This document shows, piece by piece, positions 1 through 64,000 of a DNA stretch of 64,000 bases. The DNA comes from Scleroderma bovista (lineage: Eukaryota > Basidiomycota > Agaricomycetes > Boletales > Sclerodermataceae): assembly GCA_037178675.1 (NCBI GenBank), contig JAYMGJ010000258.1, positions 1 to 64,000 of the forward strand. The letters run 5' to 3'. Made by a program: the position numbers and the translations under genes. Every line of letters starts with the position of its first letter. Position 1 is the stretch's first letter. A model generated the notes under the pieces. That model was not told the DNA's origin, ran no database searches, and saw nothing but the letters and a program-made list of their open reading frames with translations.

Positions 1-1016
1 GGATGACCGGGATGTAGGGGATGCCATCTGCATCTGTTGGAAGGTCGAACCGCGGGCACCTTTTACATTTGACAATCTTTCTTGGAACCGCATCCTCGGT
101 ATCTTCACCACTTTCTTCCTCCACACCAAAGACCTGGTGAGCATATCGCTCCCACTTGTTCTCCACGCTGTCCCAGCCCTCAAAGAGTTTCCCATCACCC
201 AATTCGTCATTGAAGTCGTGCCTATGTGTTTCAGTAATAATATATGCAGTCATTAACCACGCTCACAGGCCATACATAACATCCCCCACGGCACCTTTCC
301 AAGCAGCCATCACAACCACTCTGGCACCACATTGTTTCCACATTTCCTTTGAAAATTGCACGGGCAAACTTCCGACCTTTTCCTTCCGCGGTTCTATCTG
401 AAGTTTCAGTACCATGCTGCCACAGGATAAGAGTCTCACCTTGCTTGGATCTCTGGGGGGGGGGGTGGGTATCATTCCATTCCTTGGCTGTCTTTTCTGC
501 CCGCTCGATGTTCTCCGCGGTCAGTCTCTTTATCACTTTGCCCACCGCCCTCTGATAATTTTTAATATACCCGCTGGAACCCGGTGCATGTCCTGCTCTG
601 GCAAGCACATCATCTATTTTTGCCTTCTCTTGGTCCGCTATTACCATGCGGGCGGTCCACCTGCGGCCATATTTGATGAGCTGTTTTTTCTTCCGAGTGC
701 GAGAGTGATTATACAGCCAATTCTGAATGGCCTATGAAAATACAAAATAAGCCAACCTCTCCATAAGTGAGGGATCACTCACCTTCTTCTTTATCACCCA
801 TTGGTGACTCTTGAGTGTCCTGTTGGCCTCCAGCCTTTGAACACTGCTTGCAATGTCCTTGAAAATGGACTTCCTTTTTGTTGCGTCAGCCGCCATCCAC
901 TGTTCCAGTTTCTCCTGGACAATGACGACCTCATCTTTGCGAAGGGGGGTCTTGCCTTGCCCAGTGGCATCAGACCTCTCACCGCTATCGCTCTCACTGT
1001 ACTCAGATTCGGACAT
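1..1016 (-). pseudogene. KDZ-linked accessory gene, copy 1 (3' part outside window, frameshifted)
   Basis: Divergently transcribed partner of the KDZ transposase at 1443. Three exons are readable on the minus strand: 1016-783, 731-267 and 221-1, with GTGAGT-type donors and TAG acceptors. The product starts at the ATG at 1016 with an acidic Ser/Glu/Asp-rich stretch, then a basic Arg/Lys region and a conserved globular part; it continues past base 1. The same gene occurs in copy 2 (34676-37484). I recognise it as a gene type found next to KDZ transposases in mushroom genomes, but I know of no assigned function. Exon 2 carries one extra base near 355 relative to copy 2, which throws the frame. 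An 11-base G run (455-465 on +) lies in the same exon and is 16 long in copy 2. Confident as a homologue of copy 2; not confident about any role. Confidence 0.7.
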
Positions 1017-1442
1017 GGGTGAGGTGGAATCTTTGCAGCGAGTTCCCAATTCCGGCACACATACTGGCCTGTTGATTGAAGTTCACGTGGTCACTTGCTT
1101 CCCATGTCACAGGGACCCTTGATCTTACTTTACCATGTATGGGCAGATGTAATACAGCGCCCGAGGAATATTTGGTAAGGTTCCCTGGGTATCTGCAAAG
1201 GTCTTACCATACATGGAAAGGTCCATGTTGCTCAGGGTCCATTTTGACAATGCTTGTGTGCCAATCTCAAGATCTCAGGCCGTAATTGGTAAGGTTCCAT
1301 TTGTGCCTGATCGCGGTCCCGACCGAGTGGATTGACACTGGAGGATCCCAATCCGATGCAGTTGGTCGAGTTCAAGGTATTGCAATGAGGCATTTCAAGG
1401 TTAAAAGTGGTCGTTTTGTGAGCTTCACATCCAGAGACAGTC
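1017..1442. promoter_or_regulatory. Shared divergent upstream region of KDZ transposase and accessory gene (copy 1)
   Basis: This 426-base gap separates two start codons facing away from each other, so it should hold both promoters. It contains an inverted pair, CCATGTATGG near 1132 and CCATACATGG near 1206, and a direct repeat GGTAAGGTTCC near 1176 and 1289. Copy 2 (37485-37910) keeps most of this but its second inverted arm has one change. I see no convincing TATA box. Promoter function is inferred from position only. Confidence 0.45.
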
Positions 1443-4400
1443 ATGGGGAAGTCCAAGGTAGTAAAAGTAGGCCCCTCTACACCTGTAACACAGGTGACAT
1501 GGAAGACAGTAAGATCTGGTAGACAGTCCAAGGACAAGATTGTCAAGGCTCCACCCCGGAAAAAGGCACGCATTGAAAGAGCTGATGATCAGTCTCCCAC
1601 TCGCGCTGGTTCATCGGCATTGGAGCACACCAGTTTCCTTCCAGATGAGCCTGTAGAGGCATATTCTATGACAGATGATCCACCCCTGCGAGCATGTAAA
1701 TTGCCAAGGAACCAGGTCTGATGCACCTTCCACACTCTTAATATATATCTCATCGAATCATAGGACCACTATCTGCGAGACTGGCTGCCCTGGAAAGGCA
1801 AATATTTGTCAGTGCTCCTGGAAATGGAGGCACCCCCTGCATCAAGGATCTGTATGCGGTGTGGAAAGGATGGGGCAATTAGGTGCACTGAATGTGCTCA
1901 TAGGCCAATCTTCTGCACAAACTGTTGCCTTGATACACACGAGGTCGGTCCCTTCCATCGGATTCAGAGGTGGACTGGAAGCTTCTTTGAGGACTTCTCT
2001 CTTCGCCTGGTGGGTCAGTTCTTTCACCATATCCACATGTTAATTAATAAAGCAGATTGGATTTGTAATGCACTTGGGCCACGGTGGAAAACCATGTCCT
2101 AGTGGAGGGTATAGCCGCGGGAATAATGCAAGTGATGATGAAGATGCTTGGGAAGATGTGGAGGACGATGGGAGCCCACCTCATCTAGCTAGACCATGGG
2201 ACCGAAGTTTCCTAACTTTGGTGCACACTAATGGGGTGCACTTTTGCGACATTTGGTACTGCAGCTGTGATGGTTCAGAGGATTCACATCTGCAACTTAT
2301 GATGGCTGGCCTTTTCCCTGCGACAACAAAAAGTCCCAGGACTGCATTTACCTTCCAGGTGCTGGATGATTTTATCCGGGACAATGTGGAATGTGGCACC
2401 ACTGCGATGAACTACTATAGTAAATTGCAGAGACTAACATCCAATGCATTCCCACATGCGGTGCCAGTAAGTGAAGTAACCTTTTGTTTACCGCGGCACT
2501 GACACCGCGGATGAAATAGAATAGGTACAGAGATCTGCTGAGGTTGTCAAGGGCATGGAGATTGTTGAAGCTTCTCAAGTGGCAAGGATTCCACGGAATC
2601 TCGGAGGAACCTGGGCCAGGGGAGCTGGTCCTCTTTTGCCCCGCATGTCCCCAACCTGGGGTAAATTTACCGCCCGCGGGAGGGGTCGATCTCACACAGT
2701 GAGTATAGGTTGTAATTATTCTATTATTTGCAAATACAACTGATTTGTACAGCTGGAAATATTCGAGGATCATTGCTATGGATGGAAATTTCAAAGCCGA
2801 ACATATGTTGCTCAAACAAGCTCCAAACGAAGTCTGGTTGATGGATGAAAAAGGGTTCATGGTAACATCACAGCCTTATAAGTCCTATTTAGCAGGAAGT
2901 GCAAATCGAGTGGAGGTATGACCTCTTTTACTTGAGCCACGGTAATTCCTCATGTTGCCATTAGAAATCGGACTGTAGCAATCATTGTGCGGTCAATCAG
3001 GCCAATACTAGTCGAAGTCAGTTGGCATCAACTGGAATTGGTGGATGTGCCTGTGCTAGACATGGGTGCTTTGTTCCGCATGCCATGGTTGATTTCCAAA
3101 AAGGAGAGCAGTATGTCCGCGGCTCCCATATAAAATCGCTTCATTGACCCGCGGATAGGCAAGTCAACATGGATTATTCCTTGGTGCATGCAGTGCATCA
3201 CAGAATGGACCACCAACAGCGGGTGGTAAACTTCTATGACATCAATTGTCAATACAGCAAAAACCTGTATCGGCGTATAGAAGAGAACCGGTTTTTGTCT
3301 CTCCCACCCAGACTGAAGATTCAACCCGGCATTGGTATATGGCATGTCCATGGACATCAATCGGAATGTTTCATGAGGTATTCCCCTAATTTCATTCCTG
3401 GAGTAGGCAATGTGGACGGGGAAATAATGGAGACTCTCTGGTCGTCCTTAAATATTATTTCCCCCTCCACCCGGGGAATGGCTGCCCCTCATCGGCAGGA
3501 AATGCTGGACTTCCAAATGAATGACAGTAATTTCTTGAAGATGGTCCGCATGCGTGAGTGATCCTTAATTGCGGGTATTGCACCGGTATTCAAATATTCC
3601 AGCTTTGTCATTGAAGAGGAAACTAACTGCCGCCCAACGGAATCTTTCATCATCTCGTTATGCCTTTGCTACTTTGGATACAACTGTGCCTGAAGACATT
3701 CGTGATATTTGGAAGGCCCAAGAGTCGAAGGCACTTGTGGAGAGGCTATCCAATCCAACGGCCATGGATATATTTGAAGTTCGGTTAGAAAAGGGTATGT
3801 CCTCGTGTAATACATACAGAACAAGGCTGAAATCCCATGGCAAGCACCAAGTATTAAATCCATGGAGATTAGCCTCATAGAAATGCAAGCCGCGGCAGGG
3901 GCACTGCGAGGATCCGCCACATGGATGGCAAGGGCCTTGAAGGTGGAGGAGTCTCAGATAGTGCTCTTATTGGATGCACGCAGGATCGATTCAAGAACTA
4001 CCGAAAGCCAAAGGCTTGACATTTCCCGCCGTCACGACAGGCTACAGTCTCAAATCAATAGCTTGTTGCAGACCGCGGCACCATTTGTTGGGGCCGACTG
4101 GGACAGTGGACTTGATAGCCGTGACAATGGTGACCCAGGGAGTGATGAAGATGGTATTTTCGTTACTGTATCCCCAGGGAATGCAGAACATGCCATACTG
4201 CCGCTGCCTTCCTATATGGGATTGCGGCGGTGCGGTGAATTGGAGCTGAATGGCCTGGTGGAGCAAGAACTTCAGCTCAGACAAGGCCAGGCCAATGATG
4301 CTCTGCATGAAATACGGCTTGCTCTCGCAGACAAGGCAATTTTATTTCGCACAGAGGTCCAACATGGGAAAAACTATGCTGTGACAACCCGCGCTTGGAA

Positions 4401-4929
4401 AAAGGTATCGGACCTGGACACCTTGGTCAAAAGATATTCCGCGGTCTATAATCAGTGTCGAAAGCAAATGGTTGCTTTGGGAGCTGACCAAAGCATTCTT
4501 GACCGGTATCAAATACTGAACAAGAAGGATCTCACAGTGAGTACCGCGGTGTCCGATCCCAATGCAAGGGGCCATCGCCATGACTCCTTGGCATGGTTCT
4601 GGACTATGGACATTCCAAAGGACACTGATAAAAATGATTGGATGTCAGAGTGTAAGCTTTGAAATCTTCGGTCATATATACCTACTTAACAATTTCAAAT
4701 AGTTTACCGGGTTCATTGGTTACGGGCAAAGGCAAGACAAGATCGATGGACTGAGGAGGTGGACCTCATAATTTCAGAACAGGGTTGGACACATAACTTC
4801 TTCAGAAAGCGGGCAAACTTCTGGGAGGAAAAAGCAGCGAAAGCAGCATTGGACTGTGACCGCGGCATGGCATGTTATTCAGCAAGGCAATATGACATGT
4901 ACAACAAATTGAGTAAACTTTGCCAATAG
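1443..4929 (+). CDS. KDZ-superfamily transposase with CxC2 cysteine cluster (copy 1)
   Basis: Cut-and-paste transposase of the Kyakuja-Dileera-Zisupton group. My exon model is 1443-1715, 1764-2009, 2053-2466, 2520-2698, 2753-2915, 2965-3110, 3159-3553, 3603-3794, 3845-4651 and 4703-4929. It sums to 3042 nt (1013 residues) with no internal stop. Order: basic N-terminus; CxC2 zinc cluster at about residues 121-160 (CMRC, CTEC, CTNCC); a family block with SLRLQIGFVMHLGHGG; then an RNase-H-like core with putative catalytic Asp381 (MDGNFKAEH), Asp501 (FYDINCQ) and Glu562/565 (GEIMETLW), plus an HGHxxxC motif between the last two. The C-terminus is helical and charged. The start is the first ATG in frame after the divergent spacer. 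All introns are 43-54 nt. The second copy at 37911 has identical exon lengths, which strongly supports the model. Which KDZ subfamily is not resolved. Confidence 0.93.
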
Positions 4930-5239
4930 ATGATTGTTTGTATTATTTTTACATCCTGGGAATTGGAGATGATGAGTCGTGGCCGCGGTGTGCAAAGCTA
5001 TGGTTGGCAAACATGCTGTGCCAATATTGGTGAATAGCACTTACCCTACCATGTCACCTAAGCCCATTACCATCCAAGGCCATCCAAAATATCTCACAGG
5101 ATACTTGAGTTACTATACCTTTATGCAGCCGTGGTGTTAATGGCTTCCCCAATAAGTATTCTTTTGATTGTTCAGAAGCCACCCATTGAACACCACATGC
5201 ATAATAATTCTACATTTTATGTGTCATTATGGAATACAT
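4930..5239. other. Short spacer between convergent genes
   Basis: About 310 bases between the 3' ends of the transposase and the unknown minus-strand gene. It is AT-rich, holds one CCGCGG near 4982, and shows no coding potential. It should contain both polyadenylation regions, but I cannot place signals. In copy 2 the corresponding gap is only 77 bases (41397-41473), so most of it is dispensable. Confidence 0.5.
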
Positions 5240-6038
5240 TCAATGGTCTGTTCCCCTCCAAAGTTTGTCCGCGGACACCGCCCACTTCTCCTCCAGCTCA
5301 TCGGGAGAATCTGTTAGGTATTCCACCATGCTCATGCGGTCGACGAGATGATGTAATCGTGCATTTTGACAAAAGATCTTCTCATCCACTTCGTTCAAGA
5401 GATGCTGGGTTTGTAATTTGATATCCTCGATCCCCAACCCCGCGGTTTCATTGACTTTGAATAGGCTCGGAATGCCATAATCCCCTGGCTGCAATGAATG
5501 ATGATTAGCAATGTGTTTTCATATCGTTGTGAACTCACCTGGTTCTGCGGAAAGAATTGCTGTGCCTCTCTGACTAGCTGGCTGAGTGTTTGCCGCGGTA
5601 CCGCATTGCCAGGGATACCCCATACCCACCATTCTCCCGGTGTGGCCCATGGACTGTGGACTCTGGCTTCCGCGGGATACGCCTTGAAGACCTCGATGGT
5701 TTTGATCTGGCACATCAACGTTGGTGCATCTGGGTCCCCAATAGACACCCATTCCATGACTTGAGCTGCAACCGCGGGAACCTGCATCACCAGCCCATGC
5801 TTGTTGCACACCGCAAGTAATCGCTCCAAAATTGCCTGCAGGATTGGTCAGCCCATTTGATGTGATTGGAATTCAAGCATCGCACCACTTCCGCCAATAC
5901 ATGGGCATGCCAATCGATCTTCTCCCACAGCGAATCTTCCCCTCTCTGCTGCAAAGCATGTACGAACCGACGGAATCTGATACCCGCATATTGTAAAGTA
6001 GCCGAGAGTGTGCGTGCGTGAATACTGGAGGAATCCAT
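5240..6038 (-). CDS. Conserved KDZ-cargo protein of unknown function, 232 aa (copy 1)
   Basis: Three exons, 6038-5886, 5835-5539 and 5488-5240, give 699 nt (232 residues plus stop). Introns are 50 nt with GTGCGA and GTGAGT donors and GCAG acceptors, all in phase 0. The protein is mostly helical, with no signal peptide and no membrane segment. It has a Trp/Pro-rich middle (WATPGEWWVWGIPGN) and a C-terminal helix rich in Glu and Leu. I recognise no family or catalytic motif. It lies tail-to-tail with the transposase and head-to-head with the dioxygenase. Copy 2 (41474-42272) has exactly the same exon lengths and an open frame, so it behaves like a maintained gene of the element. Confidence 0.8.
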
Positions 6039-6909
6039 GGGTGTAGAATGGGGAGTAATGATTGATATTTATAATTGATCCACCAACATTCCCACGTACG
6101 GCCTACCATTGTTTATCAAACAATGACCCCCCACCCAGTTGGCATTGATCAATATCACCCATTGCTCCCGCGGATATATAATTAGTTCATCCCTTTTCTC
6201 CTATCTATATGTGATTAGTATGTCTGGATTTCAATTAGATATCTAATCTCCCCGCGATGACATATAACCGCGGTCGCAATATAAGTAATCTGCTGTGAAT
6301 GCCAAATGTAAAGACAGAATTGGTCAGGGAATTGACACCTCATTATTGCCTTTTTCTAATATGAATTGGCGATCTATTTTGTGAATCTCTCGCCGTGCCT
6401 AATGGCCGCGGCAAGTTGACCCATCGATAACAAATATCCCACGAGATAACAATCATTCCAATGTTGGTATTATCCTCTCTTCTTTGTCAGATAATTTCTC
6501 TCCTCCTGCATTTGATATCAGCAATCAATCATATGTACTGATACATCACCATTGTCCGATCGGTCACCACGGCTGCGAGCAACCTCTCCCATGGACTTTA
6601 TACCAACCTGTGACATTTCAAATTGTATCAATTGCTCACCTTCTTATGTATTATTTACAGGTTTGGCCAATCAATGCTTACTGATGTGGGTTCCACCTGC
6701 GGCTGATCTTCTAACATGATTTGTATCTACATGTTGGCACCGCTCCAAAACAGTAAATTCCATTTCCTGTCTTTATTTTTCCTATATAATTTATTTATAG
6801 GTTTGAATTTCGTTGATTATCCAGCCATCACCCCTCAATCTACCCGCGGTCGCCACATAAATATTCTACAATATCCTGGCTTTGCTTGTGTCCTATTTAG
6901 CTCCCCTTC
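6039..6909. promoter_or_regulatory. Divergent spacer upstream of unknown gene and TET/JBP gene (copy 1)
   Basis: AT-rich 870-base spacer between two divergent starts, so it is the presumed promoter region of both. It carries CCGCGG at about 6168, 6269, 6407 and 6845 and scattered TATATA stretches. No gene seen. Confidence 0.45.
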
Positions 6910-8169
6910 ATGGCTGCTCCTGTGTCTTACCCCACTGATTATCATCTTTCCTACCAAGTTGCTGGTTATATGCGATGCCGCTTTTGTTCCTTGGCATTCC
7001 TGGACTCTGGCACCGCGGCACCGCCTGTTCCCCTTGACCTCCCAGTTGACCTTTCCGTTGGGATGCACCAGATGGTTGCAACTTTAGTGACCGCATATAA
7101 TCATCGCAGTATGCCTCGTTCATGTCTCTTCCTCCAGTGCTCATCTGTGTCCAGTTGACTCTGGTGTTGACCTCATCCGGCTCGCTGAATCATTGGCATC
7201 CATGGAGCCTGGGACCACCGCGGATAGGGAGCAAGCCTTCCTTACCAAGTTCCCTGCTACTATTTCAGGTCTTATCGATGAACCAGCGATGATTTTGGGG
7301 GAGGGGGGAATTGTAGCTTTGTGGTATCTTCCTGGTGCCCTGGCACGCCCAACACAGGTATGATCCGATACCTCTTCTGTTCATCATTTTCTATAATACC
7401 TGTAGACAAATATTCTGCAGGCATTAAGTCCACTCCATACACAACTATCCACCAGTATAACTGGCTGGACATGGCGCTCTGACCCGCGGTGCTTTCATCC
7501 GGCACAGGCCTTTGTGACTGGTTGTTTGGAGCTTTCTCCTGCAAGGCATCAAATGGGTCATTATGTGAGTGCTTACCATTCCTGCCATACATTTGTTAAT
7601 GAAAATATATTCAGCATGAAAATGCTTCCATGTCCAGGGACCTTAATACCGCCGCGGGATTCCAGTGGTTACAAGCTATGGTTCAGCCGACCTCAATTAT
7701 ATCGGGTGCATTGTCAATCATGCATCCACAGCTGTATGACGATGGAATGCGAGGAATTAAACTATTGGGAGATTGGTCTTCCACAAATGACCCCGGCATG
7801 AACAGGGCCTTATCCCTCTGGCCCACCCCATTTACCAATATTTCCCTTATTGCAAACCGGTCCACCCCCCTCCACCGTGATCCCCAATCCCGTGCCAGTT
7901 GGTACGATGTCATAGTAAACGTGGGTGAATACACTGACTGTGTCATGGCCATCCCTACCCTTGGCATCGAGCTGGTGTACAAGCCAGGTACCGCGGTCGC
8001 ATTCTCCGGGAGGCTTCTTAGGCACGGGGTAAATGCTGTAGAAGGAAACCGGCACTGTTTGACCTACTATATGAGGGATAACATTCACCATTGGGTAAGG
8101 GTTCCAAGGTGTGCGGATTGGATGAGGATTGATAGTGTGGAGAGGTTGTTGAGGCCTACCATACTGTAA
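6910..8169 (+). CDS. TET/JBP-family 2-oxoglutarate/Fe(II) dioxygenase (copy 1, intact)
   Basis: Predicted nucleic-acid base dioxygenase of the fungal TET/JBP group, which oxidises 5-methylcytosine; it would act in the nucleus on DNA. Exons 6910-7108, 7155-7357, 7421-7564 and 7615-8169 sum to 1101 nt (366 residues). The catalytic double-stranded beta-helix is in the last exon. Metal ligands His269 and Asp271 lie in LHRDPQ, followed by WYDVIVNVGEY. The second histidine, His319, lies in GTAVAFSGRLLRHGV. A candidate 2-oxoglutarate-binding arginine is Arg328, before the YYMRDNIHH signature. The N-terminal exon has a CxxC pair (CRFC) and no other recognisable domain. TET/JBP genes linked to KDZ transposons are known in basidiomycetes (Iyer and colleagues, 2014). 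The substrate is inferred from the family. Family call is firm; exon 1 is less certain than the catalytic exon. Confidence 0.88.
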
Positions 8170-9086
8170 ATACTGGAAAGGAATTTGTAGAGCTGGGATG
8201 TATATTACTATTGATATCTCTTCATAGGAGAATTAGCAAATGCACATGGAGTGGAATTTTAGAAATGATATTGTGTGCTACAGGTGTCTGGCAACATTGC
8301 CGCGGCTACTCAGGGTTGCTTATTGGAGAAACAACACTTATTTCACCACGGGTTATCCATATGATACATGGCTGTATGTATACCTGGTACATCAGTGGTG
8401 TCCCGCAGGTATGTCTAGGGCAATCATTGTTGTGTTGATTCCGCTGCGAATTCAGTTTGTTGGGACTACTTTGTGCATTTATTCTACTACCACGGCTTCT
8501 TTCAGGTGCGGCATGTTGCTGCGGCCATTTTGACATACCTTATGCCCAGATATCAGTCTCCGTGAGCCCAACTATTACTGTCGGCCAGTCATATATGGGC
8601 CCATCCACGTTCGATAGAAACACCATATGTCAGCCTAGCCATGTCAATGCGGGTTAGAAATTATGTGCCCCCTCCGTTGGGTCCGAGGCCAATGTTATTT
8701 TGGCCAACTGGTATTCCAGGTCACAACAAATCTATAGCCCACCCTTGACACACCGGATGATGCAGGTATCCACTGGCTCACCATATCTCATTGGACCCAT
8801 CACACCTCAGCCCACCTGTACTACTCAGCATCACGAAATATGGGCTCACCTATACCTTAGTGACAGTTTTACCTTGGCTGGCCCATATGCTACGGCACCG
8901 GGTAATAATAGCCTGTCCATCTCAAATGAGAACATCATAGTGTAAGCTCACTCGTGGTATACGACCTTAATAGATATGGGCTACCCTTGGTTCAGGGGAC
9001 ATTGCTATTTTGGCTGATGTACATGATGAGGGACAGTATATTCAAAGCCCACCCGTGCTACATGGGATAATGGCATCATATATGGG
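8170..9086. repeat. KDZ copy 1 tail, degenerate minisatellite (left of Gypsy insertion)
   Basis: Non-coding stretch built from loosely repeated units of about 40-60 bases with the core phrases 'gcccaccc', 'ctactcgggatga' and 'tatgggctcacc'. The same text follows the dioxygenase in copy 2 (44358 onward). The last five bases, ATGGG, are the left target-site duplication of the Gypsy element. No gene. Confidence 0.7.
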
Positions 9087-9441
9087 TGTCAAGTCCGGGT
9101 CTACTCCAGTAGGGGGTCCGGTCAAGTCCAGACGAGCGCGGACGAAGGGGGAGAGCAGAGGGCTGGACAAGAGATTAGTCTGGCCGGAGTTGGTGACCGC
9201 TTGGATTCAACAACTAAGGACAACGAGCGTTGATCCCTTGCGTAGGTTCCGGTCAAGAAGGGGAGACGGAGACAGAGATGGAGATGGGCAAGATCAGGAG
9301 TAGAGACTATGGTTGTAGTTAGCAGAAGGTTATCTGTGCGACCGTTGACCGGAGTAACTGAGAACGACCGGAGTTGAGCTGTAGGCCTGCGATGTGACCG
9401 GAGTAACCGGATATGATCCGGAGTTGGACATGGTCGTAACA
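9087..9441 (-). repeat. 3' LTR of the Gypsy element
   Basis: 355 bp, begins TGTCAAGTCC and ends CGTAACA. It pairs without gaps with 16013-16367. Confidence 0.97.
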
Positions 9442-9606
9442 GTATCCCCCTTTTAGGGGCCGAACCCATGAGGCCCCAATGAGGCTGTCGTGTGGTCGCT
9501 TAGAACAATGCGGAGTACCGGAGTGTTGTCTGAGTACGAATTATGGATCTATAAAGATCAGACTGGTTTTGCTTGTTACCCCCAGTTTTCTTTCCGTGAT
9601 CCTAAC

Positions 9607-10646
9607 ATGTCGGCCACTGCTAAGTCCACCAGCCCCGTTGCCCCCATTGCCACCGAGTCCAGGGATTGGACGAAGGCCTCGACACCGGAGTTACAGTCCG
9701 GTAGCGAGGACGAATCCGACGTTCTCGACACCAAAGCGAAGGAGCGCCGTCATCGCAAGCAAGTGAAGAGGGAGAAGAGGCAACGTAGGGAGGAGGCGGA
9801 GAGGCGAGCGCACGAAGAGGCGGAGGCAAGGGCTCGCGAGGAGGCAGAGCGTGCCAAGGCGGAGGCGGAGCAGAAAGCGAGAGAGCAGGCGGAGAAGGAC
9901 AGGGCGGAGGTGCAGCGGAGGGCTGCAGAGGTTGCAGCAAGGCAGAGGGCGCTGGCACAGGAAGTGTCAAGGAAACGAGCAAGGGAGGAGCCGGAGGCAG
10001 GTCCGGTTGGAGAGGTCCGGTAAGCAACTTCAATTCTTTCTTTCATCTTCGTTACTAACCGTTACGCAGATGCGTGCGCTGCGCGAAGCACCGCGCAGTG
10101 TGTGAGCGAGACCCGGAGAAACCCAAGCAGAGGGCGTGCATGAAGTGCGCCGGATTAAAGGAGAAGTGTGAGTGGCCGGAGGTGGGGGAACCAGGTCCGG
10201 TAGTAGACAAGGGAAAAGGCAAGGCAAAAGAGCAGGGCACGGCGACGTCACCGCGAGGCGGTGAGAAACGGAAGAAGAAGAAGACGGCGAAGATCGTCAT
10301 CGACGACGACGAGATAGTGGAGGTGGCGGGTCCGTCCAGCTCCAAGTCCGGACTCAACTCCAGGGTCTTCCTGGAGCGGATGGACAAGCTGACAGCCGCG
10401 GTGGAGGCGATGACTGGGCAGATGGCCCGGATCGCGGACTCCACACGATCCGTGTTGCGGTCCAACGACCGCCTGAGCACTGGCCTCGAGACCTTTCTCG
10501 AGGAGTGCCGTTTCTTCACGGCGCCTTGGGACGAAGATGAGGAGTCGGAGGATAGTGAGGCGGAGGTCGACCCGGAGGAGGTCGAACAGGAGGTACAGGG
10601 GCTCCAAGAGGAGCAGGAGAATCCTGACAGCGGTGTGCTGGAGTGA
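9607..10646 (+). CDS. Antisense Zn2Cys6-like coiled-coil protein carried by the Gypsy element
   Basis: Two exons, 9607-10019 and 10070-10646, joined across a 50-nt intron (GTAAGC donor, CTAAC branch site, GCAG acceptor), give 990 nt (329 residues). The N-terminal half is a long Glu/Arg/Ala coiled coil. The exon junction leads directly into a cysteine cluster, C-x2-C-x6-C-x11-C-x2-C-x6-C (CVRCAKH ... ACMKCAG ... KCEW), the spacing of fungal binuclear zinc clusters. A basic stretch, an acidic patch, a helical segment and an acidic tail follow. It lies inside the element, antisense and convergent to pol. Splicing restoring a perfect cluster across the junction argues that it is a real gene. Family link is by motif; role unknown, possibly transcriptional control or capsid-related. 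Confidence 0.72.
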
Positions 10647-10806
10647 TTGGTCCGGTCCGGGTCTTTGTAAATAGAAATGTAAATTAGTTTTACTTTTGTT
10701 TATAAGAGAAGTGGCTTTGACTTGGGAGTGAGTGATATTACAAAGTGAAACAGATAGGGGAAACAGATAAGAGAAACAGATAAGGGAAACGGAGGCGAGA
10801 GTAATA

Positions 10807-13800
10807 CTACATGGACGCAAGTGGTCCGGGTTTGTCCGGGTACCGGACATGGTAATCTTCTAAGAGTTCCGTAGCGTTGCCAAGTTCAGTGGCGAGAAGC
10901 CATGACGTTTCTTCGTCAGTTCCTTCATAACCGGACCAACGCACCAGGTACAATAGCTTGCACGATCTGCGTCGACGATCAATCTTGGAGTCGAGGATCT
11001 CAGAGATCTCAAACTCCGGTTCACCATCTACTTCGACCAGTGGCGGAGGAGGTTGTATCCAGTCCGGTATGGTGTTGGGTGTGGCCGGTTCGAGTTGGGA
11101 GACATGGAAGACGGGGTGAACTGCACGCATGGAATCCGGAAGATGGAGTGTAAAAGAGAGGGAGCCTACTTGCACGATGATAGTGTAGGGCCCCAGGTTC
11201 TTCTCTGATAGCTTTTTGGATGGTCGTGTTGACCGGAAGTATTTGGCTTTCACGTACACTTGGTCGCCAACCTTGAAGTCCGGTGCCGGAGTATGTTTGG
11301 CATCAGCCGGACCTTGGTAGTGAAGTTGCGCGTTGGCCATTTCTTCTCGAAGGTATTGGTGCAGCGACTCAAGGTCGACTGCGTAGTCACGAGCCCGAGC
11401 TGAAGTCATGTCGCGTTCTGGGTAGACAGAGATGTTAGGGTGGTAGCCCTTGTTAGCAAAGAACGGAGAGACTCCGGTGGTAGCACTTGGTGCATTGTTG
11501 TATGCAAACTCCGCCAGTGGGAGTAAGTCCGCCCAGTTGTCCTGCTGGTAGTTGCAGTAGATCCGGAGGTACTGTTCCAGTGTCTGGTTAGACCGCTCTG
11601 TCTGGCCATCGCCCTCCGGGTGGTAACCGGAGGTGAAATGGAGGTGCATGTCGAGAGCCTTCCCAAGTGACCGGAAGAAGTGTGAGACGAATTCAGTTCC
11701 TCGATCTGAGGTGACGTGGGCGGGAACACCGTGCTTGGAGAATACGTGGAGCAAGAAGAGTTTTGCGAGCTCCGGGCTAGTGATGGTGTCATGAGTAGGA
11801 ATGAAAATGGCTTGTTTAGAAAGCCTGTCTACTACGACCAGGATGGCTGTAAAGCCGGTGGATGAAGGGAGTTGCTCTATGAAGTCCATCGAGATGGAAT
11901 TCCAGGGCTTCTCCGGTACGGGAAGCTGTTTCAGCAGCCCGTAGGGTCTATGGCGCGGTGTCTTAGCTCTTGCGCAAGAAGTACAGGACCGGACGTAATC
12001 CTTGACGAAGGTCCGGAGACCAGGCCAGGTATACTCACGCCGGATTAGCTCTAGAGTCCGGTTTTGCCCAAAGTGACCAGCGAGCAGGTGATCGTGTCGA
12101 TACCGGAGTACCCGGAGACGGAGATCATCCAAGTCCGGTACGTATATGCGACCGTCTAGTCGAAGGAATCCAGCCTCGTCTGTGGACCAGCGAGAGTCCG
12201 GTGGATCTGCGAGGTGGACCTGGGCAATGGGATCAGAGGGTAGTGCGGAGAGGATGTCGCTATGGAGTGTTTCCATGTCCATGATTGCGACTGCACGGAG
12301 GACCGGAAACTCTAGATAAGTAGCGCGAAGAGAATTAGAGAGTTGTTCTTGAGTGAACACCGGCCTAAGGTTTTGGGGATTAACCCGGGCGTAGCCACTA
12401 TCCCCCTCTTTGGGGTAGACGTCCCATCGTCTAGTGAGGGCGTCGGGCTTGGCACCGAGCTTACCAGGGCGGAAGCGAATGACAAGATTAAATTGTGATA
12501 AAAACTCGGACCACCCGGCTTGCCAGCGGGAAAGTACCTTTGAGGTGGAGAAATACTCGAGGTTTTTGTGGTCCGTGACGACGTCTATAGGGGAGGCGGA
12601 GCCTTCGAGGTAATGGCGCCAGTTCCGGAAAGCTTCGAAAATAGCAAGTAGTTCCTTATCGTGGGTGTCGTAGTTTAACTCCGGAGCAGTTAAAGTCTGG
12701 GAGTAGTATGCGACCGGACGAATCTCTCCGTCGGCGCAAGTGATAGACAAGATGCCAGCGACAGCGTAGTCAGAGGCGTCAGTTTCCACAATAATAGGGG
12801 TGTCCGGAATGAAGTGGGTAAGGATGGGCGCGGTAGTGAAGGCGTGCTTGAGAGCATTGAAAGAGCGTCGACATTCCTCAGAGAAGTTCCAAGGAGCATC
12901 CTTCCGGGTGAGCCGGGTGAGAGGGACCACGATGTCCGAGTAGTTGAATATAAACCGGCGGTAGAAATTGGCGAAGCCTAGGAAGGACTGGATGTCCTTT
13001 ACCTTTCGAGGTTCAGGCCAGTCGGAGATGGTTTGGATCTTGTCCGGAGACATAGTCAAACTGTCCGGAGAGAGGCGATAGCCAAGGTACTCTACCGAGT
13101 CCGAGTGGAACTCACATTTCTCCGGTTTGGCGAAGAGGCCATGCAACCGGAGTCGGCGGAGAACTTCCCGGACGTGCTGTTGGTGGGACTCCATATCCTC
13201 GGAGTAGATGAGGATGTCGTCGAGATACATGACGACGCAGACATCCAGCATGTCAGCGAAGATGGTGTTGACAAAGCGCTGGAAGGCTGCAGGGGCGTTA
13301 GTGAGGCCAAAGGGCATTACTAACCACTCGTAAGACCCATAGCGCGTACGGAAGGCGGTCTTCCACTCATCGCCCGGAGCAATCCGGACTAGATGGTACG
13401 CGTGCCGGAGGTCGATCTTTGAGTAGATCTTAGCACGGCTTGGGGAGTCTAGTAGGTCAGAGATTAGGGGGAGTGGATAGCGATCCTTTTTGGTGATTTT
13501 GTTTAGGCCTCGGAAGTCAACGCAGAGGCGGAGTGAACCGTCCTTCTTTTTTACAAAGAGGACCGGAGCAGCATGGGAGGAAGCGGTAGGACGGATGAAA
13601 CCTGTATTAAGATTCTCGTCGATGAAGGTCCGGAGAGCAGAGAGCTCAACCGGAGACAGTGAGTAGAGAGTTCCCAGAGGAGGGGAGGTACCTTCTTCAA
13701 GGTCGATCTTCAAGTCGTAGTCACGATGTGGGGGAAGTTCAGAGGCCTTTGCCTTGCTGAACACATCCGCATAATCACGATACTCTGGAGGGACGATGTC

Positions 13801-14528
13801 CAGGTCTGGCGGAGTAGAGGCGGAGGAAGAACGAGCCTTTGCTGAGTCGGAGGGACGCAGCTGAAGTTGGTATTTGGTAGATCCCTCTAATTTGCATGCA
13901 CGCATGAATGCGGCTGCGTTAATCAGGGAGATGTGCGGAGGGGTGCAAACCGGAGTGTCAACAGATGGCGCGGGGCCGGGGTCAGATTGGCCGGAGAGGC
14001 CGGAGACAGGGTTACCAGACAGAACCGGAGAGGGAGTCGACGGGGGCGCTAGCAAACTTGGTGCAAGGGTCTGGAAAGTTAAACTGCTCAGTACCCAGTC
14101 AATCAACGGATTGTAGCGGGTGAGCCAGTTATGTCCAAGGACAATCGAGCATTCAGAATCTAACGGAGTGAGGTAAAAAGTCATAGGGGTGACATCACCG
14201 GATGCGGGGAATTTCACTGATAAATCGACAGCTTGAGTGATTACAAAGTTTGATGTACCGTCAAAGAGCCGGAGTGTAATCGGAGGAACGGAGTAGGTGG
14301 TAATATTGTTTTTGTGCGCGAATTGTATATCTACAAAGCAATGCGTGGACCCAGAGTCCACAAGAGCGCGGGTTTTAGGTAAGTCAAATGGTAAGAGGAT
14401 AACATGTGGCATAAGAGAGTTAGGATCGTAAAGAGCGGACACGTTGAGGCGAGCCTCCTTGGGTGCACTTCTGGAGTCAACGCAGCTCGCCGGTTGTGCG
14501 GAGGGCCGGGAGCTGCTTACTCTTTTTT
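10807..14528 (-). CDS. pol: Gypsy Pol polyprotein (PR-RT-RH-IN-chromodomain)
   Basis: One long open frame, about 1211 residues from 14442 and open up to the slippery run at 14523-14529. Domains in order: retropepsin-like protease with DSGS (about residue 29); reverse transcriptase with YLDD (about 400); RNase H starting near VETDASDY (about 550); integrase with an HHCC zinc finger (about 780) and a D,D,E core seen at MDFIEQ, SDRGTEF and PEGDGQTE (about 850-945); C-terminal chromodomain ([19 protein letters not shown], about 1160). The chromodomain places it among chromoviruses, which target marked chromatin. No stop or frameshift is visible in pol. It lies in the -1 frame relative to the end of gag. 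Confidence 0.95.
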
Positions 14529-15945
14529 TGACTCGGAGTTGGCACCCGAGTTAGTAGGGTCCGTCTTACCGGACTCTGCAGCGATGGCCGCAGCGCGAGC
14601 CTTGGCCTTTTTGGTCTTTTTTGGACAGTTGTCCGCGAAATGACCGGTACCTCCGCAGAACATGCAGAGGTTGTTGTCCAGACGCCTTTTGCGCTCGTCT
14701 GCGGTTAGCTTCCCGTCCTTACCAAGCTTGTTGGTCAAGTCCGGTTTGGAGCCGGACGAGGACTGGTTGCTGGTCGTCTTTGACGAGCCAGAGGTGTTGG
14801 CGGAGCTTCTTGGCCTGACCGGGCTTGGGGGTGTTGCCTCCGGAGTTGGAGGGCTTGGGGGTGGACGAGGTAGGCTGGCTCTTCGTCGTACGGGAGATCT
14901 CGTCTTTGCGCTCCCAATAGCGCGCGTCGATCTCTTGACAAAGGGCTCTCAGCCCATTCAGAGTCAGGGGCTTCCCGACTCGAGCGATCTCATCCTTGAG
15001 GCAGTCCAGGAGACCGGAGTAAAACAGGCGACGGAGTGCGCCATCCCCATAGTCCTGGACCTGCGAAGCGAGGCGGTTGAAATCTACAATGTACCACGTA
15101 ATGCGGTACGAGTCTTTCATCCGGAGATGCTCGAGCTGGTGCTCGGCATCAGCAACTGGGTCGTGAGGACCGAAGGTACTCTGGAGTTCAGCAACAAAAT
15201 GGACCCAGCTGTCCATCCAGCGTGGGCGGTCAGCCGGATTACCGGAGTTGAGAAGGTCCAGTTCGAACCATTCCAGCGTCATACCTTTAAGATAGGACTG
15301 GGCAAACATTACCCTTGCTCTATCTTGCCGGAAGGCCTTGGCGCGATCCTGGAAACACAGTTCGCACTGGACCAAGAAGGTCCGGAGTTTCTTTGGATCC
15401 GTGCCATCAAAGGTGTCCGGTTCACGGACCTTGGCACGGGAGGAGGAGGAGTTGTTGGAACGGCGGGAGGAGCGGGAGAGGCAGTTGATGGCGATGGCAA
15501 GATTGTGGAAGACAGCCAGGCTAGGGTCTAGTTCTTCTGTGGCGTCGAGAAATTCGTTGTTGTTGTTGTTGTTGTTGTTGTCATCTCCGGGGTCGTCCGG
15601 ATCATCTCCGGGACCATCCTCAGGGCCGAACCATTGGAAACGACCGGGTTCGCGACGCTCCGGAGTGGAGTTGCGGCGGTAGGGAAACCTGTCACCAGAA
15701 ACAGATTCATGGCGACCTAAGTCTGCAGAACCGCGAAGGCTCTGAGACGCAGCATCTCGACGCGGAGTCAAAGGTGCTGTGGGGTTTTGAGCTGTAAAGC
15801 TCCGGAATTGGCTTACAGAAGCCGGAGGTTGCCTGCGATTAGACAGGGCTTGCTGGGCGGCAGAAAGGTGAAGGTCGTCTACTGCACCTGCTTCTTCAGC
15901 GAGTGCGGCAGCAGTACGAGCGCGAGAGCGCGTAGTCATGGTCAT
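14517..15945 (-). pseudogene. gag: Gypsy Gag, interrupted by one frameshift
   Basis: Capsid-type protein beginning at the ATG at 15945 (or 15939), with an Arg/Ala-rich N-terminus, a retrotransposon gag helical domain (around LKGMTLEWFELDLL and LEHLRMKDSYRITWYIVDF) and a C-terminal zinc knuckle C-x2-C-x4-H-x4-C ([14 protein letters not shown]) just before the stop at 14517. The first part is in one frame until about 14810 and the knuckle part is in another. The shift fits one extra base in the TT/AA pair near 14810-14811. Either the element has lost Gag function or this is a sequencing error; everything else in the element is intact. Confidence 0.85.
14523..14529 (-). promoter_or_regulatory. 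Candidate -1 ribosomal frameshift site between gag and pol
   Basis: On the coding strand the last Gag codons read TCA AAA AAA GAG TAA, so a run of seven A lies two codons before the stop. Slipping back one base on this heptamer enters the pol frame, which is open from there into the protease with no stop. This is the classical A-AAA-AAA arrangement. A downstream pseudoknot was not assessed. Confidence 0.6.
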
Positions 15946-16012
15946 GAGAAATGAAACTAGTTTGCATACGAGGTTTGTATAGTGAACCCACACAAGTGTG
16001 AGTCTGAAATAC

Positions 16013-16367
16013 TGTCAAGTCCGGGTCTACTCCGGTAGGGGGTCCGGTCAAGTCCGGATGAGCGCGGACAAAGGGGGAGAGCAGAGGGCTGGACAAGAGA
16101 TTAGTCCAGCCGGAGTTGGTGACCGCTTGGATTCAACAACTAAGGACAACGAGCGTTGATCCCTTGCATAGGTTCCGGTCAAGAAGGGGAGACGGAGACA
16201 GAGACAGAGACGGGCAAGATCAGGAGTAGAGACTATGGTTGTAGTTAGCGGAAGGTTATCTGCGCGACCGTTGACCGGAGTAACTGAGAACGACCGGAGT
16301 TGAGCTGTAGGCCTGCGATGTGACTGGAGTAACCGGATATGATCTGGAGTTGGACATGGTCGTAACA
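16013..16367 (-). repeat. 5' LTR of the Gypsy element
   Basis: 355 bp, TG...CA, adjoining gag on the coding side. It differs from 9087-9441 at 14 sites, all transitions, with no indels. Confidence 0.97.
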
Positions 16368-16372
16368 ATGGG

Positions 16373-18836
16373 CTAGCCTGTATCACATTGCAATCATCCA
16401 TTCTCAGCCCACTCATGCTACTCGTGATGATAGAATATGGGCTCATTGGTATCTTAGGGACTATGCTATTTCAGCTCACTCATATTACATGGGCCCATAT
16501 AATAACAGCCTGCCCATATGACATGGGGTGGTATAATAGTGGCCCATCCATACCCCATGAGGAGGTCAATGTGTCAGCCCACTCGTGCTACTCGGGATGA
16601 TGCAATATGGGCTCACCTATACCTTAGGTGAAGGTTATTTCGGCTCACTCATGTTACACAGGACCATATAATAGCAGCCTGCCCATGTGACATGGGATGG
16701 TATAATAGTGGCCCATCCATATCCCATGAGATCAATATGTCAGCCCACTCGTGCTACTTAGGATGATGCAATATGGGCTCACCTATACCTTAGGTGAAGG
16801 TTATTTCGGCTCACTCATGTTACATGGGACCATATAATAGCAGCCCGCCCATGTGACATGGGATGGTATAATAGTGGCCCATCCATATCCCATGTCAGCC
16901 CAATATGGGCTCACCTGTACCTTAGGGGACAGACCCAGGGTGGCCCTATCCTCTGGTACTCAGCCCGCGGTGGGTACTCACTTGGGTAGTCAACCTGTGC
17001 TGTGTAATCAACACCAGTGGCTAGCTAACCTGCAGTGGGCAGCTAACCTGCAGTGGGCAGCTAACCTGCAGTGGGTAGTCAACCCACCATGGGTGGTAGT
17101 GCGACCGCGGTTGGTGTAGCAACAAAACTGGGGCAACAGCAACGGGGTAGCGCAAGCGTACCTTTGATAGCTAGTAGCTGTTTCTTGAAGTTGAGTTGTT
17201 TGTGAAGTAGCGAGTAATGAGAGAACAGTTGAACTGTATTGAACTAAGGAACTACAGGGAATCCTACAGGGTATATATACCTGTGGTACATGGTCTGTGC
17301 GTAGATAAGTATTTATTCTCGCCTATTTCACCATATTCCCATATGTAGTAGGTGCAGTTTCCATAAACATAGTTTTTCTGGAAATGTGCCTGTAACGTGC
17401 ATCAGCATGTGTTATACACGTGCCTTGCATGTGATAGTTCCGGCTATCTTGTGGAGCCGGTCATGTGATCTACCGGTAATCCGGTTGTCACTACTCCAAA
17501 TCACATGTAACTGTGATCTCTGGAAATCTCCAAGATTAGATTAAGATAAGATATAATCATACTTTCTTGTCGACAGTTGGTAGTCAATCCGTGGTGGGGA
17601 ATCACTCTACTGGGTAGTTAGCTTTGGGTGTGTAGCCAAGGGCAGTGGCTAGGTAATGGGTGGTTGGCAGCTAACCCGCGGTATGCATTGAACCCGCGGT
17701 ATAACCTGCAGTGGGTCGTCAAGCCTGGGTAGGTACTGGTTAGACCTGGGACCTTGGTTGGTGGCCAACCTGTGGTGGGTCAGCAGTAGCTAGCTAACCC
17801 ATGGTGGGTAGCCAACCCGCAGTATGTATTGAACCCGCAGTGTCACCTGCATGGGATAATCAACCCACAATGGGCAGTCACCCCTGGGTAGGTACGTGGT
17901 TGGTAGTCAACCCACGGTGGAGAGTCATCAGTGGGTAGCTAACCCATATTGGTCAGCTAACCTGCAGCTTGTATTGAACCCGCGGTGTAACCTGCAGTAG
18001 GTGGTCAACCAGGGGTAGGTACGTGGTTAAAGCTGGGACCACGGTTTGTGGCCAACCCATGGTGGGTACTCACTCCACTGGTTAGTAAACCTGAACTATG
18101 TAGTCAACAAGGCCAGCTAACCTATGGTGGGCAGCTAACCCACGGTAAGTATTGAACCCGCGGTTTTTGCAGTGGGAGTCGACCCACAATGGGCCGTCAC
18201 CCCTGGGTTGGTAGTGCGACCGCGGTGTAGTCAACCCCCACTGTGTAGTCAACAGTAGTGGTGGATAACTGGTGTTGGGCAGCTAACCCGCGGTGTGACC
18301 TGCAGTGGATGGTCGACCCTGGGTAGGTACATGGTTGGAAATAGTTGCTGGCCAACCTAACCCGCGCGAGTAGTTAACCCTGGTTAGTAGTGGGCCCATA
18401 GTGGGACCATGGTTTGTAGTAATCCCGTGGCGTGTAGTAATCCTGCGGTGTGTGATGCCTGTATATGTATAGTCAGCTGTAGTAGTCCATCAATGGTAAG
18501 TAGTCAACCCGTGGTAGTCAACCCCAGTAGTTCACCCGTGGTAATGGAGCCAGTTCTGCTGGTAGGTTGATTAGATTCATTCCTACTGTATGCAGTAGTA
18601 TCTATTTTTGCTAGCCCACCCCATACCTTTGCATTCCAGTAAATCTGGGCTCATCCATTAATGTGCACCCAGTAAGATTGTGGCCCACCAAGATGTCATG
18701 ATGACAATTCCTATATCCCTACCACAACCCCTCCTTAACTACCACCATAGCCCACCCATATCACATGGTAAAAACATCATAGTGTGTAAGCCCACCCGTA
18801 TTACTTGGTGATACTCCATCCATGGGCTCCTGTCCA
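16373..18836. repeat. KDZ copy 1 tail, minisatellites right of the Gypsy insertion
   Basis: Non-coding. The first part has a direct repeat of about 166 bases (units starting near 16573 and 16739, then a partial near 16890) with the phrases 'gcccactcgtgctact' and 'tatgggctcacctataccttag'. From about 16930 it becomes a shorter-period array of 'tagtcaacccgcggtggg' variants, including three tandem copies of 'gcagctaacctgcagtgg' near 17035. It is colinear with 47760-49345 of copy 2 apart from insertions. A solo LTR interrupts it at 17115-17575. Many units contain CCGCGG. No gene seen. Confidence 0.8.
17115..17575 (+). repeat. Solo LTR (461 bp) with 5-bp target duplication
   Basis: Begins TGTAGCAAC and ends GTCGACA, flanked on both sides by GTTGG (17110-17114 and 17576-17580). 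A TATATATA box is present near 17272 in the plus orientation. No internal coding sequence, so it is a solo LTR left by LTR-LTR recombination. Size and promoter layout suggest a Copia-type element, but that is an inference. Confidence 0.85.
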
Positions 18837-18910
18837 CTGGCCCGTGACACTCGGCCGATTTTCACCTTCGGGTGGCCGTGTAAGACGGGACAAGGTAGGT
18901 ACATTATGTG
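18837..18910 (-). repeat. Right terminal inverted repeat of KDZ copy 1
   Basis: Contains CCGTGACACTCGGC, TTTTCACCTTCGGGTGG, CCGTGTAAGACGGG and ends GTACATTATGTG. The same text ends copy 2 at 49419, and homology between the two copies stops exactly after ATTATGTG. It is inverted relative to 25376-25446. Confidence 0.8.
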
Positions 18911-19070
18911 TCAGACCCCCCAGACCATAAGTCAGTCAGACATTTAAGACCACTGCAGACCAATCAGACCAATCAGACCCCTCAGACAGTAAGTCAGTCA
19001 GACATTTAAGACCAGTACAGACCAGTCAGACCAGTCAGACCCCCTAGACAGTAAGTCAGCCAGACACTTA
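18911..19070. repeat. Satellite array, left part
   Basis: Tandem units of about 60 bases with 'agaccacccagacc', 'ctcagacagtaagtcagtcagacactta'. The array continues at 22607-22860; the Harbinger element splits it at a TTA. Confidence 0.85.
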
Positions 19071-19182
19071 GAGCCAGTTCGGAAGCACATTCCCACGTGA
19101 AAACCTGTGTCAAAAACCCCGAAAAGAATCCACTGCCCGATGACTCATCAGCAGCCACATCCAAGCGGAGCTCTAACTCCCC
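19071..19182 (+). repeat. Left terminal inverted repeat of Harbinger element
   Basis: About 110 bases matching the inverse of 22490-22606 with small gaps; shared phrases include AAAAACCCCGAAAAGAATCC and TGCCCGATGACTCATCAGCA. The right arm has an extra short GGGACTGTGC duplication. Confidence 0.88.
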
Positions 19183-19230
19183 TTCACGATAATCAGGCCT
19201 CAGGGCACTACAACCAACAGGCCATTCTTC

Positions 19231-20682
19231 ATGGATGCAGAACAGGAGCTCAGTGGGGAGTCAAGGGAGGAGAGAATGGAAAGGTATGCAGGAGTTGAGG
19301 ATGATGCTGACGAGGATGAGGATGAGATGGAAGAGATTGATGAGGACCATGGTAGGCGTGTTTTGGCTCACATCCTTGCACAGTACCACGCCCAACTTGC
19401 TGCCTTATCAACCATCTCGTTCGAAGTCTTTCAAGAATTTCTACTTGCTACTGAGAGAGCTAAGCCGATCCCCTACCATACTTTGATCCTCTCTGGCGAA
19501 GGCTGGGTTAAAGAGCTTCGCAACGGCCACCCAGAAAGGATTCAGACTGAGCTCGCGGTTCACAAACACGTTTTCACAAAACTGCTAGAGGAACTGCAGG
19601 AGCATGGCCATACCCATTCAAAACACGTTACCCTTGAAGAGCAACTGGCGATATTTCTGTACGCGTGCGTGACGGGCCTGTCAATCAGGCACCTCGGTGA
19701 GCGTTTCCAGCGTTCTAACAGTACAATTTCCAAGTACTCATTCCATCTTATTTTGTGTGTCGCTGACAGTTCCTTGAGCAGATACTTCAAGAAGATGCTG
19801 GTCATATTTTCTTCACCCGGCATCTATACAAGATATGTTCGACTACCACATGCAAACAATCCAGTCCACCCTTCTATTCAAGACAATCCAAAATATTACC
19901 CTTTTTTTAAAGATGCCGTAGGTGCCATCGATGGGACTCACATTGCGTGCACCCCAGCTGCAGCTGAAAGAGACGCTGCCCGAAACCGCAAAGGATTCAC
20001 ATCACAAAACTGTCTCGTTTGCTGCGACTTCGACATGAATTTCACCTATGTACTCAGTGGTTGGGAAGGGTCTATGGCAGACGCATCCATCTACCATGAT
20101 GCACGGACAACAGATTTCACCATCCCCGACGGAAAATATTACCTTGCTGATGCGGGGTATCCAAACTGCCAGCAACTATTGATTCCGTATTGTGGACAAC
20201 GCTACCACCTGGCAGAGTGGGGGCGTGCACAGGCGCAGTAAGCCTTCTTTTCCTTTATGACACCTTCAGCTTAATGATTATGATCTACTAGGCCTGTGAG
20301 TGCACAAGAATGCTACAATCTCCGCCATGCTCAGCTCCGCAACGTCGTTGAGTGCATCATCAGTGTGATCAAGTGTCGCTTCCATGTCCTTGTCATAGCT
20401 CCTGAGTACGCAATGGATATTCAAGCTCGCATCCCCCCCGCTCTCTGCTGTATCCACAACATCATTCGCAGGTGGGACCCTGTCGAATTAGAGGATATCG
20501 AACACAGTATAGCTGCTACACCCCCACCCGAGTCAGCTGGCATGGTTGGCTCGCTTGCTGATGGCATACCCACCAATGCTGACCGTGACTGGATGTCTGC
20601 AGTGCAGGAAAGAATTGCAGGAGATATTTGGAGTAGTTATGCTGCAGAACGAGTCCACAGAGGCGACCCGATTTCAATGTAG
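19231..20682 (+). CDS. PIF/Harbinger transposase (DDE_Tnp_4 type)
   Basis: Two exons, 19231-20237 and 20292-20682, 1398 nt (465 residues), joined by a 54-nt intron. The N-terminus is acidic. A helix-turn-helix-like part around residues 130-165 precedes the nuclease. Catalytic residues: Asp in AVGAIDGTHIACTP, Asp in KYYLADAGYPN, and Glu in RNVVECIISVIKCRF. It would bind the inverted repeats together with the Myb-like partner and cut at TTA. Open throughout, so possibly functional. Confidence 0.93.
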
Positions 20683-20861
20683 CTATCACATTGTATTCAA
20701 CATAACTTGTAACTTGTCGCTTGTTCTTCCACACTTGTTCAATAATACAAACACACGGGCAAATGACATTGATAATGGTGTGCAGACACAGACAAAAACA
20801 GTGTACGGACATAAAATGGTGTACGGACCACATACAAAAAACAAATGGTAGTAAACAAAGT

Positions 20862-22434
20862 TCATGTGCTGCGCTTCATCTCTTCAAGTCCATCCTTCAA
20901 CCAAGCCTGTCGTGCAGCGGCAAGTGCTGGCTCTGTTGTCAGTTGTATATACCCATCCGCAAAGTCATGATTGTCATGGAAGCGTTTGAAAAGTAGGACA
21001 ACGTCTGAAGGGGGAATGATGGCTGCATCCATTTCCACCAGCCTCTTCCTCGCTGTCTGAACGATTGGGTGGGTGGCGGAAGTACTGGCCTTAGCCTCAT
21101 TGGCTTTGGCATCCAAGGAAGAGACCGTGTGTTGGATGAGACCACTTTGATCGGAGATTGAGTCGCACATGCTTTCCAACTTCTCGAACTTTTTGCCCAG
21201 TTGTTCACGAGAGAATGCTGTCTTCCCTGTACGTTGCTTTCGAGCCGATGAAGTACTAAGTGCAGCGGCCGAAAAAGCGCTGGATAAAATAGAGTGCTCA
21301 TCATCGTCGACTTTCCGTTTCCGAGACTGCTCCATGCGGGCAGAAATGCTGGAAGACGGTTTGATAGAGCTGATAGATGAACCGTTAAATGAGGATGGGG
21401 CAGTTGGGGGAGTGAAGCTTGTCGGGGTGCGGGGGACATTGAGATCTGAATGCCAATCAAAGGTCATGTTGGTATAACCTGAAGTTGTGGAGGGGGGCTT
21501 GATAGAACCGACAGACAATACAGGATATGAAGGAACAATGAAGTTGCCTTGAGTACCGGAAGATGAGGGCACAAAGGGGGGATGGGTGATTTGATTGGCT
21601 GATAGCTGGAACGGCTGCGGAATGGAGGCCATCGTCAGCATCGGTATCAATCACCGTAAACCTAGCATTGGCACCACGCACACTGCCACCCTCAGTACCC
21701 CCCTGCACTGTGTGAGATGGAGGAACCATGCATACAGTATCCTGCACGGTAGATGGTGCCCCAGTAGTTCCAGTACTTCCCCCTCCACTGTCACTCCCGC
21801 TGACGGAAGTTTCCATGGCACTAGGCCCTGCAGAAGGTGGCTCGCTGATGGTTAGTCCAGAAAAACGATTCAAACCCTTACCCCGCGAGGGCATGAGCTG
21901 TTTCATCCTCTCGTAGTATGGCCATCCCTTCGTTTTGAAAGAGGTTGCATCTTTGTTATTCTGTTGAAATTGCTGTTAGTCCAGGACACGATTTCTTATT
22001 GAAACATACCTTGAGAAATGTAGTCCATATATCCTCACTTTCAGGCTGAATATTAGCCCCTAACTCGAGCGAATATGCGAATCCCGATGTATTGCAGATC
22101 TTGTTCACAAGTTCATACATATTTCTGAGCTGCACATAATATTGAATATCAGTCAAGTATGTGATTAATTAGCGAATAAATGACACACCCTTTTCCATTT
22201 TTCCTTACACCCTTTGGAAGACTTGACCGCCCCTTTGCTGGGGTTACAAAGAGCAGTAGCAACAGTATTCCAAAATGCAGACTTGAAATTAAGGCCATCG
22301 CCAGCCTTTGCCTTCTGGGCAGCAACAAGATCAAGGAGGACATTGGTATTGGCATCTGACCATGATGCTTGCATGCTGGGGTGAGATGGCGGTGATCCAC
22401 CCTTGGAAGGCGATTGCACAGATTTGCGAGGCAT
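20862..22434 (-). CDS. Myb/SANT-like DNA-binding partner of Harbinger transposase
   Basis: Starts at 22434. Exon 1 holds a Myb/SANT-like domain (ASWSDANTNVLLDLVAAQKA, then FWNTVATAL and CKEKWKR); two short introns follow, at about 22192-22134 and 22009-21960. Then comes a conserved WPYYERMKQLMP block and a long Ser/Thr/Pro-rich region. The C-terminal half (KRKVDDDEHS ... LKDGLEEMKRST) is in another frame from about 21640; a 40-nt segment there has GT...AG ends and a CTGAC branch-like site, so it may be a third intron rather than a lesion. In this superfamily the Myb-like protein carries the transposase to DNA. Confidence 0.8.
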
Positions 22435-22489
22435 AATGAGAGAAGACAAAGTGGACAAAGAGCGATGCTGACGCACAATTGGGAGTTGG

Positions 22490-22606
22490 AGTTAGAGCTC
22501 TGCTTGGAAGTTGCTGATGAGTCATCGGGCAGCGGATTCTTTTCGGGGTTTTTGGCACAGGTTTTCACATGGGACTGTGCACGGGACTGTGCTTCCGAAC
22601 TGGCTC
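22490..22606 (-). repeat. Right terminal inverted repeat of Harbinger element
   Basis: Inverse of 19071-19182, ending CCGAACTGGCTC before the TTA at 22607. Confidence 0.88.
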
Positions 22607-22860
22607 TTAAGACCACCTAGACCACCCAGACCACCCAGACCCCTCAGACAGTAAGTTCATCAGACACTTAAGACTACCCAGACCACCCAGACCCCTCAAA
22701 CAGTAAGTTAGTCGGACACTTAAGACCACCCAGACCACTCAGATCCTCAGACAGTAAGTCAGTCAGACCACCCAGACCATCCAGACCCTTCAGACAATAA
22801 GTTAGTCAGACACTTAAGACCACCCAGACCACCCAGACTGCCTAGAGTTCTAGACAGTAA
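22607..22860. repeat. Satellite array, right part
   Basis: Four degenerate units of the same roughly 60-base satellite as 18911-19070. It ends at GACAGTAA where a Copia LTR begins. Confidence 0.85.
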
Positions 22861-23169
22861 TGTTGTAAATTAACCAGCACACGTTACTAGGTACTGAGGT
22901 GCGTGACCATGTGACGCTTACATAAGCCCTCAGAGCGCACATACACAGTAGTATTTCCTATTAGTCCCTCAGTAGCTTGAACATCTACTGAGGGTAAGTA
23001 GTCCATTACACACTCATTTCTACACATACTCACTTGTAGTAGTTACTACAGGTACTACTCTAATATAGTAGCTTGAACATCTACTGAGGTTACTACAGGG
23101 TTACCAACTTCCTACCACAGCTTCTGTCCTTTAGGTCCACTGTAGCAACCCCCCAACACACTTTTTTCA
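22861..23169 (+). repeat. 5' LTR of a truncated Copia-type element
   Basis: Begins TGTTGTAAATTAACC and most likely ends at CA (23168-23169), directly before a half-tRNA primer site and a gag gene. Inside, TAGTAGCTTGAACATCTACTGAGG-type phrases occur twice. The exact right boundary is inferred from the primer site. Confidence 0.6.
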
Positions 23170-23172
23170 AGA

Positions 23173-23184
23173 GGTTATGAGCCC
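23173..23184 (+). other. Primer-binding site, half initiator-tRNA type
   Basis: GGTTATGAGCCC is complementary to the anticodon stem-loop of initiator methionine tRNA (CAU loop), the internal priming site known for Copia-type elements. It lies just after the LTR and 73 bases before the gag ATG. Confidence 0.65.
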
Positions 23185-23256
23185 TGCTCTTGCCTGAAAG
23201 AAGAAGCAGACTTGTGGAAAACAGGATTTACCCATACCTCGAAAGTAGCAAGTGAA

Positions 23257-25375
23257 ATGGTCCTCGAACTCCCTGAACTCCCACGAGAAAATCAAAACTG
23301 GAAAATTTACCATGCACATATCCTTGATAGCGCAGCCGTGGAAGGTGTAGTCAGCCACCTCACAGGTGCAGCACCAAAACCAGTTGATTCCCGCAAACTT
23401 GAAGCTTGGAACTCATCTAATGCAGTGGCAAAATTTATTATACTTGAAGTGATTACAGATTCTCTTCTCGAGCGACTCGTGCACCACGAGCTCGCCCACA
23501 CTCTCTTCAGCCACCTCGCAGCCATCTTTGGTGACCTCAAACCCATAGCTCTCGAGACTCCAGCGGAATGGAGCGACCACGACGAGCCTCTCTGCGAGGA
23601 CTTGCACTCAAAGTTGGACGGCGCTGACTCAGCACACACCACGAATATTGTCGAAGGAAAAGATGTCGAAGGAGCCGGCGCAGCCATGCGCATCGCGCAT
23701 GACACAGATCGTGACAAAGACCTTTGTAATCAACCGTCCGAGCTCAAAATGACTCAAATCCACGATGTGAAACCCAGCAGCAGCACGTCAGCTGGCATCC
23801 CCAGTATTCCCAATACAAACAACATACTAAACTACCCTAAAGTCCCGGGTAACCTGCCAAATGCACCAGATGGAACGTCGAGGGGAGATGTCCAGGAGAT
23901 GGCCAAGAGCGGAGAGGAGCAGCAGTGCACCACGCACGAGGTAAATTGGAACGACGAAATGGCCTCGCCAGCCCCCAATTTGGCAGACAGGACGTCTGAG
24001 ATGTTGATGGGCGACAGCCCAGTCCCACTCTCGCCAAAACAACCTAAAAAGACTGTGAAACATCAGCAAATGTCAACACGATACATACCTCTGCCAACCG
24101 GATGCGCAAACGCCAATGCACAACACCCAAATGGGCACCTGAAGCCTAATACTTACTCACCCAGACAGCATAGACCGCCGCTCGAAGGGGAGAGAGTTGG
24201 TGGTGCCGCAAATGGCCACACACACAGTTCAAGCAGGCAACCTATGCCCCAGAAACTCGCTGCCACCTCAAACAAGTCGGAGACACTCGCTATTGTCTCA
24301 ATCGAGTCGGAAGACTCAGGCAGCGGCGAGACAATCGCACGCATACGCCTAGGAGGCATGAGTTCTCGTGCAGACGACGCGAACAACCCTGGACGCCGAA
24401 CGGAGATGTTGAAAGGCCAGGCGGATGAGTCAGAGGGCCGGACAGAGGAGTCGAGAGCCCGAGCGGACACATCAAACACGTCAAACGAAGCTAAAATGGT
24501 CGTTGTGAGCCATAGAACCGAGCCAGACACGTACCTGAGCATTCAAGATGAGAATCGCACCGTCGACGAGACGGATGGCCCTGAGAGCCACGTGGACGCG
24601 TTGAGCTGCCACAGAGACACCCTGAGTGTCGAGACGGACACCCTGAATGCGTCACACAATGCTGAAAGAGGTGGTATAAGTAATGGTGACGAACCAACCA
24701 CTTACCTGAGTGCTGGAGGCACGAAACGTGCCGTCAACGAGACGGATGGCCTTGGGAGCCAGACAGACGCATCAAGTAGGCACTCGGATGTGCCAAGCGT
24801 TGGAAACAACGCGAATATAGCTGCCAACACGCCAGAAACTGTCAGCACAGGCCCAACAGAGCTGAAACCGCCGGACTCACCTCTGGAGACTGCAAAGCAG
24901 CACTCCGATGAGGCAAACGGCTGTGGAAGCCATGCGGATGGCTCGAGCGCATGCACGCACACGTACTGTGTTGGAAACGACACACAAGCAGTTGCAAATG
25001 TGCCGGAAACCATCAGAACGCGCCCAAACAGCCCAAAGTCGCAAAACTCACCTGCTGAAGACGCGAAACGCGACGTTGATGAGACAGATGGCTCTGAGAG
25101 CCATGCGGACGCATCAAATGGGCAGGCAGATGCCCCAAGCATCGTAAATGACGCAGATACGACTGCAAACGAAGCAGAACACATCAAATCGGGTTGAAAG
25201 CGCCAGACTCACCTGCTGGGAGCGCAATATCGTGCTCAGACACGATGGATGGCTTCAGGAGCCACACGGACACGTCAAATGCATGCACAGACGCACACAC
25301 CGTCGGAAATGAGACAGAAACACCTGGCATTGAAGCCAGAACCATCAGAATGCTCCAAAACGAGTTGAAAACGGA
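23257..25375 (+). pseudogene. Copia-type Gag with tandem protein repeats, cut off by KDZ copy 2
   Basis: Open from the ATG at 23257 to a stop at 25197 (646 residues). The first about 120 residues resemble Copia/UBN2-type Gag (NWKIYHAHIL, VVSHLTG, AWNSSNAVAKFIILEVITDSL, HTLFSHLAAIFGDL). The rest is low-complexity, with about four imperfect repeats of some 55-60 residues carrying 'DETDGxxSHxDAS' and 'SVGNxxxTxANxxETI'. After the stop the next frame continues one more repeat up to about 25375, where the KDZ inverted end begins. So the gene has a frameshift near 25190 and lost its 3' part. No zinc knuckle, protease, integrase or reverse transcriptase is found. Confidence 0.7.
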
Positions 25376-25446
25376 CCCCATGCACCTACTTAGGCCGTCT
25401 TACACGGCCACCCGAAGGTGAAAATCAGCTGAGTGTCACGGGCCAG
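25376..25446 (+). repeat. Left terminal inverted repeat of KDZ copy 2
   Basis: CCCCATGCACCTACTTAGG, then CCGTCTTACACGGCCACC, CGAAGGTGAAAATCAGCTG, AGTGTCACGGGCCAG. Read inverted it matches 49346-49419 and 18837-18910; the outer dozen bases are less alike. A degenerate second copy starts at about 25943. Confidence 0.8.
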
Positions 25447-26759
25447 CAGATGGTAGCCCAGGAATGATTTGTTATCGATTGGTATGGATGGGCTACATAT
25501 TTAGATATTATCACAATGTACTAGGGGTGGGCTAGGGTGTCAATTAAGGGAAGGGTAGATAGGTCAAATTAGGTATTGTCATGGAATCATATGAATGAGC
25601 CCAGAAAGTATTTACACATTAAGGTGGGCACATAATTTGTGATCGCTATGTCATTCGGGTGGGCCCAGGCCTGCCTCTCATGCATGTCAATAGATGAGCC
25701 CATATTGTGTTATCATGTAGGTGTATAGGTGAGCTTAACTAAATCAGTATAGCACGGAGGACACCTATGCACAAATGGCACCGCGGTACGTACCGTGGGT
25801 CAGGTGGAAATGCCGCGGGATTGATGTAACTACTGTAGATTAGGTGTAGGTACAACTAGCATATAAAACCAATGTTTGGAGAAAAGGATGCCTAATACGG
25901 AAATGGTACACAGCAGCTACCGCGGGTTAGGTGTCACTACAACCCCATGCACCTACGGCTGTCTTACAAAGTCACACAGGGCAGAACTGGGGTAAGACCG
26001 CGGTATGTGCCGCAGGTTAGGTATCACCACCGCAGTCAGGTGCAAAAATGTAGGTATATAGGTGAGATAGCCCAAATTAGTACAACACAGGGGACATTGG
26101 CATGCGTGGGGTATCTTGGTAATAGCTACCTGGAGCTATCGCAGATAAGATGAAACAGCCACGGGTGAGGTGTACTGTGGGTAGGGTGTCACTATGGCTG
26201 GTGAGGTGCAACAACTGCGGGATAGTTGTAACTACAGCTGATTAGGTGTCACTACTGCGGATAAGGTGTAGCTATCGGGGGAGGGGTGTAACCACTGCGG
26301 GTTAAGTGACATTACCGCGGGTAGGGTGTCACTCCCGTGGATAAGGTGTGACTATCATGGATATGGTGTAACCACCACGGGTGAGTTTTAAAAACTGCGG
26401 GTAAGGGGTGATTATAACGGATTAGATGTGAGTATCGTGGGTAAGGTGAGCAGGTGATGTGCAATAATGGGTAGGGTGGGCACTGAATCACGTTAGGTGT
26501 CCCTCCTGCGGACCTGAGTGTCACTACCGCGGGTCTATGTATCACTACCGCGGGTAAGATGTCACTACCACAGGATAAATTTAACTACCGCAGTTTTTGT
26601 GTGGTTGAAACAAACATTTGTAAAAAGGAAATACTGCACCATATAAACAGCTTGGTGAAATTTAGCATATAGGTTTATGCCGTATAAAGGAAGCATCAAT
26701 TACAATCTAACCTTAGCATGTGTGGCTGGCTCCACACGTGGCAAATATTACAGTGGTAT
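25447..26759. repeat. Left subterminal region of KDZ copy 2
   Basis: Non-coding. First part: 'gtgggct...caattaaggg...gtattgtcat', the inverse of the copy 1 tail near 18600-18790. From about 25780: short units such as 'ggttaggtgtcactaccgcggg' repeated some twenty times with drift. CCGCGG occurs about seven times. This mirrors the right tail, giving the element long inverted subterminal arrays. No gene seen. Confidence 0.75.
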
Positions 26760-26761
26760 TA

Positions 26762-26837
26762 CAGCTGTTTGCAAAAGATCATGGAAAACACGAAAACCAA
26801 ATTCACCTGGCAGGAAGGACCCCAGAGGTAGCCCTAG
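26762..26837 (+). repeat. Left 76-bp inverted repeat of Tc1/mariner-like element
   Basis: Starts CAGCTG and ends GTAGCCCTAG. It differs from the right arm at about three transition positions. Confidence 0.95.
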
Positions 26838-26886
26838 ACACACTTAGTAATAGTTTGTACTAGTCTTTCCTTCCTTGTTGTCTACC

Positions 26887-28406
26887 ATGTCACAGTCTCC
26901 TCCTCCTGGGGACAATGATGACCTGCAGTCTTTCTCTGTTTCATTGACGGTCTACTCGAAAGTCAAGAAAAAAACACGTGGAAAGATGACGTCCAAGGAA
27001 GAGAAGTCCACCAAAATGAAGGAGCTTCTTTTCGCGCTCGATGATTCAAACTACCTCGAGTTTTTGCATAGTATCCTCCTCAAGCATGGACTGGAAAACT
27101 ATCAAGTTTCTGACAAGACGCACTTTCCACTCAAGTATATTCCACCCAAGACAAAAGGGTTTTTCTTCTTTCTTCGTCACACTTCAAGTGCAAATGGCTA
27201 ACTCTCCCTGTAGGCAATGGACAAGTGATGCAATTGACGTTGATAACCTCAATGACTACAGAGAAATGGTGAAAAAAATTTCTGACAACCATCCGCCTGT
27301 TGTGAAGATCTTTGTTGATATGCGACACATCGAGAAGCTGCCTCGAGTCTCACAGGGCTCCGAGGATGACTCAGAACCCACCACTGATGGTGGTGCAGTA
27401 CGTACAGTTACAGGTCATGGAATAATGCTAACATTTACATTCACAGGGAACATCCCGTCATCCAAAGAAGGCTGATCTTGACAATCACCTTGCTCGATGG
27501 CGCTTGAAGTTGGAAAAGGCCTACAAGAATGAGCATGACGAAGGGCTCACGTATGTTGGCCCCCTTGGAGCAATCCCCTTGACACCTGCAATGATCCGCG
27601 ACTGGTGTCTGGCACTCGTAAGTCCTTGAATCATGACATCTATTCATAAACTGATGATATTGCTAGGAGGATGGCCTGGCGACAATTGCTGTCCCACCGA
27701 ACATTCCATCATTCAACCCCGCAAACAAAGCCCCAGTCCTCAACCCTGCACGCAAGGTTGCAACTCATTCACCGTCCCCCTCTGTTGATGTCAATTCTTT
27801 GACATCAGTCCTTTTATTGCAGACACTCGGTCAATCAGGTCTTCTTCAAGCTGCAGGCCAACCAATGGTACCTCAAACTCCACCTCGGGCTCAGGAAGCT
27901 CAGGTTGCCTCATCACCACCTGTCCCCTCTCCAACTCAAATAGCACGCTATCTCCGGTATGCCGAGACAAACCTTGGTGTGAAGTATGCATCGTCATACA
28001 AGGCTGCCCTTGAAATGCATGGATTTGGGCCCGACATTCTCCCAGAGGTTGATGCCAAAGCCCTTTCTGATCTTGGTATCCCAGCAGGTGACGTGATCCG
28101 CCTGAAGAAAGGCAGCACAGCATGGTGGAATGGACCTAATGCAAAGCGCAAGCGAAGCAACACATCAGCATCAGTCCCATTTGTCCCCGAGACTCAGGAG
28201 CCGCCTGCCAAGAAGCGAGTATCATACAACAAGCGGTATCATGATGGAGGTGGCTGTCGTTTCCAATGCGAAAGGATGATGATGATGATGGGTTTGGGCC
28301 AGTAGATCGTGACTATGGCCTTCTCTACTTCTGCGATACACAGAAACAGTGGCTCCCTGTTCCAGCTGGGTACATTATTGATGAGGAGGAGCCACAAGTG
28401 GATTAG
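26887..28406 (+). pseudogene. SAM-like domain protein, second gene of the Tc1/mariner-like element (frameshift near end)
   Basis: Exons 26887-27158, 27214-27397, 27447-27617 and 27667 onward; introns of 55, 49 and 49 nt. N-terminus SQSPPPGDNDDLQ, then a Lys-rich conserved domain (VYSKVKKKTRGK, ALDDSNYLEFLHSILLKHGL). The middle is Pro-rich. A SAM-like helical domain lies around IARYLRYAETNLGVKYASSY ... LGIPAGDVIRLKKGS, followed by a basic tail. The frame reaches a stop at 28305, but the shifted frame from about 28262 continues with an acidic stretch and DYGLLYFCDTQKQWLPVPAG to a stop at 28406, a more natural end. One indel near the GAT repeat (28277-28291) would explain this. Function unknown; possibly a DNA- or protein-binding accessory factor. 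Confidence 0.7.
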
Positions 28407-28538
28407 AAGTAGTCACATTGTTGCACTCTTTTTTTACTTCATGTCATACTAGTAGTTGCCACGAACACATGTTGAACCACGCAGAACAGAATGTGCGCAC
28501 TAAATTTCACATAGACGATAGTACATATGTAGCTAGGT

Positions 28539-29611
28539 TTAGACAATGTACCCCGATGCCCTAAAGTACCCCGATGCCTTGTCTGGTGTGATGCTCTGAC
28601 ACGCGTGAACAATGGACATAAGAGGTGGGTTAGTATGGGAGTGACGGCGGAGGTAAGCTTTGATGGCTGAAAAAGCTTGTTCAATCGGATTATAGTCTGG
28701 CGAGTAAGCAGGGAGATAAATGAGTTTGCAAACTAGGAAGTCAGTGTGATCATTGTCGTGTTCAGAAGGGCAACTGTAACTTACGATTTTCCTCCTCAAC
28801 TAAACGGCGAACTTCGTCACCATGGTGGATGCGGCAGTTATCCATAACAAGGACACTGCGAGGGCCAGGGTAGGGGTTTGTGAACGGCATCTACATTCGA
28901 ATCATCCATCAACAAAATCAGTAAAGTGAAGCTCTTGAACTCACCACTTGGTCTTTGAGGAACTTGACAAATCGTTCTGTGTCGACTGGACCCTCTACGA
29001 TGTCATAGGCAATGATTCCATCGAGTGTGAGGACTGGGATGATAGAATAACGTGTCCCACGGATGAAGCACCTCTGAGTGATGCAGCGAATGCCCCGTTT
29101 TGAGCGTCCAAATCTCCTGAATACTGTATGTTCATCTTTTGCAGCCTCATCAATGAACATCAGCATGTTCACGTCAGGAACCTCTTCAGCAATCTGATTC
29201 ATATACAGTGCCTGCGATAATTGATTCCGTTCATAGGCACGAGCAGAGACCATCTTGCGAGTAACACCAAGCTGCTTGAGGGTGCGAGAGAGGGTTGAAA
29301 GAGTGGTCTGAACATTGCGTTTGAGCTGCAGCTCCTCCAGTAATTCATCAAGGTAAATTGATCTCCGATGGTGCGATGATAGCAGACAGGAAGGCATAGT
29401 CAGCTTGATTGAGGGCACAAGGGTGACCCACTGTGCGAGAGTACTTGTAAGGATTTGAGACAGTGCCAAGTCGTTGATACTGGCCGAGAACATTGTAAAC
29501 AAGTGTTTTTTTGATACCGAGCAAGTGACAGATATCTTTGACAGGATATCCCTCACGATAGAGGAATGGGATACGAGCCTTCAGGTCCTCTGAGGTGCCT
29601 TTGCGAGGCAT
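28539..29611 (-). pseudogene. Tc1/mariner-like DDE transposase, one frameshift
   Basis: Starts at 29611 with an HTH region (LKARIPFLYREGYPVKDICHLL). A frame change at about 29370 precedes the block IYLDELLEELQLKRNV. The core shows the first Asp in MLMFIDEAAKDEHT; after a 54-nt intron near 28942-28889, the second Asp in SVLVMDNCRIHHGDEV; and after another intron, the third acidic residue in YLPAYSPDYNPIEQAFSAIK. It would excise and insert at TA. The single extra base near 29370 makes this copy probably inactive, unless it is an assembly error or part of a small intron. Confidence 0.87.
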
Positions 29612-29692
29612 GGGCAGGTCGTTGTGGAAGGTGGGAAAGCCAGCCCGTACTGTAATTGTAGGACTAGTACAGATTACTAATAATAATGACTA

Positions 29693-29768
29693 CTAGGGCT
29701 ACCTCTGGGGTCCTTCCCGCCAGGTGAATTTGGTTTTCGTGTTTTCCGCGATCTTTTGCAAACAGCTG
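29693..29768 (-). repeat. Right 76-bp inverted repeat of Tc1/mariner-like element
   Basis: Inverse of 26762-26837, ends CAGCTG before TA. Confidence 0.95.
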
Positions 29769-29770
29769 TA

Positions 29771-30341
29771 ACTGGCAGTGTTAACCGCGGCGGAGCTTTC
29801 ACCACGCCAGAGTTTTCACTGTGGCAGAGTTATGTGAAGCAGGTGTTAAAATGAAATTTCCAATATGATTTGGTTCACAATTGTCACAATGTTATGTTGT
29901 ATACCAATGCAACTGTGGTACCTTCTGGAGAGAGGTAGAATGATACCGCAAGACAAATGAAAAGGATTAGGCCGTGAAAAATACCATTGATTAGGAATCA
30001 TTTACTAGGAACTAGGAAACACCTGGTGATGAGTGGGTTAGGCTCATGTTGGCATACCTTGGCTGTGAAATGATTACCAGCATGTGCACATAGCCGTGGG
30101 TACAATACTATTTCTTAGGTGAAACAAATAAATTGCATGTAAGTATGGGACAAAATGTATTTCATACATATTAATTAACAAAAGGAAACATAGTTCATTC
30201 GCACAAAGAAGTGTTGCAAAAAATATATATACAAACAAAGATGGATGCCGGAATGGTCAAACAAAAGTATCTAACATAACCAGTGTACATAAAAGATAGT
30301 CTGTGAAAGGAAAATGGTATGGAAATGAAGATAAAGGTACT
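29771..30341. other. Non-coding KDZ sequence between nested transposon and Zn2Cys6-like gene
   Basis: AT-rich 570 bases. One CCGCGG near 29786 at the left edge. It should contain the 3' untranslated part of the minus-strand gene ending at 30342. Nothing else seen. Confidence 0.5.
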
Positions 30342-32429
30342 TTAGGTGTCCATTGCATTTGCTTCCCCAGTGCCCACACTTCCGTCATCTCCAACCGCGG
30401 GTGCCAGAGCCTTGTCATCAGGGACATTGGCGGGACTTACCACAATGGTGGGGAGAGGAATGGCTTCCGCATCCAAAGCCATTGCATCATTGGTGATGCT
30501 GTTTGGAGGGCATGAGGAGAGGGGATCATCACCAGGTGTCATGGGGCACTGCAGGGGATGTGAGTATTGAACCGCAGGTAAATTAAATGGACTTACCGGG
30601 ATGGCGGGGACAGAAGCTGTGGGTTGATCCACAGCCATGGTATCATCAGTGTTGATGATGGCAGGAGGGGGGCAGGCGGGAGGAACATGGTCATCGCCAG
30701 CAGAGCTGGGAGACCGAGGCGAATGGGCGTCTTGTACCGCAGTTGGAGCCCACAGTGTTTGCAGGATGTTGGGGGTGACAGATTCGGCAAGCATCTCAAT
30801 GGTGGTGGATACATCACGAGATGCATGTGGATGCGTGCACGGTTCCGTGCTTGCAACCGTGGGGATTGTTGGATCCGGTCCGTGGTCTGCAGGAGGGCCA
30901 GTTGGGGGGGACATGACGGGGGAATGCGACTCAGCATGGACGGACGAAGGGGAGTGCGTACGGAAAATGGATGCAGGACTTTCAACTGGTGTGAAAGTTT
31001 GCATGGCACCGGGAGGGGACGGTACTGGAGGGACAATTAGTGTACTTGACCTCAGACTCTCCATGAGCTGGCGAAGTGTGTCCACTTGGACCTCTTGCGC
31101 CTCCAGCCTCCGCGTCACATCACCCAACTTCTCCTTCAAGTCGGAACATTCGCTGCAGGCGCTTGTTGTCGTCGCCGTGGTCGTATGTTCACTGTACTCG
31201 ATGCTTGTACCGCGGTCCCTCGATTTTGACAGCCATCGTGGTTGCACTATCAGCACTCCATCAAATTCTGTTTAGATATTCAGCAGAACGGAATAAAACA
31301 AATATTCAACTTACTTTCACGTTTGCCCCTCAATGGGCCAGGTGTTGAAGGTCGAGCTGCATGTGCTGGACCTGCAGATGCAACACCCGTGGGAACGGGA
31401 CTCTTGGCTTTGTGTTTGCGAGTCGAACGGGGAGGGTTTGTATGCAGTGGTGCAGGGGTTGGTGCTAGTGATTGGGGGGGGTCCGGCTGGCTGGTCCGTG
31501 CTGCTGGTGCACGTGATTGTGATCGAGACCACGTACGCTTCAGTGACAGGCTGCACCCATGCTTCCCCTTGTTGCACTGGAAGCACGCACGGTCCTCCTT
31601 CCTGGCACAGGGTAACATTCAATGGGTGCAGTGGTCACATCGATCCATCGTGGGAAGGATGGGGAAGTCGGGAGGGGGATTGTGAAGGTCGTAGGTCTTC
31701 GTGACACCACGATGAATAGGCTTGGCGGTGTCTTCGTCGTCGCTGTCGACAATGGGGGCTGACTTGACCCGCTTGTGAGGGCGATGGGACTGGCTGCGTC
31801 CCCGAGTCTTTGCACGTCCACCGCGACGACCTCTCCCCTCCTCTGGAGCTACTGGCTCAGATGGGCCAGCGTCATTGCTACTCACCTCATGTGCCGGTTG
31901 CTTCCCCTTATCCACCCTCTCCTCCTCCACCCTCTGCTCTGCTGCCTGCTCACCATCCATTTGGCCTTCATCGCTTGGTTTGGGAACCCGGTCACCACGA
32001 TTGGAGTCTTGACCATGGTTGCACCAGGGATGGTCGGAGATGTTCTCTGCAGGACACTGCAGGAGTTGGGGCCACTTTGGCCATGTGGTAATTCCCTCTG
32101 ATGGATCCTCAAGTTCGCGGTCGAGGGACATGAGCATGGGGGGGATGTTGAAACCACGGGGTAGGTTCCCCACCACCTCTTGAACACAGTTCTGACAATT
32201 GTTAGATACAGTCAAGGATTTAAATTAGTTTACTCACCAGCTGGGCCCAGACATCGCGATGGACACCCAGCCATAATCCGGTATCCTTAGTTTTCTTAAT
32301 TGTTGCAACCCGTGCGGTGATGAGGCTGGTGGCATCTGCGATGACTTCTCCAGGCATCATGGGGGTTCCAAAATCTTCAGGGACGTTGGAGGAGGATGCG
32401 AGCTGAGTGTCGGATTGTTGGGTAGACAT
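30342..32429 (-). pseudogene. Zn2Cys6-like, Ser/Pro-rich protein of the KDZ element (premature stop in the zinc cluster)
   Basis: Begins at the ATG at 32429 (MSTQQSDTQ). A first exon with VATIKKTKDTGLWLGVHRDVWAQL is followed by an intron near 32238-32190, an exon from about 32189 to 31310 and, after another intron, a last exon ending at 30342. The middle exon is basic, then holds C-x2-C-x6-C-x7-C-x2-C-x6-C (CDHCTH, MLPCARK, ACFQCNK, HGCSL), exactly binuclear-cluster spacing. A TGA (31621-31619) falls inside the second gap of the cluster with both sides in the same frame. The last exon has a short coiled coil (SDLKEKLGDVTRRLEAQEVQ) and a long Pro/Ser/Thr region. Family knowledge: such clusters bind CGG triplets. 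That it regulates the element is my inference. This copy is likely dead unless the stop is a sequencing error. Confidence 0.65.
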
Positions 32430-33005
32430 AGTGAAGTGAAAATGAGCTGAGTGGGAGTGAAAACAAGTTTGCGGTGTGGAAGCCGCACGGTATGTTGAAT
32501 ATTTATTATGATTATGTCAGTGAGTGTCACACACCAGTGGACTGAATCTGACAGCATTGATACGTCACTCAATGCCACACCACGTGCTAATAATCTCCGT
32601 GTGGGCTTTCAACCGCGTGCATGGTACGTCACCCAGGTTCACCAGTGTTGCGGTACACCCACGGAAGCTGTATTTAGTAATAATTAAATGCTCCATATAG
32701 TTAGTCAGGCACCCACATCAATGTGTAAATTTAATCACCAAAGTATAAATGGAATGGACAGTCCCATGGATTGTCGGAGTGAATTGACCGCGGTAAGATC
32801 CAGTGTATTTCAGATTTACCGGTATCACAGGTGCAAGATTAGCAGCATTAATGACATAAGATGGTTGATTCCGACCATTATTTACCCTTTAAACATTTCA
32901 TTTCATAGTGGTGGGAAATATATTATATAAGCTATGGTACTTAACATAAATGATCGTGGCCTGTCAACCCCAAACCCTCTATTGTCTCATACATCACCAG
33001 CAACC
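32430..33005. promoter_or_regulatory. Divergent spacer between Zn2Cys6-like gene and WxPP-repeat gene
   Basis: 575 bases, AT-rich, presumed promoter region for both neighbours. It contains one CCGCGG near 32788 and the near-repeat 'cgtcactcaatgccacaccacgtg' / 'acgtcacccagg'. No coding sequence seen. Confidence 0.4.
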
Positions 33006-34399
33006 ATGAGCAGACCAAGGAATGTGAGATTTATAGATGATGGAGCACCCAACACATGTAAGTATATGTATTGGATCTGTATCCCTCATTTGACATGGAT
33101 CTCGGACAGCTTTGTTCGGCAGCCCAGGGTGGACACCTCCCAACAGGCAAACTCTGAGGGCACCTTGTGAGTATCTATCAGTTCTACATGACTATTGCTT
33201 ATTTCAAATTCACAGCAACTGAGAGTAGCAGTGGATGGTCTCCACCCGCTCAGCCAAACCATCTACCCGCGGGCGACCCAATGTGTATTGACACAAATGA
33301 ACATTCACTCCCCACGGTTGATTCACCGTCATCCAATGTGTTGGACAATAGCTGGTCTCCACCAGGTGCGTTGCCACGTCGTGAACTCCCACCTACGTCA
33401 TCCCCTAACCGCGATACCACCCCGATGCCTCAAACATCCTCCGACTCTGGTTCCGACACTGACACGTCGGAGGATAGCCAAGGATGGACTCCCCCCCCTG
33501 TTGCCGCATCAGCAATTCTAGTCCAGATGTACACACAACTCTCCCAGAACCCAGTTTCTGAAGAAAGTGACTCATCACTGCAGCCCATGACGCCAACCCA
33601 CAGACCATCCGCTGATTCCTCAGATGGTGACACGTCAGAGGAGAGTCAAGCATGTACTCCACCCGCACAGTAAGCCTCTAACATTTTTCCAACATCACTC
33701 ATGTCGCCGATGGAGTCAACCCCTTGTAGGCAACCCCGCGGATCAGCATTGCTCAGTGCATCACATCTCTCCACAGAGACAGGTAAGCCAACTGGGAGTG
33801 AATCTGACGCAGAGGCAATATGCCTCAAAGACTTCTGGCCGAGAGTCATTGGTACAAGCCCCATTGCGCACAGTAGGTTAGTGGATAAGGGAAAGGCGCC
33901 CGAAACGGAATCAAGCTCAGTGCGCCCATTCCCTGTAACCTGTCCCAAGGATGTGGAAGGTGAGTGTTGCCTCAGGTTAAATTACTGATACTGACAGTCA
34001 TAGTGGAATGGTGGCATTTGCTACAAACAATGGCCGACCTTGAAATTGACCGCGGTAAATTCAATGGCCCGCGGCATGAATGTGAGTACATTAGTATATC
34101 TACTAAATTGATATTCACAATCAGTAGTAAGCACAGCTCACCAGATTGCAGCCCGTTTTCACCCCAAGGATGGCAAATCCATCCGCCTGGACAACTCATA
34201 TGACAAACCCCTTATCACAATGTACCAGCAGTATGCGGACAAGTTGGTGGAAGAAACTAGGGAGTGGAGAAGGCTGATGGCCTTACGGGCACATTATGCT
34301 GACATGATAGATAAGTTGGAGCACATGGATAAGGGTGAGATGGAGGGCACACAGGGTGCCACGGATCATTTAGAAGATTTACACCCGTCAATGTTGTAA
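33006..34399 (+). CDS. Disordered protein with repeated W-S/T-P-P motifs, coiled-coil C-terminus
   Basis: Multi-exon plus-strand gene starting at the ATG at 33006 (MSRPRNVRFIDDGAP) and ending at 34399. Likely introns: 33058-33107, 33167-33217, 33670-33728 and two small ones near 33960-34000 and 34081-34123. The first part carries five spaced motifs of one kind: PGWTPP, SGWSPP, NSWSPP, QGWTPP and QACTPP, set in Ser/Thr/Asp-rich linkers. The last exon is different: AHQIAARFHPKDGKSIRL, then a helical stretch (YADKLVEETREWRRLMALRAHYADMI) with coiled-coil character. I recognise no family. The repeated Trp-Pro motifs look like short linear binding motifs. Exon borders in the middle are approximate. 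Confidence 0.55.
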
Positions 34400-34675
34400 T
34401 TACATTTGGTTGTCTGCTAGTATTAAATACTTGAAAGAATGATTTTCAGTGTGTGAGATGACATTCACTAGGATTGTGAGTTTAAAGGTAAATGTGATGG
34501 ACACCGCATGTTTGATCATGACTGCGGTTGTGTTCAACAGTCATGTTGTCATATTCACCTTACATTCACCGTGGTTATGATTCATGATACACAGCGATGG
34601 CCACCTGGTGATGATGATCCTATATCCACATATACAGATTTGTCTACATTTACAATCCGTATATGAGGAATCTAT

Positions 34676-37484
34676 TCTCGGCACTTCTTTCGTAGGCGGG
34701 CATCATCATAGTCCTCCAGCCTTGATGGGAGCCTCTTTGGCCGGACCGACTGCCGCCTCATGACACCTTTTCCCCCTTCATTGGATTCATCTTGTAGTGA
34801 TTTATGTTTTGCATTTTATTTCAGGTCCTGTGAGTAATTTTACCGGGATTGCCATAATGCATACCTTGTGGAATAGCTGCAGGAGCTGAATGACCTGCGG
34901 TTGGCACTTGAATTGACTGACCGCTCTGTTTCATGACTTCAGAGTGTTTGGCTGAATATATATATCAGATTTGTAAGAATAAATATGTTGGTGATGGAAT
35001 AAGAAGCGCCCTTGCCTTTTATCTTCCCACTTTGTTGAGCCGCGGTGGAGGGAGGACCCACGGGTGTCACATCCATGGAAGGAGCACTCTTCCCAGTACC
35101 TCCAGGATGTTTCCCTGAATATAAATATTAAATATGTCAGTGTCAGAATATGTTCACAGCCTAAGAAGACCATCACCTTTGGTGTTAAGCGGAGCGTCAG
35201 AGTGGGCGGTGGCAGTGACCTCCATGGCAGCCGTACTCTTCCCTGTGACTGCACTCTGTTTACCTAAATGAATATATGATAAACATAGCCGTAACTGCTG
35301 GTGTGACATCATAGGACCACCTTTACCTTTGGTCTTCTGAGTGACAGGTGGGTTGTCAGCTGCGGTTGCAATTGGATGTGCCGGATTATTCTTATCTGCA
35401 ACTGCTTTTTTCTTGTCTGCATATAAATATTATCCACATACATTTAGTTGTATGTGGGGGTCCATAAGAACACTCTCACCTGTTGTCTTTACCCGCGGCT
35501 TGGGTTTGACAACCATTGCAGTACCCACGGTTGGAGGATTCTCACTGCCTGCTATTGTTTGTTCATTTCATCCCTATTGATAATAAATATCCCACCTGAA
35601 TCTTTCCTTTGCTGCATTGCCTGTTGCTGATGGGACCCAGCACGCATGGAATATGATGCATTTGGTGGGCCCACTTTAATATTGTGACCGGCTGAGGAGT
35701 CACCATTGGTCTGATCCGAACTGGAATCTGTGAAAATATATCAGTGTATGTTCATACAGTAACCATACTTACCCTTTGAATTTTTTCTGGCATGTGTCTG
35801 TTTCGACCTTTTATTACGGCTCTTCTCAGCATCCGCTGCAAGACATCAATGATATACCAATGAATGAATAGATGTAATTACCTTGCAAATCGTGTTGACC
35901 GCGGGTGTGCCTTGATTCTGCTCCACCCCTAGAAGGACCCGCGGCATTTCCATGCGGACGCACAGGGGGCTGAATGTCCTCTATGTCCTCGTCATTATAT
36001 GATACATCTATCAATGCCTCTCAGTGGTTGCCAATTTAATAGAATGATATTTACCTTGTGTGGGCTTTTTTCCTGTTCTCTTTGCCATACTCTTGTGATT
36101 GGCACTCGAAACCGCGGCTTGTAGCGACCCATCGGACTCTAACCACCTCTTGACCTTGAATGTATTTGCGGGATCACTCACTTGCCTGTCTCACCACCAC
36201 TCCAATATTTCTGTGGCCTCTTTGTTGGTAAGCCTAGAGGGTTCCTTGAATGTGACATTGGCAGGCCAATACCTGCCCGATATATATGTGCTGTGGTCAA
36301 GCCCAATCGCTGCCCATGGTACAGCAACATCGGACCGACCACAAGCCTTTCCTGTTATGACATGGTTAGTGTTTGATTCATAGAATATTTTTACATACCA
36401 TAATGAAAACTAATGAATGCGCGGACTACATCCTTTTTGTCCTGGGTGTTCATATTCAGGATGACCGGAATGTAGGGCACGTCATCTGCATCTGTTGGGA
36501 GGTTAAACCGCGGCCGTCTTTTACCTTTGACAGGCTTTCTTGGAACCGTGCCCTCATCCTCCGTATCTTCACCACTTTCCTCCTCCACACCAAACACCTG
36601 ATGGGCATACCGCTCCCACTTGTTCTCCACCCGGTCCCAGCCATCAAAGAGCTTGCCATCACCCAATTCGTCATTGAAGTCATGCCTATGTGTGTCAGTA
36701 GTAATATATACACCGAATAACCACACTCACAGGCCATACATGATGTCACCTGCGGCACCTTTCCAAGCCGCCATCACCACCACTCTGGCACCACACTGCT
36801 TCCACATCGCCTTGGAAAACTCACGGGCAAACTTCCGACCTTTTCCTTCCGCGGCTCTACCTGTAGTTTCAGTACCATGCTGCCATGGGATAAGAGTCTC
36901 ACCTTGCTTGGATCTCTGGGGGGGGGGGGGGGGTGGGTATCATTCCATTCCTTGGCTGTCTTTTCTGCCCGCTCTATGTTCTCCGCGGTCAGTCTCTTTA
37001 TCACTTTGCCCACCGCCCTCTGATAATTTTGAATGTACCCGCTGGAACCGGGTGCATGTCCTGCTCTGGCAAGCACATCATCTATTTTTGCCTTCTCTTG
37101 GTCTGCTATTACCATGCGGGCAGTCCACCTGCGGCCATATTTGATGAGCTGTTTTTTCTTCCGAGTGCGAGAGTGATTATACAGCCAATTTTGAATGGCC
37201 TATGAAAATACGAAATAAGGCAAGCTCTTCATAAGTGAGGGAGCACTCACCTTCTTCTTTATCACCCATTGGTGACTCTTGAGTGTCCTGTTGGCCTCCA
37301 GCCTTTGGACATGGCTTGCAATGTCCTTAAAAATAGACTTCCTTTTTGTTGCGTCCGCTGCCATCCACTGTTCCAGTTTCTCCTGGACAATGATGAGCTC
37401 ATCTTTGCGAAGGGGGGTCTTGCCTTGCCCAGTGGCATCAGACCTCCCATCACTATCACTCTCACTGTACTCAGATTCGGACAT
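34676..37484 (-). pseudogene. KDZ-linked accessory gene, copy 2 (complete length, two lesions)
   Basis: Starts at 37484 (MSESEYSES). Exons: 37484-37251, 37199-36731, 36685-36399, 36351-36055, then at least five small exons down to a stop at about 34676. Order: acidic N-terminus; basic helical region; conserved domain (MVIADQEKAKIDDVLARAGH; FNDELGDGKLFDGWDRVENKW; KACGRSDVAVPWAAIGLDHS; DRQVSDPANTFKVKRWL); then a lysine-rich tail in short exons with similar 'GK...GKSxxxM.VT' phrases. Lesions: a 16-base G run (36918-36933 on +) puts the frame out relative to copy 1, and a TGA at 36193-36191 precedes DRQ. It is the divergent partner of the transposase. Function unknown; small-exon borders uncertain. 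Confidence 0.62.
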
Positions 37485-37910
37485 GGGTGAGGTGGAATCT
37501 TTGCAGCGAGTTCCAAATTCCGGCACACATTCGGGCCTGTTGATTGAAGTTCACGCGGTCACTTTCTTCACATGTCACAAGGACCCTTGATCTTACTTTA
37601 CCATGTATGGGCAGATGCAATACGGCGCCCGAGGAATATTTGGTAAGATTCCATGGGTATTTGCAAAGATCTTACCATAGATGGAAAGGTCCATGTTGCT
37701 CAGGGTCCATTTTGACAACGCTTATGTGCCAATCTCAAGATCTCAGTCCATAGTTGGTAGGGTTCCATTTGTGCCTGATCGCGGTCCCGACTGAGTGGAT
37801 TGACACCGCAGGATCCCAATCCGATGCAGTTGGTCAAGTTCAAGGTATTGCAATGAGGCATTTCAAGGTCAAAAGTGGTCGTGTTGTGAGCTTCGCATCC
37901 AGAGACAGTC
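37485..37910. promoter_or_regulatory. Shared divergent upstream region (copy 2)
   Basis: 426 bases, same length as 1017-1442 of copy 1 and alignable throughout, which suggests constraint on spacing between the two starts. The CCATGTATGG arm is kept; the second arm is CCATAGATGG. Confidence 0.45.
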
Positions 37911-40900
37911 ATGGGGAAGTCCAAGGTAGTAAAAGTAGGCCCCTCTACACCTGTAATGCAGGTGACATGGAAGACAGTAAGATCTGGTAGACAATCCAAG
38001 GACAAGATCATAAAGGCTCCACCCTGGAAAAAGGCACGCATTGAAAGAGCTGATGATCAGTCTCCTACTCGAGCTGGTTCATCGGCATTGGAGCACACCA
38101 GTTTCTTTCCAGATGAGCCTGTAGAGGCATATTCTACTACAGATGATCCACCCCTGCGAGCATGTAGATTGCCAAGGAACCAGGTCTGATGCACCTTCCA
38201 CACTCTAAATATATATCTCATCCAATCATAGGACCACTATCTGCGAGACTGGCTGCCCTGGAAAGGCAAATATTTGTCAGTGCTCCTAGAAATGGAGGCA
38301 CCCCCTGCATCCAGGATCTGTATGCGGTGTGGAAAGGATGGGGCAATTAGGTGCACCGACTGTGCTCATAGGCCACTCTTCTGCACCAACTGTTGCCTTG
38401 ACACACACCAGCTTGGTCCCTTCCATCGGATTCAAAGGTGGACTGGAACCTTCTTTGAGGATTTCTCTCTTCGCCTGGTGGGTCAGTTCTTTCACCATAT
38501 CCACATGGTAATTAATAAAGCAGATTGGATTTGTGATGCACTTGGGGCACGGTGGAAAACCATGTCCTAGCGGAGGATATAGCCGTGGTAATAATGCAAG
38601 TGATGATGAAGATGCTTGGGAAGATGTGGAGGACGATGGGAGCCCACCTCATCTAGCTAGACCGCGGGACAGAAGTTGCCAAACTGTGGTGGACACTAAT
38701 GGGGTGCACTTTTGCGACATTCGGTACTGCAGCTGCGATGGTTCAGAGGACTCACATCTGCAACTTATGATGGCTGGCCTTTTCCCTGCGACAACAAAAA
38801 GTCCCAGGACTGCATTTACCTTCCAGGTGCTGGATGATTTTATCCGGGACAATGTGGAATGTGGCACCACTGCAATGAATTACTATAGTAAGTTGCAGAG
38901 ACTGACATCCAATGCATTCCCACATGCGGTGCCGGTAAGTGAAGTAACCTTTTGTTGACCGCGGCATTGACACCGCGGATGAAATAGAATAGGTACAGGG
39001 AGCTCCTGAGATTGTCAAGGGCATGGAGACTTTTGAAACTTCTCAAGTGGAAAGGATTCTATGGAATGTCGGAAGAACCAGGGCCAGGGGAACTGGTCCT
39101 CTTTTGCCCGGCATGTCCCCAACCCGGGGTCAATATGCCACCTGTGGGAGAGGTGGATCTCACACAGTGAGTATTGGTTGTAATTATTCCATAATTTACA
39201 TATATGACTGATCTGGACAGTTGGAAGTATTCAAGGGTCATTGCCATGGATGGAAATTTCAAAGCTGAACATATGTTGCTCAAACAAGCTCCAAATGAGG
39301 TCTGGTTGATGGATGGAAAAGGATTCATGGTAACATCGGAGCCTTATAAATCCTATTTAGCAGGAAGTGCAAATAGAGTGGAGGTATGATATCCTTGACG
39401 CATGCCGCGGTATGTTCTGATGCCGCAGTTAGAAATCGGACTGTAGCAATCACCGTGCGGTCAATCAGGCGAATACTAGTAGAAGTCAGTTGTCATCAAC
39501 TGGAATTGGTGGTTGTGCCTGTGCCAGACATGGGTGCTTTGTTCCACATGCCATGGTTGATTTCCAAAAGGGAGAGCAGTGCGTCCGCGGTTCCAAAATA
39601 AAGAGCTTTATTGACCCGCAGGTAGGCAAGTCAACATGGATTACTCCTTGGTGCATGCAGTGCATCACAGAATGGACCACCAACAGCGGGTGGTAAACTT
39701 CTATGACATCAATTGTCAATACAGCAAAAACCTGTATCGGTGTATGGAAGGGAACTGGTTTGTGTCTCTCCCACCCGGATTAAAGATTCAACCGGGCATT
39801 GGTATATGGCATGTCCATGGACATCAATCGGAATGTTTTGTCAGGTATTCCCCTAATTTCATTCCTGGAGTAGGCAATGTGGACAGGGAAATAATGGAGA
39901 CTCTCTGGTCGTCCTTAAATATTATTTCCCCCTCCACCCGGGGAATGGCCGCCCCTCATCAGCAGGAAATGCTGGACTTCCAAATGAACGACAGTAATTT
40001 CTTGAAGATGGTCCGCATGCGTGAGTGATGCTAAATATGGGATATGGCGACCGCATTCACGCATTCCAGCTCTGTCTTTGAAGAGGAAACTGGTTGCTGC
40101 ACAAAGAAATCTGGCATCCTCTCATGATACCTTTGCAAATTTGGATGAAACTGTGCCTGAAGACATTCGTAATACTTGGATGGCCCAAGAGAGGAATGCA
40201 CTTGTGGAGAGGTTATCCAATGCAAAGGCCATGGATATATTTGAAGTCCAGTTGGAAAAGGGTAGGTCCTATGGCAACAAGTACAGAAAAAGGCTGAAAT
40301 GACACGGAAAGCACCGAGCATTAAATCCATGGAGATTAGCCTCATAGGAATGCAATCCGCAGCAGGGGCACTGCAAGGATCCGCCACATGGATGGCAAGG
40401 GCCTTGAAGGTGGAGGAGTCTCAGATAGTGCTCTTATTGGATGCACGCAGGATTGATTCAAGAACTACCGAAAACCAAAGGCTTGACATTTCCCGCCATC
40501 GCGACAGGCTACAGTCGCAAATCAATGGCTTGGTGCAGACCGCAGCAACATTTGTGGGAGCTGACTGGGACAGTGGACTTGATGCCTGCGAACATGGTGA
40601 CTCAGGGAGTGATGAAGATGGTACCTTCATTACTGTATCCCCTGGGAATGCAGAACACACCATACTGCCACTGCCTTCCTATATAGGTTTGCCGTGGTGT
40701 GGTGCATTGGAGCTGAATGGCCTCATAGAGGAAGAACTTCAGCTCAGACAAGGTCAGGCCAATGATGCTCTGCATGAAATACAACTTGCTCTTGCAGACA
40801 AGGCAGTCTTATTTTGCACTGAGGTCCGACATGGCAGAAACTATGCTGTGACAACCCGCGCTTGGAAAAAGGTATCGGACCTGGACACCTTGGTCAAAAG

Positions 40901-41396
40901 ATATTCCGCAATCTATAATCGGTGCCAAAAGCAAATGGTTGCGTTGGGAGCCAACCAAAGTATTCTTGACCGGTATCAAATACTTAACAAGAAGGATCTC
41001 ACAGTGAGTACCACGGTGTCCGATCCGAATGCAAGGGGCCATCGCCATGACTCCTTGGCATGGTTCTGGACTATGGACATTCCAAAGGACACAAATAAAA
41101 ATGATTGGATGTCAGAGTGTAAGCTTTGCAATTTTTGGTCATATATATCTACTTAATGATTCCAAATAGTTTACCGGGTTCATTGGTTATGGGCGAAGGC
41201 AAAACAAGATCAATGGACTGAAGAGGTGGACCTCATAATTTCAGAACAGGGTTGGACACACAACTTCTTCAGGAACCGGGCAAATTTCTGGGAGAAAAAA
41301 GCAGCGAAATTGGGATTGGACTTTGACCGCGGGATGGCATGCTATGCAGCAAGGCAATATGACATGTACAACAAATTGAGCAAACTCTGTCAATGA
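37911..41396 (+). CDS. KDZ-superfamily transposase with CxC2 cysteine cluster (copy 2)
   Basis: Exons 37911-38183, 38232-38477, 38521-38934, 38988-39166, 39221-39383, 39433-39578, 39626-40020, 40070-40261, 40312-41118 and 41170-41396. Every exon has exactly the length of its counterpart in copy 1 (3042 nt in all), although introns and many codons differ. The CxC2 cluster (CMRC, CTDC, CTNCC) and catalytic motifs (MDGNFKAEH, FYDINCQ, the GNVDREIMETLW form of the third motif, and HGHxxxC) are retained. In the third motif the residue before EIMET is Arg instead of Gly; the two glutamates remain. No stop or frameshift seen, so this copy could supply active transposase even though its neighbours are broken. 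Confidence 0.93.
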
Positions 41397-41473
41397 TTAT
41401 GTGTTAAAATATCACCCGAGGCACAAACAATGCATACTAGTTCTACAATTTACATGCAATTATGGAACACCAT

Positions 41474-42272
41474 TCAATTGTCCTTTCCACTCCAAAGTTT
41501 ATCCGTGGACACTGCCCACTTCTCCTCCAGCTCGTTGGCAGAATCAGTTAGATATTCCACCATGGTCATGCGGTCGACGAGATGATGTAATAGGGTATTT
41601 TGATGGAAGATCTTCTCATCGACTTCTTTCAAGAGATGCTGCATGTGTAATTTGATATCTTCAATTCCCATGCCTGGGGTTTCCGGGACATTAAATAGGG
41701 TTGGAATTCCATAATCCCCGGGCTGCAAAGAATGCTTATTAGAAATTTGTTTGCATTACCCTGTGAACTCACCTGGGTCTGCGGAAAGAATTGCTGTGCC
41801 TCTGTGACCAGCTGGCAGAGTGTTGTCCGCGGTACAACATTGCAGGGGACACCCCATACCCACCACACCCCAGGTGTGGCCCATGTACTTTGGACTCTGG
41901 CTTCCGCGGGATAAACCTTGAAGACGTCAATGGTTTTGATCTGGCCCATCAAAGTTGGTGCATCGGGGTCCCCAACAGAAACCCATTCCATCACTTGGGC
42001 TGCAACCGCAGGAACCTGCATCACCAGCCCATGCTTGTTACATGCGCCAAGTAATCGCTCCAGAATTGCCTGCAAGATTGGTCAGCCTATTCGATGTGAT
42101 GGGTAATCCAGGATCGCACCACTTCTGCCAGTACATGGCTATGCCAATCGATCTTCTCCCATAGCGAATCTTCCCCTGTCTGCTGCAAAGCATGGACAAA
42201 CCGACGGAATCTGATACCCGCATATTGCAAAGTCGCGGATAGTGTGCGTGCCTGAATAATGGAGGGATCCAT
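41474..42272 (-). CDS. Conserved KDZ-cargo protein of unknown function, 232 aa (copy 2)
   Basis: Exons 42272-42120, 42069-41773 and 41722-41474 match copy 1 in length (153, 297 and 249 nt). Open frame. Differences from copy 1 are scattered substitutions. The centre keeps the Trp-rich stretch (WATPGVWWVWGVPCN). Function not recognised. Retention of an intact frame beside a broken dioxygenase suggests it matters for the element, or was lost later. Confidence 0.8.
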
Positions 42273-43095
42273 GGGTGTAGGATGGGGAATAAAGGTGGAT
42301 ATTATAAAGGTCTATATTTATAATTTCTCCAACAACGTTCCCATGTATGGCCTACCATTGTTTATGAAACAATGACCACCCACCCAGGTCGCATTGTTGA
42401 ATATCACCAGGTGCTCCCGCGGATATATAATTGCTACATCCCTTTTGTTCCGTGTATATTTGATTAGCATATCAATGGATGATTGGATTTCAATTAGATG
42501 TCTATTCTCACCGCGGTCAAATACAACCGTGGTTGCTATATATGCAGTCTGCTATGATAGCCAAATATAAAACACAGAATTTGTCAGGAAATTGACCCCT
42601 TATTGTTCCCTTGTTATTAGCATATGAGTGAATGATTGGATTTCAATTAGATGCCTAATCTCAGGGCCGTGGTGGAATACAACCGCGGTCGCTATATATG
42701 TGGAATTGATGTTGTATACTGATATGGCATCACCATTTTCCGATCTGTCACCGCGGCTGGGCAACACACCAACAGGGTAATTCTGGTAACATTTGAAATT
42801 CTATTGATTCGTCGAATTTCTCCTTTTGGAGTAATGGTAGGTTTTACCACTCAATGCCCACCGATGTGGGTTCCACCCGCGGCTGATCTCCAACTTGATG
42901 TGAATGTATTCATATTGGCACCGTCCCAACATTGTAAATTCCATTCCATTTCTTTATTTTTCCTATATAATTTATTTATTGGTTTGAACTTTGTTGATTA
43001 TCCATAGCCACCACCCCGCCGCCATCTACCCGCAGTCTCCATATAAATATTGTTCAGTATCCTGGCTTTGCTTGGGTCTCATCTCTCTCCCCTTC
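42273..43095. promoter_or_regulatory. Divergent spacer upstream of unknown gene and TET/JBP gene (copy 2)
   Basis: About 820 bases. It contains a direct repeat of about 150 bases whose units begin GATTGGATTTCAATTAGATG at 42481 and 42634; copy 1 has only one unit near 6227. CCGCGG occurs near 42416, 42510, 42682, 42751 and 42878. No coding sequence. Confidence 0.5.
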
Positions 43096-44357
43096 ATGGC
43101 TGCTCCTGTGTCTTACCCAACCAACTACCAGCTATCTCATCAAGTTTCTGGTTATATGTGATGCCGCTTCTGTTCCTTGGCTTTCCCTGACTCTGGGACC
43201 GCGGCACCTCAAATTCCCCTTAACCTCCCAGTTGACCTTTCCGTTGGGATGCACCAGATGGTAGCCACTTTGGTTACCGCATATAATTATCGCAGTACAC
43301 CTCCTCCATGCCCCTTTCCTCGAGTACTCATCTTTGTCCAGTTGACTGTGGTGTTGACCTCATCCGGCTTTCTGAATCATTGGCATCCATGGAGCCTGGG
43401 ACCACCGCGGATAGGGAGCAAACCTTCCTTAACAAGTTCCCTGCTACTATCTCAGGTCTTATCGATGAACCAGTGGTGATTTTGGGGGAGGGGGGAACTG
43501 TAGCTTTGTGGTATCTCCCTGGTGCCTTGGCACGCCCAACACAGGTATGATTTAATACCTCTTCTGTTTATAATCTTTTATAATCCCTGTAGACAAATAT
43601 TTTGCAGGCATTAGGTCCACTCCATACACAACTGTCCGCCAGTATAACTGGCCGGACATGGTGCAATGACCCGTGGTACTTTCATTCGGAACAGACCCGT
43701 GTGACCGGTTGTTTGGAGCTTTCTCCTGCAAGACATCAAATGGGTCATTACGTGTGTGCTTACCATTCCTGCCATGAATTAATTGATAATATCATATTCA
43801 GCATGAAAATGCTTCCATTTCTGCGGACCTCAATACAGCCGCAGGTTTCCAGTGGTTGCAAGATATGGTGCAGCCAACCTCCATTATATCGGGTGCATTA
43901 TCAATCATGCATCCACAGCTGTATGAGGATGGTATGCGAGGAATCTAGTTTATTGGAAGATTGGTCTTCCGCAAACAACCTCGGCATGAATCGGGCCTTA
44001 TCCCTCTGGCCCACCGCGTTTACCAATATTTCGGTTATTGCGAACCGGTGCACCCCCCTCCACCGTGATCCCCAATCCCGTGCCAGTTGGTATGATATTA
44101 TAGTAAATGTGGGTGAATACACTGACTGTATCATGGCCATCCCTACCCTTGGCATTGAGCTGGTGTACAAGCCTGGTACCGCGGTTGCATTCTCCGGGAG
44201 GCTTCTTAGGCACAGGGTAAATGCTGTAGAAGGAAACCGGTACTGTTTGACCTACTACATGAGGGATAACATTCACCATTGGGCAAATGTTCCAAGGTGT
44301 GCGGATTGGATGAGGATTGATAGTGTGGAGAGGTTGCTGAGGCCTACCATACTGTAA
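43096..44357 (+). pseudogene. TET/JBP-family dioxygenase, copy 2 (nonsense and frameshift)
   Basis: Counterpart of 6910-8169, with exons 43096-43294, 43342-43544, 43608-43751 and 43802-44357. Two lesions: codon 22, CGA in copy 1 (6973-6975), is TGA here (43159-43161); and one extra base near 43947-43952 shifts the start of the catalytic exon out of frame with its end. Downstream the catalytic core is well kept (LHRDPQSRASWYD; GTAVAFSGRLLRHRV; YYMRDNIHH), with Gly to Arg right after the second metal-binding histidine. The gene is most likely inactive. A shorter product from a downstream start reading through the third intron cannot be excluded. Confidence 0.85.
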
Positions 44358-45663
44358 GGTGCAGAGGAGTTTATAGAACAGATGCATTTCACTATTGACA
44401 TCTCTTCCTAAGCGAATTAATAAATACACATGGAGTGGAATTTTAGAAATGATAATGCTTATCATGTTGCCGCGGCTGCTGCGTGGTTGCTTATTATGTT
44501 TCCGGACATGTCTAACCTAACTTATTGATATTTTGATGATCCATATTTCTCCTTATCATTATTCGCCCACCACTGAACACATGCCCTATAAAGTCCCGCA
44601 GGTCTTCGGAGGGAAGTCATTATTGTCTTGATTGTGCTTCCGGCTCACTTTTCTGGTATCCTACTTTGTATTTACTATAACACCGTGGCTTCTGTCAGCT
44701 GCATTCTCCTGCCGCGGCCATCTTTGGCTCACCTTATGCCTATGTACCAGACTCTGTCAGCCCATCCATCACTCTCAGCCAGTTATCTATTGGCCAATCC
44801 ACATTAGAGGGAAACACCATATGTCAGCCTACCATGTCAATGGGGCTAGATATTATGGGCCCTGCTTTGATTTACATTCCAGTGGTATTTTGGCTCACCC
44901 ATATTCCAGGTCACAAATGATTCATAGCCCACCCTTGACTCACGGGATGATGCAATTTTACATGGGCTCACCCATATTCCATTGGACAGATCAAATCTTA
45001 GCCCATCCGTGCTACTCAGTATGATGAAATATGGGCTCACCTATACCCTAGTGACTGTTCTACTTGGGCTGACCCATCTCACACGGAACCAGGTAATAAT
45101 AGCCCATCCATATCACATGAGAACATCATAATGTAAGCTCACTCATGCTACACGACCTTAATGTATATGGGCCCCCCACAGTTCAGGGGACATTGCTATT
45201 TTGGCTGACATACATGATAAGGGACAGGCTATTCAAAGCCCACCCATGCTACACGGGATGGTGACATCATATATGGGCTCACCCATATCACATTGGAACC
45301 ATCAACCCTCAGCCCACTCTTGCTACTCGTGATGATGGAATATGGGCTCCTCTGTACCTTAGGGACTTTGTTATTTCGGCTCACTCGTATGACATGGGAC
45401 TATGTAATAGCAGCCCGCCCATGTCAGATGTGATGACATAATAGGGGCCCATTCATATTCTTTGGCATCTCAAAGTTTCAGCCCACTCGTGCTACTCGGG
45501 ATGATGGCATATGGGCTCACTGGTACCTTAGGGGACAAAGTATTTCGGCTCACTCGTATCACATGGGACCATGTTGTATCTGCCTGTCAATGTGACATGC
45601 GTGTCAGCCCACTCATGCTACACCCAGCTGTTGCTCACTGCATAGTGTTATAACAACCCGCAG
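44358..45663. repeat. KDZ copy 2 tail, degenerate minisatellite left of LTR insertion
   Basis: Same kind of sequence as 8170-9086 and 16373-16930 of copy 1: repeated 'agcccacccatgctacacgggatga' and 'tatgggctcacc' phrases. It contains the uninterrupted equivalent of the Gypsy insertion site near 45270. No gene. Confidence 0.75.
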
Positions 45664-47759
45664 TGTGAGTCAAAGTGTGGACTTGGGTCGGAGTAATAAC
45701 CCAAACACAACACCAACAAAGGACTACGAAAATGTGCGAGTGGTGGTTTACCTCCGCGGTGTCCAGAGAGGATGTGCTGAGGAGGAGGGGAAGGGGATCT
45801 ACACCAACAGGGTGATGCAGACGGTGATGCAGGATACTCCTGGGGTACAGGAGTAATAGAAGACGAAGGGGATAGGGGTCTGGACTCTTCCTAAGGCCTA
45901 GGAAGTGTCAAAGCGGGGATTGGGTTGACTGAGACTGAAACAGCGATACTACACCTAGAGATTGGTGCAGCAAAGGGGCAGGGATGCCTCTGATGTCCAG
46001 AGGCGAGGAAGATTGACTGGTATGAAGCCTAGACTCTGCTTGAGCCTAGTATAAAGAATAGATCTTGAATAACTTGGATAAACTTGACAATATTGAGCCT
46101 TTAGACCTTCACTGAAGCCTACAAGGACTCAAAGACTGAAGGGATACTGATTGAGAGAGTCTGAGAGAGGGATAATTTCGTGCAATTGGGTCCTTTTTCA
46201 CTGGGCTGAGCCCAGGGGTTTAAATACATGGGGGGGCACAGCATTAAAGTACAAAAAGAGAAGGGAGTAAGCAGAATTTGTCAAGGATTGGTAAGGGATT
46301 GGTAAGAGCTTTGTAAGGGGTTTGTAAGCGATCAGTAAGCAAGGGATAAGCAGGAATGAGTAAGCATAGGAAGCATGAATAAGCTGCTGAGTAAAGGAAT
46401 GAGTAAGCTGCATGACAAGATTGATTGGTAAGGGAGTGAGTCATCAGCTGAGTAATATACCAAAAATGCGAAAGGGATAGAGTAATACTGATGACAAGAG
46501 AGCATCAGTAAGCAAGGGATGAGTCACTGCACAGCAGAAGGAGTCATTGATGCACAGCCTAAGAAGTTTGATGGGGGGCTGTGTACCATCAAGAATTTGA
46601 TGGGACAACAATGGGGAAGATCTGAGATTAATAGGGGGATTGATCCGAGACAAAACAGCCACAAGAAGGGTACCAGGGGTCCAGAGGTCTTTTTGGGGGG
46701 TCAGCATACACTAAGGTATAGTGCATGTGTTCTAGCACTGCTGAAGCGCAACCATGGGCTCCCTTGATGAGCTCTCTTCTGGGAAAGAACGAGAGAGGGT
46801 TCTTCTTCCTAATAGCACAATAAAGTGGGGGAATAACTGTCATGGTGCTGGGGGACGTTGTCTGAAAGTAGGGAAGCAGATAGAGTATTGAATTCGACAC
46901 ATCCAGGGAAGTGAGACGAACGACAGAGGAAGATGGACATGGCAAGTATCTGGGAGGAAGGGACCATAGGCTGAGGGCTCAGGGGACACAGAGACGACCA
47001 GAGAAGACTTCTCAAGCTTGACAATAGACCTAAGATGACCGAAGTACGTCCTTGACGCAGGACTGACGAGGAGAACGCGCTGACCGAGAACGAACTGAGG
47101 GAGCAGGCTGGGAAGATATGTGCCAGGCAGTGCACGGGAACTCTGGGAGAGGCTGTCCTAAGAGCAGGACATAGTGGAGATCTGCAGCAATAGCGGAGAA
47201 ATGATCCAGAGAAAATATGGACTCCATAGTGAGCAATGAAGCAAACGTCTGGATTGCGGGGGGAATATCTCCGTGGGAAATGAACGGATTTGCGTCGGAA
47301 CTTGACAGGCAGATAGACCACGCTCTAGGCTCTCTGACAGTATAGTCACGTGCCTGATAGCTTCAGAAACGACGGAGCTATTCAAAATATCGGAATGCCA
47401 GCACTGGGCGCCTAAAAATGACATTTGGGCGCTAAAAATCATTTCTTCTCTTTCTCCTTCGTTTCTCCATCAATTCTTCGGCTTCTTTGATCGTTCTGGT
47501 ATGGGAGTTGGACTGCAGACGTGTGCATTCCTTTCTCATACCACAATTGACGTTATTCCTTCAGTTTCTTCTGCTTCTTGGCGGTTCTCGTGCGATAGAT
47601 GACTGTCTGCATTGGCATTCATCTCTCGCATCAGGATAGTCGTCTTGTGCGATAGATGGCTACAATGAGGGTCCGTCGTGCTTATCCTTCGCATAAGGAT
47701 CATTCGATATAGGTGTTATCTTCCATGTTCACTGTACCAAACCTGTTTGGTGCGTGACA
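45664..47759 (-). repeat. Solo LTR of about 2.1 kb (copy A)
   Basis: Begins TGTGAGTCAAAG and ends GCGTGACA as written, so its transcription orientation is minus. Nearly identical to 53281-55374, which is inverted; more distant from 62019-64000. The flanks GCAG and GCGG resemble an imperfect 4-bp duplication within an 'aacccgcggtatg' tail unit. Open frames inside it are not conserved coding sequence. Several 'ggtaagggattggtaagagctttgtaaggggtttg' tandem phrases occur near 46290. Confidence 0.85.
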
Positions 47760-49345
47760 GCGGTATGAACTTTACCTGCGGTCAAAAACCAAGGTTCCAC
47801 TCTAACCAATACCAATGTCACGGAATTGGAGAAGATATTCCCTGTCAACTACTGTGCATAAATGCTGAGTAGGTTTTCCATCTCTGGTGTCGATAGTACA
47901 TTAAGGGCAGAGTTTAGTCCACTGGTTATAAAAGATTGTCCCTGGATGATGCATGGTGGCAACCCTTAGCATCACCCCGCGGTGGGTACTCACTCCACTG
48001 TAGTCAAACTGTTGTGTAATCAACAGCAGTGGATAGCTAACCCGCGGTATCATATGCAGTGGGTGGCCAACCATGGGTAGGTAGTGATTGCAACTGGGAC
48101 TGTGGTTGATGACCAACCCGCGGTGGGTACTCATTCCACTGGGTAGTCAACCTGTGCTGTGTAGTCAACAGCGGTGGCTAGCCAATCCTGGGTAGGTAGC
48201 TAACCCACCATATGTGTGAATCCGCGGTATCACCTACAGTGAGCAAAGCCACAATGGGTGGTCACCCCTCAGTAGATAGTTGTTTGTAGTGTAACCGCGG
48301 TTACTATTCAACCCGCGGTTGAGAGTCACTCTACAGGGTAGTCAACCCCTGATATGTATTCAACAGCAGTGGGTAGATAACCTGCGTTGGGTAACTACCC
48401 TGCGGCATTTATTGAACCCACAATGGGTACTCTGCTATGTACTCTACATGTGCTGTACTGTCAACAGCAATAGCCAGCTACTCTGTATCGAACCCGCAGT
48501 TTCATTTGGAGTGGGTAGCCAACCCAGAATGGTTGGTCACCCCTCAGTAGAGAGTCACTCTGCTTGGTAGTTAACCCCCGCTGTGTAGTAAACAGTGGGT
48601 GGATAACCTGCGGTATGTATTGAATCCACAGTGTAACCTGTAGCAGGTGGTGAACCCGCGGTGAGTACTCTGCTGTGTAGTTGACCTGTACTGTACAGTC
48701 GCTAGCTAATCCATGGTGGGAAAGTAACCTGCGGTAAGTATTGAACCCGCGGTTTCTGCAGTGGGAGTGAACCCACAATGGGCGGTCACCCCTGGGTTGG
48801 TAGTGCGACCGCGGTGTAGTCAACCCGTGGTGGAGAGTTACTCCACCGGGTAGTCAACCCCCGCTGTGTAGTCAACTGCTGGCCAACCTAACCCGCGCGG
48901 GTAGTTAACCCATGGTTAGTAGTGGGCCCGTAGTGGGCACGTGGTTTGTAGTAATCCTGCGGTGTGTGATGCCTGTGTATAGTCAGCTATAGTAGTCCAT
49001 CAATGGTAAGTAGTCAACCCGCAGTAGTCAACCCCAGTAGTTCACCCGCGGTAATGAAGCCAGTTCTGCTGGTAGGTTGATTAGATTAGTTCCTACTGTA
49101 TGCAGTAGTATCTATTTTTGCTAGCCCACCCCATACCTTTGCATTCCAGTAAATATGGGCTCATCCATTAATGTGCACCCAGTAAGATTGCGGCCCACCA
49201 ACATGACATGATGACAATTCCTATATCCCTACCATAACCCCTCCTTAACTACTACCATAGCCCACCCATATCACATGGTAACAAAATCATAGTGTGTAGC
49301 CCACCTGTATTACTCGGTGATACTCCATCCATGGGCTCCTGTCCG
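47760..49345. repeat. KDZ copy 2 tail, short-period minisatellite
   Basis: Units of about 17-20 bases such as 'tagtcaacccgcggtggg' and 'gcagctaacctgcagtgg', colinear with the copy 1 tail up to the inverted end. About ten CCGCGG. The first 170 bases (47760-47930) have no clear counterpart in copy 1. No gene. Confidence 0.78.
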
Positions 49346-49419
49346 CTGGCCCGTGACACTCGGCTGATTTTCACCTTCGGGTGGCCGTGTAAGACGGGAC
49401 AAAGTAGGTACATTATGTG
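49346..49419 (-). repeat. Right terminal inverted repeat of KDZ copy 2
   Basis: Matches 18837-18910 almost base for base and 25376-25446 in inverted orientation. It ends GGTACATTATGTG; unrelated Plavaka sequence starts directly after. Confidence 0.82.
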
Positions 49420-49787
49420 CAAAGACGTCCCCGATTACTGTTGCCACCTCAAAACAATTTGGTGACCCATTTCGCCATCCTGCGCGCACGGCTTCCATCA
49501 CATTGACCACAATTCAGACTGCCTGCACAGAACATGCTCCTTCCGACTACAAGCCATTCTTGAAGGTTTGCAGGCGACTCAGTTTGAATGGCATTACTGA
49601 GCCGTTCTGGAAGCCTCACCCACTATCGGATCCATCTGAGTTCATCAACCCCGAAGTCCTTCACCATTTCCACTGATTATTCTGGGACCATGATGCACAA
49701 TGGTGCATTTTTGTTGTAGGCACCGCCAAGATAGACTTTCGCTTTTCAGTGCTTCAAACTGCCGTTGGCTACCGCGCATTCACAGAG

Positions 49788-50175
49788 TGTAATGAACTAA
49801 CTTTTTATCTTATCTAATCTGTGATTAGATGACATCTTATCTTATCGTACCATAGTATCTTATCTAGTGCATCTTATCTGAAGGTCTGTCTAGACTACAG
49901 CCTCGTGCTGTACATGCTGTACCCCTTGATGTCATTAGCATAGCCTTACCACAGGACGGCAGCTGTGCTCACTGCCTCGTACAGCATGCAGCCTCATGGA
50001 TAGCCTCGCACAGGACACGTGTAGTGTAGTATATATACTGCTGCAATCCAGCACCCAGAGGCTCTCCATTTGAGCTCTCTTTGGGTTTTCGCTCTAAGAC
50101 GCTTGATTCCTATTTCCTCCTCAGAGTCTCAACGTGTGGTAGTTCTTTGGGTTGTTTGCCCTTAGGGTTGTCTCA
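49788..50175 (+). repeat. Solo LTR (388 bp) inside the Plavaka relic
   Basis: TGTAATGAAC...GTCTCA flanked by CAGAG on both sides (49783-49787 and 50176-50180). A TATATA box lies near 50030, plus strand. Removing it rejoins the Plavaka reading frame around GYRAF and ISKLK. Confidence 0.88.
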
Positions 50176-50869
50176 CAGAGGGCATCTCAAAGCTGAAGCA
50201 GGTCACTGGCCAAGATCACCGTGCTGTCCAGCACTATATCATAGGTGTCATCGCTGGTAGGGTTCCATGCCAATTCCTTGTCGCGATTTGCACTCTCCTT
50301 GACTTCCGGTACCTAGCCCAAGCACCGTGTTTTACAGATCATTCCCTTGGAAACATTGAAAAGGCACTGCAAGAATTTCATGACAATAAGGATGCCATCG
50401 TGCGGGCGGGCGCTCGGAAGGACTCCTGGACTATACCCAAACTGGAGTTGCTCCAGAGTGTTGTCCCCAGCATACGTCTCTCTGGAGCGCTCATGCAGTG
50501 GTCCACTGACATCACTGAACATGCTCACATCCAGGAGATCAAGATCCCTGCCTGCGCCGGCAACAATCAAAATTATTATAGTCAAATTGTGCGTTATCTT
50601 GACTGTTCAGAGAAGTGTTTTCAGTTTGATCTCGCCACTTACTTGCACTCACAGGGCAGTCAAGTAGATTGGGGCAAAGAAAATGAAGATGAAGTATTTG
50701 AGCAGGTTGATGGGCATGAATCCTATCCAGAAGACCCGTCCGTCGCTGACCATATGGCTGCATTTCGTCCTGCCAGCAATTACTTCGCCATGGCTGATGC
50801 TCTTCAACATGGCTCTATCTCCATGGCTGGCACCAAGCCATATGGTACCTTCTCAACCACCACGACCGC

Positions 50870-51152
50870 TGTAGAGACTGTCCTGTCTCTAGGTGTGTAG
50901 TGTTACTGATAGTAGTACTGACACTGGACTCTCCTACCTTAGCTTATGTAGGCTTGTATTAGCTCACTAAGCAATCTCCCTCTTTCCTGTGTATATGTTT
51001 GATCTCAGTCCTGGAGTGACTGAACACCACTACTCTCCCTATTCCCTCTAGTCTCCCCAGTCCTTGGGAGCCTTGCCTGACCTCCAGAAGCTCCTGGGTT
51101 GAATGCACCTCATCTGAGGGAGCAGCCACCCAAACACTTAGTAGTCTTTTCA
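50870..51152. mobile_element. Small insertion (about 283 bp) inside the Plavaka relic
   Basis: TGTAGAGACT...TTTTCA between duplicated CCGC (50866-50869 and 51153-51156). It interrupts the stretch FSTTTTA / FHLASK. TG...CA ends suggest another small LTR; an A at the border makes the duplication length ambiguous. Confidence 0.55.
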
Positions 51153-52027
51153 CCGCCTTTCACCTTGCTTCCAAGCCATCCCTATGCCTCAGTCTTGATG
51201 AAGCAGCTGAAACATTCAAGATCCCAGATCTCCATCAAACTTTGATGGAATATCTCCACCATTTGGAGAATGGAACACCGTATGTTGTATCTGGGACCAG
51301 AACCAACCACTGCGTACTGCCCTTCGACCACATTCAGATATGGTACAAGGTCCATACGCAGCAAATGCAATACTATAACAGCAAGGTTCCTGATGGCCTG
51401 CAGATGCTACGTACCCTTCCCCCCTCGACATCCTGCCCTCACGGCCTGTATGATGCAGTCGTGATCAATGCTGAGCCACAGAGTGAATGGCCATGATGTG
51501 GTCTCAACGGTATGTCCAGTACTATGTAGTTACTTAAGCTGATCTGTCCAGCTGGCCATTCTATTGCCAAGTTACGAATGATTTTCTGTCCCCTCCGGTC
51601 CAACAGCTTTTTAGCCTATGTCCATCACTTCAATGTTGTTCCTCAACAGGGAACGCCCAACCACGTTCACCTGGGAACAGGCATGCATTTGCTTTGACAA
51701 GCAGTTAGATCAGATGGAAGCAGGATTGGAGATGTGATCCCTATTATGCAGGTCCGCTCTCCTGCCCATCTGATTCCGAACTTCGGCAAAGAAGCTCACC
51801 CTCGTTTGACATGCAAAAATAGCTACAACGTGTCGGGTGAGTTTTGGCTGAATAAATACTGGTCAAAGGAGTTCTATTTCGCACTTTCATCTTATCCTGG
51901 TCATACATAAAACTACGTAGTCATTTTGCACCTCATGTATGTTATCAGTCAATGGGATCGATCTGGATCGAGACTTAAATCGAAATCTTCCACCACCTGA
52001 TAGCACTTTTCTTCCCAACAACTGCTA

Positions 52028-53280
52028 GCATGTCGCAACTCCTCCGTCCAGCAGCGCAGGTACTAAACAGTGTTTTCTTTTACCGAATACGGCTACATGT
52101 TGATAAAATGGTTTGTTACTTGTAGCCACTGACTTCCCATGCAACGCCATACTCATTAACATGTGTGAGTACCCATTGGACTTTGTGTATCAACAGAAAC
52201 CTGACATATCCCAGCTCCAAACCATCCCTCCTACTTACAGGCCGAAAGACGGTTGGTATCGCAAACGCATGGATCCGCTGGTCCACAATGACACCCGGGG
52301 TCTTCATTGGACACTCAATCCTTCTGAGAGTAGGCACCTGCTTGCCGTTCTTTTCCCAGATCGTGAGCTCTTTCAAAGGTCGGTAGAGCTACTCCCAGCT
52401 GCATCGTCTGGCCCTTCCCTCGAAATGAATGATATCCTAGAAAGGCTGTGGGACGGTAACTACTACGGGAAGGAGACTCAGGATGAGGATAATGTGAAGG
52501 ACAAAGATATGAAGGGCAAGGGCAAGGATATGAAGGGCATGGGTAAGGCTACAAAGAAAAAGAAGGCTATGAAGAAAAAGGACTCGGAATGCTGGCTACG
52601 TGGTTCGTCGGCCATAAAAAGTGAATCTAATATGGCATGTTTTCTAAATGTTATTATGGATGCTGTCGAGGGTGCGGTTGGTGGAAAGTTTTTAAACAAA
52701 CAGTATGTTATTTCATTGGACTTTGACAACTTGTTGTATTAATACCACTGACTATCAGAATATGGGTGGCGGATGGAGCCAATGCACCCCTGCAAGGATC
52801 GGACGCTAATTGAAAACCTGATCTGATCCTTCTCCCAGCAGATGTCACAAGTTCATCAAAACCATTGGACTGGAGGGATGTTAGCGCCATTGGGGAGATG
52901 AAGATCAATAAATCACCAAACACCGTGAAGAGTTCATACATAGAGGCGGCTGGGAAGACTGCACTACTCTTATATGCTCAAGATGGGCGACACTCCGCTC
53001 CTTGTCTGTGATTATGATTATTGGGACACCACATTATTCTGACGTTTTTTGACAGGGGCAGATCTCTTTCGACCACACCCATTGATATCAACCAACATCC
53101 CAAAGTATTTTTATGAATTTTAGTCGGTCTCTCGCGCGCGCCACTTTGTCATATCAGGTTCAATGAAACTGTAATCTCGGAGGCGGGTGGGAAGAAGCGT
53201 GTCCTGGTTGCATGGACTGGGGACTTAGTGGGGAGTGCGGTTGTCATGGACAGCCTTCTTTTCATTTCAGACATGTTAGA
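52028..53280 (+). pseudogene. FunK1-type fungal protein kinase relic, 5' part
   Basis: A possible start at 52028 (MSQLLRPAAQ) is followed by an intron to about 52124. A coding-like stretch to 52742 (CEYPLDFVYQQKPDI; YRPKDGWYRKRMDPL) ends in a Lys/Met-rich tail I do not recognise. After that the frames spell blocks typical of the region ahead of the FunK1 kinase core: ADGANAPLQGSD, KPDLILLP, DWRDVSAIGEMKI near 52760-52900, and STTPIDINQHPKVFL, ILVGLSRA, HIRFNETV near 53065-53175. A TGA at 52811-52813 replaces the usual Arg before KPD. The kinase core is absent because LTR copy B starts at 53281. The link between the first and second parts is uncertain. Confidence 0.55.
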
Positions 53281-55374
53281 TGTCACGCACCAAACAGGTT
53301 TGGTACAGTGAACATGGAAGATAACGCCTATATTGAATGATCCTTATGTGAAGGATAAGCACGACGGACCCTCATCGTACCCATCTATCGCACAAGAAGA
53401 CTATCCTGATGCGAAAGATGAATGCCAATGCAGACAGTCATCTATCGCACGAGAACCGCCAAGAAGCAGAAGAAACTGAAGGAATAACGTCAATTGTGGT
53501 ATGAGAAAGGAATGCACATGTCTGCAGTCCAACTCCCATACCAGAACGATCAAAGAAGCCGAAGAATTGACAGAGAAACGAAGGAGAAAGAGAAGAAATG
53601 ATTTTTAGCGCCCAAATGTCATTTTTAGGCGCCCAGTGCTGGCATTCCGATATTTTGAATAGCTCCGTCGTTTCTGAAGCTATCAGGCACGTGACTATAC
53701 TGTCAGAGAGCCTAGAGCGTGGTCTATCTGCCTGTCAAGTTCCGACGCAAATCCGTTCATTTCCCACGGAGATATTCCCCCCGCAATCCAGACGTTTGCT
53801 TCATTGCTCACTATGGAGTCCATATTTTCTCTGGATCATTTCTCCGCTATTGCTGCAGATCTCCACTATGTCCTGCTCTTAGGACAGCCTCTCCCAGAGT
53901 TCCCGTGCACTGCCTGGCACATATCTTCCCAGCCTGCTCCCTCAGTTCGTTCTCGGTCAGCGCGTTCTCCTCGTCAGTCCTGCGTCAAGGACGTACTTCG
54001 GTCATCTTAGGTCTATTGTCAAGCTTGAGAAGTCTTCTCTGGTCGTCTCTGTGTCCCCTGAGCCCTCAGCCTATGGTCCCTTCCTCCCAGATACTTGCCA
54101 TGTCCATCTTCCTCTGTCATTCGTCTCACTTCCCTGGATGTGTCGAATTCAATACTCTATCTGCTTCCCTACTTTCAGACAACGTCCCCCAGCACCATGA
54201 CAGTTATTCCCCCACTTTATTGTGCTATTAGGAAGAAGAACCCTCTCTCGTTCTTTCCCAGAAGAGAGCTCATCAAGGGAGCCCATGGTTGCGCTTCAGC
54301 AGTGCTAGAACACATGCACTATACCTTAGTGTATGCTGACCCCCCAAAAAGACCTCTGGACCCCTGGTACCCTTCTTGTGGCTGTTTTGTCTCGGATCAA
54401 TCCCCCTATTAATCTCAGATCTTCCCCATTGTTGTCCCATCAAATTCTTGATGGTACACAGCCCCCCATCAAACTTCTTAGGCTGTGCATCAATGACTCC
54501 TTCTGCTGTGCAGTGACTCATCCCTTGCTTACTGATGCTCTCTTGTCATCAGTATTACTCTATCCCTTTCGCATTTTTGGTATATTACTCAGCTGATGAC
54601 TCACTCCCTTACCAATCAATCTTGTCATGCAGCTTACTCATTCCTTTACTCAGCAGCTTATTCATGCTTCCTATGCTTACTCATTCCTGCTTATCCCTTG
54701 CTTACTGATCGCTTACAAACCCCTTACAAAGCTCTTACCAATCCCTTACCAATCCTTGACAAATTCTGCTTACTCCCTTCTCTTTTTGTACTTTAATGCT
54801 GTGCCCCCCCATGTATTTAAACCCCTGGGCTCAGCCCAGTGAAAAAAGACCCAATTGCACGAAATTATCCCTCTCTCAGACTCTCTCAGTCAGTATCCCC
54901 TCAGTTCTTTGAGTCTTGTAGACTTCAGTGAAGGTCTAAAGGCTCTGATATCTCAAGTTTATTCAGTCTATTCAAGTCCAAGTGTTTCTCTAGGCTCAAG
55001 CGGAGTCTAGCCAGTCAATCCTTCATCTCTCATTGCTTCTGGACGTCAGGAGCCCCCTTGTCCCCTTGCTGCACCCATCTCTAGGTGTAGTATCGCTGTT
55101 TCAGTCTCAGTCAACCCAATCCCCGCTTTGACACTTCCTAGGCTTTAGGAAGAGTCCAGACCCCTATCCCCTTCGTCTTCTATTACTCCTGTACCCCAGG
55201 AGTATCCTGCATCATCGTCTGCATCACCCTGTTGGTGTAGATCCTCTTCCCCCCTCCTCAGCATATCCTCTCTGGACACCGCGGAGGTAAACCACCACTC
55301 GCACTTTTTCGTAGTCCTTTGTTGGTGTTGTGTTTGGGTTATTACTCCGACCCAAATCCTCACTTTGACTCACA
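53281..55374 (+). repeat. 2.1-kb LTR, copy B (inverted relative to copy A)
   Basis: TGTCACGCACC...GACTCACA. A TATTTAAA box near 54814 fits plus-strand promoter function, and copies A and C read the other way. Flanks (TTAGA left, GCGCC right) do not match, and a truncated RNase H gene abuts its right end. It therefore marks a recombination junction rather than a clean insertion. Confidence 0.87.
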
Positions 55375-56500
55375 GCGCCTACTCCATAAAGTGAAGCATT
55401 GCACACGAGCCATATAGGCTCAGGTTTTGAGGGGTCAATGGGCCTCAGAATAGGGTATTTGCACGCCAGCGCCTTGATAGTTTGGAAACACTTATCGTGG
55501 AGTTCCCTCCACTGGAATGGATGACCATTCCTCTGTATCCCTGTGAGAGGCATGGCATATGTAGACACGTCGGGCATGAACTGTGCCAGGTATTCTATGA
55601 GGCCCACAAATCTCTGTACCTCATTCAGATTCCTTGGGGTCCTCCAGCCTCTGATCCGGGACATCTTGTCCCTGTCAGCGTGAACGCCCTTTTCATCGAT
55701 GACATGTCCGAGGCAATCGAGCCTTATCACATATAAGTCACATTTCTCCTTCTCAAGGTAGAATCTGTTCTTCCTCAGTATCTCGAATATCTTTCTGAGG
55801 TGCTGTTCATGCTCCTTGATTGTCTCACTATAGACGAATAAATCATCGAGATAAGCGTAGACAAAACGACCCAGATGGTCACGGAATATAACTGTCATCA
55901 GGCATTGGAATGTCGCTGGGGCGTTGCAGTCCCCTTGTTGCATGACCTGACTGAGGAAGGTCCCATAAATTGTGGAGAATGTGGTCTTCCACACATCCTG
56001 AGGCTCTATCCTCACCTGTTCATATGCATTGGATAGGACTATCTTTGAGTGGTATTTTGCTCATGCTATGTCCATCCAGATCTGATCCTGATCAGGGAAG
56101 GGAGTGACATCCTTAACAGTATTGTCATTCCTCTTCCGGCAATCTACGACCGTTCATAGCTTGCCAGTTTTCTTCGGGATGCATAGCATTGGGGCAGCCT
56201 GCGGGACGCTCTTCATTTCCCACCATCCAGCGTCGGTATACATTCGTATCTTTTCTGACAACTGTTGTTTCAGTGCATCTGGACACCTGGGCAGATGGTA
56301 TGAGTACTGTTTGCCCTTGTCTAAAAGTGGTATCCTGTGGTTCACCTCCTGCAAGGGTGGTAACTTCAGGATCATCCCACTTAATATGTCATTATATTCT
56401 TGGAACCACTGGTTCCATAATCGAGGTATATCCCCCTCAGTCATGGGCTTAACTGCCCTAATTCCTGCGAGTCTCCTTGCTGTAATCATAGGTTCTGCTT
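55375..56500 (-). pseudogene. Gypsy reverse transcriptase / RNase H fragment
   Basis: Readable from about 56500: PMTEGDIPRLWNQWFQEYND, then CIPKKTGKL stop TVVDCRKRND (TGA 56156-56154), DQIWMDIA stop AKYHSK (TGA 56063-56061), AYEQVRIEPQDVWKTTFSTIYG, QQGDCNAPATFQCLM and FVYAYLDDLFVYS. It ends in the RNase H start (CNASLYGVGA) at 55375. The first catalytic aspartate region reads KIVLSNAYEQ instead of the usual K-I-D-L-S-D form, so the enzyme is dead independently of the stops. Confidence 0.85.
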
Positions 56501-56630
56501 CGTTTACCGGGTCGATCCTTCCAACGCTCCCCCCCCCTCCCCTGCATACACACGACTGGGCGCCAGCCAGGTCCGCCTGTGTAGGCAGTCAATTGCATTG
56601 AGGAGGGTTCCCCATTACACGCATGCGAGA

Positions 56631-56779
56631 TGTGTTGGAGATAAACAGAATTGTTGTGGTATGTTTACCTACTTACATAAGCATGCATCGCACTAGAGTA
56701 GAGTTCCAAGTACCATAGTTCCCTCAGTAGCTTGCCAGACTACTGAGGTTACCTACAGCTCCTTCTCTCTTCTTCTACA
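56631..56779. repeat. Short LTR-like insertion in the decayed Gypsy pol
   Basis: TGTTGGAGAT...TTCTACA, about 150 bases between the protease and reverse transcriptase blocks. It shares CTTACATAAGC, CCCTCAGTAGCTTG and CTACTGAGGTTAC with the Copia LTR at 22861-23169. No matching flanking duplication found. Confidence 0.4.
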
Positions 56780-56780
56780 G

Positions 56781-57752
56781 CTAGACCTTCCCTGTGCAGA
56801 CCACCACCTTTCTATAAGATGGTCTCACAGATGGGGCCTTGGGGTCCTGTAACATGGGAATCTCTCCACACCCAATGCGCAGTTTCTGTTGACTGAAGTT
56901 GACAACAGCGGTGTTCTGCCACAGGAATGGTATGCCTAGGATGCAATCGTAGCGATCGATATTCGCAACATCGAAGTATATTTGGGCTGAAAATGCCCTG
57001 ATCGATAGCTGAGCGCGCACTCCATGGGTAATCCTCAAGCGGCTACCCATGCATCCCAACTGCAAAGTGAGCTGTTGCTCAAGGGGGAATATAGCCACAC
57101 GGGTGACCGTGGCAAACGCGGGGCTCAGGAAATTCCCCATACTCCCAGTGTCAACCATAGTGAGGGCATGACACCCATGAATCAGTGCCTCGACAGTAAC
57201 GCAGGCCCAGATGCCTGCGGGAACCATCGGGCGCAAGATCGTCCCTTGCAAATTATTTGCATTCAATGCATATCAGAATGCTCGAGCCACGGGCTCAGTG
57301 GTCATCGCGGCCATGCGCCAGTCAATCCTTGCCAGGGCCCTGTCCCCATTCCATGCTCCTGAAGAGATCACGGTCTCTCGACCATTTCCGCGTACTATGA
57401 CGACTGTGTCGTCCTCGTAATGTAATATGCTTGTTTCTGTCAATGCTTGGGGGCGCATGTCCCCCACAGAACTCGCTGGAGCAGGCACGGGGGATTCCAT
57501 CGCTAAGCCGTGAATCCCCATGCCTGCCACCATGTGATGCAGTTCACTCTTGAGCAGGTCGTCACACTCTTCACCATCAGCGATCATCGCCGGGGGACTA
57601 ACCACCCTTGCAATGTCGTCTACAGGCTCGGGGGCCTGTACCCCTACATTCACGGGCCTAGTTCGCTCAGGTACCACTTCACCGACGTCAGCCAATGGTT
57701 GAGGGGACGTTGCACGCCCCTCATGCGCGTTGCACGTCGTGCCCAGTCGCAC
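56781..57752 (-). pseudogene. Gypsy protease region with in-frame stop
   Basis: A single frame interrupted by TGA at 57275-57273 (ARAF stop YALNANNLQ). After it a retropepsin-like domain is clear: TMVDTGSMGNFLS with the active-site DTG, and DCILGIPFLWQ near the end. It overlaps the end of gag by about 100 bases in the -1 frame, the usual arrangement for frameshift expression. Confidence 0.8.
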
Positions 57753-60613
57753 TGCATCTGTGCCTGGTCACAGTCATTCCATCCCCTATCGTACTCTTCT
57801 CGAGCGTGCTGCTCAATTTCCCTCAGTGCAACTACAACTGAAGGGTTGCCATTCCACACCGCCTTGTCAAGGTGGTGGATGTACGCTGTGCATACTGCAC
57901 AATCCCCCCAGTGTATCGCGACAGCGCTGTTGGCCTCCACTGGCCTTCGCTGAGGGCTTTCCCTGACCTCCGATGGGCCTGGGGTTAATTCAGTACTGGC
58001 ATCTGAGGAATCAATCCCCTCGTTATATTCCACTTGCATGGAACAACACTGGACGACGTGTTCATCATTGGGTTCCTCAAACTCCTCTATGGGGTGAATC
58101 GCCCCAAGGAATCTGACGAGTTCATCATCGTCCTCTTCTTCGTCAATAGTAGAATACGCGTCGAGGTGTTCCGCCTCTATCTCATTGTGTTCTTGCACTT
58201 CCTGCACGTCATCACCCGCTTTCTCCTCATTGAGATCGATGGTGGGGTGATCTTCCCCAATTCCTTCGTCCTTTGAGGTGTCAACCTCGTCCTCATGCAT
58301 GTCCACTGCATACAATCGCGCCTGGGGGGCCTTCCCCTTATCTTTCCTTGGGTGCCAGCACTCGGATGCAAGATGTCCCTCGTTCCCGCAGTTGTAGCAA
58401 GTAATTCCCTTGCAGAATGCAGCGTTGCCTGACTTCTGCACTGTACTGGGGTTGTTTTCCCCTGCATTTGCTCCACTATTCTGGGAACCCTGCCTCTGAG
58501 AGCGGGTCCCCTGATCCTTACCTCCCTGAGTGCTGGTGCTCCTATCTCTGTCAAGGGGCCTCCTATACAACAGATTCCCCTTTCTCACAAATTTATACTG
58601 TTGGTGGCTGCTATTGTTGGTGCTGCTGCTCTTGCTTGCATCTGAGTGATTATTGCTCGAGGATCCTTTGGAGATCGACCCTCCACTTTGAGGATTATTC
58701 CTTGTCATCAGACTCAGAGCCTTTTGCGCTCCTTCCATTTGTTTCACCTCGTCGAGGATCTTGTCCATGGAGGAATGTTCCGCCGTTATCCCTCGCGCTT
58801 CTAGTACCGTCTTAACAATAGACAGGGGCAGGCCCCCAATGAACTTCCTCCTGAATGAATACTCATCAGGGGGTTCAACCATGCGGTGCACCCGCCTTTT
58901 CAAATCATTGTAGAACGCGAGCGCTCCCTTCTCGGGGGAGTAGCACGTGCGGTCGTAATTGATGGCAGCCTGTTGGGCAGTAGCCTCATGGATGAATCAC
59001 TTGAACAGTCCACAGATCAGGTCCTCGAAGGACCAGTAGCCAGTGCACCTTTCCGGCGTGTCGACCTCCTGATCATACCACTCGGCGGCCATACCTTCAA
59101 GGTACAGCCCCGTATACAAAACGCGATCTCTGTCGCACCTGTACCCAGTGATCTTGAAGGTCCTGAAGTATTTGAGGAGCTGGGTGAGCCAATCATCGAA
59201 CTTCTCCATGTCGTCCTGGCCCCCATACTTCCCCAGTTTTGGCGGGTTCATTGCCTTCACCTCAGGGCCTAGTGGCCTGTTGGGCTCGTTGCCCACTTTC
59301 TCCCTAATACACTGGCTGTAGCGCCACATGGCAAACCCAGTGTATCGGTCGTTGCCTGGGGTGTAACCCCTGAGGTATTGGGATTGTCTCCCTTGATTAC
59401 TGTTGGCCCTTTGGCTGTCATGGATTCGGTTTTGGTTCATTTCTGCCATGGCTGACTTGTGTTCACTTGGACGATAGCTCGAATTGGAGGGAGGACCTCC
59501 AGGGGGGCCTGGTGGGCCACAAGGCGGTCCGCCTCCTCCTCTAGTTGCATTTCTCCTATTGGGAGGATCCCTCCCTAGGTTTTCATTGTTATCGTCTCTG
59601 TTTGGGGCTCCATCGTCCCCATCATCTTCTCCATCACCTCCTTGCGGATCATCACTGCCATCGGGGTTGCCCCCCCTATTTCCCAGCTGTCGAGCATGCT
59701 GGTTCCTGGTCCTGCGCATCATCTCCGACGCTTGGTCACTGTAAAGGTGCCTCATGATATCCTCTTCACGTCCGGAGAGGTACGCGGGTCGCCTCCGCTC
59801 GTTGGGTGCTCGACTCTGGTTCCTAATGGGTGGTGTACCCAAGTTTCCTTCCTGGTTGTTGATTAATGCTTGCGCTCTCCGCGCATTTTCAATTTCTTGC
59901 GCTAAATTGCGCGTGCCCCTATTACTCATTACTGGGCTCGTCGCCCAACTTCCTGAGGTCTCCCTCTTGACAATCACACTCTCTTGATCTTCATCTCCAG
60001 GGGACTCAGATCCCCCTCTGAACTCCTCAAGAAGTTGACGCAGGCGTCGGAATTGTCGAGCATGATGCTCATTGGGTCTTACGCCGTGATTGTCGAAGAG
60101 GATATTATCATCATATTCCCACCACTGGTTCTCAACGTCGCGCAGGTATTCCTGCATATACTGGAGAGCCTGTTCTCGGCTCGTGGGTGCTTCGGGAGTA
60201 TTGTGCATCTCCAACGCTCTTACAGCTTCACGGGCGGCTTGCCCAATAGTAGAGGATGTGTCCTCTTCCATCGGGGCATCATTCCCAAAGCTCATCACTC
60301 TCGATGTATTTCTACTCATTAGAGGGCTATCCTCAATGGGCACAGTGCCTATAACGAAGCCTCCGGGGATGCAATCCCCTCCAGTATAGTTACCACCCGC
60401 TTGGGGCGATCTTACCATAACCGGTGGTGCTTCTATGGGCATCTGTTGGACATTAATGTCCTGATCGCGTTGATCCACACCTTGTCCGAGGTCCCTAGTG
60501 GGTCCTCCAGTGGTCCTTTGGCATTGGGTATCCTTGGATCTGGGTTGATCACCCTGGATAAAATTTTTGTTGCTTTGGGGTGGGTCCCCAGGCGGTTGTT
60601 CTGCGTTGCGCAT
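57650..60613 (-). pseudogene. Gypsy Gag with in-frame stop
   Basis: A long frame from the ATG at 60613: acidic, Asn/Gly/Pro-rich N-terminal half; capsid-type domain (MEKFDDWLTQLLKYF, LEGMAAEWYDQEV); then TGA at 58999-58997 between CGLFK and FIHEA; continuing in the same frame with FRRKFIGGLPLSI and a zinc knuckle CYNCGNEGHLASEC. The acidic C-terminus runs to 57650. Apart from that stop the gene is open. Confidence 0.85.
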
Positions 60614-60639
60614 CGTGCACGCGGTTGCTCAGGTGATGG

Positions 60640-60857
60640 TTCGACTCATTGAATATGTAGATGGATGTTCAAAAAAGTTTAAGGTGGTTGGTAGCTTCTC
60701 TGATCCTCACTCAACACAGAACACGACCAATGTGTATTCTTTGAGTATGTAGGATAATAAGAAGTAAGTCTTATATTACATAACAAGAAGCAATTAAATA
60801 GGAAAGGAAGTATTACATAAGTAAACAAATATGGGTGACCCCTAAGGGCACCCTTAC
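60640..60857 (-). repeat. Candidate LTR remnant of the decayed Gypsy element
   Basis: Read on minus it begins TGTAAGGGTGCCCTTAGGGG after a purine-rich GAGGTGGAGAA and ends near ACATATTCA before the gag start. Size about 218 bp. A second copy is not in the window, so the limits are provisional. Confidence 0.4.
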
Positions 60858-61998
60858 AATTCTCCACCTCATCCTGCTTCTGAGCAGCAGTTCCAGCTTT
60901 ATCCAATCCTTGCAGAGTGGTCCTAGCATCCTGGGGAGGCAAGAGTGGATGAACAGGATCAGACCTGGGGTCAGAGCGGGGAAGGGGAATATTTTCTTTC
61001 TCTTCAGTACCAAGACGTTCCAGGTACTCAGCATCAAAGTGATCCCTACGAAGGAGTTCTTCAGCAGCCTTGCAGACATCAGAGTAGGAGTAGGGGATAG
61101 AGACATCCAAGTCAGGGTCTTTGAGAATAAGACGAGAGTCGATGTTGAGACAGAAGGAAAGGGGTAGTCCAGCCCAGAAGTAGCAGTTGTACTCTTCTTC
61201 AGAGATCTTTCCCTTGTTCCTTAACCATCCTCCAATACAGATAAAGTCTCTGTTGTAGGCTCTGAAGTCATGGAGCAAAAGGATGGGAGCACGTATTGCA
61301 CCCTTGACAAAGTTCTTCAAATCTTTCTCATAAAATCTCTCATCGGAAAGATCAGCATCAAAGTGCTTCAGGAGGTCGTTCTTGAGCTCATCCAAGTTGG
61401 GAATATGGAAGTGAGTCATGCCTTCGATGATCTCTTGGACTCTAGTAGAGCAGTAGCGGAGAATAGAGTCAACCTTCTCCTGGTCATTGACGACATTGTG
61501 CAGGGCACAGAGGCGTTCATAGTGGTCTAGGAAGGTCCTAATCTGGGAGTGATCACCTCTGAAGAGCTCAGGGGCAGACTTCATCCCAAGAAGAGGGAGA
61601 GTAAGGACGGATGGGAGCGTAGCAGGTGCAGACATAGTAACAGTGGGTGGGGAAACAGATAAAGCGGGGATGGATACAGAGGCAGTAGAGGCTAGAGTCG
61701 ACCCAAGAAGGGACTCAGGGGTTGGTATAGATGAGGATGACAATGTGCCAGACAGGGGAGAAGGCACAGAGTTACTTGAGAGTGATATAGCAGAAATAGG
61801 GGGGGTACGAGGAGAAGATAATGGACCAGCAGGTAGAGAGGTCAGGTTGGAGTTAGAGATAGTCAAAGGGGTTCCTATAGATGAAGAGGGCGAAGTAGGA
61901 GACCAGGAGGATGACAGCAATGAAGCAGGGAGGGATCCAAGGGGCGATAATAGCGATGATGAGGAGGAAGAAGTGCAATCCTATCCAGAAATAACCAC
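60858..61998 (-). CDS. Gag of the element with the 2.1-kb LTR (3' cut off)
   Basis: Minus-strand frame, open from about 61920 down to 60858, where it runs into the LTR-like sequence (the frame formally continues to 60679). Ser/Thr/Pro-rich N-terminus, then a gag-type helical domain (ELFRGDHSQIRTFLDHYERLCAL, DSILRYCSTRVQEIIEG, FYEKDLKNFVKGA, EEEYNCYFWAGLPLSF). The start codon is not certain: ATG candidates occur inside, and the frame is open upstream toward the primer site. It lies directly downstream of LTR copy C, so it belongs to that family. No pol follows. Confidence 0.6.
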
Positions 61999-62016
61999 CC
62001 CTCGCGGTGGGCTCCA
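61999..62016 (-). other. Primer-binding site after LTR copy C
   Basis: On minus, two bases after the LTR, TGGAGCCCACCGCGAGG follows. The TGG start is what is expected of a site complementary to a tRNA 3' CCA end. The tRNA was not identified. Confidence 0.5.
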
Positions 62017-62018
62017 GA

Positions 62019-64000
62019 TGTGAGTCAAAGTGTGGATTTAGGTCAAAACAACAACCCAAACACAACACCAACAAAGGACTACAAAATTGTGCGAGTGGTG
62101 GTTTACCTCCGCAGTGTCCAGAGAGGATGTGCTGAGGAGGAAGGAAGGGGATCTACACCAACCAGGTGATGCAGACAGTGATGCAGGATACTCCTGGGGT
62201 ACAGGAGCAATAGAAGATGAAGGGGATAGGGGTCTGGACTCTTCCTAAAGCCTAGGAAGTGTCAAAGCGGGGATTGGATTGACTGAGACTGAAGTAGCGA
62301 TACTACACCTAGAGATTGGTGTAGCAAGGGGACAAGGATGCCTCAGATGTCCAGAGGCAAGGGGGATTGACTAGAATGAAGCCTAGACTCCACTTGAGCC
62401 TAGTAAGAAGGATAGATCTGAATAACTTGAATAAACTTGAAGATATTGAGCCTTTAGACCTTCACTGAAGCCTACAAGGACTCAAAGACTGGAGGGATAC
62501 TGATTGGGAGAGTCTGAGAGAGGGATAATTTCATTCTATTGGGCTCTCTCCAACTGGGCTGAGCCCAGGGGTTTAAATACATGGGGGGGCACAGCATTAA
62601 AGTACAAAAAGAGAAGGGAGTAAGCAGAATTTGTCAAGGATTGGTAAGGGATTGGTAAGAGCTTTGTAAGGGGTTTGTAAGCGATCAGTAAGCAAGGCAT
62701 ACGCATGAATGAGTAAGCATAGGGAGCATGAATAAGCTGCTGAGTAAAGGAATGAGTAAGCTGCATGACAAGACTGATTGGTAAGGGAGTGAGTCATCAG
62801 CTGAGTAATATACCAAAAATGCGACTGATGACAAGAGAGCATCAGTAAGCAAGGGATGAGTCACTGCACAGCAGAAGGGAGTCATTGATGCACAGCCTAA
62901 GAAGTTTGATGGGAGGCTGTGTACCATCAAGAACTTGATGGGACAACAATGGGGAAGATCTGGGATTAATAGGGGGATTGATCCGAGACAAAACAGCCAC
63001 AAGAAGGGTACCAGGGGTCCAGAGGTCTTTGGGGGGTCAGCATACACTAAGGTGTAATGCATGTGTTCTAGCGCCACTGTAGTGCAACCATGGGCTCCCT
63101 TGACAAGCTCTCTTCTGGGAAAGAACGAGAGAGGGTTGTTCTTCCTAATAGCACTCTAAAGTGGGGGTATAACTGTCATGGTGCTGGGGGATGTCGTCTG
63201 AAAGCAGGGAAGCGGATAGAGTATTGAATTTGACACATCTGGGAAAGCAAGACGAATGACAAAGGAAGATGGACATGGAAAGTATCTGGGAGGAAGGGAC
63301 CATAGGCTGAGGGCTCAGGGGACACAGAGACGACCAGAGAAGACTTCTCAAGCTTGACAATAGACCTAAGACGACCAAAGTACATCCTTGATGCAGGACT
63401 GACAAGGAGAACATGCTGACCAAGAATGAGGGGGACTGAGGGAGCAGGCTGGGAAGATATGTGCCAGGCAGTGCACGGGAACTCTGGGAGAGGCTGTCCT
63501 AAGAGCAGGACATAGTGGAGATCCACAGCAATAGCAGAGAAATGATCCAGAGAAAATACGGACTCCATAGTGAGCAATGGGACAAGTGTCTGGATTGTGG
63601 GGGGAATATCTCTGTGGGAAATGAACGGATTTATGTCGGAACTTGACAGGCAGATAGACCACGCTCCAGGCTCTCTGACGGTATAGTCACATGCCTGATA
63701 GCTTCAGAAATGGTGGAGCTATTCAAAATATCGGAATGCCAGCACTGGGTGCCTAAAAATGACATTTCAGCGTTAAAATCATTTCTTCTCTTCTTTCCTT
63801 CGTTTCTCCTTCAATTCTTCAGCTTCTTCACTTGTTCTGGTATGGGAGTTGGACTGCGATAGTGTGCATTCCTTTCTCATACCATAATGGACGTTATTCC
63901 TTCAGTTTCTTCTGCTTCTTGGTGGTTCTTGTGCGAGTGACTGTCAGCGTTGGCAATCACCTCTTGCATCAGGATAGTCTTCTTGTGCGATAGATGGCTA
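62019..64000 (-). repeat. 2.1-kb LTR, copy C (5' LTR, runs off the window)
   Basis: Begins TGTGAGTCAAAG like copy A and aligns with it to the window end with many substitutions and small deletions (for example near 62822). Its position next to a primer-binding site and gag shows it is a true 5' LTR of a minus-strand element. Confidence 0.85.

Follow-up and report, generated by a model that had tools for sequence, protein, structure and literature searches.

A clade-specific CCGCGG word in TET-encoding KDZ transposons of Scleroderma bovista, and a candidate element-encoded Gal4-like reader

Two large Scleroderma bovista transposons, which bear on how the TET dioxygenases encoded by fungal transposons locate their targets, are dense in the hexamer CCGCGG. 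The window, i.e. the whole stretch of DNA that was analysed, comprises 64,000 nt (assembly GCA_037178675.1, contig JAYMGJ010000258.1, positions 1 to 64,000 of the forward strand), and its main features are collected in Table 1. With the KDZ transposase (PF18758) and Tet_JBP (PF12851) in one element, E2 is a TET+ KDZ transposon, a combination shared with the TET+ Kyakuja/KDZ transposons of Agaricomycetes in the relevant passages of Kojima 2025 (PMC12730594). The same passages give the Kyakuja lineage CA..TG ends and a 7-bp TSD, with Kyakuja-1/2_LB lacking TIRs; unlike the latter, E2 has ends that are ~75% alike when inverted (25380-25582 and 49211-49413; 75-77% over 155-205 bp). By eye its right terminus reads ..TATGTG and its left one possibly CATGCACC, and a 7-bp TSD was not found. 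The stretch 25380-36458 is the left arm of E2 and no separate unit, since locus L063 spans position 36459 and locus L069 is ~98% identical to this arm. The right arm of E2 and E1 share 81-91% identity in long matches.

Table 1. Features of the window and CCGCGG counts.
Feature	Position	Strand	Remark
E1, right arm of second copy	1..18910	+	Contig begins at its first base; Gypsy-interrupted; similarity to E2
30 CCGCGG	50..8305		E1 right arm, count
CxC2 exon, E1	2044..2502	+	PF18803, E 8.8e-27
KDZ transposase exon, E1	3148..3561	+	PF18758, E 3.2e-31
Tet_JBP exon, E1	7603..8169	+	PF12851, E 5.8e-18
Gypsy element inside E1	9087..16367	-	pol on -; chromodomain match weak, slightly below the Pfam cut-off
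Gypsy accessory ORF	10059..10646	+	Six-cysteine cluster CX2CX6CX11CX2CX6C; strand opposite to pol
8 CCGCGG	16965..18293		E1 tail, count
E2, single large TET+ KDZ element	25380..49419		Left arm genes on -, right arm genes on +
7 CCGCGG	25781..26553		Outer part of E2 left arm, count
Insertion in E2 left arm	26759..29771		110-bp TIRs (87%); empty site in L069; zero CCGCGG
13 CCGCGG	29785..36117		E2 left arm, count
ORF of 309 aa	30342..31271	-	Adjoins broken zinc-cluster gene; no Pfam family
Broken zinc-cluster gene copy	31529..32224	-	E2 left arm; one in-frame stop; 92% identical to L069:4669-5367
21 CCGCGG	36508..44717		E2 right arm, count
CxC2 exon, E2	38512..38958	+	E 3.5e-27
KDZ transposase exon, E2	39615..40028	+	E 1.4e-29
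Tet_JBP exon, E2	43593..44357	+	E 6.5e-14
Solo LTR within E2	45664..47759		97% identical to 53281-55374; CCGCGG at 45754 belongs to LTR
10 CCGCGG	47977..49051		E2 right tail, count

We counted 92 CCGCGG in the 64-kb window, of which the 11.6 kb of E1 hold 38 and the 18.9 kb of E2 hold 51; 200 dinucleotide-preserving shuffles of each gave means of 0.82 and 1.34 (maximum 5 in both). The word is the top over-represented 6-mer (Poisson tail) of E1, of the E2 right arm and of the E2 left arm. A first-order Markov model expects 2.2 sites in the KDZ stretches (31.6 kb with the solo LTR counted in), where 90 are observed; the remaining 32.2 kb of the window holds two. From base composition alone, with CpG depletion left out of account, one would expect 1.5 sites for 1-8310 and 1.4 for 36470-44720. 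The hand counts of the first-pass annotation proved accurate: about 30 and about 20 had been claimed for these two stretches (30 and 21 found), 13 for 29770-36400 and 7 for 25447-26700 (both exact), about 18 for the tails (8 + 10) and one for the Gypsy element (at 10396), and within the window 18911-25375, 26762-29768, 49420-53280 and 55375-62000 are free of the word, as it had said. Sites 45754 and 55279 lie inside LTR copies, outside the KDZ element proper. Genome-wide, CCGCGG is ordinary (7400 in 51.8 Mb vs 7239 for the reversed word).

The word marks one clade (X) of the TET+ KDZ elements in this genome, and is no general KDZ signal: 29 KDZ loci from other lineages contain 6 sites vs 10.7 expected. 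The earlier proposal of a dispersed cis-signal of "the whole KDZ element" is supported in part: the equal density in other sequence that would have told against it is not seen, but it does not extend to KDZ elements at large. The sister TET+ clades Y, Z and W instead have CCGG enriched 2.8-4.0x, in clade Y with tandem arrays, although their CxC2-KDZ stretch is still ~67% DNA-identical to that of X; in L002, a KDZ locus from another lineage, CCGG stands at 10/2.0. A locus chosen for the CCGCGG cluster on its contig (L070) is a GC-rich stretch of 2.9 kb (55% GC, 193 CpG) that resembles none of the other loci, so that such a cluster need not be an element, and a random control locus of 2 kb (L071) has no CCGCGG.

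In X elements the sites are dispersed and also present within ORFs, and some tail sites are located in diverged repeats. Regular spacing was ruled out, with a gap CV of 0.64-1.14 vs 0.92-0.95 for random placement and 0.04-0.88 of random sets equally even over six pieces, as was a longer motif, since flank preferences are weak. The yeast PDRE, TCCGCGGA, is a word read by the host proteins Pdr1/Pdr3; a site of this type was also rejected, as the flanks of CCGCGG differ (-1 position T 12%, A 46%).

Whether the sites are conserved between copies depends on the copies compared. Some diverged X subfamilies retain CCGCGG better than other two-CpG hexamers, most clearly from E1 to L063 (11/23 vs 0/14), and p was under 0.05 in 5/16 directed pairs, which include reciprocals and are not independent; four comparisons involving L067 depend on 3-4 sites each. 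There was no significant excess retention from E1 to the E2 right arm (15/33 vs 6/19) or for L068/L069, and L062 retains 0/13 sites of E1, 1/8 of the E2 right arm and 1/8 of L063. The positional conservation whose absence would have told against the first-pass annotation is thus seen in some of the comparisons. Recent X copies lose CCGCGG as they do any CpG, and the CpGs of the sites decay to TpG/CpA, as expected of methylated CpGs; it is possible that the word is itself a methylation or TET target. In a global alignment 7/8 tail sites of E1 and 7/10 of E2 have no aligned counterpart, so that the density outlasts alignability. Codon bias was partly excluded as a source: in synonymous shuffles the CCGCGG count stands out in 3/9 ORFs (0, 6 and 11 of 1000 shuffles reach it), led by ORF 3811-4662 with 4 sites vs 0.3, while the other six, with 0-2 sites each, show little or no excess (44-1000 of 1000).

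In relatives, the left arm carries a gene for a small, basic protein whose six cysteines have a Gal4-like spacing; this gene and those for the transposase and TET lie on opposite strands. Gal4-type Zn2Cys6 proteins have the spacing CX2CX6CX5-12CX2CX6-8C, and paired CGG triplets are the presumed sites of their dimers. In a six-cysteine scan of every locus plus the window, the spacing was kept in L067, L068 and L069 and was absent from the E2 copy (31529..32224); a match in L024, which is a KDZ locus from a different lineage, lies in a frame interrupted by stops a short way upstream and was taken for chance. Of 15 spanning rows, 11 have the spacing. The binding site for an element protein envisaged earlier thus gains a candidate partner in the relatives, although the gene is broken in E2. 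Homologues are present in all four clades X, Y, Z and W, those of Y, Z and W probably with the six cysteines as well, to judge from the aligned ranges. A TET lies within 25 kb of 73/138 zinc-cluster places (control 14/100); for the other 65/138 no listed TET lies within that distance, 56 of them being on contigs without a listed TET. In clade W the two genes share a strand in 8/11 cases, unlike in X, Y and Z.

Like GAL4, PPR1, Pho7 and 1cld, the protein combines this cysteine spacing with basic residues between cysteines 2 and 3, and has paired CGG triplets as its presumed site; unlike them, it is transposon-encoded, with sites across the whole element. It had no match to Pfam Zn_clus (PF00172) at E up to 10, and is therefore called Gal4-like here and not filed as a Gal4-type member. 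A comparison with the PDB gave a match below significance, the predicted structure is of low quality (pLDDT 55.5, with 68-83 for the blocks that cover the cluster), and Foldseek returned nothing at E 10 for this model, nor any match for a model of the cluster only or for a slice model.

We put at about 50% the probability, as read from sequence, that the CCGCGG array consists of family-specific sites for an element-encoded Gal4-like protein which keeps the element unsilenced, with TET as the likely effector. The candidate reader would be the six-cysteine protein of the left arm, and CCGCGG, a pair of CGG triplets placed back to back, would be read by dimers of its zinc clusters. The reader would most likely mark the DNA of its own element and keep methylation and silencing off, either directly or via that element's TET dioxygenase; binding, dimeric reading, TET recruitment and the anti-silencing outcome are all steps that we infer. 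An active element would require CCGCGG along its entire length, and we propose that the lineage retains the word for this reason, while resident copies would shed it through CpG decay. The sister TET+ clades would use a relative of this protein, paired with another word based on CCGG.

A plant system works in a comparable way. In the relevant passages of Hosaka 2017 (PMC5735166) on VANC and VANDAL of Arabidopsis, an element-encoded DNA-binding protein causes the element to lose DNA methylation, its short word is family-specific and differs between related families, and an unrelated TE also has a word. Similarly, the X word is enriched in its own family with another in Y, Z and W, and an unrelated TE, here the Gypsy element, has a CCGG excess (112 vs 36 expected, ~3x). 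The VANC21 words are found in noncoding sequence, frequently as tandem repeats (PMC5735166), whereas the X word is dispersed and enters ORFs; clade Y does have such arrays. Those passages name no TET, which the present element encodes, and they report binding and demethylation as demonstrated where ours are conjectured; the analogy is one of working, and no kinship is claimed. Our literature search, with subscription papers mostly outside its coverage, returned no earlier description of CCGCGG or a zinc-cluster gene for KDZ elements, and "zinc" and "CCGCGG" have 0 occurrences each in the main text of Kojima 2025 (PMC12730594).

Of the other explanations the strongest, though doubtful, is that the zinc-cluster protein binds CCGCGG for transcription activation, chromatin organisation or transposition and TET acts independently. 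Gal4-like proteins are classically transcription regulators, and the Gypsy element pairs a six-cysteine ORF with its CCGG excess while Tet_JBP is not among its Pfam matches listed. Kojima 2025 (PMC12730594) moreover speculates, in the passages concerned, that Agaricomycete TETs lack target specificity because oxi-mC is also found on retrotransposons, which would suit a TET-independent reader. Against this, the word fills the entire element and not its promoter regions, and homologues of the gene occur close to TET in four clades, clearly more often than in the control. It is unlikely that the KDZ transposase or its CxC2 domain binds the word for synapsis or transposition: the element does encode both, and some transposases, e.g. 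TnpA of En/Spm, bind short repeated sites, but subterminal sites would be enough for this where CCGCGG covers all 19 kb, the KDZ loci of other lineages manage without the word, and Y, Z and W have a CxC2-KDZ stretch similar to that of X despite a different word.

Less probable again is reading by a host protein or by the host silencing machinery, with the element as mere carrier. CpG decay indicates that element DNA is treated as methylated, and the PDRE is a precedent for a host-read word, but CCGCGG is clade-specific, its flanks avoid the PDRE form, and an attacked element should shed a word that some diverged lineages retain. Least probable, by a small step, is that the array has no function and reflects common ancestry, the survival of CpGs in protected surroundings, the spread of internal repeats or codon bias. 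Descent does explain sites common to related copies, and the comparisons without excess conservation and the tail sites in diverged repeats fit as well; against this, base composition falls far short of the counts, the tails keep their density beyond alignability, and no synonymous shuffle of ORF 3811-4662 attains its 4 sites.

More tentatively, the preferred reading of family-specific sites for a Gal4-like protein might extend to a genome-wide address code for selfish DNA, which we think possible but would not bet on. Several TET+ KDZ clades and the unrelated Gypsy would each encode a six-cysteine reader and saturate their own sequence, coding parts included, with the CpG-containing CGG-based word recognised by that reader, aiming TET or another anti-silencing activity at the owner's copies; joint change of reader and word would split families, and a non-owner, for example the Gypsy, might profit from a shared or copied word. 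If the preferred reading is true, the word, its likely reader and TET in one transposon would constitute a natural sequence-guided demethylation system, and sequence-specific anti-silencing would have arisen outside plants from different parts.

The palindrome CCGCGG occurs 92 times in the window, and the counts per stretch given in the first-pass annotation were all reproduced on recount. With inserted elements excluded, 38 words lie in the 11.6 kb of the KDZ element E1 and 51 in the 18.9 kb of the KDZ element E2. In 200 dinucleotide-preserving shuffles of each, the mean count was 0.82 for E1 and 1.34 for E2, and the highest count reached in either was 5. CCGCGG is also the top over-represented 6-mer in each of E1, the right arm of E2 (E2R) and the left arm of E2 (E2L). 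The motif consists of the 6-bp palindrome alone, its flanks weakly favouring A before and T after it (the base at −1 is A in 46% and T in 12%). The whole genome (51.8 Mb, 850 contigs) contains 7400 copies of CCGCGG versus 7239 of the same letters read in reverse order, which makes its frequency unremarkable genome-wide.

Coding sequences for a CxC2 domain, a KDZ transposase and a Tet_JBP dioxygenase are present in both E1 and E2. Across the whole genome, Tet_JBP is matched at least 150 times. The contig starts at the right arm of E1, and the left arm of that element therefore lies outside it. With regard to E2, the stretch 25380-36458 could be assigned as its left arm because the related locus L063 spans position 36459 and a second relative, L069, is about 98% identical to this arm; L069 also has an empty site at the place of the insertion in E2L. 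The ends of E2 (25380-25582 and 49211-49413) show about 75% similarity to each other when one of them is inverted, whereas Kyakuja elements are described as lacking terminal inverted repeats, and inspection of the E2 ends by eye found no target site duplication. The features interrupting and surrounding both elements are listed in the table.

Coordinates of features in and around the two KDZ elements
Feature	Position	Strand	Remarks
Gypsy element interrupting E1	9087-16367		chromodomain match just below the Pfam cut-off
Gypsy accessory ORF	10059-10646	+, opposite to pol	six-cysteine cluster C-X2-C-X6-C-X11-C-X2-C-X6-C
DDE_Tnp_4 element between the E1 and E2 ends	18911-25379		62-bp tandem repeats
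Insertion in E2L	26759-29771		
Solo LTR interrupting E2	45664-47759		
LTR retrotransposon	53281-64000		LTRs about 2.1 kb; solo copy of its LTR inside E2

Conservation of the sites was assessed between copies, using other, non-overlapping two-CpG hexamers within the same alignments as control, and retention of CCGCGG was above this control in some diverged pairs. From E1 to L063 11/23 sites are kept versus 0/14 control hexamers (p 0.002), and from L063 to E1 11/13 versus 0/9 (p 0.0002). Similarly, 5/14 versus 0/12 are kept from E2R to L063 (p 0.04) and 5/13 versus 0/10 in reverse (p 0.05), while E2L and the related locus L068 gave 7/19 versus 3/30 from L068 (p 0.03) and 7/13 versus 4/20 from E2L (p 0.07). 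There was no significant excess between E1 and E2R (15/33 versus 6/19, p 0.39, from E1; 18/29 versus 5/15, p 0.11, from E2R), between L068 and L069 (8/21 versus 6/30 from L068 and 8/17 versus 8/29 from L069, both p 0.21), in either direction of the young pair E2L and L069 (15/20 versus 13/21 and 15/31 versus 14/31), or in four comparisons involving the relative L067, with 3 or 4 sites each. A further relative, L062, retains few sites (0/13 of E1, 1/8 of E2R and 1/8 of L063). Sites kept across lineages but lost neutrally from recent copies form the pattern to be expected if selection acted on active source copies, as far as can be read from alignments with small numbers and non-independent reciprocal comparisons.

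Where copies differ at a CCGCGG site, the other copy mostly carries a CpG decay product (CCGCAG, CCGTGG, CCACGG or CTGCGG), and when nine single-change neighbours of the word are compared, over-representation is highest for the two decay products among them (3.8x and 2.9x, versus 0.5-2.1x for the others). In the young pair of E2L and L069, 85% of the E2 CpGs outside the sites are kept versus 99.7% of other C/G positions, a loss which is as would be expected for methylated CpGs.

In L061 (contig C188), from the sister TET-containing clade Y, a 17-bp unit (CTCCGGCACA...) is repeated in arrays, mostly at 4880-7490 between transposase and TET, and the TET-containing KDZ element L065 (contig C74) has the repeated words CACTACACA and CAAAAATGCGGA and a local CGGCCG cluster. 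In L002, a KDZ locus of another lineage, CpG observed/expected is 0.19, yet CCGG occurs 10 versus 2.0 times, CpGs being rare outside CCGG.

The Gypsy element nested in E1 offers a parallel, as it combines the accessory six-cysteine ORF with a 3x excess of CCGG (112 versus 36 expected) that is even along the whole length of the element. The accessory ORF is matched at least 150 times across the genome and has 334 relatives in the database. Within the pol ORF there are 59 CCGG versus 31.9 ± 3.9 in synonymous-codon shuffles, none of 1000 shuffles reaching 59. The six-cysteine scan gave no match in the LTR element at 53281, the DDE_Tnp_4 element or the insertion at 26759, and in these CCGG is below expectation (observed/expected 8/26.5, 8/14.9 and 1/5.5, respectively).

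The best-supported reading is that CCGCGG forms a putative binding-site array for a zinc-cluster protein encoded by the element, a small basic protein with a Gal4-like six-cysteine cluster predicted from the left arm of relatives. Neither the word nor a zinc-cluster gene in KDZ elements was mentioned in the literature listings searched. That such words serve to guide TET is opposed by the Gypsy element, which has the pairing of word and six-cysteine ORF but no TET match among those listed, and by reports of oxidised methylcytosine on retrotransposons too (PMC12730594 and PMC8889193). For the anti-silencing step the VANC system of Arabidopsis is an analogue (PMC5735166). On the basis of this analogy and of gene content, the binding-site array and the predicted zinc-cluster protein would likely be used to protect the element from silencing, its own TET being the probable effector.
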